NCBI GenBank assembly: GCA_039105265.1
Contig: JAPFFF010000002.1
Coordinates: forward strand, 8,060,001-8,124,000
From: Tritrichomonas musculus
Lineage: Eukaryota > Parabasalia > Tritrichomonadida > Tritrichomonadidae
Reading direction: 5' to 3'
Length of the DNA: 64,000 nt
A model generated the notes under the pieces. The model had not been told where the DNA came from and did no database searches. It worked only from the letters and a program-made list of their open reading frames with translations. Position 1 is the first letter of the stretch; each line of letters opens with the position of its first letter. Of the stretch, positions 1 to 64,000 are shown one piece after another. The position numbers and the translations under genes were made by a program.

Positions 1-297
1 ATTGAATAGGGCATCATCTTTGAGAGACTGTTCGCGTTGGACTTTCTGTTCCAGTTCTTTCTGTCGTTGTTCTCTCGTCGAGGTCATGCGTTCAAAGAAG
101 TCGTTGTCGGCTTTTCGATTCAACTCTACCTTGTTGACGTAATCCCTGACGCGAACACCTCTGAAGTCGATTTCCAGCTCACGGATCATCTTCTTAAGGA
201 TTGGCTTCAACTGACGGACAGTCATAGATCTATACTGATTGAAACCAGGTAACGACAAGATCTCCGACTTAGAGAGCTTACTCAATAACTTGGCCAT
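1..297 (-). CDS. Protein-primed DNA polymerase B, N-terminal fragment (copy 1, cut by window edge)
   Basis: The ATG is at 297-295, with the same T-rich leader as the full copy. The encoded N-terminus is the same as residues 1-99 of the complete polymerase at 4910-8446; only this non-catalytic, charged helical part is in the window. Whether the gene is intact further out cannot be told. Confidence 0.8.
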   Translation of the reverse strand, partial: MAKLLSKLSKSEILSLPGFNQYRSMTVRQLKPILKKMIRELEIDFRGVRVRDYVNKVELNRKADNDFFERMTSTREQRQKELEQKVQREQSLKDDALFN

Positions 298-416
298 TTC
301 AGGTAAATAAAAAATTAATGTTGGACTACGGAAATTCGATATGGATGGATTTGATGACTGTTGGTGTCCTGAAGGAGGTATCAATCCACTTCTGAGTCCA
401 AAAATGAAGATCCGAT

Positions 417-650
417 TTAGTCATCCAACACCAATCCGATAATGGTCTTGATGACTTCAATCTTTCTGTCCATGCCGATGTCGTCGTCGTAGGCTACGTT
501 TAAGAGTCTGTCGAAATCGGATTCGTTTTCAACCTCAACATCGAGCTCTATCTCATCACCGAAGTAGTCTTCGATGAATTCGATGATGTCGTTGACTGAA
601 TGAACTTCAGAGATGTCGATAGCTTCGAATACATCTTCACAGGCGTTCAT
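417..650 (-). CDS. Acidic 77-aa TIR protein (copy 1)
   Basis: Third copy in the window of the 77-aa gene described at 4557-4790, with an identical protein. It lies 3' of the 109-aa gene and is transcribed away from the element end. I do not recognise the family. Confidence 0.65.
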   Translation of the reverse strand: MNACEDVFEAIDISEVHSVNDIIEFIEDYFGDEIELDVEVENESDFDRLLNVAYDDDIGMDRKIEVIKTIIGLVLDD

Positions 651-789
651 CTTATGTGTATGACTACGGGATAAAAAATCGATAGAGAAATCGTTTGAGG
701 CATTTCAGTGTCGGAGGTATCGTAAGTGATAATCCGGGGACGATACTCACGCCAAGAACTCCACTTCCGAGACCAAAAATGAAGATCGT

Positions 790-1119
790 TTAGCGATACT
801 TCTTAGGTAACTCGATCTTGGGCATATCCGACGTACACTTAATCAAGTAGTCGTTGACGCAGAAGCAACAGCGTTTGTTCATGTCATCGACTAAGCAGTA
901 CACATGACTACCATTCCGTTCATGATAGCTCATAGGGTCACTTCCGAGCTTATATACCTTTCCGTAGCTTTCGCTGAAGAAGTAGAATCGTTTACGGAAC
1001 ATATGCGAGCCGCCGCAAGTAGACCAAATTCGTTTGATGTCACTCGGGTACTGATCCGTCATCTGAACACTCGCTGAAAGGTTGAAGTCGTCATGGTGAA
1101 TGTAGTAGCGGGTACTCAT
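790..1119 (-). CDS. 109-aa TIR protein (copy 1)
   Basis: Same protein, residue for residue, as at 4088-4417 and 25605-25934. It is the outermost gene of the element, read inward from the terminus. See the entry at 4088-4417. Confidence 0.7.
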   Translation of the reverse strand: MSTRYYIHHDDFNLSASVQMTDQYPSDIKRIWSTCGGSHMFRKRFYFFSESYGKVYKLGSDPMSYHERNGSHVYCLVDDMNKRCCFCVNDYLIKCTSDMPKIELPKKYR

Positions 1120-1451
1120 TTGAGGTGAGGCTAAAAAGATGTCTCTATAACGAAATCCCTATTGTTCCCGATAAGCTGTTGGAGCAGTGGAGATGACCGT
1201 GGGTGGGAAAACTCGTGTAGAGGTCCGTAACTGTCGTTTTTTGCATGATTTTGAGCTTCTCGGGAGGTTCCGGATCTGGGACTCGTTGGGATGCTCGTAA
1301 TGGGCCTCTGGAGGGCTGTTAGGAGGGTCTCAGACGACCTTCAAAACCGGTAAGTGGGGGCGAAAGGGCTTGTCCCTGTAGCCCCCCTTAACCTAACTAC
1401 TGACGTTTACTTTCAATAAAATACGTTAATTTTGAATACAAAATGACGTTA

Positions 1452-1760
1452 ATTTTTTGATATAAATATTAGGAGTTTAGCTCCAAAGCACAAGGTTTTC
1501 TCAAGTAGCAATGAAGCAAGAGCCGCCATAGCTATAGAAATTAAAAACGATCCTCATTTTGAATCAAAATTAATCGAAAAAGTTTGTCCTAAATCAATTT
1601 CTCGAAATGTTCTTAATGAGATTAGGAAAGATGAAACAAGTAGACATGAAAGAAATTGTCTAAAGAAAACTCCCAACGAGAAAAAGAAGAAAAATTACTC
1701 TAGAATTAAATATAGAGAAAAATGCAAAGAGAACCCAGGTGATTATAAATCAAAAACCTG
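1452..1760 (+). pseudogene. Unrecognised ORF fragment between the two Mavericks
   Basis: A stop-to-stop reading frame of about 100 codons, without a convincing ATG, just outside Maverick copy 1. It is rich in Lys, Glu and Arg (for example a run of ENPGDYKSKT near the end) and ends with TGA at 1759-1761. The middle, NEARAAIAIEIKNDPHFESK, has the look of a small helical DNA-binding segment such as a transposase N-terminus, but I cannot assign it. Base composition is host-like. Probably a truncated gene. Confidence 0.3.
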
Positions 1761-1761
1761 A

Positions 1762-2605
1762 TTAATTTTAAAACTAATTAATAAACATCAATTTATAAAT
1801 TCGGTTTGTATTATATAATTATTTTGTAAAAGAATTGATAATCACCATCAATTGAAATTTTTTAGAAAAGGTGATATTGTGTAATGAAACAAAAGATCAT
1901 TCAATATTTGATTATGATAATATGAGAATATTTGATTTTATGAATTTAATTGGCGTGAAAAAAAAAAAAAAAAGATAATCATCATCGAATGAAAAATATA
2001 AATAAAGGCGAGATCATATGATTGTTTTAAAAGTTATCTAATAAGAACTTTACAGATCTTTGAATCTGCTCTTGTAAACGCTTAAAAATGCTAAAAGCTT
2101 TATCAAAATATTTATAGACATTTGAATTAATATATTGAATTTTTTTGATATGTATCATTGAAAAATATAAAAATGCATTTATCTTCATAATCAAAAGATA
2201 TTTTTAATATTAAATTGTTTTTTTCTGTAGTAAAAAAATAATTATATAATATTTAAAAATATATTTTATTTAACATGATTTAATTATCTAAAAAACATCA
2301 AGTAGACGCCCCCCTTAAACATAGGTAACTTAACGATCATTTTTAACGTAACTATTATAAATTGCATTTTCTTGATTAAAAAAAGGTTAGAAAGCCCGAG
2401 GTTATCGGATGTCGGTTTTTGGCAGTTTGGCTTTGGGAAGTCCAGCCCATTGCCTTTTTTTAATTTGGGAAACTAAAGTACTTCCTAAAACGATAATCCA
2501 CTTTGTAACGTATTTTAATTGAATTCTTCTCAAAAAGTTTTATCATGTTGATTATCTTTTTTAGCTAAAAAATAATAAAGAAAAAATGAATTAATAAATA
2601 AAATT
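1762..2605. other. AT-rich spacer with one GC-richer patch
   Basis: No gene is visible. It contains an A15 run near 1960 and long AT stretches. Around 2395-2475 there is a GC-richer island with GGGAAGTCCAGCCC whose function I cannot name. Confidence 0.4.
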
Positions 2606-2802
2606 TTAATATCTTGTTGGATGACCATGATTTTTGGTAACTTCTCATAATCGCGAAGGAACTGAATCAATTAAATAAGAAACATCTAAATTGTCCCAAA
2701 TATTAACTAAAGCATCAGTAGCATATGTGTGGGCTTTCGTACTGTTATAAAAAATGACCTCTTCATCATACGTTTTCCAGACCTCTATCATCAGCGCCAT
2801 GA
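2606..2802 (-). pseudogene. Tc1/mariner transposase C-terminal relic
   Basis: Read on the minus strand, the last ~65 codons before the TAA at 2606-2608 contain NIWDNLDVSYLIDSVPSRL, an in-frame TGA, then a tail ending GHPTRY. Tc1/mariner transposases typically end in a segment of this form (a W plus Leu/Ile-Asp-Ser-Met-Pro-Arg-Arg, then a Gly-x-Thr-Lys-Tyr tail). The stop inside the tail (TGA where CGA would give Arg) and the absence of the catalytic DDE/DDD part show it is dead. A sister relic with the same tail pattern is in the element at 52823-53568. Confidence 0.5.
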
Positions 2803-2914
2803 CTCAGAAAATCGCCACTTTTTCAAAATTAGCCTTTCAGTTCGCTCAAAAATGGCATAGATGATTTGAATAAATGACGAAAATAAAAGATTGATGCCAT
2901 AGATGATTAATTGT

Positions 2915-3806
2915 TTATGAAGAGTTGTTTAATGAGTTCAATTCGTTCTCAAGTTGATGAACTTTATTTTTGAGGCTGGTGATGTCTTCAATAAGAGACT
3001 CACGAACAGCAAGACCATCAGAGCCCATCATTCCTGATTTGAGAAATTGTTTGTAATTTTGTTAAAACAAATAATCAAATGTTGAATATCATCATTATTT
3101 TCATATATTATAGCATTTTGTTCATTTTGAATTTTAATTAAATTATCAGTATCTTCAATTTCTCCTACTTTTGGAACATTGTTTGAGAAATTGTTTATAA
3201 GGGACATTGGTATCTGTCCTGCATGGGATAATTGAAAATAATTGTTTTCGATTTTCGTTTTTTTTCCATTGTTTATGTAAAATTGGTGAGCAAAACGAAT
3301 CCAAATATACCTATAGTCTATATCTTGAAATTTTGGATGTGAATCAAAGTACATTATTAAACACTTTTGCATGTCCTTAACTTTTGTTATATTTTTTGGT
3401 AATTCTATTACATTTTGTAAAATGCTAAATTGTTGTTTCGAACATATTAAATAATGATAAATCATCAGCATTTAATTGTAATTCATTGATTACTTGTTGG
3501 AAAAATTCATTAGAGAGCATTTTTCTTTATTGAAGTCATCTCATCCGTTACATTATTCCATTCAATTTCAAACGTATTTTATCTGAAATAAATCATTTTC
3601 AGCAATTCTTTTAATAATTATTTTCTAAAACAATCATTTTTATATGTTGTCCAGTTAACGCTTTTTTTTTTTTTTTTTTTAATTGTGAGTTTGGACATCT
3701 GACTATTATTCATTTGAAGATTAATATCCTTATCTTGTTTAACAGATTGGTTTTCAATAATGTTTTTATAATCAGATGATTTGATCACATTCTTCTTAAG
3801 TGATAC
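2915..3806 (-). pseudogene. Broken gene of unknown function, 3' to Maverick insertion point
   Basis: The minus strand carries a chain of open segments in changing frames: about 3618-3806 (Lys/Asn-rich with a poly-Lys run from an A18 tract), short pieces around 3480-3600, a 147-codon piece at 3028-3471, and a 38-codon coiled-coil-like piece (RESLIEDITSLKNKVHQLEN) at 2915-3031. The joins need several frameshifts and there are internal stops, so it is a decayed gene. The first piece appears to start inside the Maverick end only because the element inserted there. I do not recognise the protein family. Confidence 0.4.
3802..3806. repeat. Target site duplication GATAC, left copy
   Basis: GATAC directly precedes the terminal AGTAGTTAGG of the element and is repeated at 26216-26220 directly after its other end. 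A 5-bp duplication fits the 5-6 bp reported for Mavericks and shows integrase-mediated insertion. Confidence 0.85.
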
Positions 3807-4087
3807 AGTAGTTAGGTTAAGGGGGGCTACAGGGACAAGCCCTTTCGCCCCCACTTACCGGTTTTGAAGGTCGTCTGAGACCCTCCTAACAGCCCTCCAG
3901 AGGCCCATTACGAGCATCCCAACGAGTCCCAGATCCGGAACCTCCCGAGAAGCTCAAAATCATGCAAAAAACGACAGTTACGGACCTCTACACGAGTTTC
4001 CCACCCACGGTCATCTCCACTGCTCCAACAGCTTATCGGGAACAATAGGGATTTCGTTATAGAGACATCTTTTTAGCCTCACCTCAA

Positions 4088-4417
4088 ATGAGTACCCGCT
4101 ACTACATTCACCATGACGACTTCAACCTTTCAGCGAGTGTTCAGATGACGGATCAGTACCCGAGTGACATCAAACGAATTTGGTCTACTTGCGGCGGCTC
4201 GCATATGTTCCGTAAACGATTCTACTTCTTCAGCGAAAGCTACGGAAAGGTATATAAGCTCGGAAGTGACCCTATGAGCTATCATGAACGGAATGGTAGT
4301 CATGTGTACTGCTTAGTCGATGACATGAACAAACGCTGTTGCTTCTGCGTCAACGACTACTTGATTAAGTGTACGTCGGATATGCCCAAGATCGAGTTAC
4401 CTAAGAAGTATCGCTAA
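4088..4417 (+). CDS. 109-aa TIR protein, unknown function
   Basis: The ATG at 4088 follows CTTTTTAGCCTCACCTCAA, the T-tract plus short leader seen before other genes of this element. The protein is rich in aromatic residues, His and Cys. A Cys cluster near residues 83-85 (KRCCFCV) with further Cys at about 74 and 93 could bind metal, but I see no standard finger. The gene lies inside the inverted repeat, is repeated at the other end (25605-25934) and in copy 1 (790-1119), and all three proteins are identical. Being the first gene from each end, it may act early or on the termini, for example as an end-binding or host-interaction factor; this is inference from position only. ATTTTTGG follows the stop by about 12 bases. 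Confidence 0.7.
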   Translation: MSTRYYIHHDDFNLSASVQMTDQYPSDIKRIWSTCGGSHMFRKRFYFFSESYGKVYKLGSDPMSYHERNGSHVYCLVDDMNKRCCFCVNDYLIKCTSDMPKIELPKKYR

Positions 4418-4556
4418 ACGATCTTCATTTTTGGTCTCGGAAGTGGAGTTCTTGGCGTGAGTATCGTCCCCGGATTATCACTTACGATACCTCCGACACT
4501 GAAATGCCTCAAACGATTTCTCTATCGATTTTTTATCCCGTAGTCATACACATAAG

Positions 4557-4790
4557 ATGAACGCCTGTGAAGATGTATTCGAAGCTATCGACATCTCTGA
4601 AGTTCATTCAGTCAACGACATCATCGAATTCATCGAAGACTACTTCGGTGATGAGATAGAGCTCGATGTTGAGGTTGAAAACGAATCCGATTTCGACAGA
4701 CTCTTAAACGTAGCCTACGACGACGACATCGGCATGGACAGAAAGATTGAAGTCATCAAGACCATTATCGGATTGGTGTTGGATGACTAA
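4557..4790 (+). CDS. Acidic 77-aa TIR protein, unknown function
   Basis: ATG at 4557, about 20 bases after a T6 tract. The protein is strongly acidic (many Asp/Glu, e.g. FIEDYFGDEIELDVEVE) and helical in appearance, with one Cys at residue 4 and no recognised domain. Acidic small proteins of mobile elements are sometimes DNA mimics or interaction partners, but nothing here proves that. It lies between the 109-aa gene and the polymerase in the left TIR, ends just before the TIR border, and is repeated identically at 25232-25465 and 417-650. The sequence ATTTTTGG follows the stop and is itself the TIR boundary. Confidence 0.68.
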   Translation: MNACEDVFEAIDISEVHSVNDIIEFIEDYFGDEIELDVEVENESDFDRLLNVAYDDDIGMDRKIEVIKTIIGLVLDD

Positions 4791-4909
4791 ATCGGATCTT
4801 CATTTTTGGACTCAGAAGTGGATTGATACCTCCTTCAGGACACCAACAGTCATCAAATCCATCCATATCGAATTTCCGTAGTCCAACATTAATTTTTTAT
4901 TTACCTGAA

Positions 4910-7900
4910 ATGGCCAAGTTATTGAGTAAGCTCTCTAAGTCGGAGATCTTGTCGTTACCTGGTTTCAATCAGTATAGATCTATGACTGTCCGTCAGTTGA
5001 AGCCAATCCTTAAGAAGATGATCCGTGAGCTGGAAATCGACTTCAGAGGTGTTCGCGTCAGGGATTACGTCAACAAGGTAGAGTTGAATCGAAAAGCCGA
5101 CAACGACTTCTTTGAACGCATGACCTCGACGAGAGAACAACGACAGAAAGAACTGGAACAGAAAGTCCAACGCGAACAGTCTCTCAAAGATGATGCCCTA
5201 TTCAATCGTTACTTCGGAGACATCGATACCGGATACACGACATCGAAGACAGAAGAGAGACGTCGTTACGAAGAGAACGTTCACGACAAAGACGCATATC
5301 GAGAAGACATGAGGGAGATGATGTTAGCGGTCAAGAACCATGAATCCTTCGAAGTCGATATCGATGACGGTTCTGAGAAACAGTACGCCTTTGTCAAGGT
5401 CTTGAGACAGATTCGTAAGCAGAAGTCAAGCGAATGGAAACCTCTCGTCTACGGATATGACATGGACGGACACGGCAGAGTCTTCAGCATCAACAAAGAA
5501 TTGGATCTCGAAACCATGATCAGATGTATCCTCGGTGAGATCACAGTAGAAGAATACTACTCCGATTGTGATCCTAATCTCATCGGTTGGGATTACATTC
5601 CAGTCAGGTTCGAAGTGAAGTTCATCAAGATGACCAAGAACGAGAAGACCGGCAAGACTGAGTTCCTCGACGGAGAAGGTCACGTAATAGAATCCGTAGA
5701 TGACTATCGTGACGCTCCAGACGGTGCCTTCTTCCCCTTCATCAATCTCCTCAAAGGGTTGGACTTGACGAGGTATCAGATCTACGACTCCATCGATAAG
5801 AAGAACTACCGTGACAACTGCTTCGTCTATGCTTGCATTCAATCAGGTGTCTTCACGGATGATGAGATTCAGAAGCTCCGTAACGTCATGCTTACACGAT
5901 CAATCCCCAACAAGAAGATCACTGAGATCGCCACCCAGATGAAGTGTCATTTCGTGGTAAGTCGCGTTAACGACAACCGAGAATCACGACATCGTAAACG
6001 AGATTCAGTCGACACGCGCAAGAACGCCAAAGTCGTAGCAGATCGAGTCGTTAGGTTATTGCTCTACAAAGAACACTACATGATCGATGATCATGAGGTA
6101 CTTCCCATCACGAAGTACTATATCGAACACCGAGACGAACTTGACTCTAAGTATCCAATCCCTGAACGATTCATGATCAAGAACAAGCGTGGAGACAAAT
6201 CCGATAAGGGAACAGGTCTCTTGACTGTCTTGGAAACGATGTTTGAATGCAATCTCTTCAGAGAGATCAACCAATGCGAACAAGCTATCCTCAGCACCTG
6301 TGAGTTCGATAACCACTTGAACGACTACGTTGACCTCATCTACGACGAGAAGTTGTGTTGCAAAGCCGAAACGACAGACGCTAAGAATATCACTGATTGG
6401 ACGCACATCTACTACGCCGATTACGAGACTGACGTAACGGGCGACAAACACAAACCCTATCTATGTTGCCTCTGTGATGACAAGAACATATCGCACTTCG
6501 ACGGCGAGAACCTTACGTCCCAATTCTTGAACTCCCTCACGACCAACTCCCTTACGTACTTCCATAACCTGAAATACGATGCGTGCTTCTTCATTAACGA
6601 ACCAGGGTGGGAGGTCCAAGTCACTCAACGATCAGGTACGTTACTCCAAGTCGTTATGGATCGCTATAAGACGATTGAGGTCACCGACCCCAAAACCAAG
6701 ATCTCGAAGCCGAAGAAGATCAGGGAGAAGCATCTAACGTTCCGCAACAGCAAGTCCATCATCCCCGCTCCATTATGTGACTTCGATAGCATGTTCAACC
6801 TCAAGGTACACAAAGAGATCATCGCATACAAGATCTATACCCAAGCGAACATCAAACGTCGATGGATCCCATTTGATGAGTTCTTCGCCCAATACGTCGC
6901 CGAGAACGAAGACCGTAAGAGCACTTCCGTCCTCGAACAAGACCGCGAACAGTTACTCAAGAACGCCAAGTTCGCCAAAGCCTACAACGAATCGGACTCC
7001 AGTATCGACATCATGAAGTATGCCCGGTTCTACTGCATCAAAGACTGCGTCACATTGATGGACGGTATGACGAAGTTCAACAACGACTTGGCCGAAGTGT
7101 TCAAGACGACCGAGAAGCCCTGGATAGGTATCCATCAATTCATCTCCATCTCAGCTGTCGGTTACGACTTCGCCCGTATCTACGGCTGCTTCGAGGGATG
7201 CTTCCAACTGGCTGGTAAACCACAGAACTTTATTCAACGATGTGTCAGTGGTGGACGTACCATGACGGCTGACAACGAGAAGCAGTACGTAGAGGGGCGT
7301 ATCCAAGACTTTGACGCCGTCAGTCTCTATCCATCAGCCATGTCGATTATGGATGGCGTCGCAAAGGGCATTCCTAAGGTGATTCCCGACAACTGCTCTC
7401 ATGAACAACTCATGAGTTACGACACCTTCTTCATCGAGATCAACATCACCAAGCTCTCGTGCAAGTCCAATCGTCCATATAGATTCGGTCAGGTATTCAA
7501 ACATAACGAAGCTGGATCGAAGATCTTCTGTAACGAACCAGTTGATCACTACTACGTAGACAAGATCACGTTAATGGATCTCATCGAATTCTACGACATC
7601 GAATACGAATTCATCCGTGGATACTACTTCGATGATGGATTCAACAACAAGATCAACACCTTCATCCAGACCTTATTCGACCTTCGATCGAAGTACAAGT
7701 CCGAGAAGAATCCACTCGAGAAGACAATCAAGTTGTTGTTGAACTCCATTTATGGCAAGTCGATCCTGAAACCCATGGCCGATGAAGTCAAGGTAGTTGA
7801 TCGTAAGAAGCTCATCTCCTACATCTACCGCAACTACAACTACATCAAAGAAGTATCCTTCACTGACTCATCTAAAGCGTTCGTCAAGAAGATCAAGCCC

Positions 7901-8446
7901 ATCAACAACCACTTCAACCTACCGCAGTTCGGAGCCTCCGTTCTATCCTGGTCTAAGCATATCATGAATCAGGTCATGACCACAGCGGAACAGAACGATA
8001 TCGACATCTACTACCAAGACACCGATAGCATGCATCTCAAAGAGTCCGACGTCTCCAAGCTCTCAGCGATCTACAAAACCAAGTACGGAAGTGAGTTGAT
8101 CGGTAAACAGATGACCCAGTTCCATTGCGACTTCGATGCATTCCCTGGTGCAGTCGGTGACGTACACTCCCGTAAGTTGATCGCTTTGGGGAAGAAGTCC
8201 TACCTCGACATCCTCGTAGATGAAGCCGGCAACGAAGGTTACCACATCCGCTGTAAGGGAGTACCACGTCAGTGTATCCTTAACAAGTGTAAACGACTCG
8301 GAATCACCGTTGAAGAGCTGTATGAACGAATGTATCATGGAGAAGCCGTCACGTTCGATCTCACTGATGGCGCCAACTGTTTCGTGAAGACGAAGACCTT
8401 CGATCAGGTTACTCGACCACAGTTCCTCCGCAAAGTCCAGTTCTAA
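4910..8446 (+). CDS. Protein-primed family B DNA polymerase (Polinton type)
   Basis: Replicates the element, presumably from a protein primer bound at the termini. The ATG at 4910 gives 1,178 aa; the frame is open from 4823, but the 4910 start follows AATTTTTTAT and a short leader like the other genes. Proofreading motifs: Exo I YADYETD (D504, E506), Exo II NLKYD (D557), Exo III YCIKD (Y708, D712). Polymerase motifs: DFDAVSLYPS (D802), KLLLNSIYGK (K941-K950), YYQDTDS (D1037, D1039) and KKSYLDIL downstream. All catalytic residues are present, so it should be active. Residues ~300-400 hold a separate module with NCFVYACIQSG (C304) and KEHYMI (H389), a Cys/His pair spaced as in papain-fold or OTU-like proteases; that reading is inference. 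N-terminus charged and helical. First gene after the TIR. Confidence 0.95.
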   Translation: MAKLLSKLSKSEILSLPGFNQYRSMTVRQLKPILKKMIRELEIDFRGVRVRDYVNKVELNRKADNDFFERMTSTREQRQKELEQKVQREQSLKDDALFNRYFGDIDTGYTTSKTEERRRYEENVHDKDAYREDMREMMLAVKNHESFEVDIDDGSEKQYAFVKVLRQIRKQKSSEWKPLVYGYDMDGHGRVFSINKELDLETMIRCILGEITVEEYYSDCDPNLIGWDYIPVRFEVKFIKMTKNEKTGKTEFLDGEGHVIESVDDYRDAPDGAFFPFINLLKGLDLTRYQIYDSIDKKNYRDNCFVYACIQSGVFTDDEIQKLRNVMLTRSIPNKKITEIATQMKCHFVVSRVNDNRESRHRKRDSVDTRKNAKVVADRVVRLLLYKEHYMIDDHEVLPITKYYIEHRDELDSKYPIPERFMIKNKRGDKSDKGTGLLTVLETMFECNLFREINQCEQAILSTCEFDNHLNDYVDLIYDEKLCCKAETTDAKNITDWTHIYYADYETDVTGDKHKPYLCCLCDDKNISHFDGENLTSQFLNSLTTNSLTYFHNLKYDACFFINEPGWEVQVTQRSGTLLQVVMDRYKTIEVTDPKTKISKPKKIREKHLTFRNSKSIIPAPLCDFDSMFNLKVHKEIIAYKIYTQANIKRRWIPFDEFFAQYVAENEDRKSTSVLEQDREQLLKNAKFAKAYNESDSSIDIMKYARFYCIKDCVTLMDGMTKFNNDLAEVFKTTEKPWIGIHQFISISAVGYDFARIYGCFEGCFQLAGKPQNFIQRCVSGGRTMTADNEKQYVEGRIQDFDAVSLYPSAMSIMDGVAKGIPKVIPDNCSHEQLMSYDTFFIEINITKLSCKSNRPYRFGQVFKHNEAGSKIFCNEPVDHYYVDKITLMDLIEFYDIEYEFIRGYYFDDGFNNKINTFIQTLFDLRSKYKSEKNPLEKTIKLLLNSIYGKSILKPMADEVKVVDRKKLISYIYRNYNYIKEVSFTDSSKAFVKKIKPINNHFNLPQFGASVLSWSKHIMNQVMTTAEQNDIDIYYQDTDSMHLKESDVSKLSAIYKTKYGSELIGKQMTQFHCDFDAFPGAVGDVHSRKLIALGKKSYLDILVDEAGNEGYHIRCKGVPRQCILNKCKRLGITVEELYERMYHGEAVTFDLTDGANCFVKTKTFDQVTRPQFLRKVQF

Positions 8447-8470
8447 ACCAATTCTTTTTGTGCCAACGAA

Positions 8471-8656
8471 ATGGAACCCACCTTCGTAAGCATCCCCGGA
8501 TTCGATGGCAAGTACGAGATCTCTATTACTGAACCTCACCAAGTGATCGACACGACAACAGGTCTCGTTCTCGATGAATGGTACAACGGTTACGGTGAAG
8601 AAGCTGTCTTGTTGGACGGCGAACTCTATCTCATTACCGAATTGCTTCCAAACTAA
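8471..8656 (+). CDS. Small NUMOD4-like protein (61 aa)
   Basis: Starts 24 bases after the polymerase stop with ATG at 8471. IPGFDGKYEIS (residues 8-18) resembles the NUMOD4 motif (I-x-G-[FY]-x-G-x-Y-x-[IV]-S) that normally precedes an HNH nuclease and helps bind DNA. Here it stands alone: no HNH follows in this frame. The HNH gene at 9962 lies 1.3 kb downstream, so the pair could be a split or duplicated homing-nuclease module. Only the motif and the size support this; function is not shown. Confidence 0.5.
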   Translation: MEPTFVSIPGFDGKYEISITEPHQVIDTTTGLVLDEWYNGYGEEAVLLDGELYLITELLPN

Positions 8657-8679
8657 TTCTTTTACGCCACCACAAACAC

Positions 8680-9096
8680 ATGTCCCTCAAGCAGTTCGTC
8701 GAAACAGTTCAACCCAAAGACAGCACCAAACTCTACGTCTACCTCGACAGCAAGATCTACCCAAATGAATTCGGTATCAGCGTTCGTCCATTGCAAGTCA
8801 AATACGGATCCACCGTTCTCGATATGTCCCAGTTGATTGATTTGTTCGGGAAAGTCCCTTACATCACCGTCAGAGAGAGTCGTTATCGAACCGTCTACCG
8901 AGACCCAATGTTGATGACCGTTGACCTGACTCCGAAGCAATTCGAAGATAAGACCTACTACGATTACTACATCGACAAGCTCTGTCTCAGATCTGAGTTG
9001 AAGAGATATGAAGCGATATACACCAAAGCACACGACGTTCTCAGGGGAGTTCATTCCATCAACGACTTCCGTGAACTGGACTCCCAAGACGAGTGA
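8680..9096 (+). CDS. Hypothetical protein, 138 aa
   Basis: ATG at 8680, 23 bases after the upstream stop; the intervening CTAATTCTTTTACGCC is the short T-tract leader used before several genes here. The protein is mixed alpha/beta in look, with many Tyr (TYYDYYIDKLC near residue 95) and a charged C-terminus ending SQDE. No Walker, zinc or nuclease motif and no signal peptide. It sits between the polymerase block and a non-coding island. I do not recognise it. Coding is supported by length, spacing, codon use like the polymerase and the ATTTTTGA shortly after the stop. Confidence 0.65.
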   Translation: MSLKQFVETVQPKDSTKLYVYLDSKIYPNEFGISVRPLQVKYGSTVLDMSQLIDLFGKVPYITVRESRYRTVYRDPMLMTVDLTPKQFEDKTYYDYYIDKLCLRSELKRYEAIYTKAHDVLRGVHSINDFRELDSQDE

Positions 9097-9135
9097 TCTG
9101 ATCTATTTTTGAGCAAAAAGGGAGCAAAAACCGTT

Positions 9136-9189
9136 CCCAGGCGGAGATGTAGTGCATTCAATCGGACTGTGAAGATATCTCCACCTGGG
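9136..9189. other. Strong hairpin in non-coding island
   Basis: CCCAGGCGGAGAT (9136-9148) pairs with ATCTCCACCTGGG (9177-9189): 12 of 13 positions pair, around a 28-nt loop. It lies 40 bases after the stop of the 138-aa gene. It could be an RNA 3'-end structure, a small RNA or a replication or recombination site. Confidence 0.6.
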
Positions 9190-9220
9190 ATTGGAGCAGA
9201 AAGAGAGTTCCGTATACGAC

Positions 9221-9396
9221 CTTTCTTTCACCCTAGCACGACCGGAACGCGTTAGCGAACATCTCGGAAGTACGGAGTATTATGGCTCTTCTTTCAACCT
9301 AGCATGACCGGAACGCGTTAGCGAACATCACCTAGATGTGGAACCACAATAGCTCTTCTTTCAACTTCGCGCGACCAGAACGCATTAGCGAACATC
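9221..9396 (+). repeat. Three direct repeats, 66-67 bp period
   Basis: CTTTCAACCTAGCAYGACC followed by GGAACGCGTTAGCGAACATC occurs three times, with conserved cores ending at 9263, 9329 and 9396. Units 1 and 2 are nearly identical over about 40 bases and unit 3 has several changes. The spacers between cores are not conserved. Iterated binding sites (iterons) or a structured RNA are the two obvious readings. Confidence 0.75.
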
Positions 9397-9454
9397 ATCT
9401 AGAGACGAGATCATATACGGAATCTCTTAGAAGAAGACGAAGAATTATTCGAAT

Positions 9455-9530
9455 AAAAGAACGGCCCGTAGCAGAATCGAACCAGGTACTCCGGATTACC
9501 GTGGAAACGCCTTACCACTGAGCCGTATCT
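9455..9530 (-). ncRNA. tRNA-like Pol III unit (A box, B box, T4 stop)
   Basis: On the minus strand an A-box-like CGGCTCAGTGGTAAGG (9510-9525) is followed by a B box GGTTCGATTCT (9473-9483; consensus GGTTCGANTCC) and then TTTT at 9458-9455, the usual Pol III terminator. The spacing is that of a tRNA. It does not fold as a normal tRNA: the acceptor ends do not pair, the T stem has two mismatches, and the anticodon arm would be four pairs with a 10-nt loop. I therefore call it a tRNA-like element or a Pol III promoter for a small RNA, not a functional tRNA. Confidence 0.45.
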
Positions 9531-9698
9531 GATCAGACATAAATCTAGGTCCCTTTGGGTACATCTTCGTAATGGGTCTAGCCGCGAATGCAGGTATCTC
9601 GCGATAGGAGGCACTTAGAGCGGTTTTGACGATAGATTCGGGATATCGTTTATAGCGGTTGGAAGGTCAATTTGATTCGCCTTAACCGCCAAGGTCAA

Positions 9699-9929
9699 AT
9701 GATTTCACCTTCGAGATTCCTCGAAATGGTACCCAGCTTCCGAGGATCATATCTCGATACTTCGTACCCCGCTATGCGGACGAATACTCAACCGATTGAC
9801 TTCGTTCCTTCACCAATCGATAGCGGTGATCATGGAGCATCATATCGTACACGAAAATGGGTACCGCGGAATTCCGCGGAACGAGAAATCATGATCGAAT
9901 CAGTCGTATCCGAATTCACGTCAAACTAA
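9699..9929 (+). CDS. Possible small protein, 76 aa
   Basis: ATG at 9699 gives 76 residues, rich in Ser, Pro and Arg. The frame stays open further upstream without an ATG. In favour: the stop is followed by CTAATTC like other gene ends of this element, and the next gene starts 33 bases later. Against: no recognisable domain and an unusual location beside the repeats. A perfect 16-bp palindrome (9864-9879) lies inside it. It may be non-coding. Confidence 0.4.
   Translation: MISPSRFLEMVPSFRGSYLDTSYPAMRTNTQPIDFVPSPIDSGDHGASYRTRKWVPRNSAEREIMIESVVSEFTSN
9864..9879. repeat. 16-bp perfect palindrome CCGCGGAATTCCGCGG
   Basis: A perfect inverted repeat without spacer. Its central 12 bp, GCGGAATTCCGC, recurs at 20846-20857 inside a different gene of the element. 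Possible dimeric protein binding site. Confidence 0.6.
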
Positions 9930-9961
9930 TTCTAATCCAACTTTTTATCACGAATTCAAAC

Positions 9962-10555
9962 ATGGCTACAGTAATTGACGAGCAAGCAAGCTGGGAGACC
10001 TTGGTCGCCGATGACGACTACGAGATCTGCGTCGAATATCCATATCCAATTCGTCGAAAGTCTAACGGACACGTCGTTTCTGAATCAATTGGCACTAACG
10101 GCTACCCATGTATCGCTCTTAACGGCAAGAAATATCTAAAGCATCGTGTCATCGCGAAACAATGGGTCGATAACGATGACCCTGAACACATGACTCAGGT
10201 AGATCACCGCAACCGCGATCGAACAGACTATCACTCAACGAATCTACGCTGGGTTACTCCAACCGAGAATCAACTTAACAGAACGGGTCACAAAGGTAAT
10301 GTCAAATACGAATACGTTGACGAGTTGCCTGAAGATGCTATGGTCGTCGACTTCTATGATACGACCAACGGTCATCACGAATTCGAGAACTACTACTTCC
10401 ATGACGACGTGTTTTACTTCTGGACCGGCATCGAGTATCGAATACTACACATCTGTGAGACCAAGTCCGGGAATAAGTATGTCAATACACGCGATGTCGA
10501 CAACAAAGTGGTTGCGATCATGTACTCGAAATTCAAACGCCAACACGATCTCTAA
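9962..10555 (+). CDS. HNH endonuclease (homing-type)
   Basis: Predicted DNA-cutting enzyme of 197 aa from the ATG at 9962 (the frame is open further up, but this ATG follows a T-tract leader). Residues 11-40 have a NUMOD4-like start (W11, DYEI at 19-22). The HNH core is HRVIAKQWV (H61, R62), VDHRNRDRTDYHSTNLRW (D81, H82, N84, N94), matching HNH_3-type nucleases of phages and giant viruses. The C-terminal ~90 residues are unassigned. Such enzymes usually serve self-spread or cut competing DNA. As a free-standing gene inside a Maverick it may aid element spread or act in replication or recombination; that is inference. Confidence 0.85.
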   Translation: MATVIDEQASWETLVADDDYEICVEYPYPIRRKSNGHVVSESIGTNGYPCIALNGKKYLKHRVIAKQWVDNDDPEHMTQVDHRNRDRTDYHSTNLRWVTPTENQLNRTGHKGNVKYEYVDELPEDAMVVDFYDTTNGHHEFENYYFHDDVFYFWTGIEYRILHICETKSGNKYVNTRDVDNKVVAIMYSKFKRQHDL

Positions 10556-10590
10556 ACGACATCAGTACCAATATTTTTCTTTCACATTAA

Positions 10591-10833
10591 ATGAGTATCA
10601 CCACCGAGACAGACGTCATCAAACCATCCTCCTCAACCGACCTCCTTAACGAGATCACCGCCCCAGCGCCTAAATCCAACCGTGGACGTAAGCGCAAGTA
10701 TGCCACCGATGAAGAACGTATCCTCGCCAGACGTGCTCAACAGAAAGCCTACCGTGAGCGTAAGAAGAAAGAGTTGCTCGAACTCAGAGCCCTCAAAGCA
10801 GAACTCGATGCCAAAAACAACGTCAACGAGTAA
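10591..10833 (+). CDS. Small basic AT-hook / bZIP-like DNA-binding protein (80 aa)
   Basis: The start at 10591 follows ATATTTTTCTTTCACATTAA. Residues 31-36 are RGRKRK, an AT-hook-like tract, followed by a basic helix RRAQQKAYRERKKKE (residues 47-61) and a Leu-rich segment LLELRALKAELD. This matches the layout of a short bZIP basic region with at most two heptads. Likely binds DNA or packages it; a role as transcription regulator or core protein is inference. It ends 3 bases before the converging 3' end of the next gene, and TTTCATTTTTGG lies just past the stop. Confidence 0.6.
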   Translation: MSITTETDVIKPSSSTDLLNEITAPAPKSNRGRKRKYATDEERILARRAQQKAYRERKKKELLELRALKAELDAKNNVNE

Positions 10834-10836
10834 TCC

Positions 10837-11589
10837 CTAATGTAGTTTCATTTTTGGGGTATCAGCCGGGTTGACCTTGATGGTAACGAACATGGGGCTC
10901 ATCAGCTTAACCGGTTGATACTGGAAGTCAACGAGCTCCAACTCGATTTGCTTGAACGAATCTATGTTCACGATGTTCTTGATCGGCTTACCGTACATCT
11001 CGAAGTTGTATAAGATGGGTGTCCCCTCCCTTATCGGATAATCGATGCTGGCTATGATCGATGGAGTGTATTCACGACCCTCGACGCTGGACTGAATTGA
11101 CTGACCTTGCTTCGAAACCAGGTAGAGTTTGTCGTACAAGGATTTCACGGGTCTCTCGAACGTGATGGTATCTCCCGCGTCATAGATTTCGCTACCGTCT
11201 TCGTGCTGCAACCCAGTAACCAACCCTGCTAAACGAGTTATTTCCTCGAAATGCACGTTCAGGTTCATTTGCAGCTGTAGTCTAAAGGTCGAGTCGACAG
11301 CGACCGTCATGACCTGACCTAATAACGGATCGACATGTTCGAATATGTTTCTGAATTGCTCTGGCTTTACGTGATAAGAGTTCTTGAATTGATATCTATA
11401 CGTGTCGTGGGCAAATCCATGACCGTCTTCGTAATAGTATTCGATATAGTCTTCATCGGTCACGACACAGATGTCTCTAACGTTAATCGACTCGACATAG
11501 TACTCAACGTACTCGCAGTTCCACGGTATCTGAACGTTAGCTCGTAAATGATTGTAGTCCGGACCAGTGCTCTGCAGGGATAAAATCAT
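10837..11589 (-). CDS. Probable minor capsid (penton-like) protein, 250 aa
   Basis: The frame opens at 11619, but the ATG at 11589-11587 is the likely start because it carries the same start motif as the ATPase and integrase genes (TTAA, five bases, CGTAA). The protein is beta-rich, with few charged clusters, and ends with alternating hydrophobic strands (FKQIELELVDFQYQPVKLM, MFVTIKV). Size and beta pattern fit the single-jelly-roll minor capsid (penton) protein of Polintons; I see no diagnostic motif, so this rests on size, fold impression and neighbourhood. It is divergent from the giant fibre-like gene, with only 17 bases between the ATGs. Confidence 0.45.
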   Translation of the reverse strand: MILSLQSTGPDYNHLRANVQIPWNCEYVEYYVESINVRDICVVTDEDYIEYYYEDGHGFAHDTYRYQFKNSYHVKPEQFRNIFEHVDPLLGQVMTVAVDSTFRLQLQMNLNVHFEEITRLAGLVTGLQHEDGSEIYDAGDTITFERPVKSLYDKLYLVSKQGQSIQSSVEGREYTPSIIASIDYPIREGTPILYNFEMYGKPIKNIVNIDSFKQIELELVDFQYQPVKLMSPMFVTIKVNPADTPKMKLH

Positions 11590-11606
11590 TTTACGGCGAT
11601 TAAAAG
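11590..11606. promoter_or_regulatory. 17-bp divergent start region
   Basis: TTTACGGCGATTAAAAG separates the two opposite ATG codons of the minor-capsid candidate and the fibre-like gene. If both starts are right, transcription of each begins within or across the other gene. The minus-strand reading, TTAATCGCCGTAAAATG, resembles the ATPase and integrase starts. Confidence 0.5.
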
Positions 11607-14600
11607 ATGATTGCCCCATTAGCCGTGCAAGCGTTGGCCCTGAAGGATCGTGGGTACGAAATCGGTGTCATTGACGATGAACTACGAATCACCCGAGACT
11701 ACAGTCCCGATAACGTTCGCATCAACTGTGTCTACACTAAGAAAGAGATCGATGACATAGTCCAGAACAATAAACCCGAAACGTACTTCGAGCTCAAAGA
11801 ATCCGACCAGCTTTACCTCTACAAGCCATCGTCAATCACTCAGTCAGAGAGGTACTACGAAATGATTTGGGTCATCGATCCCGACTACGACATCCCATTA
11901 CAGTTGGAGTTCGAGTTCAGAGACTACCTTTTCGGACACACCTGGGCTCTCACCTGGGATGGAACATCATGGACCGGGAACAACGTCGTGAATCGCTCAA
12001 TCGCGAAGCTATCGTCTAAGACCAACAACAACGGAAGTCCTGCTATAGTCGTCCCTCACAGCGATTACATCGCGAAGTGGCTTAGGTGTATTGTCGGTGA
12101 TGACCTTCCCAAGAACTACGCCACTGCTCTATCCGACTACGTAACCAATTGGAGGGTGGTGTATAAGGATGGAGCCGTCATCGAACTCACCGACATTAAG
12201 TTGGATTCAGCACCACAGTACGACGGCCTCGACGTTCAACAGTTCGCGGTCAAAGTTAGTAGCGATGTGTCCTCCAAGGACCTCCTCTACGTACTAGCCG
12301 ATATCAACATCAACGGACATGTAACATCGTTGAGGTGGGATCTACATCCGATCAGCCCTATCAACCTCCATTACCTTCACACCTGGAACGACAACCCCGT
12401 CATCGAGTCATTCAACTACATCCGTGAGGTCAAGCATTCAAACAAGTCCATTCCGGAATCATCAAACCAGAAGAACATCCACATCTACATCGAGAAGGAG
12501 TACTTCGAACAGAAGCCTGAGAACGCCAATGAGACGTACAACCCTTTCGACGTCATGATCGTCCAACAGTTCTATGAGGTCAAACCCGATCCACGAAACT
12601 GTACTACCATCACCACTGATAACAACATCTACTCATCGAAGATCATCTGGGCTGATAACATCATGACTATGCGTCGAGATCTGAACGTCGTCGGTGGTAT
12701 CGTTGACGTACTCGCTTATGATTACTCAACGTTGAGAGCCATCATCAATGGGATTCAAGAGCAACTTCGGTTACAAGCCGCGTATAACGAATACACCGAT
12801 TCCATTCGTAAAGGCTTGGCGATCGCTGGTGATATCCTCAACATACTCACCGGAGCTGTTAGTATGGTCAAAGCCCTCTCGACTCTATCCATCACTGGGG
12901 AGAACATGAACATCAACACGTATCGAACCGAAGACTTCACGTTCCCAGGTATGGGTGGCCCCGACGATGATTATCCTGGCGGCAAACCACCTATTAGTGG
13001 CAAGTTCCTCCTCGACATGGACACGAGTGCTGCTGGTCAGGTACTCAAACGATTCATCCCGACACAGACGGAGATCCCTGCTGCGACAGCTTCATTGACC
13101 GCCACAGATCTAGTACTCAACGCATTGAATTCATTGACCCAGATAGGTAATGCAACCACGACCATCATCGCTGGCGGGTTGACCCTCGATCGAGTACCGG
13201 AAATGGTTGAAGGCGTTCGTACCATAATCCAATCGATACATACCATCACCGACTCCGTTCGCGAGTTACGACGTAGATGGAGAGAACATCGAGATAACAC
13301 CATTGTCGATCACACAGTCGAGAACGCCGATTCTTTAGAACTTGGCGATGCCAATGAGATGGAACTGGACGATTTCGAGAGTCCTGTTACTAGACTGACT
13401 CATGAGACCACTACCCATGCCTTCGGAGATCACACACTCGAATCACTATCGGACTACACTGAAGAAGAGCTGCTCGCGATGGATGGAGTTGACTTCCACG
13501 TTCAACAGATCGGAAACGACCTCATTCTCATCACTAGTGTAGCAACCGGTGAAGTGGTTTACATCAGAAGACGCGATCATATGCAATCAATCACAACACC
13601 CGAGCACGCAAGATTCACTAACAGACGCCACATTGATACCACCTCAACATGGAGCTTTGACGGACGTACAGCACTGGAGATAGAGCGCATGCTACCTCTC
13701 GATCGTATCCTATTCGAGAACACTCATGATCAACTCCGTTTCGTCAGGAACAGTGATACAGATACCGGTGTCGATTGGACTGAAGTGAGAGACTCGAATG
13801 GTAGAACCGTTGCGATCATTGATGTAACCATGCTCACTACCACATCCGTCGGGAGTGATGGGATATCGATTCACAGTCATGATTCTTCCGTTAACGTCAA
13901 TTCAGACGGCATTCACGTCGAAGACAACACTCGAGAGCTCATCGCTAATGAATACAACGTAGTAGTCGTCAATCACGAACTCACTCCAACTACTGACGCT
14001 GAGGTTGTCATTCCCGGAACCACTATCACGCTCGGCGATCTCGAACAGATGGATTGGTATCAACGACATAGACTCACCAACGAGAATCCCGCATTAAGGT
14101 TCAATGATCGCGAAGACCACACCGAGGTACTTTACAGCAACAACGTCATCGGCATCATTGATCGAAGAAACCTCAACCAAGTAACCATCAACGATAATCA
14201 AATCACGATCTCCAACCCGGATAACCAACTCACGCTCACCGATCACGATATCCAGTGGATGAGGGATCACGATCAACGATCAACCCTACGCGGATTCATC
14301 TCGAATATCAACAACAGGTTAGAAGAGATCGGCATGGATGTTGAGTGGTTACTGGATCATCCGTCACTGACAGACCGTTACGTCGTGTGTAGAGGTTCCC
14401 GGATACTTGTCCCAATCGTCGACGCCGTGTTGTATATACCCCGAGCGATTCACGGAGCGAACTCTGCTATGCAGATACGTAAGGCTAGTGGATTCTCAGT
14501 CAAGGGCGAGTCAAATATCAGTCTACAACCCCTTATCGATTGGTGCTCGAGCACTGACCCTGACATATCAATTCCAGACGAATCTAACGAAGCAATCTCT

Positions 14601-17600
14601 CTGAACTCATGCATCAGTGTTTGCAAGACGTTTCGAGATACGGTTAAAGGTCCCTTAGCGTTGTTGTCGTACAAGATCCAGGAAATGGAATCCACTCAAC
14701 CTGGGGACAGTGAATTCGATACTGTACCCGGATACCCAAGCTACTACGTCAAACATAACGACATCACCACTTACGAGCCAGCTTCAACGGATAGTGTTCT
14801 AGACCCAGTCATCATCATGAAGATCTCATTACCGAGTGCACTGAGGAGCAAGCTATCCGAGACCACCTCCGTCTTCAAGGTCCATCTACGAAGTCTGTTG
14901 ATCATGGACTGGCAAGGGAACATCCTAAACGACTTCATCATCTCGTACTCCAACGGTAAGTTCATCTGTCCAGAGCTCACTCACAACAAAGCCCGTGATT
15001 GCTATACGTACTCGACTCGTGAACGAGATGACCCAGAGATCATGTTCGACAAAGACCTCAACATCGAGCCGTACTCATGGTATCTCAGAGGCGATATAAC
15101 CATCCACAACTTACTCAACGATGACGCCTTGGTGGCACGGAAACCGGTGATCAAATGCGATATCATCGACGCTGAGAACGCGTTGAGGCTCCAGAAATCG
15201 GATGTCTACTACTTCTATCGTCCAACGATGATCGGTTACGATGAACACGTGAAGTACAACGACTCAGATCTGGAGTATGAATGCGAGTGTTACAAGATGG
15301 TCTACAAGATCCCCGAGACGTATGATCTCCCAACTAACCTGACATTCAAGTTCACTGAGTACTGTTTCGGTAATAGATGGTCGTTGACGTGGGACGGTAG
15401 CAAGTGGATCGGGGATGACATTCAAGGTCGCTTCCAAAGCAAGATCATCAGCAGGTGCCAGAAACGAGATCCAAAGCCGGATAACTACGGTTCAAGAGGT
15501 TGCATCATAGCCGTGAAGAGAGATACCCTCAACAGTAGAGCCATTCCGGATAACTCAAAGGGGCTTGCATACTCGCTACTACATTCATGCATGCGTGACG
15601 AGGGTGGCGTTTACGAACCATACATCAAGTTCAAAGACGGGTCTGTCGTCAAGGGTTCTGATTACAGCCTGAGCATCGGGTTCTCAACAGCTGATTCTTC
15701 AGTCAAGATGGACGGTTACGATCTAGCCTCAGTGTCATGTACGATTGGGAACTACTCGACTTCGAAACTCAAGATAGGGGACGTTGAACAGATATACCTC
15801 GATCTGACATTGCCTGGCCAAGAGCTCGTCAACAGGTTATCATTCACGTTCGATGACGAAGGTGGAGTTCATCGAGCAAGCACCAACGACAACGGATACG
15901 CTGACATAAAGGGTGCTTTGGATACAGTCGATAGGGTTGGTTATGCATGGAGTATGCGATCGAAGAATGACTCCGGCAGAGATATCACTCTCTATCTCCG
16001 TCACGACTACACAGACCCGATAGATGAAGTCAACTGGGATCCATCGACGAACGCATTTGAGTACATCATCAAGCAACAGTTCTATGAGGTATCCCCAAAT
16101 CCGAACGCGGCTACTACCCTCTACACGGACTTTAACATTACGTCCTCGAAGATCATCACCGCTGACAACATCACTACCATGAGATCCGATTTGAACCTAG
16201 TAACGAACAACGTTGATGTAGTCACCTACGATGTCAAGGAGGTGAAGAGCAAGGTCGATGCCCTCAGTTCGGAGATGGTTGATCAGCAAGCCAAGACGAA
16301 GTACCTCGAGAAAGAGGTCGATAAGATCGATATGAAAGCGAATGTCGGTATCGCACTAGGTGTTGCGGGATGCGTGTTGGGTGCAACTGGGATAGGTGTC
16401 GCTGGAAAGGCCCTGTCATTCGCGTCGAAAGGAGTGGCTAGAGAGTTGGTGAATACGGTTACGAAGGTTACCGACGTCGGAGCTGACGTAGTTGAAGACA
16501 TGGCTGGAGCCCTTACTGATGAGTTGCCGGACATAGGTGCTGACGTGTTCTTCGGGGACATGATGTCCATGCCGGTTGGAAGGGCAGCTACTACGGAGAT
16601 GTCGAACGCGGATAGACTCAACAAGATCGTCGAATGGTGTGATGCTGAGTACGTACCTATAACCGAGATGTCGTTCACGGATGAACTAGATGATCCATCT
16701 AAGGTGGCTATGACACTGACATCGACGATGGATGTCTGCAAACGATTCCGCCACACGATGAAGCCGATGATCAAGACACTAGCGACTGCGGTTGAAGATA
16801 CTATCCATGAGAGTGAGTTGGTTCGCGATGACGTCATCGATGTTTTCGGTAAGATAGATCCAATTCAACTCATTGCTGAAGACACGATTACAGATGGATC
16901 GATCAAAGCTAGACTGCTGGTGAGGAAGATAAGCGAATACAACGACGTCGATTACGAAGAGAACGTGGTTACTATCAAGATCGTCAACGGTGCTATCTCT
17001 CAGTATACTGGCACGGACACATTCCCGACAGCATCGATGAATGGTAAGGTAATTACGATCGGGAACCCGCTCAACGTTCAAGTCATGAGTATTACGATCA
17101 AGGAGAACACTGCTGTCAGACATTTGAGCTTCACTACTAACGACATTGCGTATAGGTGTGATGTTGACGCGATGCAGAAGAAGATAGATTCCCTACACGA
17201 TCAACTCGAACAGAATGATAGATCACTGACAACCACGTTGAATGAGTTCCCGACTGTCGACGAGGTTAACACGGCGTTGGATAAGGTAGCGACGAAGACC
17301 ATGGTGAATGATCTCCAGCAGTATCTCGAAGCCAATTACATGTCAATGGATCAAGTCGAAGCTGGGTACTACGACAAGATGGACTGTGATAACAAGTTCG
17401 CGTTGAAGACATCGTTGGGTGACTATGCCCTGAAGACAGATATGCCAGATGATTATGCTACGCTGGGCGATCTCGATGGATATGCACGTAAAGATGAGAT
17501 ACCAACGGACTATGTTAAGGCTGCTACCCTAGATGACTACATGCTGAAGAGTGAGATGCCAGATGATTATGCTACTATGGGCGATCTCGATGGATATGCA

Positions 17601-18092
17601 CGTAAAGATGAGATACCAAGCATTGATGTTGACAATGTCAGAGCATATGACGATCTATCATACTGTTCTACTGATAAGACATCGTTGACGATAGGAGTTA
17701 CTGGAACTTTGAAATTACCATCGATTCTCCCTTTCACGGAAGGTGCACATATTGTAGTCGATGCCGTATTTGATGATGGTGCTGAACATCTCGACTTCAT
17801 ATTCAAAACCAATTCCAGTGCCAGTGATACGCATACAATGATTTACAACGTGAATGGAACTGAAGCCGTACTTAGATCTCAAGACTACACGATAAACTGG
17901 AATATCAGTACTGGTGAGTTCACTATCAAAGGTTTCGTGAAACATAAAGGTAAGAACCCATCAGAATATAGAAATTTACGTGCCGATACCGGTGATCATC
18001 ATGATTCGTTGGCGTTGAATAGCCAAATCGAACAACTATGGAGTTACATCACAGCGTTGGAATCGCGATTAGCTGCACTCGAATCGATCTGA
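11607..18092 (+). CDS. Giant fibre/spike-like protein, 2,161 aa
   Basis: The longest gene of the element, with no enzymatic motif. A module of about 300-400 aa occurs twice: residues ~85-380 (WALTWDGTSWTGN, QQFYEVKPDPRN, TTDNNIYSSKIIWADNI) and ~1230-1545 (WSLTWDGSKWIGD, QQFYEVSPNPNA, TDFNITSSKIITADNI). Each copy is followed by a helical region and a small-residue hydrophobic stretch (near 410-430; near 1575-1605, GIALGVAGCVLGATGIGVAG). A shorter duplication near residues 1946-2005 repeats MPDDYATxGDLDGYARKDE (period 38 aa), as in trimeric phage-tail-fibre shafts, and the C-terminus is a Leu heptad coiled coil (IEQLWSYITALESRLAAL). This suggests a trimeric surface attachment or adhesion protein of the predicted particle; inference from architecture. 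Confidence 0.6.
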   Translation: MIAPLAVQALALKDRGYEIGVIDDELRITRDYSPDNVRINCVYTKKEIDDIVQNNKPETYFELKESDQLYLYKPSSITQSERYYEMIWVIDPDYDIPLQLEFEFRDYLFGHTWALTWDGTSWTGNNVVNRSIAKLSSKTNNNGSPAIVVPHSDYIAKWLRCIVGDDLPKNYATALSDYVTNWRVVYKDGAVIELTDIKLDSAPQYDGLDVQQFAVKVSSDVSSKDLLYVLADININGHVTSLRWDLHPISPINLHYLHTWNDNPVIESFNYIREVKHSNKSIPESSNQKNIHIYIEKEYFEQKPENANETYNPFDVMIVQQFYEVKPDPRNCTTITTDNNIYSSKIIWADNIMTMRRDLNVVGGIVDVLAYDYSTLRAIINGIQEQLRLQAAYNEYTDSIRKGLAIAGDILNILTGAVSMVKALSTLSITGENMNINTYRTEDFTFPGMGGPDDDYPGGKPPISGKFLLDMDTSAAGQVLKRFIPTQTEIPAATASLTATDLVLNALNSLTQIGNATTTIIAGGLTLDRVPEMVEGVRTIIQSIHTITDSVRELRRRWREHRDNTIVDHTVENADSLELGDANEMELDDFESPVTRLTHETTTHAFGDHTLESLSDYTEEELLAMDGVDFHVQQIGNDLILITSVATGEVVYIRRRDHMQSITTPEHARFTNRRHIDTTSTWSFDGRTALEIERMLPLDRILFENTHDQLRFVRNSDTDTGVDWTEVRDSNGRTVAIIDVTMLTTTSVGSDGISIHSHDSSVNVNSDGIHVEDNTRELIANEYNVVVVNHELTPTTDAEVVIPGTTITLGDLEQMDWYQRHRLTNENPALRFNDREDHTEVLYSNNVIGIIDRRNLNQVTINDNQITISNPDNQLTLTDHDIQWMRDHDQRSTLRGFISNINNRLEEIGMDVEWLLDHPSLTDRYVVCRGSRILVPIVDAVLYIPRAIHGANSAMQIRKASGFSVKGESNISLQPLIDWCSSTDPDISIPDESNEAISLNSCISVCKTFRDTVKGPLALLSYKIQEMESTQPGDSEFDTVPGYPSYYVKHNDITTYEPASTDSVLDPVIIMKISLPSALRSKLSETTSVFKVHLRSLLIMDWQGNILNDFIISYSNGKFICPELTHNKARDCYTYSTRERDDPEIMFDKDLNIEPYSWYLRGDITIHNLLNDDALVARKPVIKCDIIDAENALRLQKSDVYYFYRPTMIGYDEHVKYNDSDLEYECECYKMVYKIPETYDLPTNLTFKFTEYCFGNRWSLTWDGSKWIGDDIQGRFQSKIISRCQKRDPKPDNYGSRGCIIAVKRDTLNSRAIPDNSKGLAYSLLHSCMRDEGGVYEPYIKFKDGSVVKGSDYSLSIGFSTADSSVKMDGYDLASVSCTIGNYSTSKLKIGDVEQIYLDLTLPGQELVNRLSFTFDDEGGVHRASTNDNGYADIKGALDTVDRVGYAWSMRSKNDSGRDITLYLRHDYTDPIDEVNWDPSTNAFEYIIKQQFYEVSPNPNAATTLYTDFNITSSKIITADNITTMRSDLNLVTNNVDVVTYDVKEVKSKVDALSSEMVDQQAKTKYLEKEVDKIDMKANVGIALGVAGCVLGATGIGVAGKALSFASKGVARELVNTVTKVTDVGADVVEDMAGALTDELPDIGADVFFGDMMSMPVGRAATTEMSNADRLNKIVEWCDAEYVPITEMSFTDELDDPSKVAMTLTSTMDVCKRFRHTMKPMIKTLATAVEDTIHESELVRDDVIDVFGKIDPIQLIAEDTITDGSIKARLLVRKISEYNDVDYEENVVTIKIVNGAISQYTGTDTFPTASMNGKVITIGNPLNVQVMSITIKENTAVRHLSFTTNDIAYRCDVDAMQKKIDSLHDQLEQNDRSLTTTLNEFPTVDEVNTALDKVATKTMVNDLQQYLEANYMSMDQVEAGYYDKMDCDNKFALKTSLGDYALKTDMPDDYATLGDLDGYARKDEIPTDYVKAATLDDYMLKSEMPDDYATMGDLDGYARKDEIPSIDVDNVRAYDDLSYCSTDKTSLTIGVTGTLKLPSILPFTEGAHIVVDAVFDDGAEHLDFIFKTNSSASDTHTMIYNVNGTEAVLRSQDYTINWNISTGEFTIKGFVKHKGKNPSEYRNLRADTGDHHDSLALNSQIEQLWSYITALESRLAALESI

Positions 18093-18117
18093 GCCCAAAA
18101 ATGACGATACACTATTT

Positions 18118-18639
18118 TTAGACGACGACGTACTTCAGACATAAGTGATATACATTGACGAGGTCGTTGAACTCTTTGTTGTAGACTTGTTTGAAGTCGG
18201 TGACTATCTCTCCGGACTCAGTTACGATCTTAATGGCATCGACCTTCTGTATCGGTGATACCTTAGCGACGCAACATCCAGGGTTGTCATCAGTGTAGAT
18301 CTCGACGTTGCCGCCTGTAACCGATTTGATGATTGAGGCGAGGTCTTGGATAGGTACGATGATGGTCCGTTTGCTGACGAGGTTACTGATGAGGGCTTTG
18401 TCTTGATCGAGTAGTATCTTCGCGTAGGTCTCGAGAATGAGTGATCGGACGTCGGTGTTGACAACGGGTTCTTCTGGCGCGATCGGTAGTTCACGGGTGA
18501 TAACGATGTCTTCCTTCCCGTCGTCGCGCTTGTTGATGAAGATGTTGTTATTGATGTTGTTATTCGACTGTGATGCCGATGTCGGTTCAAGGGATACGTT
18601 CGCATTGACTCCAGTGTTGAGGTTCCTCTTCTTAATCAT
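18118..18639 (-). CDS. Hypothetical protein, 173 aa
   Basis: Converges on the fibre-like gene (25-base gap). The N-terminal ~45 residues are Asn/Ser-rich and look disordered (SNNNINNNIF). The remainder is mixed alpha/beta with several Val/Ile strands and a single Cys pair (PGCCVAK). No recognised family. Its start follows CTCATTTTTCTGCCCCAGAA. The stop is followed by a sequence ending ATTTTTGG, the recurrent 3' motif of this element. Lying between the fibre and capsid genes, a structural or assembly role is likely. Confidence 0.6.
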   Translation of the reverse strand: MIKKRNLNTGVNANVSLEPTSASQSNNNINNNIFINKRDDGKEDIVITRELPIAPEEPVVNTDVRSLILETYAKILLDQDKALISNLVSKRTIIVPIQDLASIIKSVTGGNVEIYTDDNPGCCVAKVSPIQKVDAIKIVTESGEIVTDFKQVYNKEFNDLVNVYHLCLKYVVV

Positions 18640-18681
18640 TTCTGGGGCAGAAAAATGAGATGAATCCCCAGTAGGGATCGG

Positions 18682-18897
18682 TCAATAGGAGTTCACGTCG
18701 TCTTTGAACACCACTAACTGCTTAGCGTTGACGCGTCTCGATGACTGAGAAAGGTTCTCTTTGGTATGTGTCGGTGGATGAACACATTTAGGTTGGGTTA
18801 TAGGAGGATTCGGTGTTGTGTGTTGCTTATGAGACATCACTTGAACTGACCTGCTCGACATTTCAGGGTCGATAAACTCACCTGCTCGTGATGTCAT
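18682..18897 (-). CDS. Small gene overlapping the capsid stop (71 aa)
   Basis: The ATG at 18897-18895 lies inside the last codons of the major capsid gene, giving a 20-base overlap in another frame. The product is rich in Pro, His, Thr and Ser with a basic C-terminal half. Either it is translated separately, or a frameshift at the capsid end would add it as a C-terminal extension. No family recognised. The frame is also open further upstream within the capsid gene, so coding evidence is moderate. Confidence 0.45.
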   Translation of the reverse strand: MTSRAGEFIDPEMSSRSVQVMSHKQHTTPNPPITQPKCVHPPTHTKENLSQSSRRVNAKQLVVFKDDVNSY

Positions 18898-20455
18898 AGC
18901 TGCCGATCTCAACGACGGGTGGCATACCATTAGGCTGTACATGAATGGATATGACGGTGTCTTGAAGCAAGCCCATGATAGGTGGGGTCGTGACGTTGGT
19001 GGTATACCAATTACCACCTATAGGTATATCGCATACGATTTCGTAAGTGATTGGAGTGTTTGATGTCTGTCCCTGTTGGAATGTGTTATCGGTCTCTGTT
19101 GGAAGTCCGATGAAGAAGGATGTCTTATCATGACTGACCCTACCGATGGATGGTCGACAGTCTTCTGTGTTGGTTAGTGACTGAACGACCTCTTTGTTGA
19201 ACCCTGTTTGTTCTCCATTGACGTTCATAGCATTCTGACACAACTCGATGAACATGGGATCTGAACCATTTGTCGCGAATGGGATGGTTGGGACGACTCC
19301 GTAACCGCCGCACCTCAACTGGAAGTTGGTGAACAATGGGTTCTTGAATACGGTGTGATGGTTGGCTGTTAAGGGGAATAGGAAGAAGATGGAGTCGACG
19401 AATCGGGGAGTGATTGTCTGCGTCGTAGATCCGTGTCCGGCACCTATTGTCTTACTCATCGATGTGAATGTCAGAATCTGGGTGGGGAAGATGAGTTCTT
19501 GTTGAGTGTATCGTTGAACGAGTGCTTGATAGATATCTCCGTCAATACCGAAGTTAGGGATAACGCTGTAGCAGTCATGTATCTCGTAATTGCGTCTAAC
19601 GTTGAGGATACGGGCTCCGGCAGCAATGTTGTTACCGCCGTTATCGGTAATCCATATAGTTGATTGCGTACCGATCTGAATGAACTCGTTACTGATTGGG
19701 GCAAGCGTATATACACAATGAACTGGGTCGTGGATCGCATCGTCAGACAGTCCACATGGACAGTATACGAGACCCTGGGTGCCGAACATGATCTTGAGTT
19801 CGAGCTTACCTGCGAACGATGGTAAGTACTTGATGTTGCTGAGGGGCAGGAATCGACGGAGATCGATCTTCAATGGAATAGTGATATTAGGGTAAGCTGT
19901 TTGCGCGTTACGAAGTTCGATGAAGAACCCGCATCGAGCTTGATCGAATTTGTGCTTAAAGATGTCTTTATGACGAACCTTGGAGTAAACGTCACCTCGT
20001 TTAGATGCTTCGTTGGCGCCACATGCAGTTAGGAATGATTCTTCAGGGCCAAAGTTCTGGGTATAGATAGAGATACCGTTCGCTAAGATCTCATACTTCT
20101 CGACAGCATCCATGGCGTCTTTGAACCCAACCCATAGTCCATTAAAGTCATGACCGTTTATGGCGTTTAATGCGGTTGTTGGGGCAATATTTAAGTCGAC
20201 ATCGATCTTCATGTTGGCTTTGATGAAACCGTTATAGATGTCGGCGGTGTTATCACAAGTAGGGCTGATGATGAATGTCGTGAACGAACCTGCATGAATG
20301 GGTGCTGAAGGACTGTATGATGCTTGGGCGTCGATAACGTACTTCTTGTTAGTATCGGACATGGCAATAGCATTATCGACTATATCGAAATAGCTGGCTA
20401 CCTGGGTATTGACCTCAGCTGATGTCTTATGGAAGACTTCGTTGTTGAACGTCAT
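18878..20455 (-). CDS. Major capsid protein, double-jelly-roll type
   Basis: A 525-aa protein starting at 20455 after TTATTTTTCTTTCACCTTAA. Features expected of the Polinton hexon-type capsid protein: size around 500-600 aa, no signal peptide, an N-terminal helical segment followed by two beta-rich halves, and a Gly/Pro/Asn-rich loop style. The stretch VGFKDAMDAVEKYEILANG then IYTQNFGPEESFLT (residues ~105-145) is the part I associate with trichomonad Maverick capsids, from memory only. It lies in one minus-strand block with the ATPase, the integrase and other small structural candidates. Expected to form the trimeric hexon of an icosahedral particle. A structure prediction would settle it. 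Confidence 0.75.
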   Translation of the reverse strand: MTFNNEVFHKTSAEVNTQVASYFDIVDNAIAMSDTNKKYVIDAQASYSPSAPIHAGSFTTFIISPTCDNTADIYNGFIKANMKIDVDLNIAPTTALNAINGHDFNGLWVGFKDAMDAVEKYEILANGISIYTQNFGPEESFLTACGANEASKRGDVYSKVRHKDIFKHKFDQARCGFFIELRNAQTAYPNITIPLKIDLRRFLPLSNIKYLPSFAGKLELKIMFGTQGLVYCPCGLSDDAIHDPVHCVYTLAPISNEFIQIGTQSTIWITDNGGNNIAAGARILNVRRNYEIHDCYSVIPNFGIDGDIYQALVQRYTQQELIFPTQILTFTSMSKTIGAGHGSTTQTITPRFVDSIFFLFPLTANHHTVFKNPLFTNFQLRCGGYGVVPTIPFATNGSDPMFIELCQNAMNVNGEQTGFNKEVVQSLTNTEDCRPSIGRVSHDKTSFFIGLPTETDNTFQQGQTSNTPITYEIVCDIPIGGNWYTTNVTTPPIMGLLQDTVISIHVQPNGMPPVVEIGSYDITSR

Positions 20456-20501
20456 TTAAGGTGAAAGAAAAATAAGGGGGTCGTTGATGGCGGATTCACG
20501 T

Positions 20502-21110
20502 TCAACGTCGTATACGAGATCGAAATAGGGGTTGTTCATTGACGGGCTCTAGCGGAGCTAGGTTTGCTTGGCAAACTGGCTCAGGTTGTTCCGGTTCGGG
20601 TTCATTCTCGGGGAACATGTCTGGGACGTATCGACTACGTATACGGGACTTCGATAACTCTTTGTTGACGACGTGCTTGATGTACTGTTTCTGCTCTTTC
20701 TTGAAGCGATCGTTGCGGAGCTCTTCACCGAGGTTACGTAACTGTTCGAGTATCTCGAGATTAATTGTCGAGTCTCGAGGGACTGTGCTTCGCGATCGAG
20801 GTTTTGCTGCGACTGGAGGCTCGTTTTCGGGTGATATCTGGTGGAGCGGAATTCCGCGGGACCCGTTTTCGGGTGATATCTCGACTGTGGGAATTTCCGT
20901 AGTAGCGTTTTCGGGCTCGGATTCATTCTTGGACTCAATTTCGGGTTCATTCTCGAGGGACCCATTTTCGGGCTCACTCTTCTCCCTTAACTTCACGATA
21001 TACTTCCCTTCTTTCTTCGTCGGGAACACTTCGTAATCGGGGTCATCGATACCTTGTATCCATCGCTGGATGATCTGATTTCGTTTCACTCCGCGGACGT
21101 ACTTACTCAT
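20502..21110 (-). CDS. Glu/Pro-rich protein with PEN repeats, 202 aa
   Basis: Residues ~1-45 form a compact basic start (YVRGVKRNQIIQRWI, then DDPDYEVF). Residues ~45-105 are a low-complexity run with repeated Pro-Glu-Asn and Ser-Glu-Pro units. Residues ~118-150 form a charged helix (LEILEQLRNLGEELRNDRFK), and the end is again PEN-rich with an Arg-rich tail. It looks like a flexible scaffold or virion linker protein. A 12-bp palindrome shared with 9864-9879 lies in it. Function unknown; upstream of the capsid gene in the same direction. Confidence 0.6.
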   Translation of the reverse strand: MSKYVRGVKRNQIIQRWIQGIDDPDYEVFPTKKEGKYIVKLREKSEPENGSLENEPEIESKNESEPENATTEIPTVEISPENGSRGIPLHQISPENEPPVAAKPRSRSTVPRDSTINLEILEQLRNLGEELRNDRFKKEQKQYIKHVVNKELSKSRIRSRYVPDMFPENEPEPEQPEPVCQANLAPLEPVNEQPLFRSRIRR

Positions 21111-21144
21111 TTAGTTTGGACAAAAATATCCTCACTGTCAATAC

Positions 21145-21345
21145 TCACCTACGTTTGTTTTTGCGTGGTTTAGACTTCGATTTACGAGTTCTGATATATG
21201 GCACCGTTACGTCGTGAGTGTTGGTATTACTATGGTATTGTACTGAAGTTGATCTCGGTCTAGTGACTTCGTTATACATAGTGCCAGGACCAGATACGAT
21301 AACGGAATTGCTTGAACGATATGCATTAGTGCGGGCTCCACTCAT
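21145..21345 (-). CDS. Small basic protein, 66 aa
   Basis: Ser/Thr/Asn-rich body with a strongly basic tail (RTRKSKSKPRKNKRR). It starts 10 bases after the stop of the following gene at 21356. The size and charge resemble core or DNA-condensing proteins of capsid-forming elements, or carry a nuclear localisation signal. No family recognised; function inferred from charge only. Confidence 0.5.
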   Translation of the reverse strand: MSGARTNAYRSSNSVIVSGPGTMYNEVTRPRSTSVQYHSNTNTHDVTVPYIRTRKSKSKPRKNKRR

Positions 21346-21355
21346 TTATGGGCCG

Positions 21356-21760
21356 TTAAAGACCTCTAAACGGAATCGCCTTAGTCGACTTCTTTCTGGA
21401 ATCTGCTGCCGCTTGTGCTGTCGTCGATCCGCTTGGCTTCAATTCCCCGCGAGCGAACTGCTCACTGATCTTCACGATCTTATCCGTAACGGAACCTTTC
21501 GGCATGTGACTGAAGATGTTGGCACCTGCTGACGTGATAGCCCCTAATGTCGGATTGAATGCAGTCGCGAAAGGAGTGATCGCATGTAACATGGTACCGA
21601 CGGCCTTAGGATTACTCATCGCGTAGTTCTTGGCACCGATAAGCCCTTTCTTGGTAGCACTCCAGACTCTATGAGCGACGTTCTTTGCGCCGATAAGTCC
21701 TTGATGGACATCGTTCTTCAGGCGATTCCAACCGTTAGTGATGAAACTCTTGAACCCCAT
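21356..21760 (-). CDS. Small amphipathic virion-like protein, 134 aa
   Basis: Starts at 21760 after GTATTTTTGTTTCACATAAACC, a clear example of the element's start signal. The N-terminal half has two amphipathic helices each containing GLIGAKN (residues ~22-28 and ~40-46), then a small-residue hydrophobic stretch (TAFNPTLGAITSAGANIF) and a Gly/Ser/Ala-rich basic tail. This layout resembles internal membrane-active or cementing virion proteins such as the pVI-like proteins proposed in other capsid-forming elements; no sequence proof. The second residue is Gly, but the context does not strictly fit myristoylation. Confidence 0.55.
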   Translation of the reverse strand: MGFKSFITNGWNRLKNDVHQGLIGAKNVAHRVWSATKKGLIGAKNYAMSNPKAVGTMLHAITPFATAFNPTLGAITSAGANIFSHMPKGSVTDKIVKISEQFARGELKPSGSTTAQAAADSRKKSTKAIPFRGL

Positions 21761-21789
21761 GGTTTATGTGAAACAAAAATACATCGGGT

Positions 21790-22641
21790 TTACTCTTCGA
21801 AGTGTGCTTCGTTGGCAACGATGTTGATGATGAATCGGTCATGCTGGCCCTTATGGTTAAGGTATTCGGATGTCGTCGACTTGATATCGAGATTGTTTGG
21901 TGTCTGTTGAAGCATCGCTGTGAAGTCTTCTTTACTGAAACCGCTGTAACAGATGATGTCTGTGGCTAACCTCTTAACGTTGAGATGAACGAAGCGGAGC
22001 GTCTGAACAGCTATGATGCAGGTTAGGTTGAAGTGTCTCGTCTTGGTGAGTAGTCGACAGAGTTCGCTGTTACCGTTCTTGAGTAACGGAGATCCAGCAG
22101 CGTCATCGAGAACGAGCAACGTATTGTAAGGGTACGAAGCGGTCTGGTACTGAACGAGCTTACTCGCTATATAGGCGATTCTGTCTTCGATCTCGTTTAA
22201 CGAATGCTTGGAGATGATTCTCGCCATCTCTTCATTCGCTTCGACCATCTTAGATAGGACGTGCTTCACCATTGCATAGTATTTGAGTTTCCGTCTGAGA
22301 TGTCGTTTGAGGTATGGGAGAAGGTCGTCTTCTTTGACGTACTCGATAGGGGTCTTCACGTTCTTGGATAACACTTCAGCGGTCTTATCGAGCTTCCCTG
22401 ACGTCGAGCAGAAGATGATCTTACTGTAATACGGTTTCTTGAATAGACGTTCCGTTATCATGATGTGACGCCATATCCAGAACGATTTACCTGCTCCCAT
22501 CTTGCCGATAAGGAAGTAGATACCGTTTGTCGAAAATGGGTATTCAGGAGCGAGGGGTTTAATGAGGGCCATCTCGATGTCCCGTTGGTTCTTCCGTAAC
22601 GAATCTTCGATAAGCTCTTCAACCTTCTTGATCTCACTCAT
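21790..22641 (-). CDS. Genome-packaging ATPase (FtsK/HerA, A32-like)
   Basis: A 283-aa P-loop ATPase. Walker A is GKMGAGKS (residues 46-53), Walker B LLVLDD (175-180), and a sensor-like TCIIAVQT (207-214, with Q213) follows in the right place. Order and size fit the A32-like packaging ATPases of Polintons and related viruses, which pump DNA into preformed capsids. Start at 22641: the ATG is preceded by TTAACGTCTCGTAA, nearly the same as before the integrase. It lies 10 bases after the integrase stop. Confidence 0.9.
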   Translation of the reverse strand: MSEIKKVEELIEDSLRKNQRDIEMALIKPLAPEYPFSTNGIYFLIGKMGAGKSFWIWRHIMITERLFKKPYYSKIIFCSTSGKLDKTAEVLSKNVKTPIEYVKEDDLLPYLKRHLRRKLKYYAMVKHVLSKMVEANEEMARIISKHSLNEIEDRIAYIASKLVQYQTASYPYNTLLVLDDAAGSPLLKNGNSELCRLLTKTRHFNLTCIIAVQTLRFVHLNVKRLATDIICYSGFSKEDFTAMLQQTPNNLDIKSTTSEYLNHKGQHDRFIINIVANEAHFEE

Positions 22642-22651
22642 TTACGAGACG

Positions 22652-23725
22652 TTAAATGAACTTCCTTATCTGATCGGGAATCCGTTTTCGGTTAACCCAG
22701 TACTGACGCTCCATAGTCGATAATTTCGTTGGATGACCTTCCCGCATGTTCTTCGCTTTGATGGTATCTGCCACGTCGGAATCCTCGTACGTAATCGTGT
22801 AGGTGTCTCGTTTCTGATTATACGATCGAATCTCCTTAACGATACCGCGTTTGCCGTTCTTAATGGTCGTCGCTAACGGAACGTTCTTAGCAGCCTTCAC
22901 GAGCCTATATCCCGGTAGAGTATCCACGGAACCATCGCTAGAACGGATCACGAATTGGTTGCCGCCTTTGGAGTCGACGATGTAGGACTGCTTAGATAGA
23001 TTGGAACGGTGCTTCGTTAACGGACTCTTATCGAGAACTACTCTGACGAAGTCGCCAGGTTCGAACTTGTATGGACTCTCCTGATGACTCATCTTATCGA
23101 TATACTCCAACTCATCTTCTTCGGTAATGTCGTTAGGGGACTTGTAATCGAGAGATCGGTGAGGCATGTCGTTATAGGACTCCACTAAGGATAGCGCATC
23201 AGCGGAAGGTTCGTTAGCTTTCATGTCACGAATGGTCCTCATGAATCGATTGATGATACCGAGTTTGTTATGGTCATTATCCGTTGTGGTTGTATAGACG
23301 ATGTCGTGTTCTCTCATGAAGTCGAGGACGGATTTCGATAAATAGGCCGTATCTTCATCGGATTCAATGGACTTACATTCGGGTTCTACCTTAATGAACT
23401 CGTTTAACGATCTCAGCACTTCCCTGGCTCCCTTACCGTTCATCTCATACGCGTAAGCCTTTCGGGTATTGATGTTGATGAGCATCAAGTAATTGGGGTT
23501 GTCAATGAATGTATCCATCTGGAAGCCATGCCGGATCTTCGAATAGATGTGCATGAATTTGGTCGCTGGAACGTGCTGATCGTGAACGACTCTGTTACTC
23601 AGAAACTCCTTAGCTTCATCATCAGTAAAGCCATACCTATTAGCGATTCTCTTGAACTTGGATATCGTATTGGTCGGGTACTTGGCATACACTTCATCAA
23701 TGGTCTTGAACTTGATGCGGCTCAT
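22652..23725 (-). CDS. Retroviral-type (rve) integrase
   Basis: A 357-aa integrase of the Maverick c-integrase type. The RNase H-like core runs about residues 60-170: first Asp in FQMDTF (D71), second in ESDEDTAYL (D123), and the third position, 35 residues on, is in HNKLGIINRFMRT, where N159 occupies the place of the usual Glu. The C-terminal half (~215-357) has a beta-barrel/chromodomain-like segment starting YKFEPGDFVRVVLD and a basic tail. The N-terminus lacks an obvious HHCC zinc finger. It would insert the element and make the 5-bp duplication. Start ATG at 23725 is preceded by TTAATCCATCGTAA; 10 bases separate its stop from the ATPase ATG. Confidence 0.88.
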   Translation of the reverse strand: MSRIKFKTIDEVYAKYPTNTISKFKRIANRYGFTDDEAKEFLSNRVVHDQHVPATKFMHIYSKIRHGFQMDTFIDNPNYLMLININTRKAYAYEMNGKGAREVLRSLNEFIKVEPECKSIESDEDTAYLSKSVLDFMREHDIVYTTTTDNDHNKLGIINRFMRTIRDMKANEPSADALSLVESYNDMPHRSLDYKSPNDITEEDELEYIDKMSHQESPYKFEPGDFVRVVLDKSPLTKHRSNLSKQSYIVDSKGGNQFVIRSSDGSVDTLPGYRLVKAAKNVPLATTIKNGKRGIVKEIRSYNQKRDTYTITYEDSDVADTIKAKNMREGHPTKLSTMERQYWVNRKRIPDQIRKFI

Positions 23726-23735
23726 TTACGATGGA

Positions 23736-25166
23736 TTAAGAGTACAGTAGCTTCCGGTTCTGCAGGAACACAACATCCATTGTCAGGACCACATCATTGT
23801 TGAAGTTGATCGGGATATTGATATCATCGTTGTCGTAACACTCTATCCAGAACGAATTACCGTTATCGTTGATCTTGTAGTACTTGATGTTCTCGAAAGT
23901 CTCGTTAGTACATCCGATGATGTTATGGTTCGATTGACTTGCGAATGAGGCAGCTATTCGACAATCCAAATCGGTTCTGATGTTGCAGAAGCGCAGATTC
24001 CGATGGTACACGTTGGTGTATCCGACATGGTTTTGATTCGGATTGGGGCCGATGTTCAGGAAGTTTCGTGTATCGGAGCCGTGAATGAAGCGTCCTTCGT
24101 CGAAGTCTACTTCATGGGTATTACGCAGATACGGATATATGGAGCTGCGCATCTCAGGCTCGGGTGTCGAATAAACCTTTGTGTAGGAGGAATCGTTGAT
24201 TGGAGTGATCAAGTAATCGCAATAGTAATCGTTATTGATCAGTATGTTATCGGGCTGCTCGATTATGAGTTGTTTCATATGCTTGGAATCGTTGTTGACT
24301 ATGATGTCGTCACTCGTAACGAAGAACGGAATCGGGTTTTCGAGAAACTCATCACTGCGCAGTATCATCAAGTCGTAATCGTCGCGAATGGAATTCAATT
24401 CAGTCAGCTTTATCACCACTTCGTCATCGTTAGCCTTGATCACCTTAGAACGGATATACTCATATAGGCTAGCATTAGAGATACATCCCATGAACTTGTC
24501 AGAGATGTCTTCCCATGAGTCGTCTTCGTCAATCGTGATCTGAATAGGGATTCGAAACACGCCGACGTCTTCGGCTTTCATTTTCGATAACTGGATCTCG
24601 GCACGTTCTTCAAGTGAGCTGTTGTTGTTTGTTTGATTATCGATACGCCTACGTTCCTCACTAGAGAACGAGTATGACAGGAATTGGTACACTTGAGCGT
24701 AATTCAGGGTCGAAATCATGATGTCAAATCGTTGGGATTTGTCCAGATAATAGTAGGTTTTACTGTACTTCGCTCGAGAAGCCTCGTTGATGATCTGGTG
24801 TAGTTCTTTGTTCTCTTTCTTCTCGATAAACCACCAGAAATCATCAGGAAGATCGTCTGCTATTTCATCCATCAACCGAAGCGCGTATTCGGATCTTCCG
24901 TGATCCTTATTGTCTTCGAACTCATCCTTCTTGTACTTCCTGACGTATAGAAAGAATCGAACTGTCCTGCTTTTGCGTTTGAGATGGATGGCTCTGATAC
25001 CGATGATCTTCTCGTCTACGTTAGAGGTATGCCATTCAGGTGGATACTGAAAATGGATCCTGTTAGGGTAGACTTCATCTACGACTCCATCTATTGACGA
25101 GTTATACGTCGTTTCAAGCGGTAAATGGGTCTGTTCATTCACTTGGATATCTCTGCGGTAACTCAT
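23736..25166 (-). CDS. Probable structural protein, 476 aa
   Basis: First gene inside the right TIR on this strand; its stop is 10 bases before the integrase ATG. The N-terminal ~110 residues contain basic strands (IHLKRKSRTVRFFLYVRKYK), the middle is charged and helical, and the C-terminal ~120 residues are beta-rich, finishing with SFWIECYDNDDINIPINF and hydrophobic strands. That ending is like jelly-roll virion proteins, so it is a second candidate for a minor capsid or vertex protein. No enzymatic motif seen. The family is not recognised with confidence. Confidence 0.6.
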   Translation of the reverse strand: MSYRRDIQVNEQTHLPLETTYNSSIDGVVDEVYPNRIHFQYPPEWHTSNVDEKIIGIRAIHLKRKSRTVRFFLYVRKYKKDEFEDNKDHGRSEYALRLMDEIADDLPDDFWWFIEKKENKELHQIINEASRAKYSKTYYYLDKSQRFDIMISTLNYAQVYQFLSYSFSSEERRRIDNQTNNNSSLEERAEIQLSKMKAEDVGVFRIPIQITIDEDDSWEDISDKFMGCISNASLYEYIRSKVIKANDDEVVIKLTELNSIRDDYDLMILRSDEFLENPIPFFVTSDDIIVNNDSKHMKQLIIEQPDNILINNDYYCDYLITPINDSSYTKVYSTPEPEMRSSIYPYLRNTHEVDFDEGRFIHGSDTRNFLNIGPNPNQNHVGYTNVYHRNLRFCNIRTDLDCRIAASFASQSNHNIIGCTNETFENIKYYKINDNGNSFWIECYDNDDINIPINFNNDVVLTMDVVFLQNRKLLYS

Positions 25167-25231
25167 TTAGGAGAAGCAAAACAGTGGACTTCGATAATCC
25201 CGGGGACGGACACCAAAAATGAAGATCCGAT

Positions 25232-25465
25232 TTAGTCATCCAACACCAATCCGATAATGGTCTTGATGACTTCAATCTTTCTGTCCATGCCGATGTCGTC
25301 GTCGTAGGCTACGTTTAAGAGTCTGTCGAAATCGGATTCGTTTTCAACCTCAACATCGAGCTCTATCTCATCACCGAAGTAGTCTTCGATGAATTCGATG
25401 ATGTCGTTGACTGAATGAACTTCAGAGATGTCGATAGCTTCGAATACATCTTCACAGGCGTTCAT
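25232..25465 (-). CDS. Acidic 77-aa TIR protein (right copy)
   Basis: Identical to the protein at 4557-4790. Lies at the inner border of the right TIR, with its stop 19 bases inside the boundary. Confidence 0.68.
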   Translation of the reverse strand: MNACEDVFEAIDISEVHSVNDIIEFIEDYFGDEIELDVEVENESDFDRLLNVAYDDDIGMDRKIEVIKTIIGLVLDD

Positions 25466-25604
25466 CTTATGTGTATGACTACGGGATAAAAAATCGATAG
25501 AGAAATCGTTTGAGGCATTTCAGTGTCGGAGGTATCGTAAGTGATAATCCGGGGACGATACTCACGCCAAGAACTCCACTTCCGAGACCAAAAATGAAGA
25601 TCGT

Positions 25605-25934
25605 TTAGCGATACTTCTTAGGTAACTCGATCTTGGGCATATCCGACGTACACTTAATCAAGTAGTCGTTGACGCAGAAGCAACAGCGTTTGTTCATGTC
25701 ATCGACTAAGCAGTACACATGACTACCATTCCGTTCATGATAGCTCATAGGGTCACTTCCGAGCTTATATACCTTTCCGTAGCTTTCGCTGAAGAAGTAG
25801 AATCGTTTACGGAACATATGCGAGCCGCCGCAAGTAGACCAAATTCGTTTGATGTCACTCGGGTACTGATCCGTCATCTGAACACTCGCTGAAAGGTTGA
25901 AGTCGTCATGGTGAATGTAGTAGCGGGTACTCAT
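25605..25934 (-). CDS. 109-aa TIR protein (right copy)
   Basis: Identical to 4088-4417. Outermost gene of the right end, transcribed inward. Two identical copies per element allow gene conversion between the ends and double dosage. Confidence 0.7.
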   Translation of the reverse strand: MSTRYYIHHDDFNLSASVQMTDQYPSDIKRIWSTCGGSHMFRKRFYFFSESYGKVYKLGSDPMSYHERNGSHVYCLVDDMNKRCCFCVNDYLIKCTSDMPKIELPKKYR

Positions 25935-26215
25935 TTGAGGTGAGGCTAAAAAGATGTCTCTATAACGAAATCCCTATTGTTCCCGATAAGCTGTTGGAGC
26001 AGTGGAGATGACCGTGGGTGGGAAACTCGTGTAGAGGTCCGTAACTGTCGTTTTTTGCATGATTTTGAGCTTCTCGGGAGGTTCCGGATCTGGGACTCGT
26101 TGGGATGCTCGTAATGGGCCTCTGGAGGGCTGTTAGGAGGGTCTCAGACGACCTTCAAAACCGGTAAGTGGGGGCGAAAGGGCTTGTCCCTGTAGCCCCC
26201 CTTAACCTAACTACT

Positions 26216-26220
26216 GATAC
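26216..26220. repeat. Target site duplication GATAC, right copy
   Basis: Perfect partner of the GATAC at 3802-3806. The next base differs on the two sides, so the duplication is 5 bp. Confidence 0.85.
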
Positions 26221-26256
26221 TCATTTTTGTTTTAATGATTTAGTTTGCCCATTTGA

Positions 26257-27090
26257 ATTAGATATTCTTCATCAAATAGTATTACTTTTGACGGTTGGTC
26301 ATCCCAAAATGGGAATCCATATTTAGGAATTACAATAAGAACCTTAATTGATTATGAATTCAAAGATTATTTTTTAAATTTAGTTGAATTGTCTTTGGAA
26401 GATGCAGCTAATATTTCAACGAAAGTTTTTTTTTCTTTAATGGAATATGGATTAGATTTACAAAAAATTACATCATGTACAACCGATAATTGCGCAACAA
26501 TGCAAGCAGCTGTAAAGGATTTGAATATTGGGCATATTCCATGTGTATGCCATATTTTAAATTTGATATTCAAAGAATTTATTGATAATTGTTTACTCTT
26601 TTGGAATCTCTTTCAAAATATATTGTATGGATAAAAACTGATAAAATCAAAAAAGTTCCATCTTTTGTAATTACAAGGTAGACATCTTTTTGCGATACAA
26701 TTTTAACTTTTTTAGAAACAAAAGAAAGTGTATTAGATTTCTATCTGTTAAATCATTTTAATTCACCATCAGAGAAAGATTGGAATAATTTATTGCATTT
26801 GAAAAATTTGTGTTTTGAATATAAAAGAATAATAGAATTTTATGAGAGTGATTCTTTTTGTGCATCTGGCTTTTTCTTATGCTAAGTTGATATATTAAAT
26901 GATTAATTTCTTGAATTAGACAAAACTATTTTTAAAAATGCATCAAAAAAGCTAGACAAAAAATAAAAGAATTAAAATTTGAATATCCACATTCTTGGAG
27001 AATAATTGATCCAATGCCATTAATATCAAATCCTTACATCCCATTAAAGAAAATATTAACAGAAGATGAAAAAATATCAATCTAAAGTGG

Positions 27091-27143
<53 letters not shown>

Positions 27144-28100
27144 AAACCATCAGTAGAAAGACCGCCATTTATGGATAAATATTTTCATGATTGAGAAGAA
27201 GAGGAGGAAGAAAATACAGGTATAAATGCTATTTTAAAATCACGAAAATTGAACCATAGTTCAGATGCATTATTTTTAGCGTGAAAAAGGAGAAACAACA
27301 GACAAAGAACTTGTATTAAGCTTTAGCAAAATAGACAGATTTCCAATTTCATAGACAGACTCGTCTAAAACAAGTATTTATGAATTTTCTGATTTTAATA
27401 TCTTTTTGAATTGGAAATAATAAAATTAAAATTTTGTGATATTTTGTATTATTTTATTTATAAATTCAAAGCTTTTTTATCGTTCTCTTTGAAAATCATA
27501 AAATTCTTTGAAATTTTTATATAAATATAATTGAATTTTAATGAAACTTTTTGAAGTGGAAACTTTTGTCTCTTGTCATGACAAAAATTTATCATTCAAT
27601 TTTGAATGGTTTACATAGACAAGTTTTGTCTAAACTTGTCTAGACAAAAGTGAATATGTCTTAGGCCATTTTTACATTCAATTTTTAATTAAAAATCGTA
27701 ATATTGATAAATACACTTGATTTTATTTAATAATTACAAAATCAATGTAATATATAATACTTTTAATACTTTTAAGCAATTTTTTTTTTCATATTTTTAA
27801 CTCCCGCTTTTTGAGTATGAGACAAATTTCGAGACAAAAGTTGATTTCATGATTGTACGTTAGAGACAAATGAAAATGCTTTCTTGCATATGTAACATTC
27901 GATATTTTAGGAATTGTCATTACATCTGTTGCTTCTGAGCGTTCTTTTACTAAAGGACGACTTATTATTAATGATCAAAGGACCAGAATAACAGCAGATC
28001 ACGCAAAGCAACAGATGATTATTTAAATTAATAAAAATACTGCAAAAAAAGCTCTTTCGAGAACCAATATATATGAATTAATATCATCAAATAATAAATA
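26257..28100 (+). pseudogene. hAT-family transposase, decayed
   Basis: Pieces of one hAT transposase lie in order on the plus strand. 26257-26634 encodes FDGWSSQNGNPYLGITI, TTDNCATMQAAV and GHIPCVCHILNLIF, matching the hAT catalytic core (S/T-x-D-x-W-T-S..., TDNAxNM, C..H-x-LNL). 26640-27085 is a frameshifted middle part (DPMPLISNPYIPL). 27142-27330 holds another fragment. 27911-28100 encodes SVASERSFTKGRLIINDQR, the C-terminal hAT dimerisation signature. Frameshifts, stops and a 51-base A run break it. No hAT terminal repeats or 8-bp duplication could be identified. The Maverick abuts its 5' side. Confidence 0.8.
27091..27141. repeat. Homopolymer A51 tract
   Basis: Fifty-one consecutive A within the decayed hAT gene. 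The length may be an assembly or sequencing approximation. Confidence 0.9.
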
Positions 28101-28751
28101 AATTAAAATTATTTTTTTACAATATTATTATATTTTTAAATATTTACCCCCCCCCCTATAAATAAAACAAACCTATGACTTTTGATAATTTAAAAATATC
28201 CAGTCAATTTCGGGTTTTGTCCGAAATTTAATACCAGGCAAACGGTTTGAAGATATTACGGTTGTTTTCCGGTTAATGGGATCTATACGTTAATGACCGT
28301 TCTTTGCTCTGTGAGGTGAATAAAGTGACATTGACCAGTCGTGACCTGTGCGACCAGAACCCATCACTGTAGAAAATTCCTCTCAATTTTTAAGCTCATT
28401 TCCCTCAAGATTAGAAAGAAAAATTCTTGCTAAATTTGATAATTAAAATGCTTATATTATCAAGATCATATATGTATGATATCAGTCCAAAATTCAGGTA
28501 AATAAATATTTTTACAACTACTACAACAATATTAAAATCAAAAATCTTTGAAATAATAGATCTTTTATCTATTTTGGAAAATAACAATCAATAAATTCTT
28601 TATTTTTATTTTTGTTTATCTTCTTTCATTGTTTCTGTGACGTATATTCATAAAATTTTTGGAAACAAATAATGACACAAATAATTTGAGCAAAACAAAC
28701 TTTTTCAAAGTGAGACATGTTCAATAATTTCTAGCATTTTATTGCATTACA
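28101..28751. other. Non-coding segment between hAT relic and kinase pseudogene
   Basis: Contains a C10 run (28147-28156) and a GC-richer patch at about 28200-28380 (CGGGTTTTGTCCG..., GTGACCTGTGCGACC) with no open frame. No TIR or RNA fold was convincing. The patch may be the 3' non-coding end of the hAT element. Confidence 0.4.
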
Positions 28752-30699
28752 ATGACAAACAAATATGATAAAATTTTAGATCCAAAAGATTTTGAAATGG
28801 AAGAAATCTTTTAAACGGAAAATTCCACATTTTATAAGTCTATTAACTCAAAAGCAAAATTAAAATATATCTTTGAATCATTTTCAGCAAGAATAGACGA
28901 GCTATCTAGAGAAAAACGTCAAGATTTGTGCAGATATATTCAAATCGCATTGAAAGTAAATCACCCGTCTATTTTGAAATTTATTGGATACGTTTTTCAA
29001 AAAACTATATTCGGTATTTTTTACGAATACCCTTCAGAAAACACTTTAAGCAAGTTGATTAAATTTTATGACGAAAAAAAAGTAAATTTTAAAAATAATT
29101 GGAATGACACGAAAGTTTTAATTAATTTGTACGGAATTGCATCAGGAATGTCATATTTGCACGAACATAATATTATTCATTGTAATTTAACTCCAGAAAA
29201 CATATTTCTTGATAAAAACAACTATCCCAAAATTTATAATTTACGCATCTCAAAAGAAGTAACTGCAAATTCAAAGAAAAATATTGAAATCAGAGGAACT
29301 AATCATTACTTAGCACCAGAAGTACTTGAATCGCTTGAATACAGTGAAAAGAGTGATGTTTACTCTTATTCAATCATAGCATATGACATGTTAAGTAAAA
29401 AAAATATTTTCTGACGATATTGAAGGAAATCAAGGCAAACGCCCTATTATTGATGAAAATATTCCAAAATGCTACAAAGAACTGATTGAACGCTGTTGGT
29501 CTGAAAATCCAAATGACCGTCCAACTTTTTCAGAGATACTGACCGAATTACGAGAAAATAAAGAATTCATCACTGAATCAATTAATTCTTCTGAATATGA
29601 ACGTTATATCAAGCAAATTGATAAATATCGAAAAACATTTAAGCCTCAAAATCTTCATCAAATAGACGAATATTTAGATCTTTTTATTGATCCTAAAGAA
29701 TTCAAATTGAAAGACTTTAGACAGACTGAAAAATTGACATCATCTGATTTATGTAATTCATACGATGTTCAGAAAAAAGGAAGCAAGCTTGATTTCCTTG
29801 CCCGAGTTTACTTGTTTGAAATCAGGTTCTTCATGAGAGACCAAATCGTTAATCTTTGCCGAGAAGTGAACAACATGTTGCAATTGAATCATCCATCAAT
29901 TTTGAAGCTAGTTGGCTTCAGTTTTGATGATTTCGATAACTTACCAAGGCCAGTTGTTATATTTCAAAGTCATAGAAAAACTCTTGCCAAAATAATAAGA
30001 GATGAAAAAGAAAATCTATCTTGGAATGAAACAAAGATATTGATTAATATTTATGGAATTGCAGCTGGAATGGAATATTTGCATCAGCATAACATCGTTC
30101 ATAGAGATTTGAAGGCAGAAAATATTTATCTCGATGAATCATATTATCCAAAAATTGGAGGATTTCATCTTTCAAAAGAAATGAAACGAGAAGAAGATGA
30201 AACGAGTCAACATTTGAAAGGAACGCCAGCATATATCTCACCAGAAACATATTCAAAACACATCTATAATGAGAAGAGTGATGTTTACTCATATTCATTA
30301 ATCATTTATGAACTTTTTTCAAAACATCGTGCTTATGAAGAATATGACAATGTTGAATATCTTTCACGAGATATTAATGAAGAACACAAACGACCTACTA
30401 TTGACGAAAACATTCCAAAATGCTACAAAGAACTTATTGAACGATGTTGGTCAGAAAATCCAAAAGATCGTCCAACATTTTCATCTATTTTAAAAGAACT
30501 TCGAACAAATAACGAATTTATCAATGATTCTATTGATTCAAGTGAATATGAACAATATATCAAACATATTGAAGAATATCCTATAACATTTGAACAAGAC
30601 AGGAGGAATAGTCAGCTTGATGATATTATGAAAACAGAGGAGATGCATTTTATAAATATGCAATTATGGCAAACAATATATATGCCATTCGATAGATAA
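28752..30699 (+). pseudogene. Tandem TKL-like kinase gene with stop and frameshift
   Basis: From the ATG at 28752, an in-frame TAA sits at codon 21 (28812-28814) and an A8 homopolymer (about 29397-29404) shifts the frame before the TGA at 29412-29414; the second frame then runs from 29415 to 30699. Joined conceptually it would be two kinase-like domains. Domain 1 has HCNLTPEN instead of HRD and no DFG, so it is a pseudokinase. Domain 2 has HRDLKAEN but KIGGFHL where DFG should be, and the characteristic IERCWSENPKDRPTF. The 3' end is short and unlike the neighbour gene. Either a pseudogene or, if the A8 count is wrong, a gene with only the early stop. Confidence 0.7.
30028..30595 (+). repeat. 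568-bp kinase block duplicated at 32988-33555
   Basis: The two blocks lie 2,960 bp apart in direct orientation and differ at about four positions by eye, then diverge abruptly on both sides. The flanking kinase sequence is much less similar, which suggests gene conversion or a recent segmental copy. Confidence 0.85.
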
Positions 30700-32363
30700 T
30701 TAATGCACTAACTAATATATTCTCTTAAATTTGTTATAACTAGCCTACCTTTCGAAAAAATGAGGTGACAAATTCAATTTTTTAGATACCCTTTTTCGTG
30801 ATCTGGCAGTGACTGATTTAAAAGAAATAGAAAATAAGTATTAATATCCTAAGTTGTTTTTAGATCATTGATCGGAAACTAATAAATCAATGTTGATCAT
30901 ATGAAAACGAAAAAACATCAATTTTTTCACAAAACTTCAAACGCAAAAAAAAATTTACAGATCACCCGGTATCGAGATTTTTTAAGCATTGATAAGACAT
31001 AACATGTTCATAATAAAAATATTATGAATTTGTGAATTTTTTTTCTAGATAAAAAATTTAAGCCATTTTAATTTTGCTTAATTTTCGTTTTTTTGACACT
31101 TTGATCCAAAAAAATGATGTGAATCTTTTTTTATGTAAGTATTTAAGTAAAAATAAAAAATAAAATAAATTTGTTAAATAATATATTTTAAATAGCAAAA
31201 ATATTTTCTGGCGAAACTAAAAGCCATTTTGTTTAAGCGTTTGAATATTAAATTAAATTGATTTTCCAATTCATTGCAAATAGCAAATCTTACTTTTTTG
31301 ATAAATATGTATGTTTTAATAATTTTTTTGTTATATAAATTATAATTATATCAAAAGATTTTAAAATTTTCCAAGATATTTGTGTTTAATTTGAAAAATA
31401 CGTTAAATATAAAATAAACGTACATTTTGATCATATTTTGGATCATATTAAATTTTTTGCAGAAAGAATTGAATCATTAATATATTATATTAATTTTATA
31501 TCTATTATAATTTATAAATTCATGTTTTAATTTAAAAATTTCTCCTGTAATTTTGGAAAATTTACATTTTAAAATATTCTGTATCTCTGAAAAAGTTTTT
31601 TAAAACTAAAGTTTTCCTCAAAAATTCTCTAAAGATTTATTATAGAAGTTTTTTATATGAATATCTATCATTTTAATAAGTGGTATAATTAAAATAATAT
31701 TAAATTTTTATTCATTCTACATTTATTGATTGAGATATATGAAATGCATAATTATTTGCATGCTTTTTATTTTGAACAGCTAAACTTTTTGCTACACTTA
31801 ATTTATTTTACAATATTTTATTATATGGTTTTCTCTTTTTTATGTAATCTTTAATACAATGTATCAAATAAAAATATGATAGCATTAAGCTTTTGATATT
31901 CGAAATCTATGTTTACAACATCAAATTATTCAAAAATAATTATTGAATAAATCGAAACGAATCAAAAATATTCTTTTTTGAAGAACTTATTGCCTATTTA
32001 ATTTTTTAGATAATTTTAATAATATTAAATTCAAATATTCTGATATATTGAAAATATGAATAGAATATGATCGTTTAATATATAGCTTTATAAATAACTG
32101 ATTTTTTTATGTTATTCTATATAATATTCTTTTTTAAAAAGCATATTTATGGATTTAATATTTATTACATGATTAAATATTTATGTAACTCAATACCGGG
32201 TGAAAATTATAAAAAGATATTTAAGAAAAATATTACCAAAAAAATTGTTTTGGCAATATTTCAAAGAATATTTAAAATTAAACTATTTTGAAATATTATT
32301 TCATCTAGTTATATTAATATTATTATTAATTTTTTAATAATATTCAAGTATCTTCAAACGGTC
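30700..32363. other. AT-rich intergenic, 1.66 kb
   Basis: Very AT-rich, with no coding frame I believe and no repeat structure noticed. The sequence AAACGGTCATGA just at its right end occurs in similar form (AAACGGTCATGC) at about 38803-38814. Confidence 0.5.
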
Positions 32364-35300
32364 ATGAAATCACATCATATATTGCCAACCTATTTTCTCA
32401 AAATTGAAGGACTAAATCTTCATAAAAAGTGTATATTTATATTCATAAATAAGTATAAAATGCTGTGGCAAAATATTTATCCAAACCCTTCAGCAAATTC
32501 GTTTTTCATCTCCTCTATGAAAACCAACCTTTCAACTTTCAGTGATTATGTTATTAATTTTAAAATGGAAAGCATTTATTCAACTAATACGAGAAATATT
32601 TCATTGAAAAATGAATATTTCGATATGAAAGGATTTGTATACATTTCTGAAAAAGAAGAGAATGAAGAAAAGAATGAAAATTTTGATGATATAGCAATCA
32701 AAAAATCGAAAATTTGTTTTCTTTTGAGAAAAATACGCAATATTTTAACAGGCAAAATTTGTGTATCTAAAGAATATGTAAAAGATGGAACTCTTTTATA
32801 CAAGTATCATATTATCAATTTCATTCGTTCGTTGAAGATCATGTTGCAATTGAATCATCCGTCAGTATTGAAATGTATTGGATTCTATCCGACTGAATTC
32901 AAGAGCCTCCCAACTGTTATCACTGAATATGCTTCGAATGGAACTTTAGATAAAATGATTAATAAAAAATCAAATCCTGAATGGAACGAAACAAAGATAT
33001 TGATTAATATTTATGGAATTGCAGCTGGAATGGCATATTTGCATCAGCATAACATCGTTCATAGAGATTTGAAGGCAGAAAATATTTATCTCGATGAATC
33101 ATATTATCCAAAAATTGGAGGATTTCATCTTTCAAAAGAAATGAAACGAGAAGAAGATGAAACGAGTCAACATTTGAAAGGAACGCCAGCATATATCTCA
33201 CCAGAAACATATTCAAAACACATCTATAATGAGAAGAGTGATGTTTATTCATATTCATTAATCATTTATGAACTTTTTTCTAAACATCGTGCTTATGAAG
33301 AATATGACAATGTTGAATATCTTTCACGAGATATTAATGAAGAACACAAACGACCTACTATTGACGAAAACATTCCAAAATGCTACAAAGAACTTATTGA
33401 ACGATGTTGGTCAGAAAATCCAAAAGATCGTCCAACATTTTCATCTATTTTAAAAGAACTTCGAACAAATAACGAATTTATCAATGATTCTATTGATTCA
33501 AGTGAATATGAACAATATATCAAACATATTGATGAATATCCTATAACATTTGAACCAGCTGATCTTCACCAAATCGATGAGTATTACATGACTAATATTC
33601 ATCTATTTCCTAGTTTTTCTGATGTCAGCCACTTGAAAGATATTTATGAAACTGAGATGAACAACATATTACCAAATTTGCATATTCTTGATATCAAGAA
33701 CTATTCCAAAGAGAAAAAAATCTTTCAAAATAAGCTTATCAAAATTCATGAAATTAAAGAAGAAGGAACTGGAAATCTTTTTTATTGCAAAGAACCTTAT
33801 TTCGATGAAGTTTGTGAAAATGATGACAAACGTGCAATTCAAAGCGTAATGAATTATTTCTATTTTGAAATAAGTTATAGTTTCTTATTGTCACATCTTT
33901 CTCTTCTGAATTTTGTTGGATACTCGCCAACAAATTATAAAGGCAAGCAAATTCCAATGGCAATTTATCAACATGCTTCACATGGATCATTAAGAGACAT
34001 CATTTTAATCGAAAAAGAGAATGATTTCATTGAAGGTTGGGATGATACAGCAAAATTAATAGCTATTTATGGAATAGCTTCATTTTTATCATATTTGCAT
34101 TCAAAAGGCAATATCCATTTCAATTTAACCCCAGATAACATTTATCTTGATGACTTCTTCTTCCCAAAAATAACAGGAATTATGATTTATCAAAATCAAT
34201 CAGATTTTTTCTATCATTCGAATAAATTGGGCACTATCAAGAATATTATGGACATGTCTTTTTCATCACCAGAAATTATGGAAGGAAATGTTTTTGATAA
34301 ATCTGTTGATATTTATTCATTTGCAATGATTGTGTATTCAATAATATCAAAAGATATTCCGTTTAAAAGGAAAGCTCCATTTTCAATTCAATATGATATT
34401 TTGAATGGTGTGAGACCTGAATTCAAAGATGACTTTCCAATATGTTATCAAAAACTTGTTGAAAAATGTTGGTCTCAAAATCCTAAAGATCGTTTAACAG
34501 CTGATGAAGTTGTTTTTGAACTTAAAACGAATCCTGAATTTGTCACAGAAAACATTGATAAAGAGAAATATTATAATTTCATTAAATTAATTGAAGAATC
34601 ATTAACAAGCAAAGAATCCAATATTGAAGAATTGCTTAAGATGAAAGATTATTCATTTCTAAAAGTACGAATTGGCAAAGAAATACAAAAGAAGAAATTT
34701 TCATTGAACATTGGATCAATCAACTTAGAAAACTTCGAAAAGAAAACTAAAATTGGTGCGGGTTCATTTGGCAATGTTTATAAAGTCCTAGAAAAAGAAA
34801 CAGGCACAATAGATGCAGCGAAAGTTTCTAAATATGACATCAATGAATGTGATGAATCGACAATCATTAATTTTGAAAGAGAAATCCAAATTATTTCTGA
34901 GTTGAATTTCCCATCAATTCTTAAATTTGTTGGTTACAGTCCAATCAACTTTAAGAACAAGTTGAAGCCAGTTGTAATCACCGAATTAGTAACAAATGGA
35001 ACATTGGGTAGCATCATTGATTTAGAAAGAAAGAGTTGTGCAAATCACAATTGGGATGATACTAAAAAATTGATTAACATTTACGGAATTGCGGCAGGAA
35101 TGAAGTATCTTCATCAATTGAACATTGCTCATCGTGATTTGAAGCCAGAAAACATTCTAATGGACGAATTTCTATTCCCCAAAATTGCAGATTTTGGATT
35201 ATCAAAGCATATAACAAACAATAATGATGAAGATAATTCAATTGCTGGTTCAGATTTGAAAGGAACTTATGCTTATTGCGCACCTGAAATATTGAAATAT

Positions 35301-38288
35301 AATAATTACACTTTATTTGGTGATGTTTATGCATTTGGAATCATTGTTTATGAAATAATGACAGATGAAGAACTTTACAAAGGTCTTGATCTATACCAAC
35401 TTTTCAAATTAATAAATGAATGTTATCGTCCAGAATTCAAATATCCTATTGCTGACTGTTATCGTGATCTTATTGAAAGATGTTGGAGTGAAGATTATAA
35501 AAGCAGACCATCATTTGAAGAAATTGTTGAGCTTCTAGAAACAGACAAAAACTTTATTACTGAGAATGTTGATGAAGAAGAATATCTGGACTATGTTTCA
35601 TACATTAAAGAGAGTTTCTCATCCAATGAAACGAAAAAATCTAAACATAAACAATTCAATAAAGTTGAAATGAAAAATAATGATCAAATAAAGAAAGAAG
35701 AAGAAGAAAAATTAAAAGAAAATCCATTTCATGATTTCTTTTTGGATTTGTCGAAATTTGAACGAGAAAAAATCATCAGCAAAAGTGACTATTCGAAGTT
35801 GTATAAAGTGAAAGATAAAAGAACGAATATCGTTTATCAAGGAGAAATATCAATATTCGAAGTTAATAATGTTTCTAATGAAGAAATGAGTTGTTTTGTT
35901 AATGAACTTAAAATTATCACACAAATGGATCATCCAACATTCTTGAAATTGATTGGATACAGTCCAATTGATTTCAAAAATAATCCAAATCCAACAATCA
36001 TCAGCGAACTTTGCCTGAACAACACATTGAAGGACATTTTTGATCTTGAAAAGAAAATAAAAAAGGTTCGAGGTTGGGATGACACTAAAAAATTGATCAA
36101 TTTGTATGGAATTGCATCTGGAATGTCATATTTGCATTCACATGAAATTCTTCATCGAAACTTGAGAATGGAGAACGTTTTCCTTGATGATTATTTGTTT
36201 CCAAAGATTGGCAATTTTGGATTGTTGACGAGATTTTTGAATCTTGACATGATGTCACATCAATCAATGACAGGACTGAAATGCACTCCAATTTATTTAT
36301 CACCTGAAGTTCTGCAAACCAAAAGTTATTCGAAAGCTAGCGATGTTTACTCTTTTGCATTCATTGTTTATCAAGTCGTTACTGGTGAAGTTCCATTTAG
36401 TAATTTGAGCAGCTCTCATAAGGTCTTCAATGAAGTTGTTTTGAAAGGTGAAAGACCTCGGATTAAGGAAACAGTTCCTAATGTTTATAAAGAATTGATT
36501 AAAAAATGCTGGTCGGAAGATCCAAATGAAAGGCCAACATTTGAAGAGATTTCAACCCTTTTGAAAACAAATACAGAATTCATCACTGATGAAATAAACA
36601 AAGAAGATTTCATTAAGTACATAAAAGAAATTGAACAGAAACTAGAAAAAGATAAATGCAAATCAATTTCAGAAGAAAAAACACAAAAGATAGATGAAAA
36701 TGATAATAATAATTCAACTAATTCAATAGAAAAATCACAAAAAGTTGAAGAAGACAACAATGAATCATCAAATACAAAAGAAAACACACAAAAAGTAGAA
36801 GAAAATGATATTAATTCAACAAATTCATTCGAAATATCACAAAAAATTGAAGAATGCAACAATGAAGCATCAAATACTGATACTGGAAATTTTGAAGAAT
36901 GCGCCATTCAATTACTTAATGATGACGATGAAAGTCCACAGAAAGCTCAAGAAGTGATTTATGAAGAACCAGAAAAAGACTCAGATATAATTGAAGAATG
37001 CATATCATCCAAAAACTCTAAGGAATTAATGAGTCATTTGAAAAATAGCAGTGACTTTGAGAAGGCATCAACTGTTTTTGATCGATGTTTTCATTTATCG
37101 AAAGACTTTTTCATTGAGCTTTGTCAAGAAGGAATAACGAACAACAACGCCGTTGCACATCACAAATACGCTTTATATTTAATTTATCAGCAGAAGAAGT
37201 ACGATGAAGCAATTCCACATCTGAAAGAGTCAATTAGACAAGGATTCACACGTTCGTACTTTTCACTTTCACGACTTCTTCAATCACATTATCATAATGA
37301 TAAGCACGCATTTAAAGTAGCATTTGAAGGCATGAAAAAAGGCGACAAATATTGTCAATGCTTGTTTGGCTACTTCACTGCTAAAGGAATTGGAACATCG
37401 AAAGATCACAGCAAAGGAGTTGAAGCGATGCTGAAGAGTGAATTCAACGATTTCTATGAAAATTTGCCAACTGACATTGCAATCTATTTGTCCAAGATTG
37501 AAGGACGCGAGGAAGAGTCCTTCAAATGGTTTGAACGAGCATTCGAAAAGCATCAAACAAAAGAAACAATCAACAATTACGGAGTTTGTTTCTTGAGAGG
37601 ATTTGGAACTGAAAGAAATCACGAAAAAGCATTCGAAATCTTCAAACTTGGAGAGGCTCAAAATGACTGTATTTCAATGTATCACATCGGATTCATTCTT
37701 GAAGGAAAAGAGCCAATTAAATCATTAGAATATTATAAAAAAGCTGCTCAGAAAGGATTCGTTCCTGCTCAATTGAAATATTCGTTTCTGAGGAAAGAAA
37801 AAGATGCTGAAGAATCGATGAAATTCTGCAAACTCGCAGCCGACCAAAATGACTCTGAATCACAATTTGTATTTGGTTTCATTAATGAAGATAAAGATCC
37901 AGATGTTTCTATTGAATATCACAAACGAGCTGCAAATAACGATAATGTTAAATCACTCGAAATTTTGAGTAAAAGATATTCGTTGGAAAGCGATTCTGAA
38001 AATACGCATAAATACATGAACAAATTGATTTTGAGAGGAAATTCAAAAGTTCCCATTGAATACGCAATTGGCCTTTACAAATCGAAGCACTACAAGCAAG
38101 CATACGGTTATTTTGAAAATATTTCTAAAACAAATAATCCTATCGCTATGTATTATTTGGCAGTTATGCATTATTATGGCTTGGGATGCGGCGAAGATCG
38201 ACATAAGACATACGAAATGATGGCCGAGCTATCGAAGAAAGGAATTGATAAAGCAACAGAATTTCTTGAAGAGAAATTTAAAAAATAA
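32364..38288 (+). CDS. Four-domain TKL-like kinase with Sel1-like repeats
   Basis: A 1,974-aa frame; the true start may be a later Met (codon 33 or 52, the latter just after TTCATCTCCTCT). Four kinase-like domains follow each other. D1 (~150-390): HRDLKAEN near 233, GGF for DFG. D2 (~470-720): HFNLTPDN near 585, no DFG. D3 (~785-1080): IGAGSFGNVYK, DAAKVSK, HRDLKPEN near 923, IADFGLSK, complete. D4 (~1120-1420): HRNLRMEN near 1264, GNFG for DFG. So only D3 should be catalytic, flanked by pseudokinases. A Glu/Asn/Ser-rich linker with repeated SQKVEE-type units follows, then Sel1/TPR-like repeats (~1570-1974; NNYGVCFLRGFGTERNHEKA). Likely a cytosolic signalling scaffold. Domain 1 shares a near-identical block with the upstream pseudogene. 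Confidence 0.85.
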   Translation: MKSHHILPTYFLKIEGLNLHKKCIFIFINKYKMLWQNIYPNPSANSFFISSMKTNLSTFSDYVINFKMESIYSTNTRNISLKNEYFDMKGFVYISEKEENEEKNENFDDIAIKKSKICFLLRKIRNILTGKICVSKEYVKDGTLLYKYHIINFIRSLKIMLQLNHPSVLKCIGFYPTEFKSLPTVITEYASNGTLDKMINKKSNPEWNETKILINIYGIAAGMAYLHQHNIVHRDLKAENIYLDESYYPKIGGFHLSKEMKREEDETSQHLKGTPAYISPETYSKHIYNEKSDVYSYSLIIYELFSKHRAYEEYDNVEYLSRDINEEHKRPTIDENIPKCYKELIERCWSENPKDRPTFSSILKELRTNNEFINDSIDSSEYEQYIKHIDEYPITFEPADLHQIDEYYMTNIHLFPSFSDVSHLKDIYETEMNNILPNLHILDIKNYSKEKKIFQNKLIKIHEIKEEGTGNLFYCKEPYFDEVCENDDKRAIQSVMNYFYFEISYSFLLSHLSLLNFVGYSPTNYKGKQIPMAIYQHASHGSLRDIILIEKENDFIEGWDDTAKLIAIYGIASFLSYLHSKGNIHFNLTPDNIYLDDFFFPKITGIMIYQNQSDFFYHSNKLGTIKNIMDMSFSSPEIMEGNVFDKSVDIYSFAMIVYSIISKDIPFKRKAPFSIQYDILNGVRPEFKDDFPICYQKLVEKCWSQNPKDRLTADEVVFELKTNPEFVTENIDKEKYYNFIKLIEESLTSKESNIEELLKMKDYSFLKVRIGKEIQKKKFSLNIGSINLENFEKKTKIGAGSFGNVYKVLEKETGTIDAAKVSKYDINECDESTIINFEREIQIISELNFPSILKFVGYSPINFKNKLKPVVITELVTNGTLGSIIDLERKSCANHNWDDTKKLINIYGIAAGMKYLHQLNIAHRDLKPENILMDEFLFPKIADFGLSKHITNNNDEDNSIAGSDLKGTYAYCAPEILKYNNYTLFGDVYAFGIIVYEIMTDEELYKGLDLYQLFKLINECYRPEFKYPIADCYRDLIERCWSEDYKSRPSFEEIVELLETDKNFITENVDEEEYLDYVSYIKESFSSNETKKSKHKQFNKVEMKNNDQIKKEEEEKLKENPFHDFFLDLSKFEREKIISKSDYSKLYKVKDKRTNIVYQGEISIFEVNNVSNEEMSCFVNELKIITQMDHPTFLKLIGYSPIDFKNNPNPTIISELCLNNTLKDIFDLEKKIKKVRGWDDTKKLINLYGIASGMSYLHSHEILHRNLRMENVFLDDYLFPKIGNFGLLTRFLNLDMMSHQSMTGLKCTPIYLSPEVLQTKSYSKASDVYSFAFIVYQVVTGEVPFSNLSSSHKVFNEVVLKGERPRIKETVPNVYKELIKKCWSEDPNERPTFEEISTLLKTNTEFITDEINKEDFIKYIKEIEQKLEKDKCKSISEEKTQKIDENDNNNSTNSIEKSQKVEEDNNESSNTKENTQKVEENDINSTNSFEISQKIEECNNEASNTDTGNFEECAIQLLNDDDESPQKAQEVIYEEPEKDSDIIEECISSKNSKELMSHLKNSSDFEKASTVFDRCFHLSKDFFIELCQEGITNNNAVAHHKYALYLIYQQKKYDEAIPHLKESIRQGFTRSYFSLSRLLQSHYHNDKHAFKVAFEGMKKGDKYCQCLFGYFTAKGIGTSKDHSKGVEAMLKSEFNDFYENLPTDIAIYLSKIEGREEESFKWFERAFEKHQTKETINNYGVCFLRGFGTERNHEKAFEIFKLGEAQNDCISMYHIGFILEGKEPIKSLEYYKKAAQKGFVPAQLKYSFLRKEKDAEESMKFCKLAADQNDSESQFVFGFINEDKDPDVSIEYHKRAANNDNVKSLEILSKRYSLESDSENTHKYMNKLILRGNSKVPIEYAIGLYKSKHYKQAYGYFENISKTNNPIAMYYLAVMHYYGLGCGEDRHKTYEMMAELSKKGIDKATEFLEEKFKK
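32988..33555 (+). repeat. 568-bp kinase block, second copy
   Basis: Partner of 30028-30595. It covers the catalytic half of the first kinase-like domain of the large gene at 32364-38288. Confidence 0.85.
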
Positions 38289-39245
38289 ATCAATCATTTT
38301 CGCAATTTCAAATTACTCTTGAGAAGAAAAAGATTTTAATAAATTAATGAAAGATATCTTCAAAATGCCTTAGTAATAATGCAAGTATAAGAATTCTAAA
38401 TAGTATAATCACTCTTGTGCTCTCTAAATAGAAAAAATTAACATTATTTTTACCGTAAAAAAAAAGTTTTTTTTTTAATCATTGAAATAAATTCTGAGAA
38501 AATTTTTATCTATTGAATTATTTGAATTGATTTGAAAGGGACTCATAAAATTTTAAGAGATTTACAACAATAAATTTTCACTTCTATTTCATTAAAGCTT
38601 CCACCAAGCCTCAATGAAACCACGTGGAAAGAACAAAAGCATTATTTCAAACACTTTTAAATTCAGCGGATGTCAAAAAGCAATTCGAAAACATTATTGA
38701 AGAACGTAAACGTAACAAAACTCATCTCAACAAACTTTAAAAAAAAGAGAGGATTTTATGAGCCATGAAACTAATGGCAAAAGGTCATTTATAATCCCAT
38801 CTCCAAACGGTCATGCATATACTACTTTTAATCCCATCGCACACTTTGTTTTTTTATGTTATAAATATTGAATACTTCAACAAAATTCAATGATTTATTT
38901 AATTTAAAACAAATTGTTTAAATTGTTAATTAAACATTTGGAAAAAAATATGATAAATAAAAGAATTGATATATTGGAGTGATACAGAAACAGAAAATGA
39001 ATTTAAAAATAGGTTTCATATTAAATACAATGGATGCTATTCAAAAAGTAAAAACAATTATTAAATCTCTGAAATTTAACTGGTAAATCTTACTGCAGTA
39101 GGATATCACAAGTTAAACCTCCAAGATATAAATTGAGAACATACATGCAGAAGATGCTCAAAATCTAAGTACTCGAGTTTTTGAGTAAAAACTCGCCATA
39201 GTATCAATATTAAAATTCTATTGTAGTATAATTAATTTTTATTAA
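38289..39245. other. AT-rich intergenic with short gene scraps
   Basis: A small open stretch at about 38600-38740 (LLNSADVKKQFENIIEERKR) has no recognised match and looks like a scrap. Nothing else coding is visible. Confidence 0.35.
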
Positions 39246-39634
39246 TCATTTAGACTTCAATTCCTCGTTTTAGGGGTTTGTTTTGAATGGTTCTTTAGAT
39301 AGAAGGTCAACAATTTCTTGATGATTTTTTTCTCTTGCATAGTCAATGGCAGATTTGTGAATATTTCATAAATTCTATAAATCATTCAATTTTTCAATTT
39401 CATGAAAAAAGTTAGATTTGAATTGTATCAATGCTTTTGTTTTAAAATGCTTTGAATGTTAATATTAATGCCTTCTTGCTTTATTAAAAGTTCAACAATT
39501 TCTTTGTAGCCTTCTTTGGCAGCAAGAATCAACGCTGAATAATTAAATGTTCGAGTTAAATTCCATAAATCATTCAATTTTTGTGTACCAAAACGATTTA
39601 TGAGCCCATTACTATAGCCTTCTATGATCATCAC
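39246..39634 (-). pseudogene. Ankyrin-repeat gene fragment
   Basis: Minus-strand frames give two ankyrin-type units, SALILAAKEGYKEIVELLI and, after frame breaks, SAIDYAREKNHQEIVDLLS. Stops separate them. This is the usual remnant of the large ankyrin family of trichomonads, here cut off at the copine relic. No functional product expected. Confidence 0.6.
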
Positions 39635-39654
39635 TGCAAAAAAATGCTTTATTT

Positions 39655-40375
39655 ATTGGCAAGTACGAAAGTTCATTTCGTGAATTTCTCGAAATTGACC
39701 TTATAGGTGAAATTAATGATAAAAATGATGGTTGTTTTATGTTCAATAAGTTGGAAGTCATCACAATTCCAACCATGGTTGATTATTTGAGATATGGGTT
39801 GAATTTGAATATGATAACCGCCATTGACTTCACAAATGCAAATATTTTCAATAAAATTAATTTAAAATGAATTGATATTTGAATATTTTTACAAACACTT
39901 CACATACTTATTCAATTTTGTTTCACTTCACTCCATTTCAAAAGATCCGAATCAGCAGGATGATTTACAAACAATGCATAATGTCAGTTGGATCGGTTTT
40001 GGAAAAAAACGTTAAAGATCAGAAATTGAAATCGCTTTGAAAAAGTTTTCCACTTCACATACTTATTCAATTTTGTTCATTTTAACAGAAAGACTAATTG
40101 ACGATAAGCAGCATACAATTAACCAAATCGTCATGACTTCAGATGCACCACTTAGCATTATAATCGTTGGCGTTGGTAACGCTAACTTTTCTAATATGAA
40201 TAAATTGAATGCAAACGAGCATCCTCTGAAGGCAAGTAATGGAAAATCGATGAAAAGAAATGTCGTTATTTTTGTTACTTTATCTAAGATCCAAAATTGT
40301 TCTTCTCAACAATTTGAAAACGAATTGTTGGAAGATATTTTATTTTCAAATTCATCAATTTTGTTCTACACGTGA
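39655..40375 (+). pseudogene. Copine relic (vWA domain)
   Basis: Three in-order pieces of a copine vWA domain appear in different frames: around 39655-39870 (FLEIDLIGEINDK..., AIDFTNANIF, cf. the AIDFTASN core), around 39910-40010 (SLHSISKDPNQ, WIGFG) and 40037-40375 (ILFILTERLIDD, PLSIIIVGVGNANF). Copines are Ca-dependent membrane-binding proteins with two C2 domains; no C2 domains are seen here. The segment TTCACATACTTATTCAATTTTG is repeated at about 39899 and 40052, suggesting a small internal duplication. Dead gene. Confidence 0.75.
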
Positions 40376-40985
40376 ATTCATCCCAAAAATGGAAATGAAT
40401 TTGACTTCTTGTTTTGTATAAATTTATATTTTCAAATAAGTCCGGTTTTCGAAATTTTTATTATAAAAAAATAATACATTATTCTGACCAATGGCAATAA
40501 AAAAATGTTATTTCTCCTAAATCATAATTTCAAAAACTTGTATAGGATTTGTAAAAGTCATTTGATTTAGAAGAATTTAATATAATTTTAAAAATTATTG
40601 AATAAAAAAAATTATGCAATTTATATGGTACGCTATCTTTATGTTTTTTCAAAAATAAATGACTATATATAAAATATCCAGAATTTCTTGATGTTTATCA
40701 TTATTTTATTTTTCTTATTTAATTTTCCTCCTATAATATTAATAAGTTTATTGTAAAATCATAATGATATATTTAAAATAATAATAAAATATGATATTAT
40801 TTGAGATAAAATCGTTTTTATATCCTTAATCAATAACAAATATTTTCAATAGTTATTTTATAAAATGAATTGATATTTGAATATTTTCAATTAATTATTT
40901 TTTTATATACATTTTCTAACTTAAAAAGTTAAAATAAAATTACATAGTATAAAATATTTCAAAATCATTTCATTTTCAAAAATAA
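40376..40985. other. AT-rich intergenic
   Basis: No gene seen. Just before the next ATG, TCATTTCATTTTC resembles a trichomonad initiator. Confidence 0.4.
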
Positions 40986-41663
40986 ATGAATGTTCCTCAA
41001 ACAAAAAGTAACAAAATATTTCCCATTGGACTTAATATCCACTTATTATCATTTACATTACCTAAAGATGTCATCAAAAGTAAAGATGACATTCGTGTAA
41101 GTATTACAACTATGCCAGAACAAAATAAACAGCATTTTCATTTACATGGAAAGAAAATGCATTGTACAAATCATGTTTTTTCTTTGAATATCACAAATCA
41201 AACAAAAAGAATTATCATGGTTTTTAGAAAGAAAACATTCCTTTCTGAAGATCCAATTATTGCATCTACCATTATTTATTCATTGGATTTCCCCAAAATA
41301 CCAGGAGATATTGATCGTTTTGAATCAGAACCAATATCTACAGATGTTAAAACATTAAATATTTATTATCCTCTTCAGAAACAAATTAGAGAGCAAGGAG
41401 GAAACATAAATAATGTTCAAGATAAAAAGATCACAAGAAAAGTTCTTGGTCAAATGCAAGTTCAATTAACTTTCACAACACCATATACATCAGTTTCTCA
41501 AAAGAAAACAATTAAAAATAATAACAAATCCAATAAAATCAGCAAATCTGACAAACATAATAATAAAAACAATGGAACTAAACTTCATAAAAACAAAAAA
41601 GGTAATTATGAAGAAATAAATAGTCAAAATCAATTTGAACACATGTATATTAATTCTAATTAA
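40986..41663 (+). CDS. Hypothetical protein, 225 aa
   Basis: ATG at 40986, a few bases after TCATTTCATTTTC. Residues ~1-170 look like a beta-sandwich (FPIGLNIHLLSFTLPK, HVFSLNITNQTKRIIMVF, QMQVQLTFTTPY), similar in style to a C2-type domain. Residues ~175-225 are a low-complexity Lys/Asn/His tail. Neither catalytic residues nor calcium-binding loops are evident. Not recognised; probably a peripheral or interaction protein. Confidence 0.65.
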   Translation: MNVPQTKSNKIFPIGLNIHLLSFTLPKDVIKSKDDIRVSITTMPEQNKQHFHLHGKKMHCTNHVFSLNITNQTKRIIMVFRKKTFLSEDPIIASTIIYSLDFPKIPGDIDRFESEPISTDVKTLNIYYPLQKQIREQGGNINNVQDKKITRKVLGQMQVQLTFTTPYTSVSQKKTIKNNNKSNKISKSDKHNNKNNGTKLHKNKKGNYEEINSQNQFEHMYINSN

Positions 41664-42252
41664 AATAATTTTCATGTTTTTAACAGATTATTTAATAAAT
41701 AAATTATGAAATCTTAAAATTTATACTTTTATATATTATTATTATTATTAACCAATACTGGGCTTAAAATGACCAGTATAAACAAGTTTTTTTCTAGGTC
41801 AGATGACAACTGGTCATTTGTAAATAAAATGGCCATTGTATAAAAAACGATCAAATAAGGTCAATAATTGCTCTTTTTTTAGTGTGAGAATTCGAAATAT
41901 TAAAAAAAAAAAGAAAGAAATCACAATTTTGATGACCATTATTCAAAAAGTAAATCAAAATGATAAGAACTCTTTATTAATAATTATCAAAAATGGCCTG
42001 TATTAGGGTTGATGCCACAGTACTTTTAGTGAAAAAGTTTTATTGACAAATAACGTACAATGACCACTCCGGCCATTTAAAGCTCAGAACCAATATTTTT
42101 ATCTATAAAGATGACAAAACAAAAAATAAAATAAAATTGATTAATGCCATTTACTCAAGGACTTAAAAGTATTCAAAAAGTTGATTTCATTCCACTTTTT
42201 AAAAAAGATGATTTTGTAAATGAATTAGATTTAAACAAAATTCCATATCATT
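41664..42252. other. AT-rich intergenic with short repeats of TGGCCATT/TGACCA type
   Basis: Words such as AATGACCAGTAT, TGGTCATTT, AATGGCCATT and TGACCACT recur in both orientations between 41750 and 42090. This could be a decayed MITE, but I could not define ends. Confidence 0.35.
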
Positions 42253-42590
42253 TTATTTTTTGGTAGTTTTTTTCCTATGCCTATATGACTTATTGAATAA
42301 TTCAATCATTTTCTCATTATTTTTCTCTTTTGCAAGATCGAATGCAGTCATTTCAGCTATATTTTTTATATCAAGATCAATTAATTGAGACTTTAATAAA
42401 AGCTCAACAACTTCAACGGAACCAGATTTTACAGCTAAATGAAGAGCAGATTCATTATTAAAAAAAAATATTGATATTTAAAATTTTATATGAACAAGCT
42501 TGAAAATCGACTCTTTGGTTATCAAGAAATACTTTAACAATTGGAAGATATTTTGATTTTGCAGCAATTAAAAATGGAGTTTTATTAAAC
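42253..42590 (-). pseudogene. Out-of-frame ankyrin 3' part of the adjoining kinase gene
   Basis: Downstream of the stop at 42568 the minus strand continues the ankyrin series in shifted frames: NKTPFLIAAKSKYLPIVKVF, then after a T9 run NNESALHLAVKSGSVEVVE, ending with a basic tail (RHRKKTTKK) and TAA at 42253-42255. The first break follows a ~30-base T-rich stretch and the second could be one extra T. Either the gene is truncated by mutation or the frames are joined in a way I cannot prove; the breaks lack GT...AG. Confidence 0.6.
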
Positions 42591-45042
42591 AAAAGAAATA
42601 AAAAAGAAAAATATGTTTTTCATTTAATACGTTAACATCAATTGTTTTCTTTTTTAAAAGAACACGAACAGCTTCAGTATGTAAACGATCAGTTGCCAAA
42701 TGAAGAGGAGTTGTTCCCCAAGTATCTTTTATATTAGGATCCCATCCTTGACAATGAAGAATCAATTTAATCATTTCAACATTTCCTTTCTCAGCAGCAG
42801 TATGTAAAGGAGTCCAACCGAAAGTTTCATGTGTGTCTAATTTCACACCATTTTTCAAACAATGAAGAAAAACACATAAATTATTTGCAGCTGCAGCAGT
42901 AGTAATAACTTTTTTATCAAATTTATCAGGCTCTTCAAGATCAAATTTTTTCCATTTAATTAAATAACTAAATAATGAATAATGATGCATTAACGTTGCT
43001 GATTGAAGAGCAGTATCAAAAGAATCATTAGTGCTTTGTAAATATTGAACAATTGTCAAACTTCCTCCAAGAACAGCAAAAGTTGACAATGTTCTATATT
43101 TATCATCTTTTCCTGTAAGAGGAGCTTTTTTTGCTTGCATGTATTGGAATGTGTTTTCAGAACCATAAGCAGCAGCATACATAATCATTGTTGGCTTATC
43201 ATGAACAAAACTACAAGGACAAAAAATATCAGATAAAACACGCTTATTCATTGAAATGTGTTTGGTATGATTATAGTATTTTAATGCTTTTATTTCATCA
43301 TGTCTCAAAACATAACTGATGCTTTTACCGCTTTTATCATTATCTTCAACTGCATTTTGATGAAGTATCCAATTGTCGTTTACAAAGTCATTAAGATGAT
43401 TATAAAAATGTATAAACGCATATGGCAAGTTGGGATAAGATTGTATCTCAATTAATATTTCTTTTATTTGCTCAAAAAGTTCATGATTTATTTTATCAAT
43501 TTGTGGAGCAAACCAAGCAAAAAGCAAGCATAATGTTTTCTTTTGTGTTTGGTTATGTTGTTCATAATATTTTAATATAAATGAAACAATTCTTTCATCA
43601 GAAAATAAGCCAATCATTCTACAATGCGAAAGAAGACATAATTTCGATATATCTCTAGGAAATGTCTCTCCTTGAATCAATGATTCCCAAAGCAAATTAA
43701 TAAAAACGTCAGGAATAGATGATAATTTTTTATGTTTAGCTTTTAATGAATATAAAGACATCAGAATCTCAGCATAATAATTTATTCTGTTATATCTACA
43801 AGCAGCCGAAAGAATGCACAAGCTGACAATTGTGTAAACTTTTTCATTCTCTAATTTTTTGACAATACTTTTCTTAATAGACTCAAAATTTCGAGGTGTA
43901 ATACTCATTAACAATAATTGATAACCAATTATTTTATTTGCATAATTTTTGCCTTTACTACTCAATAATGAGATGCTGTTTGCATTGATTGTTTTAATGC
44001 TTGGTTCACTGTGTGATCGAGTCAGCATCATCATTTGATTCTTTTTTACTTTTTTGTTAGACTTGCCAAAACCAAGACTACTTCGTGTTGATCCTTTAGA
44101 AAGCGGTGATGATGAAGATGAAAATATTTCAGTATGAATAACTTCAGGTGAAATTAATGACCTTTGATATTCATAAAATAATTTTGGATTTTTCAAATTA
44201 AAATAAAATTCAGGATTTCGAAGCATATTTTGCAATATTTGCTTGAAAAATGGCCTGTCTGTTGGCGAAATAGACCAACATTGTGAAATTGTATTACGAA
44301 CCATCAAAGGCATTGAAGCTGGAAAAAGTGGAGTGATTCCGTTTAAAATATTCTCTTTATAAGTTTTGTCTTGGTTTGCTTTAGGAAACCTGATTTCATA
44401 TGAATATAATTGGTACAATAAAGAGCCATAAGAATAAACATCAGATAAAATAGATGCAGATTCACCTTCAATGATTTCTGGGGCCAAATACAATTGGACC
44501 ATTTCTTCTTCTGACAAATAATTTTCTGGATTAAAAAAAGCTGAAATTCCTGGATTTGCTAACTTAGGTTCATAATTCGGGCCTAGATAAATAAAAGAAG
44601 GATCGAAATATTTATAAAAAATGTCGTTGGAATGAAGAATTCGAAATGAATTAGATAAAGAAAAAAGAAGACATGCTAAATGATGCGGATCAATTGGGGA
44701 TTCAGGATCATCAAAGTTAGTAGTTTGAATGATATCTGCTAAACAGCCACGCTCTGCATATTCTGTAATAATTGATGCACTATCATTTGATTTAACTATT
44801 CCATAAATTAATAAAATGCCGCTACGATCAGGTAAATTCATTAATTCTTCAACTTCGGATGAAAGTTCTGGATAATCATTCTCAATTTGAAACATTAAAT
44901 AATCTTTAATATTTTCATTCTTCTTTTTAACACGATAAACTGGACCAGCATATGTTCTCCCTACCTGTTCAATAACTTCAAAGTCATCAATGGTCATTTC
45001 ATCAAATAAAAATACATCTGAAAAAGATTCTTGGCTTCTCAT
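42568..45042 (-). CDS. Pseudokinase with ankyrin repeats
   Basis: 824 aa. Residues ~20-275 are a kinase-like fold of TKL style (IISQCWSISPTDRPFF-like end), but the catalytic loop reads YKYFDPSFIYL instead of HRD and ANPG instead of DFG, so it cannot be a normal kinase. Middle residues ~340-640 are helical, and from about 640 ankyrin units appear (GWTPLHTAAEKGNVEMIKL, GTTPLHLATDRLHTEAVRV). The last 20 residues are a T-rich frameshifted tail, with the rest of the ankyrin array continuing out of frame to 42253. Probable signalling scaffold. Upstream intergenic is AT-rich. Confidence 0.8.
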   Translation of the reverse strand: MRSQESFSDVFLFDEMTIDDFEVIEQVGRTYAGPVYRVKKKNENIKDYLMFQIENDYPELSSEVEELMNLPDRSGILLIYGIVKSNDSASIITEYAERGCLADIIQTTNFDDPESPIDPHHLACLLFSLSNSFRILHSNDIFYKYFDPSFIYLGPNYEPKLANPGISAFFNPENYLSEEEMVQLYLAPEIIEGESASILSDVYSYGSLLYQLYSYEIRFPKANQDKTYKENILNGITPLFPASMPLMVRNTISQCWSISPTDRPFFKQILQNMLRNPEFYFNLKNPKLFYEYQRSLISPEVIHTEIFSSSSSPLSKGSTRSSLGFGKSNKKVKKNQMMMLTRSHSEPSIKTINANSISLLSSKGKNYANKIIGYQLLLMSITPRNFESIKKSIVKKLENEKVYTIVSLCILSAACRYNRINYYAEILMSLYSLKAKHKKLSSIPDVFINLLWESLIQGETFPRDISKLCLLSHCRMIGLFSDERIVSFILKYYEQHNQTQKKTLCLLFAWFAPQIDKINHELFEQIKEILIEIQSYPNLPYAFIHFYNHLNDFVNDNWILHQNAVEDNDKSGKSISYVLRHDEIKALKYYNHTKHISMNKRVLSDIFCPCSFVHDKPTMIMYAAAYGSENTFQYMQAKKAPLTGKDDKYRTLSTFAVLGGSLTIVQYLQSTNDSFDTALQSATLMHHYSLFSYLIKWKKFDLEEPDKFDKKVITTAAAANNLCVFLHCLKNGVKLDTHETFGWTPLHTAAEKGNVEMIKLILHCQGWDPNIKDTWGTTPLHLATDRLHTEAVRVLLKKKTIDVNVLNEKHIFLFYFFCLIKLHF

Positions 45043-45343
45043 TTACTAATTTATCGTCTTTCATTCAAATATTAAATGCTAAATATTTTAAAATAAACTC
45101 ATGAATTTAAAGATAATAAATCATTAATAATATTCTATAATATATATTTATCATAAAACAAAATTATAAATATGAATATAATATAAAAAAAAGAAGATAT
45201 CATTATTGTTTATTCAAAAAATTTCAATTTATAATGATCGTCCTTTCATTATAAACAAAATTCTAAAATTATTCATAAAAGGAGGTCTTCAGAATAATAA
45301 AAAGAACAAAAACAAAAAATGTATTATCTATATATCTATTTAT
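45043..45343. other. AT-rich intergenic between a minus-strand start and a minus-strand stop
   Basis: Nothing recognisable besides AT tracts. It includes the presumed promoter of the pseudokinase gene and the 3' region of the next gene. Confidence 0.4.
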
Positions 45344-47584
45344 TTATTTCTTCTTTTTGGAATTCTTATTTTTGAAAGAATTTGTCAATTTTTTCTTAGG
45401 CAGGGCAACCGAACCAGAAACCCTTCTTCTTTGAGCACAAACTCCAGATTTTACTCTTTTCTTTTTGCTTTTTCCTTTATCATCATCATCTGAACTACTC
45501 GAATAAAAATCATCATCATCATCATCAGAATAACTAAAGTAGCCGTAATCAGAAGAACTCGTCTTCCTCTGAGTGACCTTGTTTTTAGAAGGCGACTGTC
45601 TTATCTTTTGTCTATCAGGAGGATAAAACGATTCGTAAGTAAACAATTCCGAACGTTCAAAAGGACCTTTCTTGCCAATCAAAGATTCAAAGAACAATAA
45701 CCGCTGAGCCCTTCTATCGTCCTTCTCAACAAATCTTCCATATTTCAGCTCCTCGGCGAATGTCTTAAAGCAGTCATTATTGCCGTTAATCACCGATATT
45801 TCAAGGTATTTTATGTAATCTTTCTGGAGCTGGGCACTCTTGCTTTTTTTGGCAGTATTCAGCGAGTCCTTCCTCAGCCTCTCACAAAGAAGACGCGCTT
45901 GTATCGGACATCCTTTCTCTGCCATATGAAACTGGAACTCATAGCTCAACTGACTTTTAAACTTGTCGGCTTCACTCGCTTCAACAAATTTCTTTCTCTC
46001 AGAGATGTAATCATGACTGACCAATTTCTCAATCCAAAAGTCGAACTTTGACTCAATCAACTCCAAATCAATCTCATCATTATTATCATCATTATCAATG
46101 CCAGACTTAGATGATCTACTTTTTGACTTACTTTTTGGTTTGGTTTTTTTGGGAATTGGAAGGTCTTTCATTTTGCTTTGTATGTAATACTTGGCAATGA
46201 AAAGACAGTTCAATTCTTGCTCAAAATCAAGAGTTAGCATGTTATGCTTATTTATGTATTCAGCATTTTGAAAGGCATATTTAATAAACCTCTCAAAAGT
46301 GACATCAATGTTGGTGAACGTTAAAAATTTCTGGATTTTTAAACTCGCCTTGTTACTCTTTTTTTCAACAGCAAGATCATAGTAATTCCAGCAAAAAGGC
46401 GAATTTGATTCAAAGAAGTTATCGGCTACTTCAACAAGTTCTTGAGCGGTTAGGTTGTCACTTTTGCTCATAAAAAAATCATTCGCTTTTACAAGGACTT
46501 CTGGCTTTGGTTTGCTTTTTTTAAAGAAAGAGATGATGTTGTAATAGATGCTGATTTCTCGCTGATACTTGGATTCAACTGGCATTGAAAAAGCTAACAG
46601 ACTCAGTGATTTTTGAACATCAGTCGTCTTCTTTGACAAATCAAGACTTTTCTTAGCAATTTCATCAAAATTTTGTTGTTTTGCAGATTCTGCTTCTGAT
46701 TTCTCTCGGATGCCTTTCACTCCATTCTCGACAAATGATATGTAATCATTAAATGGCTTTTCTTCTGTGTGGCCAAATACGTTCTCAATTTTTGAAAGGT
46801 AGTCTACAACTTCGTCAATTGTTGGCCGGAAGTCTGGATCGGTTTCCCAGCAATCTTGTATTAATTTAACAATCTTTGAATTGTCTTCTAGATAATCTTC
46901 AAGAGATGGTCGGATATTTTTCTTGAAATCAGAATAAACTTTTTCTGAATTTATTTCTGATCGAAAATTTTTCGAGAAAACTTGATGTTCCGTTAAAAGA
47001 TTGTATAAAAAGATACCAAATGAAAAAATATCGGCTTTTAAACTTATGTTTTTCTCTCTAAGACGCCCATAAAGTTCAGGTGCTGTATATGGATATGTTC
47101 CAAATTCCGAATATGAAGTAAGACTGTCTTTTAAAGCTGAAAGAGAAAAAGTAAATCCAAAATCGCATAAAAGAGGATAGTTGTCTTTGTTAAGTAATAC
47201 GTTTTCTGGTTTGATGTCGAGATGAACATATGACCTTTTGTGAAGTTCTCGAATTGCATAAGATGTGCCTAAAGCAATAATTGATTTTTCTGTGGGTGAA
47301 AGCGATTTTCTAGTAAGTTTCTCTTTGACATTGCCATTTGGTGCATATTCCATTGAGTAAGAAAAAAGACCATTATTATTCAAAATTACAGAATGAAATT
47401 TAACAATTGATGGATGCTGTATTTTTTGTAATATATCAACTTCATTCCCAGCATTAAAAGCTATTTCACCTCGAAAATCTTTGACGGCATATTCCGTATT
47501 TGTCTTTTTATGCAATTTAAGGTACACACGACCATAGGTTCCAGAGTTAATGACATCAATATCTTCAAATTCGTTTTCATTCAT
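45344..47584 (-). CDS. Protein kinase with Sel1-like C-terminal region and basic tail
   Basis: 746 aa. The kinase domain at ~8-268 is complete: Gly loop NSGTYGRVYL, AVKDF (K35), HLDIKPEN (H121, D123; L replaces the R of HRD), CDFGF (141-143), TAPEL. Lack of the HRD Arg suggests activation without activation-loop phosphorylation; inference. Residues ~300-640 are helical with Sel1/TPR-like segments. The tail ~690-746 has Asp/Ser-rich repeats (SYSDDDDDDFYSSSSDDDD) and then Lys/Arg-rich stretches that could be nuclear signals. Head-to-head with the snRNA-like island and the small membrane gene. Confidence 0.85.
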   Translation of the reverse strand: MNENEFEDIDVINSGTYGRVYLKLHKKTNTEYAVKDFRGEIAFNAGNEVDILQKIQHPSIVKFHSVILNNNGLFSYSMEYAPNGNVKEKLTRKSLSPTEKSIIALGTSYAIRELHKRSYVHLDIKPENVLLNKDNYPLLCDFGFTFSLSALKDSLTSYSEFGTYPYTAPELYGRLREKNISLKADIFSFGIFLYNLLTEHQVFSKNFRSEINSEKVYSDFKKNIRPSLEDYLEDNSKIVKLIQDCWETDPDFRPTIDEVVDYLSKIENVFGHTEEKPFNDYISFVENGVKGIREKSEAESAKQQNFDEIAKKSLDLSKKTTDVQKSLSLLAFSMPVESKYQREISIYYNIISFFKKSKPKPEVLVKANDFFMSKSDNLTAQELVEVADNFFESNSPFCWNYYDLAVEKKSNKASLKIQKFLTFTNIDVTFERFIKYAFQNAEYINKHNMLTLDFEQELNCLFIAKYYIQSKMKDLPIPKKTKPKSKSKSRSSKSGIDNDDNNDEIDLELIESKFDFWIEKLVSHDYISERKKFVEASEADKFKSQLSYEFQFHMAEKGCPIQARLLCERLRKDSLNTAKKSKSAQLQKDYIKYLEISVINGNNDCFKTFAEELKYGRFVEKDDRRAQRLLFFESLIGKKGPFERSELFTYESFYPPDRQKIRQSPSKNKVTQRKTSSSDYGYFSYSDDDDDDFYSSSSDDDDKGKSKKKRVKSGVCAQRRRVSGSVALPKKKLTNSFKNKNSKKKK

Positions 47585-47972
47585 AATTAACTAAAATTTT
47601 ATATGGCACAATTTATTTCTTTAAAAAAAGGCTAAATAAAAACTTCAAAGAATTGAAAAGAATTGAAATGTTAACACAAAATTGAATAGATACAAAATTT
47701 TCGTTTATTTTCTAAATTTTTTCGTTTTTTATATGTGAATTTGATATTTTATGTTTGAAAAAACTTTTAAAACTTTTTTTGTTTTAATTATCATGATAAA
47801 AAGCATTTATTTAATTTAGTTACTAGAATGGAAAAAAACATTAAGAAAAAATTTTGTCATTCAGACTTTTATAACATCTAAATAGATTTTCAAATAAAAT
47901 AATGTTTAAAAAGGATTGAGGCTAATCAATAATCAACCCTTTTTTAAATAAAATAATTATTTGAATTAAAAA
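47585..47972. other. AT-rich intergenic
   Basis: Promoter side of the kinase gene. It carries a T-rich/A-rich inverted pair around 47910-47950 (AAAAAGGATTGAGG..., CCCTTTTTT). No gene seen. Confidence 0.35.
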
Positions 47973-48120
47973 GGTGGCTGTATCAGCCCTCAAAAATTAA
48001 GGCGTAGTCAAAATCCGAAGATTAGTCGCCCCAGGGAGTTTTTTGTAGTTTGCGTTTAGCAAACCGTGCCCCTCAGCAAGCCTTCATAGGGAACACTGCG
48101 TCCTTGGACAAAGACAATGT
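47973..48120 (-). ncRNA. Candidate spliceosomal (Sm-class) snRNA, U4-like
   Basis: A GC-rich island in very AT-rich DNA. On the minus strand, from 5' to 3': GACGCAGTG (cf. the U4 5' end), GCTGAGG, a perfect hairpin GTTTGC-TAAAC-GCAAAC, AAAAAACTCCC, a hairpin with GGCG/CGCC base and UUCG tetraloop (48001-48030), a Sm-type site AATTTTTGAG (47989-47998), a 3' hairpin GGCTG-ATA-CAGCC (47976-47988), then TTTTT (47972-47968). The Sm site plus terminal hairpin is the hallmark order of U1/U2/U4/U5. The match to U4 is by motif order only and the kink-turn is not convincing, so the identity is tentative. The 5' end is not defined. Confidence 0.45.
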
Positions 48121-48321
48121 TGTTTTGTTTTCGGATATATCATATCATACTTATATTTTTATATCTACTTTATATTTTCACATAACCGTTTTATAAGAAA
48201 TACCATTCTTGACAACAACAAATGATTAATCCTTTCCTAAAAATGTTCACATTAACAAAATAATACATTTAAGTGATTAAAATGCGAACAATGAAATTAA
48301 AAAAAAAAATTAATAATAATT

Positions 48322-48675
48322 TTATAAAAATCTATATGCTAAATAACAAGAAATTGGCGAAAATGTGGCAGAAATCAGAAAGTATAAAGCAAAAGAGTTT
48401 AAAGATTTTTTAAAACTGTATGTTTTGACGACTCCTGCAATGCATGCGCAAATAATTGCTTCTCCAAAAAAAAGAAAAGAATATATCCAAGCCTCTTGCA
48501 TAGTTCGAGAAATGAGGCCTGAATAAACACCAACTGTAATCGAAACAAATATACCAAAAAATTTGTTTCCAATTTTCTTTGCGGTTAATGGTTCATTTTC
48601 AGTTTGGGGAGGCGATACTGATTCGAGAAATGGCGTTGTTTCTGTTGGCTCCCCTTCCCATATTTCATCATCCAT
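48322..48675 (-). CDS. Small integral membrane protein, 117 aa
   Basis: ATG at 48675. The hydrophilic N-terminus (~1-38, acidic and Pro-rich) is followed by three predicted membrane segments: FFGIFVSITVGVYSGLI, IYSFLFFGEAIICACIAGVV and ALYFLISATFSPISCYLA. No signal peptide and no known motif. The cytosolic-facing N-terminus has a TTPFL-type stretch that could be a sorting motif. Transporter accessory or organelle protein are possible; not recognised. Confidence 0.65.
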   Translation of the reverse strand: MDDEIWEGEPTETTPFLESVSPPQTENEPLTAKKIGNKFFGIFVSITVGVYSGLISRTMQEAWIYSFLFFGEAIICACIAGVVKTYSFKKSLNSFALYFLISATFSPISCYLAYRFL

Positions 48676-48872
48676 AATTCAATAGTAACGATCATTTTGC
48701 TCATAAAAAATTGTATAAAAAAGGTTCAAAATCGTTTTTTATAAATATCATTTTACAAATGAAATATTTTAATATTTGTTAGATAAAAAAGAATTCTCTA
48801 CGTTAAGTAAAATACGTTGAAATTTTTCATCATTTGAAATTTCAATTACTATTGAATTTAAAACTCAGAAAA

Positions 48873-49622
48873 ATGTCTGAAGATGTTTTTTCCCGCCTAT
48901 TCAAAGATTCTACTGTTGGCCTAAGAGCTCGATCATCCCTTCGATCTTCACAACAGAAAAGAAACGATTCGTCTCAATGGGATCTAAAACTAGCTGCAGA
49001 ATGCCGTCTTGTTGATAATCAACCAGTTTTTCAACATGCAAACAAACCAATTCAACTTAATTCATTAACAATTCAAAGTTTAAATAAAAGGTCACGCAAA
49101 AAAAGCAAAACTGCTCCAACTACACCAAGATTGAATCAATCACAATTACGTCCAATTTCATATGTTTTGAGTCAAGATGGTTCAGTTGAACGAACAGAAT
49201 GGTATTATATCACAGATTCGGTAGAACCACCTCCATATAAAGGTCCAAAACCCAAAAAAGCTCAACTCATATCAACGCACCAAGGCATTTCTCAAACATA
49301 CGGAAATAAGTTAAAATCACAAAATGATAGGCCCCTTGGTGTTTCTGATTATGAACTGGATTATATTAGAAAGGAATTGAGAAAAATTCAACGTAAAAAA
49401 GTAATCTGGGCACATACAAATAGTACTGCATGCGATCACAGAATGCCGCAGACTGAAAATGAGAAACCTTCTAATGAAGAGCCCGAAATAGATATGGTTG
49501 ATCTTGTTACTCCTCTAGATATTGCCAAAAAGCCAAAAGCGATGAAAGTTGTTTCATACGCTTGTAGATCATGGGAACATAGTGGATATCCAACATCTCT
49601 TTCATTTCTTCTTGAAAAATAA
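48873..49622 (+). CDS. Hypothetical protein, 249 aa
   Basis: The frame opens at 48834, but the ATG at 48873 (AACTCAGAAAAATG) seems more natural. The protein is Ser/Arg/Lys/Gln-rich in the first half (RSSLRSSQQKRNDSS) and otherwise without repeats, membrane segments or catalytic motifs. Small conserved-looking patches are EWYYITDSVEPPPYKGPKP and AYACRSWEHSGYP-like sequence at the end. Basic, soluble; could be cytoskeletal or nucleic-acid associated. I do not recognise the family. Coding is supported by length and the absence of overlapping alternatives. Confidence 0.65.
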   Translation: MSEDVFSRLFKDSTVGLRARSSLRSSQQKRNDSSQWDLKLAAECRLVDNQPVFQHANKPIQLNSLTIQSLNKRSRKKSKTAPTTPRLNQSQLRPISYVLSQDGSVERTEWYYITDSVEPPPYKGPKPKKAQLISTHQGISQTYGNKLKSQNDRPLGVSDYELDYIRKELRKIQRKKVIWAHTNSTACDHRMPQTENEKPSNEEPEIDMVDLVTPLDIAKKPKAMKVVSYACRSWEHSGYPTSLSFLLEK

Positions 49623-50186
49623 TATATATTATTTTATTTGTATGTATAAAGTATTTAAGCTCTTTATCTCACATTTATTTGTTTGTATATATACTTTGTA
49701 AATTACAAAAAATAGTCGAAATATTTGATATTTTTTATCAAAAAAAATTTTATGAGGACAATTATAAATTTGAATGTGGTGATAACCAAAATCCATAATG
49801 TTCATTATTTTTCTTGTTTTTAAAACTTTTTTTTATAGGATATTGTCAATTCTATATAAAAGTTTACATGAAAAGTATATAATATGATTTTATTATAAAA
49901 TTATTTTTCTAAATTGGATAATTAAAGAAATAAAATTAACAATCCTTTATTTCCTTAGGATAAAAGTGTTTTAATAAAAAAAAATTTTGGTTTGAATTAT
50001 TTCATAACAATTGAATTTCAAAGTAATCCATATCATAAAACACATTCAATTTTATTTTTATAAAAAATATTTGAAACGCTCTCAAATTTAAATACTTTGA
50101 CTTATCAAAAAATTGTTAACCAAATTTTATATTTATTCAATTTTTTCAAAATAAAATAAAAATCATAAAAATTTAAGAATTGCATT
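49623..50186. other. AT-rich intergenic
   Basis: No feature except long A and T tracts. The downstream gene starts after TTGCATTATG. Confidence 0.4.
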
Positions 50187-52625
50187 ATGAATATTCCCCA
50201 AAATAACGATGAATGTTTCTCTTTACAAAACAAAGTATTTACGAGATGGATTAATGAAAAATTCAAGCGCACTAATCAAAATATGAAAATAGAAGATATT
50301 ACAAAAGATTTAACAAACGGAGTTGTCCTTTTTCAACTTGCGCAAACCCTTACAAAAAGTAATAATTCAGAGCAAAATAATAGTGAAATAAAATTAAGCG
50401 ATAATATAACGCAGAATTATCAATCTTCAATTGATATGTTTACAAAAGATGGAGTAGAATTAAATGAAATATCAGTGGATGATATTAATGAAAATTATGA
50501 CAAAAAAATTTTGAAATTTATATGGAAACTAATTTCTCACTATTCAATACGTAGATCATTATCATCTTTACAATCAAATAAAGATAACAACCAAATGCAA
50601 TTAAACACGAATAAATTAGATGAAAATAACAAAGAAACTTTACTTTCTTGGGCTTATGAGCGTGTTTCAGCATATCCATATATCAAAAATTTTCAACCTT
50701 ATGTTTTAGCCATTTGTGCTTTATTGGATTCATATGTTCCTGAAAAAATTAATTATTATTCGTTGGATCCAAACGATTCAGAGCATAATCTCCAACTTGC
50801 TTTTGAAACAATGAAATATCTTGGAATTCCAATTTATTTATATTCAGAAGATATTTTGCCAAACTGCTCCCAACTTGATGAAAAAGTTCTTTTAACACAA
50901 CTTGCATCATTCAAAATAGTTTTAGACATTCAGAAAACAATGACAGAATCTTTTTCTATTTCAAAATCTGACGAAGAGAGTAAAAAAGTCGAAGAATTAG
51001 AAGAAACTTCCTCAAATACTTTTGCTGAATCAGAATATGATAGTTATTCGTCCTCTGAAAGCCAAGACAAACTTAATTCAAATGATTCGCCAATAAGCAC
51101 GTTGTCCACGGTTCTGTTTGAAACACAAAAAGTAACTCAAAAGCAAATTGAAAAATTGATGGGAAAAGTCGAGTTATTGACTCAGCAATTGTATGAATCA
51201 AGAGGAAAAGTTGGAGAATTGACAAGGCAATTGAATATTAGCCAGAAAACAATTTCTGAGTTAAAAGAACAATTAAATGAATCTCAAAGTCAATCAAAAA
51301 CAGTTGTTGAAGCGGAAAACGTTGATCATTCTGTAATTGCACAATTGAAGCAGCAATTGCTGGAATCAGAAAACAAAATCAAAGAAATGACAGCAAGATT
51401 AATGGAGAATGAAGATGAATCAAAGGAAACCATTCAAAAATTGAATCAAAAAATAGTGGATTCAGAAAGCAATTCAAAAGAATTGGAATCAAAATTATTG
51501 GAGACAGAAAAGAATGATCAACAAACAATCAATGAGCTAAGTCAAAAATTGGAAGAATCGCAATCCAAGGCAAATGCTTTACTTGAAAACCAATCAGAAA
51601 TATCTAATCTAACAAATGAAATTGCTCAATTAAAACAAAAGCTATCTGATTCAGAGAATCAAAACAAAGAAATGGCAACAAAAATGCAAGAAATAGAAAG
51701 CAAAACACAAGAAACAATTCTTCAATTAAAGCAACAAATTCTAGATTCAGAGAGTCATTCAAAAGAATTGGAATCAAAATTATCAGAAACAGAAAAGAAT
51801 GATCAGCAAACAATCAATGAGCTAAATCAAAAACTAGAAGAATCACAATCCAAGGCAAATGCTTTACTTGAAAACCAATCAGAAATTTCTAATCTAACAA
51901 ATGAAATTGCTCAATTAAAACAAAAACTTTCTGATTCAGAGATTCAAAACAAAGAAATGTCAAATAAAATGCAAGAAATAGAAAGCAAATCCTTTAATAA
52001 TGAACTATCTTTCTCATTGAATCTTTATAACGAAACATTTGCTGGTTCAAATCAAACAGATGAAATTGCCAGGTTGACAAAAGAAAACGAGAGAATTAAA
52101 AACGAACTTTTTAGCTCGTTAACAAAAGAAGCCTCATTGACGCAGAAGTTAAGAGAAAGTGAAAACAATTACAACATCATTTTGAAGCAATTTTCTGAAA
52201 CACGTGTCAGCATGAGAAAAGAATTGTATGATTCAGAAATGAAATCGCATGTTTTCAGCATCAACGCGCAGAAAGAAATCGATGAGTTAACGGCCGAAAA
52301 CAGTCAATTGAAAGAAGAATTGACAAATTCGCAGAAAAAAAATGAAAACTTATCGAATGAATTGTCTGAAATGAAGAAAAAATCTGATTTTGAGATTAAT
52401 AATTTGATGATCGCTCTCTCTGATGCTGAAAATAGATGTGTCACGTTTTATCATCAACATCAATCTGAAATAGAGTCCTTAAAAGAAAAATTAGCTGACT
52501 CACAAGATCAGATAAGGTTACATAAATATGAATTTGACCAATTAAAGCAAGCTTTTACAGACTCTCAAGAACAAGTATGTAAATATTATCAAGAGCTTTG
52601 TGATTTGCAATCATTAAAAGAGTAA
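50187..52625 (+). CDS. Calponin-homology (CH) domain coiled-coil protein
   Basis: 812 aa. The N-terminal ~110 residues hold a CH1-like domain (LQNKVFTRWINEKF, DLTNGVVLFQLAQTL) with an Asn-rich insertion, then a CH2-like domain at ~140-255 (LLSWAYERVSAYP, FETMKYLGIPIYLYSEDIL). After an acidic Ser-rich linker (~265-300) the remaining 500 residues are an almost unbroken Gln/Glu/Lys-rich coiled coil. Tandem CH plus long coiled coil is typical of actin-binding crosslinkers (alpha-actinin/fimbrin type layout, without spectrin repeats). A 285-bp unit (51459-51743) is repeated directly at 51744-51990. Expected to sit at the actin cortex or cytoskeleton. Confidence 0.82.
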   Translation: MNIPQNNDECFSLQNKVFTRWINEKFKRTNQNMKIEDITKDLTNGVVLFQLAQTLTKSNNSEQNNSEIKLSDNITQNYQSSIDMFTKDGVELNEISVDDINENYDKKILKFIWKLISHYSIRRSLSSLQSNKDNNQMQLNTNKLDENNKETLLSWAYERVSAYPYIKNFQPYVLAICALLDSYVPEKINYYSLDPNDSEHNLQLAFETMKYLGIPIYLYSEDILPNCSQLDEKVLLTQLASFKIVLDIQKTMTESFSISKSDEESKKVEELEETSSNTFAESEYDSYSSSESQDKLNSNDSPISTLSTVLFETQKVTQKQIEKLMGKVELLTQQLYESRGKVGELTRQLNISQKTISELKEQLNESQSQSKTVVEAENVDHSVIAQLKQQLLESENKIKEMTARLMENEDESKETIQKLNQKIVDSESNSKELESKLLETEKNDQQTINELSQKLEESQSKANALLENQSEISNLTNEIAQLKQKLSDSENQNKEMATKMQEIESKTQETILQLKQQILDSESHSKELESKLSETEKNDQQTINELNQKLEESQSKANALLENQSEISNLTNEIAQLKQKLSDSEIQNKEMSNKMQEIESKSFNNELSFSLNLYNETFAGSNQTDEIARLTKENERIKNELFSSLTKEASLTQKLRESENNYNIILKQFSETRVSMRKELYDSEMKSHVFSINAQKEIDELTAENSQLKEELTNSQKKNENLSNELSEMKKKSDFEINNLMIALSDAENRCVTFYHQHQSEIESLKEKLADSQDQIRLHKYEFDQLKQAFTDSQEQVCKYYQELCDLQSLKE
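51459..51990 (+). repeat. Tandem 285-bp repeat inside the coiled coil
   Basis: 51459-51743 and 51744-~51990 are near-identical in DNA; both encode KELESKLxETEKNDQQTIN, followed by NALLENQSEISNLTNEIAQL. The period of 95 residues keeps the frame, and the second copy is cut short. Recent in-frame duplication. Confidence 0.8.
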
Positions 52626-52822
52626 CTTAAAAAATAAAAATATAACCATGTAATATACCGAAAATATATATTATAAATCCATGTATTAAACTTGTTTTTC
52701 ATTATCTTCTTTTTTAATTTTTTTCTGAAATATTTCTTTTATCTTTATTTTAATTTAATTTAGTGTATTAATGATAATGAAATATAACATATTGGTATTT
52801 GTGTTTTTCACAGTGCCAAATC
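52626..52822. other. AT-rich intergenic left of the Tc1/mariner element
   Basis: No gene seen. The element starts at TATAGTG (52823). Confidence 0.4.
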
Positions 52823-53568
52823 TATAGTGTTCCTAAAAAATATTGATAAGAAATGAATTCAATAGTTAATCGTCGTTAACAAAAGTTATTTTATTTTTAA
52901 AATTTTTAATTTAAAAAGTTAAATTTCTTATCAATATTTTTTCGGCAATTGAAAAAGTTGATTTTTTATTAAAAATTAAAATTAAAATCTTACTTGATTG
53001 CCTTGCACTTCGAGGCATTGTTTCAATTTCTTTGGAAAAGAATCAATCAAAGAATTGTTTGTTGCTAAACTTAGATTATTCCATATAAAGAATAAAATTT
53101 GTGTTCAGGAAACATTTGCCATTTCAGCTCCAGGGATTTCAGGAAACATTATTGCTTTAACGCATATGAAATACTTGATTTCATTTGTTAATATTTGTGG
53201 TCGGCAAGGTTGTGTTTTTTCTGGTCTCCCTTCATCAATCTATTTAGCTACTGCTTTGACGCAATTTAACGAAATACTTAATGCATCAGCTGTTTTGCTT
53301 TTATTAAAATTGTGCGATTGCAGAACCACTTGCGATTAAATTATAGCGTTCGTTTGTATTTTTTGGTAAAGAAAACAAATAAATAAAAGGTCAAAAGATT
53401 GACCAACAATTGATTCTTAAATTAATGAATAGGTCATTAAATTTGAATGAATTTGAAAGAAATTTTAAAAATCTCTCAAATTATTTTTAAATAAATTTTC
53501 TCAATTTTTTCAATGAAACATGAAAATTTCTCTCAATTTTCTTATCAATATTTTTTAGGACCACTATA
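52823..53568 (-). mobile_element. Internally deleted Tc1/mariner element
   Basis: Ends are inverted repeats of about 31 bp: TATAGTGTTCCTAAAAAATA... at 52823 and the matching TATAGTGGTCCTAAAAAATA... read backward from 53568. The inner part of the TIR also recurs inverted at about 52923-52945. Between them the minus strand holds an in-frame but deleted transposase, ~53345 to 52982: a helix-turn-helix-like N-terminus (NKSKTADALSISLNCVKAVA), GRPEKTQ, two internal stops, then directly the C-terminal tail with NSLIDSFPKKLKQ and the final VQGNQVRF. The catalytic DDE/DDD region is missing. The ends contain TA, as expected of TA-target insertion. Confidence 0.75.
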
Positions 53569-53758
53569 TAATATTTTAACTCAATTGAATTGATTTCTCT
53601 CAAATGGAAAATAAAATGGTCTCAAAAATTTTTATCTTACAAAATTCAATGAATTATTACAACGAATTTCCTTAAATTTTACATAAAATTTTCTCAAATT
53701 TTTTTATCTAATTGAAAATGCATTTAAATAACTCAGATGAAATAATATAAAAACATTC
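53345..53758. other. AT-rich intergenic, right half of mariner element and kinase promoter
   Basis: Tracts of TTTTTCTCAAATT type recur (around 53500-53530, 53600, 53690). Nothing coding. The kinase ATG follows ACATTC directly. Confidence 0.4.
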
Positions 53759-55300
53759 ATGAAAATATCGGGTTTCAAACAAGAGAAAGTTTTAGGAGAA
53801 GGTTCCTATGGCAAAGTTTACAAAACAAGACGTTTAAATGATAATCAAATTTACGCTATTAAAGCTATTGATTTAAATAAATTAGATTACAAAGAAATAG
53901 AAGATGCAGTCAATGAAATTCGGTTGATGGCTTCAGTAACATCTCCATTTATTATTAGTTTTTATGAAGCATTTGCAGTAGAAGATCAAAAACGTTTATA
54001 TATTGTCACTGAATATGCCAAAATCGGTGATTTACGGCATCTCATTGAAAGGAGGAAACTTCGAAATTTACCGCTTCAAGAAGAGCAAATTTGGCAATTT
54101 TTACTTGAAATTTTAGAAGGATTAAGAATATTGCATTCTTGTGGAGTTGTTCATAGAGACTTGAAAAGCGCTAACATTTTGATATCAGCGCCAGATCTTG
54201 TTAAAATTGGTGATTTGGGAATCGCCACTGTTCTCCATAATCATAAAACATCATTGTCAAAAGAAATGGCAAAAACTCAAATTGGAACGCCTTTATATTT
54301 AGCGCCAGAAATATGGAAAAAGTGCCCCTATGATCAAAAATGTGACATGTGGTCGCTTGGTGTTTTATTGTATGAAATGATGACGTTTACATTTCCTTTT
54401 CTAGGACGAACACAGAATGAATTACAGAGACGAATTTGTGTTGGTGCTTATGAAATCCCAAAAATTGTAGAAAAGATGTATTCAAAGGAATTGATCTCAA
54501 TTCTCAGACGATTGTTGATAGTTGATCCAAAAAGGAGACCCTCTGTAGATGACATTCTTAATATGCAATGCGTCAAATGTCGTATGGACTTGTTGAATCC
54601 GTTCTTGCAGAGTGATTTGTATCGCTGCGCAAGCACCAACGAAATACAGTATGAAGGAGGATGTGCAAAACTGCTCAAAACAATCCGAGTTCCAAGAGGC
54701 TATTATGATTGTTATGGAAGAAGGATGATGAACTTGGACAATCTTCAATTGCCAAGCCAGAAATACAACAAAAGACCGCCAGCTATCATGCCAATTGAAA
54801 AGAGAATCACAATGAAAAAAGGAGCTCCGTTTTCGTTATCAATTGATCTCTCGTCGTTATCAACTCCTGATCTTACTTTAATCGCAGATCGAGATTGGTG
54901 GGCGCGAAATAGAGATGTAATGCAGCCAAATCATCATATCATTGAAAATCGTGAAATTAAAGCAAAAATTGATGATGAAGTTGACTTTCATCATCAAGTT
55001 GATCCTTCGCCAAGAAAAGTGCCAATTCCTCCTCCAAAAGTGTCTCCGAGATTGATCCCTGCAAAATATAGATACTTGTATAGACCTGTGCAGAATCAAC
55101 AATACCAAGATCCAAGATGGCGGAGAAAAATGCCGTCCATAAAAATGCCAAAAGAGCCGAAATGTAAATATAACTATTATAATCGAAATAATGACAATAT
55201 TTTCTTTGGACGTCAACAAGAAGTTCCTTGGTGGTATGGCCAAGAAGTCAAACCTTGTGTTGAAGTTAATCCAAGATTTAGAAAATATGGAAAATATTGA
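53759..55300 (+). CDS. NEK-like protein kinase
   Basis: 513 aa. Complete kinase domain at ~6-275: LGEGSYGKVYK, YAIKAI (K35), HRDLKSANIL (HRD 132-134), GDLG (152-154; a DLG is normal for NEK kinases), GTPLYLAPE, CDMWSLGVLLYEM. All catalytic residues are present. The C-terminal ~240 residues are Pro/Arg/Tyr-rich and basic without a domain, as in many NEKs. NEKs serve mitosis, flagella and centrosome functions. The start is the first ATG, after an AT-rich leader. Confidence 0.88.
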   Translation: MKISGFKQEKVLGEGSYGKVYKTRRLNDNQIYAIKAIDLNKLDYKEIEDAVNEIRLMASVTSPFIISFYEAFAVEDQKRLYIVTEYAKIGDLRHLIERRKLRNLPLQEEQIWQFLLEILEGLRILHSCGVVHRDLKSANILISAPDLVKIGDLGIATVLHNHKTSLSKEMAKTQIGTPLYLAPEIWKKCPYDQKCDMWSLGVLLYEMMTFTFPFLGRTQNELQRRICVGAYEIPKIVEKMYSKELISILRRLLIVDPKRRPSVDDILNMQCVKCRMDLLNPFLQSDLYRCASTNEIQYEGGCAKLLKTIRVPRGYYDCYGRRMMNLDNLQLPSQKYNKRPPAIMPIEKRITMKKGAPFSLSIDLSSLSTPDLTLIADRDWWARNRDVMQPNHHIIENREIKAKIDDEVDFHHQVDPSPRKVPIPPPKVSPRLIPAKYRYLYRPVQNQQYQDPRWRRKMPSIKMPKEPKCKYNYYNRNNDNIFFGRQQEVPWWYGQEVKPCVEVNPRFRKYGKY

Positions 55301-55391
55301 ATTTTTATTCTTGTTTTTATATATTAATTACTAAATGTTCTTATTTGAAATCTTTTATTGCAAAAGTGGAAATATTCATTGAAAAACTCTT

Positions 55392-57022
55392 TTAATTTTC
55401 TTTAAGTATTTGAGTTATTTCTTGAAGAACTGTTAATTTATGTTCAGGAATGGATGTGGAGAAGTTAATAGCTAAAAATTCAACTGACTTGGCCAAATAA
55501 TCAATGCAATATTTAGGCAATAAATATACATCTTCATCAAACAATTCCAAGAAACGATCAAATGCTCCAAAGAATGATGAATAAAGAAAACAATCATATT
55601 TCTCATTTCATTTGGCACTTCAGTAACTCTATCTAATAAATTGTTAAATAAGGAATCTACTGATTCTGGGCTGATGAATTTTAAAGTTAAAATGATTGCA
55701 AGGCCGTAAATCGAATCATATTGAATTTTTTTATCTTGATTTTGAATTACTTCACAAAAATACTGAAGAAGCATATTGTAGAAGCTTGTATCTTGCTGAG
55801 GACAATGACGAATAAAATCAGAAAAAACAATTGTTCTTATTGTTGAATTTTCATCTCTTTGTGAAATAACATTTTTAATGGTTGGGGAAAAGAGAGAACT
55901 AATTGAAGGAAAATAAATGAATAGCTCTCGAAAAGCCAAAGCGATATTAATTTTCGATTCTTCATGATTTTGATGATGTAAAAGCGAGCTTTGAACAGTT
56001 GATGCCTTTTTAACGTTAACTTCAGAGATTTCATTTTCATATGCAAATAATCGCATTGAAATATCAAAGAAGGAATATATTACATTAATAATTTCTATAA
56101 AATCATCTCTGAATCTATTTCCAATGATTCGGACATAATGAATCAAATTCGCTGTGAATTTTCTTGTGCCGTTTGATTCAATATTTCTAGATTCTATATC
56201 AACTGACGCTGACAAGCATTCTTCCAGTATTTTAGACAAAATATCGCCATCAGAAATCGCAATGAAAGAGAATTTTGCAAATTCAAAAATGTCATTTAAA
56301 ATTGGATCATCTTTGAAATATGACGTTTCAAGTAAAGAAACAGTCAAATCATAAATTTGTTCAGAATAAAGAGGAAGAAGTTCTTTATTCTTATTAAATA
56401 TTAAATTTAATGTTTTTATTGAGTTTTTGATTAATGTTAATTCTTCAACATCAATTATAATAAAGCAGTTTATTTTTGTGAAAATCATGCAATTTTCATA
56501 TGATCTAATATCATATGATATTTTTTTTTCTATTTCTTTGGCTGCTAATCGAAAAGCAATCTTTATTATAACTTCAATGAATTTAGGTGAAACATCAACT
56601 TTTTCTATGCATGACAAAAAGAAGTTGATAATTCTTAACCTTAAACTATCAGACAGTTGAATTTTCTCGTTTTCATTTCCATTTTCATCAAAAATATCAC
56701 CAAATAAAAATTGATATGATTGTTGTAGTAAACCATTGAAAAATTCAATGGGTAAACAATTATTCAATTCAGGAAGTATTTCAATACATGAGAAGAAAAT
56801 GTTTTTATCTAGTTCATGAATGTTAGTAAAATAAAAATGTAGTTTTTTGCCAAGATGCTCAGAAAAAGTTAAAAAATTGTTTTGATAAGCAGATTTCATA
56901 TTATGATAGAATTGAAAAAGTTCAATTTGATAATCAGTAGGAGTGCAGACATCAATTAAATTGTTCAGAACAAGAACGACATTTTCAATTAAATTTGAAA
57001 AATTCAATGAGAACTTTTTCAA
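55392..57022 (-). pseudogene. HEAT-repeat (importin-like) gene, frameshifted at 3' end
   Basis: The main frame (57022 to 55472) encodes 516 aa of helical HEAT-like repeats (e.g. RKFTANLIHYVRIIGNRFRD, IQYDSIYGLAIILTLKF), in style like the C-terminal half of a karyopherin of the importin-5 class. Near 55590-55610 the frame changes: the better continuation (FFGAFDRFLELFDEDVYLLP, ending QEITQILKEN) lies in another frame and stops at 55392-55394. No N-terminal importin region is attached; a possible piece of it is at 58432-58640. It may be a pseudogene or carry a single-base sequencing error. Confidence 0.55.
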
Positions 57023-58431
57023 AAAAAAAAAAAGGGGGATTATCTTATCAATTTTTAACGTATTATTTTCAAGTAAAAAATTGTTTTATATCAAAATTTA
57101 AGATATATTTTCACAATTAAATTATACATAAAAGTTTTATATAATAATATATAGTTTATAATATAAGTTAATTGTTAATAGTCTAATTGAAAATATGGAT
57201 TTTGATATATTTTTCATTATTTCCCATATATGATTAAGTTATGTTTTCATATTATTAATTTAATAAATATTCAATTAAATTTAATTTCGTTTAATTATTG
57301 ATGAAAAATATTTATAGTAGAAATAAAAAGATATCAAAGAAATAAATTTTTCTGAGTGCGTTTATTCAAAAAAAAATTAAACTATTTCCAACTCACTTTT
57401 TGAATATTTCCAAAAAAAATTGAACTATTTCCAACTCACTTTTTGAATATTTTATAATTATAAATTTATAAAATTAAACTTTTTAATTATTATCAATTTA
57501 TAATTTTGAACTATTTCCAACTCACTTTTTGAGATATTCCTACATATTTTTATTTAGATTTTTTCAAGCATAAGTAATATTTTTAGCATTTTTAATTTAT
57601 TAATTAGATTATTTTATCTATGTAATTTTTAAATTTCATTATATAAAATAGATTATCTTTTAATTCAGAAAAACAAATAATCAATAAATTTGATTATTTC
57701 AGTTTTTTTTTTTGCTTATATAATAACTTTTTTAGTAACATTCATAAAGATATATTAAAAATTAAGGCTTTCTAATATCTTTACTGATCAGTTTTTATTA
57801 AATACATCTAAGATATGATTAAAATTTAGTTTTTGAAATATTTTTAATAAAACCAGAATTTATGAATAGTATAGTTAGTAATTATTTATTATTATTCTTG
57901 ATATCTTTTCTATTAATTAGTATTGATTTATTTTTTTATTTATTTCTTTATATGAAATAACGTTCAAATAAATAAGATAATATATTTGTATTATTCATAT
58001 ATCTTGGTAATTAAGAAAATTTGTTTTTTATTTTATATATATAATTATATAATATTTAGTATACGTAAAAAATAAACTATACATATTTACTAAAGTTGAT
58101 AAAAATTTTAAAATATTAACATTTTTCCATTTTTTATTCAATTTTTATAAATAAAAATTGAATGTAGAAAAATAAAATTTGAATGCGACCAAATTTTTTT
58201 ATTAGAAAAATTCAAACTTTTTCAGAAATTTAAAAAAACATCATTTATCTTTATATCCCTACTATAATTTTTATTGAATATTCTTTAACTTTTATATAAT
58301 TCCATTAATTAAATTCATTTTTTTATTTAAATTACTTCGTTTTCACTTTGGTAAAATCGTAAAATTGATTCCCCTTTAAAAAAAACTTTTTCAAAAAAAA
58401 ACTTTTTCAATAAAACTTTCAACAAAACATG
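57023..58431. other. Very AT-rich spacer with three copies of a 27-bp word
   Basis: ACTATTTCCAACTCACTTTT, followed by TGA, occurs at about 57381, 57425 and 57510; the first two copies extend to ATATT and are 44 bp apart. The rest is nearly pure A/T with no coding frame. Confidence 0.6.
57381..57540 (+). repeat. Three direct copies of a 27-bp repeat
   Basis: ACTATTTCCAACTCACTTTT plus TGA is found three times in the otherwise A/T-only spacer. No known element matches. Confidence 0.7.
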
Positions 58432-58640
58432 AGGATTGTTTTCAACAGGAATGACATTCAGCAAAATGATTATTAAGTTTTGGGCGCATGAAGACCATTC
58501 ATCATTATTATTTATATCTTTAATAATGTATCCGAAGTTTTCAAAGGCATTAAGTCTAATGAAATTGTCCTGTGAATTGAATGCTGGTGATCAAGCGGTT
58601 TTCAAGAACATTTCAATGATTTTGAGAATCATTAAATAAC
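58432..58640 (-). pseudogene. Possible N-terminal scrap of the HEAT-repeat gene
   Basis: The minus-strand frame gives LMILKIIEMFLKTA, a TGA, then NFIRLNAFENFGYIIKDI, SSCAQNLIIILLNVIPVE. This is a HEAT-type helical pair like that of karyopherins and is in the same direction as the gene ending at 55392. Separated from it by 1.4 kb of AT-rich DNA, so a broken gene is the likely explanation. Confidence 0.35.
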
Positions 58641-58669
58641 AACCAAACTATTATCCTTTTTTTTTTTTT

Positions 58670-58882
58670 AAGCCAGATCTATTACAACAATCATGAAAAT
58701 ACCAATACTCTAAGTTTAAAATTTTTCAAAAAAGAAAATTATTTGGAAGATATGATGCAAACAAATTATCACCAAGATAATGAATTTATAGTTCCTTCTG
58801 AATTAAAGATTCCAACTGATCCACTGAATTATAAAGATTTACCTGCCTTGCATCAACCTTATAATGGTATTTTCTCTTTCTA
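58670..58882 (+). pseudogene. Short unassigned coding scrap
   Basis: A plus-strand frame of ~70 codons ends at TAA 58880-58882, with FIVPSELKIPTDPLNYKD and no convincing upstream start (an ATG is at about 58752). It could be the 3' end of a lost gene. Not recognised. Confidence 0.3.
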
Positions 58883-59208
58883 AAAAAAAAAAATATTCAA
58901 AGCAAAGAGAAATAAAAAAATTAACAAATAATTATTAACTTATACTAATAAAAAACTTGATTGTAAGGAATTTTATGTTTTTTTCATATTATCTCTTTGA
59001 GAAAAATGTTTTTCTTTGTATAAAAATTTTGTTACAACACTTTTGAATGTGTATGAAACTGTCCTCTGAATTATCGATTTTTTGATTCAAATAATTGAAT
59101 GAAATCAGATAGGAAATTCGTTGAATTTTTAAATTCTAAATTCAAATTATCCATTGAAATACTGTCTTTTTTCATCTGATGAATTTATTAGTCATTTTTT
59201 AAAATTAC
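58883..59208. other. AT-rich intergenic
   Basis: No feature found; promoter of the EF-hand gene. Confidence 0.4.
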
Positions 59209-59694
59209 ATGAGTTACCCATTTGATTTAAAACCTCTTTCTGCTCAAGAATATGCTTCAGCTGCAGCAGATTTCAGACGAATTGATTCAAATGGAAATGG
59301 ATCGCTTGATGTAAATGAACTTACGAACTATTTATCTTCAAGTAAGCCAGAGCTTCGTTCATTTCCTAGGTTAATCATAAAAATTTTTGGTGATGGAAGA
59401 TCAATCGATTGGTCAAGATTTTACTATTCATATCGTTCATTCAGTGCATCACCAGATGATGACGAAAACTATATTGGTAGAAAGATTTTTGACTTCATTG
59501 ACAAGGATGGAAGTGGACATATTGATTCAAATGAATTTAATCAAATACTTAATTACATTGATGCACCAAAAGGACAATTGCAAGCTTTCATAATGGTTGG
59601 GTCTTTGACTTACCCGCAATTTAAAAGAAAATTCTACGATTTGTTAACAATGATTTGGCGATCAAGCGGTTTTCAAGGAGTTCCTGCAAATTAA
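59209..59694 (+). CDS. EF-hand calcium-binding protein, 161 aa
   Basis: Two canonical EF-hand loops, DSNGNGSLDVNE (26-37) and DKDGSGHIDSNE (98-109), each with Asp at position 1 and Glu at position 12, so both should bind calcium. The helices around them fit a penta-EF-hand or calmodulin-like fold: the N-terminal segment (SAQEYASAAADFRRI) and a hydrophobic C-terminal region with GSLTYPQFKRKFYD, which could be a degenerate third or fourth EF-hand. Probably a small cytosolic calcium sensor. The start is the first ATG, TTACATG. Confidence 0.9.
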   Translation: MSYPFDLKPLSAQEYASAAADFRRIDSNGNGSLDVNELTNYLSSSKPELRSFPRLIIKIFGDGRSIDWSRFYYSYRSFSASPDDDENYIGRKIFDFIDKDGSGHIDSNEFNQILNYIDAPKGQLQAFIMVGSLTYPQFKRKFYDLLTMIWRSSGFQGVPAN

Positions 59695-60028
59695 TTACAC
59701 TTTATATGTTCTTTTGCAATTTTAATAAATATACATGTATTAAAAAAAAAATTGGCTTTTTAGATAAAGGTTTAGTATTTTCTTCAAGTAAATGGAAATT
59801 GATTTTCATTCTCATTATTTATTAGATAATGTACTTGAGTTTTAATTTATTAGCAGAAATAATCTTCAAAAAATCGTATTTATTTTTTGATAAACGCACA
59901 TAAGATTATTGAAAATTTGAAATAAATAGATGAACTTTTTGAATAATTGATTCAAAGAGATTGAATGATGTAAAATTGTTATAATGAAGATTTGATTTAT
60001 TAAATAAATTGTCCATACAATTGTTATT
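59695..60028. other. AT-rich intergenic
   Basis: No feature found. Confidence 0.4.
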
Positions 60029-60860
60029 ATGTTTGAACAATTTATATATGGTACAATTATGCGTTATCCATCTCCTGCAGGAAATGAAATCAGTACTCTT
60101 GATAGTTTATCAATAGATTCCCTTCAATGGTCATTTTACAACTCGATTTCATCATTAATTGTAATAGTTGTACCTTTTATTACCAATTGGTTTTTGAAAA
60201 CATTTCGTAAATCAAGAAAAAAAAAGTTTTCATTATCTCATGTTTAACTGTTGTTTTTGGCTACTTATTTGCTTAATAAAAATAAGTATGCTGACATGTC
60301 TTGCTGCTTGTGATTAATTATGTATTGTCATGGGATCATTTTTTTCAATCAATCCTTTGTATTTAATCAAAATTGCACCAGAAGGGCTCACTAGCTTTTT
60401 TAATGGTCTAAATCAGTTTGAAATTGTTATATGTTTAATATTATTTGATGTTCTCTGCCGTCACTATCATATATGGAATTGAATTATGTTGGAGCAGCTA
60501 ATGCTGCATAGTAAGCATATTTAATTAGGTTAATTGATGAATCACCAGCAATTGAGGTAACAAATATCTTAAACATAGAAATGCTCTCAATTTTACCAAT
60601 TATTTGGATCTTAATTTATCAATTTGGTTATGCGCTTGGAATGGGCCCAATTCCTTGGTTCATCATTCCTGAATATTTCACTGATGATGTTCATTCTTCA
60701 AACTGGTTATTCACATTTATTTCAATTTTTTGGGAGGTCTTTGATAAATAAAGGTATTGTAACGTTTGGATCACTTTTGTTCTTCACGGGAATATCATTT
60801 GTTGCATTAATTTTTGGCGTATTTCCCATGCACGAAATTCAAAAAGAAGGTGATGAATGA
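60029..60860 (+). pseudogene. MFS sugar-porter relic
   Basis: In-order pieces of a sugar transporter lie in all three frames. 60029-60247 has QWSFYNSISSLIVIVVPFI (a membrane segment) and a basic loop. About 60330-60430 has LYLIKIAPEGL and FFNGLNQFEIVI. 60620-60750 has ALGMGPIPWFIIPEYF, matching the conserved sugar-porter loop GPxxW-x(3)-E. 60740-60860 has a last TM and the end. Several frameshifts and stops exclude a functional transporter. Confidence 0.75.
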
Positions 60861-61183
60861 TCTAAGCTTATGATTTAAGTTTATGATTTAACTTCTTACT
60901 GATTTTTCATGTTTTAATCATTAATTAATAATAATAAATCATGTTTTTTTGATTTAAATTTATATATTAGCAAATATATTTACAAATAATTATTTGTAAA
61001 TAATTTCGACTTTAATTAACCAGTTATAAATTCAATTATTTTACAGGAGAGTTGGAGAAAAATAAAAAAGAATCAGTTTAATTTTTCCCTTAATTTGATC
61101 TTATTAATGTTTTTTATGATTGCAAAAACAATCCGAAGATTTTTTAGTTTTCAGAGATATAATATTCTTTAAAACAAAATTGA
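60861..61183. other. AT-rich intergenic
   Basis: No feature found. Confidence 0.4.
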
Positions 61184-61496
61184 TATAGTCTAGACTCTAG
61201 AGTAAAACCCCCTACCAAATCTCTATATAAAAGAGTTAGAATCATAATATTAAATATACATATAGATAAAATATTCATTTGATAAAATAATTATTATTAT
61301 TTAAAAAATGTTTATTTTATATTTAGATATTAGTATTTAAAAATTCCATTTATTCAATTTTTTTATCGAAAAATTGAATAGAAAATTGTATGTGGTTTTT
61401 CAACCAACTTACTTTTTGCTACCATTAAAGGCCAAAAATAGGTGAATAAAAATGGTAGAGGGTTTCCATTGGTAGGGGGTTTTCCATTAGACTATA
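61184..61496. mobile_element. MITE-like 313-bp element with imperfect TIRs
   Basis: TATAGTCTA...AAAACCCCCTACCA at 61184-61218 and the inverse TTGGTAGGGGGTTTTCC...TAGACTATA at about 61469-61496 face each other. The left arm has a short insertion (GACTCTAGAGT). There is no coding capacity. The TA-rich flanks (TATATATA on the right) fit a mariner-like MITE, but no autonomous partner is in the window. Confidence 0.6.
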
Positions 61497-61823
61497 TATA
61501 TATATATATATATTTTTATTTCTAAAAAAGGTTTTATATAAAACGGCGGTTGCTCAGAAAATTGTATGGTTCCCAGAATTTCAATGATTCTTAAGAAAAG
61601 GAGATTTAGTAAACAATTAAGTTTTGTGGTATTATCTTTATTAATTATTGATATTTTTTTAGTTTAATATATTATAACATTAAAAATAATATAAACTAAA
61701 TTAAAAATATTTTATATTAAATATAAATATATAAATAATTATAAGATATTTTAGTATAAAATTAAAATAATCTCATTTTATTCCTACAGAAAAACAACGT
61801 TAATTTTTAATTCAATTGCTGCT
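61497..61823. other. AT-rich intergenic
   Basis: Nothing beyond a TA dinucleotide run at the MITE border and AT tracts before the kinase gene. Confidence 0.4.
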
Positions 61824-62819
61824 ATGTTTAATCCTTATCCAAATCTTCCTCATAAGATTAGAAATTATGTTCTTAACTCAATCATTGGCCAAGGAGCATC
61901 AGCAATAGTTTATAAAGCAACAAATATTTTATACAACATTGATTTTGCAGTCAAAGTTGTATTCAAATCAAAAGTTTCAGATAGAAATACTAGAACATAT
62001 GAAGCAGAAGTAAATTCATTGGTAAAACTGGATCACCCAAATGTCATACGTTTATATGACTTTTTTAATGAAGATAATAATATGTTTCTTGTACTTGAGT
62101 ATTGCGGTGGTGGTACATTAGAAGACAAAATTCTGAAAGATGAGGTTATTTCAGAAAACGAAAAATTAAAGATTTGTTCGCAGATAATTTCTGCTTTAAA
62201 GTATTGTTATGATATGTCAATAGCGCATCAGGATATTAAAGCATCTAATGTTTTATTTGATAATAATGGTCGAATCAAAGTTGCTGATTTTGGATTAAGC
62301 GGGATAATTAATCATGACGCTAATATTGATCTACATAGAGGAACACTCTGTTATTCAGCACCTGAAGTATGTCAAATAAAATCGTTTAATCCATTTAAGT
62401 CCGATATATGGTCTCTTGGTGTTCTCATTTATCGTTTATTTACTTACAGCTATCCTTTTGAAGGTAGCACTAAAGAAGATCTCAAAAATTCTATTATAAA
62501 TGGGTATTATCAAGACAGGCTTTCTGGTCAAATTAAGAAAATTGTCAAAAGTATGCTTGTTGTTAATCCCGATGATAGAATTACAATTAATCGATTATAC
62601 CATACAGATCTCTTTCATCCATCCAAAATCACTGCATTTCCGAGCTTAAATTCAAAAGTTAAAATTTTACAAAAAGATTCGCTAAATATCAAACTTAGTA
62701 AAAGAAGATCATCTTTGCTCTACAACCAAAAGTTTGATGAAAGTGTGACAAAACCTCGTCGTTGTTCTCATTTCATTATCAAACCCGCTAACTCACAAAC
62801 TTTTGCTGACTTTCCATGA
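61824..62819 (+). CDS. CAMK/AMPK-like protein kinase
   Basis: 331 aa. The kinase domain at ~14-268 is complete: IGQGASAIVYKA, FAVKVV (K44), HQDIKASN (135-142; HQD replaces HRD but the Asp is kept), VADFGLSG (DFG 155-157), GTLCYSAPEV, SDIWSLGVLIY. The lack of the HRD Arg suggests activation independent of loop phosphorylation; inference. The C-terminal ~60 residues are short and basic (KRRSSLLYN, RRCSHFIIK) with possible phosphosites. Typical of the large CAMK-like family of trichomonads. Confidence 0.87.
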   Translation: MFNPYPNLPHKIRNYVLNSIIGQGASAIVYKATNILYNIDFAVKVVFKSKVSDRNTRTYEAEVNSLVKLDHPNVIRLYDFFNEDNNMFLVLEYCGGGTLEDKILKDEVISENEKLKICSQIISALKYCYDMSIAHQDIKASNVLFDNNGRIKVADFGLSGIINHDANIDLHRGTLCYSAPEVCQIKSFNPFKSDIWSLGVLIYRLFTYSYPFEGSTKEDLKNSIINGYYQDRLSGQIKKIVKSMLVVNPDDRITINRLYHTDLFHPSKITAFPSLNSKVKILQKDSLNIKLSKRRSSLLYNQKFDESVTKPRRCSHFIIKPANSQTFADFP

Positions 62820-63178
62820 ATATTATTTTTCAAAAGTTAAAAATTTATTTTAAATAGATTGATGCTTTTAAAAACAGTTTTATATAAACATTTTATAGAT
62901 AAACATTTATATTTTTTTTTCTTTCATTCAATCAGATTATAAAATGAATAAATCTATTTGTGTTTATGATTAAATTGTATAAGCATTTTTTATCTCCTAT
63001 TGATATCATAATAATATTAGAATCGCATTCGAATCATTATTTTTTTTTTTTTTTACATCATCATTTGAATAATTATTAGATCAAAAAAATATATATAAAA
63101 ATACATATTTATATAAGCTATTAACATGAAAATTGGCATCTAATTTGAATTATAATGGTCATTCATTCTAAAAATATC
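62820..63178. other. AT-rich intergenic between convergent genes
   Basis: No feature except a T run near 63041-63052. Confidence 0.4.
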
Positions 63179-64000
63179 TTATATCAATTTTTTTTCTCTT
63201 TCCTTCTTTTCTTTCTTTTTCTCTTCCTTTTCCTTCTTTTTCTCTTCTTTTTCTTTCTTCTTTTCTTCTTTCTTTTCCTTCTTTTCTTTCTTCTTCTCTT
63301 CTTTCTTTTCCTTCTTTTCTCTCTTCTTCTCTTCCTTTTTGTCTTTCTTGTGGCTTTTATGGTCTCCGTCACCATCGCCCTCCAAAGCATTATCGAAAAT
63401 TGACTGAAGATCGTGTATTTCAGCATCTTCCTGTTGTTTAATATCGATTTTCTTTTCTTTGTCTTTTTTATCTTTGTGCTTCTTCTTGTCTTTTTCGTCT
63501 TTCTTTGTTTCATCCTTTTTCAGATGTTTGTGCTTGCACTTTTCTTTAGAATCGTCGGTTATTTCGTCTGCATTTTTCTTCGGTTCTTTTGATATCGCGT
63601 GTTCTTCTGATTTCTTTGGTTCTTCTGATTTTTCTTGAGTTTCAGATTTGTTTGGTTCTTCTGATTTTGATATGTTTTCATCTTTCTTTGTGTGCTTGTG
63701 CTTATGCTTTTCCTTGTGCTCTTCTTTTATTTCTAAGCAGTCTTCTCTTTTTTCTAATTCGGCTTTCATTTGCTTTTCAGCTTCTTTTTCTTCCTCTTCC
63801 TCTAGTTCCTTGGCTTTTCCTTCATCAGCAAATTTAGCTTCTTCTACTTTCTTTGCCTTTTCTGCAAGTCTAGCTTCCTCTGCCTTCTTTGCCTTTTCTG
63901 CAAGTCTAGCTTCCTCTGCCTTCTTTGCCTTTTCTGCAAGTCTAGCTTCTTTCGCCAATTTGGCTTCTTCTGCTTTCCTTGCTTCTTCTGCTAATATGGC
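63179..64000 (-). CDS. Lys/Glu-rich repetitive protein, 3' part (cut by window edge)
   Basis: The minus-strand frame is open from the window end to the stop at 63179-63181, 273 codons, with no ATG upstream in the window, so the start is outside. The N-terminal visible part is a run of AEEARLAEKAKKA-type 12-residue units (three near-perfect copies), then a charged, His/Lys-rich middle (KEKHKHKHTKKDEN) and a C-terminal KKEKKEEK stretch. It looks like a long single alpha-helix or coiled coil. Function unknown. The opposite strand gives a misleading Phe/Leu-rich frame. Confidence 0.6.
   Translation of the reverse strand, partial: AILAEEARKAEEAKLAKEARLAEKAKKAEEARLAEKAKKAEEARLAEKAKKVEEAKFADEGKAKELEEEEEKEAEKQMKAELEKREDCLEIKEEHKEKHKHKHTKKDENISKSEEPNKSETQEKSEEPKKSEEHAISKEPKKNADEITDDSKEKCKHKHLKKDETKKDEKDKKKHKDKKDKEKKIDIKQQEDAEIHDLQSIFDNALEGDGDGDHKSHKKDKKEEKKREKKEKKEEKKKEKKEKKEEKKKEKEEKKKEKEEKKKEKKEREKKLI

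What the first reader, a model, noticed from the sequence alone, without database searches (positions are those of the whole stretch)
3807..26215. Intact, probably recently mobile 22-kb Maverick with perfect 5-bp target duplication
Ends, 1,003-bp TIRs and the GATAC duplication are all perfect by eye and the hallmark genes are open. That gives a complete virus-like transposon with polymerase, integrase, ATPase and capsid genes in a parabasalid genome, sitting between a dead gene and a dead hAT transposase.
Basis: partly seen in the sequence, partly recalled or inferred. Interest (0 to 1): 0.8.

Follow-up and report, generated by a model that had tools for sequence, protein, structure and literature searches.

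The report
Recently mobile Maverick with unusual integrase
A complete 22-kb virus-like jumping element sits in the genome of the mouse-gut protist Tritrichomonas musculus beside a near-identical twin, and the enzyme that likely inserts it has, like nearly all of its relatives compared, an asparagine where the solved retroviral and retrotransposon integrases it was aligned to have a catalytic glutamate.

Summary
Host: Tritrichomonas musculus. Related empty sites exist: host repeats at six other places run through a single GATAC. All 11 copies with both ends read have perfect 5-bp duplications. A twin in opposite orientation 2.4 kb away has its own duplication (GACGT) and differs by 7 mismatches in 22.4 kb; a third copy by 51. 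Polymerase, integrase, ATPase and capsid frames are open; the capsid's predicted fold is a double jelly-roll. So: a recently mobile Maverick/Polinton, a known kind. Less expected is the integrase: D71, D123, then Asn159 opposite the catalytic Glu of solved integrases. Asn is there in 173 of 174 aligned proteins, Lys in one; the gene is under purifying selection (dN/dS 0.06-0.28). Two other integrase-like families in the genome keep Glu, read by eye. Activity is untested; a matching change in SETMAR, with two other mutations, abolishes transposition. The "dead gene" on the left is a relic of another PolB-bearing element.

The parts
3802..3806 (.). left copy of the 5-bp target site duplication (GATAC)
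   Evidence: single copy in related empty sites
3807..4809 (+). left terminal inverted repeat, 1,003 bp
4910..8446 (+). family-B DNA polymerase (PF03175), 1178 aa; motifs DAVSLYPS, NSIYGKS, YQDTDS present (by eye)
8680..9096 (+). 138-aa open frame, function unknown
9857..10555 (+). HNH endonuclease-like protein (PF13392), 232 aa
10837..11619 (-). 260-aa conserved protein, function unknown; 147 matches in the genome, 147 of 746 first-look candidates having been scored
11607..18092 (+). 2161-aa protein, possibly fibre or spike-like: internally duplicated (residues 58-434 resemble about 1190-1610, 28% identity) with repeats near the C-terminus
   Evidence: no Pfam match at E 0.1
18118..18639 (-). 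173-aa open frame, function unknown
18878..20455 (-). major capsid protein, 525 aa, predicted double jelly-roll fold
20502..21110 (-). 202-aa open frame, function unknown
21145..21345 (-). 66-aa basic open frame, function unknown; not scanned against families
21356..21760 (-). 134-aa open frame, function unknown
21790..22641 (-). A32-like packaging ATPase (PF04665), 283 aa
22652..23725 (-). retroviral-type integrase, 357 aa, D71-D123-N159
23736..25166 (-). 476-aa open frame, function unknown
25213..26215 (-). right terminal inverted repeat, 1,003 bp
26216..26220 (.). right copy of the 5-bp target site duplication (GATAC)
1..1401 (-). end of a second, near-identical Maverick (contig 2, 8038997-8061401), opposite orientation, with its own GACGT duplication
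3617..3806 (-). host-side target: relic of another PolB-bearing repeat, continuing on the far side at about 26216-26253
26257..28023 (+). broken hAT transposase fragments

Best explanation
This is a complete Maverick/Polinton of Tritrichomonas musculus with 1,003-bp identical inverted repeats, a 5-bp target duplication and related empty sites, and it was likely copied by its own DNA polymerase and inserted by its own integrase, whose third catalytic position is asparagine. Shown: ends, duplication, related empty sites, open genes, a twin and a third copy at other sites with other duplications, the Asn in 173 of 174 aligned proteins, and purifying selection on the integrase. Predicted: the capsid and integrase folds. 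Inferred: the polymerase replicates a linear copy primed at the inverted repeats; the integrase joins the copy's ends to staggered cuts 5 bp apart, and repair makes the duplication; two separate insertions then gave the inverted pair. The integrase is inferred to be active with a D-D-N site, possibly helped by a near-invariant acid (Asp125, two residues after Asp123). The capsid and ATPase would allow particles, but nothing here shows that particles form.
Against: SETMAR, whose triad changed from DDD to DDN along with two other mutations, has lost transposition and shows some activity only with Mn2+ and DMSO (PMC6715855, passages), so a D-D-N enzyme might not be the strand-transferase; another paper states that SETMAR does function with its DDN triad (PMC8230255, passage). 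Published mean PacBio read length is 8.9 kb, shorter than the element, so the interiors of the two neighbours may be partly averaged by assembly; this weakens the 7-mismatch figure, less so the distinct duplications. No maturation protease was recognised. Eight of 115 integrase matches in the genome carry stops, and one of 174 aligned proteins has Lys at the third position. No expression, read or particle data.
Confidence: 0.85

Rival explanations
1. The element is a Maverick, but its D-D-N integrase is catalytically weak or dead as a strand-transferase; it binds ends or targets, and another enzyme in the cell does the joining.
For: SETMAR with a DDN triad has lost transposition. The genome holds two other integrase-like families that keep Glu, by eye.
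Against: Purifying selection on the integrase, both Asp invariant wherever the column is filled, and 5-bp duplications at 11 of 11 copies, a stagger typical of this enzyme family (general knowledge).
Confidence: 0.2
2. The inverted pair is an assembly artefact: one Maverick placed twice because reads are shorter than the element.
For: Mean PacBio read 8.9 kb, scaffolding with nanopore reads over 10 kb; long identical stretches between the twins.
Against: Different duplications (GACGT and GATAC) and different flanks at the ends; the twin's two inverted repeats share a one-base insertion that the window copy lacks.
Confidence: 0.08
3. The pair arose by one insertion followed by an inverted segmental duplication.
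For: Near-identity and opposite orientation.
Against: Each copy has its own perfect duplication, and the inverted match listed stops at the element ends.
Confidence: 0.03
4. It is an endogenous virus that spreads between cells as particles, not only a transposon within one genome.
For: Predicted double jelly-roll capsid, A32-like ATPase, 319 capsid homologues in public data, GC far from the host's.
Against: Three pattern-based scans of viral contigs with integrase, capsid or polymerase queries confirmed no relative; no protease recognised; the homologues may be copies inside protist genomes.
Confidence: 0.35

Closest known systems
Maverick/Polinton elements of Trichomonas vaginalis
   Same: Giant inverted-repeat elements with PolB and c-integrase genes, in thousands of copies, with nested and fused copies reported (PMC7845603, passages); capsid genes found later (PMC10120064, passages).
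   Different: Gene set differs: T. vaginalis Mavericks are annotated with KilA-N, primase and RAD50-like genes; Pfam found none of these in the 12 frames scanned here. The third catalytic residue in T. vaginalis was not compared.
Polintoviruses (Krupovic et al. 2014, PMC4028283, passages)
   Same: PolB, integrase, packaging ATPase, predicted double jelly-roll capsid.
   Different: Adenovirus-like protease and penton not identified here.
Retroviral integrases (PFV, HIV-1, MMTV)
   Same: Predicted RNase-H-like catalytic domain; spacing D-(51)-D-(35)-third residue, the same as HIV-1 D64/D116/E152 (recalled numbers).
   Different: Asn in place of the catalytic Glu; Asp at the position two after the second Asp, where the PDB alignments show Ala and Gly.
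SETMAR (domesticated mariner transposase)
   Same: A natural D-D-N triad (PMC6715855, passages); RNase-H-like fold recalled.
   Different: SETMAR is a single domesticated protein that lost transposition; here the Asn is nearly fixed in a family with near-identical recent copies.
IS1595-family transposases (DDNK in some groups)
   Same: Asn at the third position (recalled only; a paper search for 'DDNK' with 'transposase' found nothing).
   Different: Bacterial insertion sequences, not Mavericks (recalled).

Membership tests
Maverick/Polinton | Long terminal inverted repeats with AG...CT ends | tested here: met
   1,003 bp, 100% identical, AGTAGT...ACTACT; AG...CT rule recalled
Maverick/Polinton | 5-6 bp target site duplication | tested here: met
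   GATAC; 5 bp in 11 of 11 copies with both ends read; 5-6 bp rule recalled
Maverick/Polinton | Family-B DNA polymerase of the organellar/viral (protein-primed) type | tested here: met
   PF03175 E 1.1e-26, over cut-off; protein priming itself not testable
Maverick/Polinton | Retroviral-type (rve) integrase | tested here: met
   PF00665 match in the window protein is weak and below the cut-off, but PF00665 is listed for many relatives, and a PDB profile match and the predicted fold agree
Maverick/Polinton | A32/FtsK-like packaging ATPase | tested here: met
   PF04665 over cut-off
Polintovirus (virus-like Polinton) | Double jelly-roll major capsid protein | tested here: met
Polintovirus (virus-like Polinton) | Single jelly-roll penton protein | not tested
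   No fold was made for the remaining open frames; Pfam named none
Polintovirus (virus-like Polinton) | Adenovirus-like cysteine protease | tested here: inconclusive
   No such Pfam match at E 0.1 in the 12 element frames scanned; distant relatives could be missed
DDE integrase/transposase | Asp, Asp, Glu/Asp catalytic triad | tested here: not met
   Third position is Asn in 173 of 174, Lys in 1. The fold family is met; the strict D-D-E/D triad is not

The most novel reading that the evidence does not exclude
A whole lineage of virus-like giant transposons has run for a long evolutionary time on an integrase whose catalytic triad is Asp-Asp-Asn, with the missing carboxylate replaced by a near-invariant Asp two residues after the second catalytic Asp (at the position of HIV-1 Gly118): an active retroviral-type integrase that breaks the D-D-E/D rule.
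Probability: 0.45. Interest if true: 0.75.

Novelty: new variant of a known kind. Interest (0 to 1): 0.5.

Why it matters
Mavericks are central to ideas on how DNA viruses and transposons turn into each other, and trichomonad genomes hold very many of them. Here is a site-resolved example with near-identical copies in T. musculus, whose genome paper (main text held) contains neither Maverick nor any word beginning with transpos. If the D-D-N integrase is active, it shows that the third carboxylate, treated as a defining residue of this enzyme family, can be moved or dispensed with; that is directly testable with a purified protein. If it is inactive, some other enzyme moves a large repeat family in these protists, which would be equally unexpected.

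Tried and rejected
Inverted pair as a segmental duplication: rejected because each twin has its own duplication. Left flank as a cellular gene: rejected; related copies carry PolB motifs, PF03175 and a neighbouring KilA-N gene. Perfect inverted repeats as a clock: rejected; over the terminal 290 bp the two repeats of a copy are 99.3-100% identical in 9 of 10 copies and 86.5% in one (contig 43), while different copies are 74-100% identical, so the two ends are likely evened out at copying. Glu at a neighbouring position by misalignment: not supported; the PDB profile alignments put Asn on Glu, and no column between residues 124 and 204 is a conserved Glu.

Led nowhere: pattern-based scans of viral contigs with integrase, capsid and polymerase queries (no relative confirmed); degenerate motif scans of viral contigs for Glu-type and Asn-type integrases (none; one hit, L102, with no integrase frame by eye); NCBIfam on 6 and PHROGs on 8 frames (nothing convincing); paper searches for Maverick + integrase + asparagine + catalytic (none), DDNK + transposase (none), DDN + integrase + transposase + catalytic triad (two papers, on THAP9 and SETMAR). 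I found no Trichomonas vaginalis, animal Polinton or mavirus integrase to compare, so how far the Asn extends beyond this lineage is open. first read 17 minus-strand loci in the wrong direction; one search repeated it with the strand set right.
Full report
What was claimed and what is there. The left end reads GATAC|AGTAGTTAGGTTAAGGGGGG and the right end CCCCCCTTAACCTAACTACT|GATAC. A script comparison gives inverted repeats identical over exactly 1,003 bp, 0 mismatches. GC inside is 44-49%; it is 29% at 2001-4000 and 20-34% in the 2-kb blocks from 26001 on; the block 1-2000 (39%) is largely the second Maverick.

Host. The window is contig 2, 8060001-8124000, of a 193.4-Mb, 746-contig assembly. 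Proteins named Tritrichomonas musculus come from contigs of 2,441,136 and 8,390,746 bases, exactly the lengths of contigs 22 and 4 of this assembly. The published T. musculus genome is 193.49 Mb in 756 contigs; I saw its abstract and passages (PMC11978803). In the main text held, 'maverick' and words beginning 'transpos' do not occur.

Empty site. The left 500 bp of flank has 42 matches in the genome, the right 500 bp has 6. One place on contig 3 carries both, overlapping by exactly the five bases of the duplication. I joined the two host flanks with a single GATAC and compared them with 12 fetched loci: 10 of 12 align straight through the join, from six distinct places (on contigs 3, 4, 22, 32, 199 and 576); L038 and L039 match only the hAT side. 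One search shows the single GATAC at these places. These are related repeats, not an allele of this very site.

What the target was. In the repeat copies a reading frame of up to 577 aa crosses the site on the other strand. It has PolB motifs and matches PF03175 (E 5.4e-6); the next gene matches KilA-N (E 4.2e-23). KilA-N genes are annotated in T. vaginalis Mavericks (PMC7845603, passages), so the target is likely a relic of another Maverick-like lineage. By tblastn its last part lies at window 3617-3821, the 15 bases beyond 3806 being chance continuation into the element. A broken hAT transposase follows on the right.

Other copies and age. The terminal 200 bp has 31 matches, some partial. 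All 11 copies where I could read both ends have perfect 5-bp duplications: the window, nine, and contig 37 by eye. Single ends without a partner were left out. Pairing of the ends 65 kb apart on contig 49 and 34 kb apart on contig 32 rests on shared duplication and repeat type. The left neighbour (8038997-8061401) lies in opposite orientation 2.4 kb away and differs from the window copy by 7 mismatches and 8 gap positions; the contig-10 copy by 51 mismatches plus gaps. Because 9 of 10 copies tested have repeat ends at least 99.3% identical to each other (contig 43 only 86.5%), the perfect repeats alone do not prove youth; the near-identical copies at other sites do. The integrase search gave 115 matches after scoring 114 of 1,484 first-look candidates, a lower bound; 8 of the 115 carry stops.

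Is it functional? Among 19 equal-length copies, 17 differ from the window gene: dN/dS is 0.13-0.28 for six close ones and 0.06-0.07 for eleven with dS 1.4-1.7, which is near saturation. A dead gene would not keep Asn under such constraint. Against this, SETMAR, with DDD changed to DDN and two other mutations, has lost transposition, with some activity only with Mn2+ and DMSO (PMC6715855, passages); another paper states that SETMAR functions with its DDN triad (PMC8230255, passage). Asp125 (171 Asp, 1 Glu and 2 gaps of 174) is a candidate substitute: the PDB sequences aligned have Ala or Gly there. That it replaces the Glu is inference.

Verdict. An ordinary kind of element, confirmed in unusual detail, with one unexpected and testable property in its integrase.

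Noticed in passing
window 1-1401 (contig 2, 8038997-8061401): A second, near-identical Maverick in opposite orientation 2.4 kb to the left, with its own GACGT duplication and a one-base insertion shared by both of its inverted repeats.
   Followed up: yes
window 3617-3806 and about 26216-26253; L034: The insertion target is a relic of an AT-rich, multi-copy element with PolB and KilA-N genes, distinct from this Maverick.
   Followed up: partly
G000 contig 49, 829237-894403: Two matching Maverick ends 65 kb apart share the same duplication (ACAAC) and nearly identical repeats, probably one element split by later insertions.
   Followed up: no
G000 contig 43, 54931-77256: A full-length copy with matching ACTCT duplications but inverted repeats only 86.5% identical over 290 bp, possibly a recombinant between subfamilies.
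   Followed up: no
L077, L079, L084, L089 (printed); other loci with the same 440-aa frame length not read: A multi-copy 440-aa integrase-like protein that keeps Glu at the third position by eye, possibly of the IS481EU kind (name taken from a paper title).
   Followed up: no
window 17420-17619 and the 2161-aa frame 11607-18092: Two 86-bp repeats (90% identical) near the C-terminus and a large internal duplication, suggestive of a fibre or spike that changes by repeat number.
   Followed up: partly
window 29833-62819: A run of kinase, ankyrin-kinase, calponin-homology and EF-hand genes right of the element.
   Followed up: no
G000 contigs 22 and 49 (3.6 of 193 Mb): Five of the 13 closest integrase copies (95% identity or more) lie on these two contigs, which suggests local clustering; not tested against chance.
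   Followed up: no
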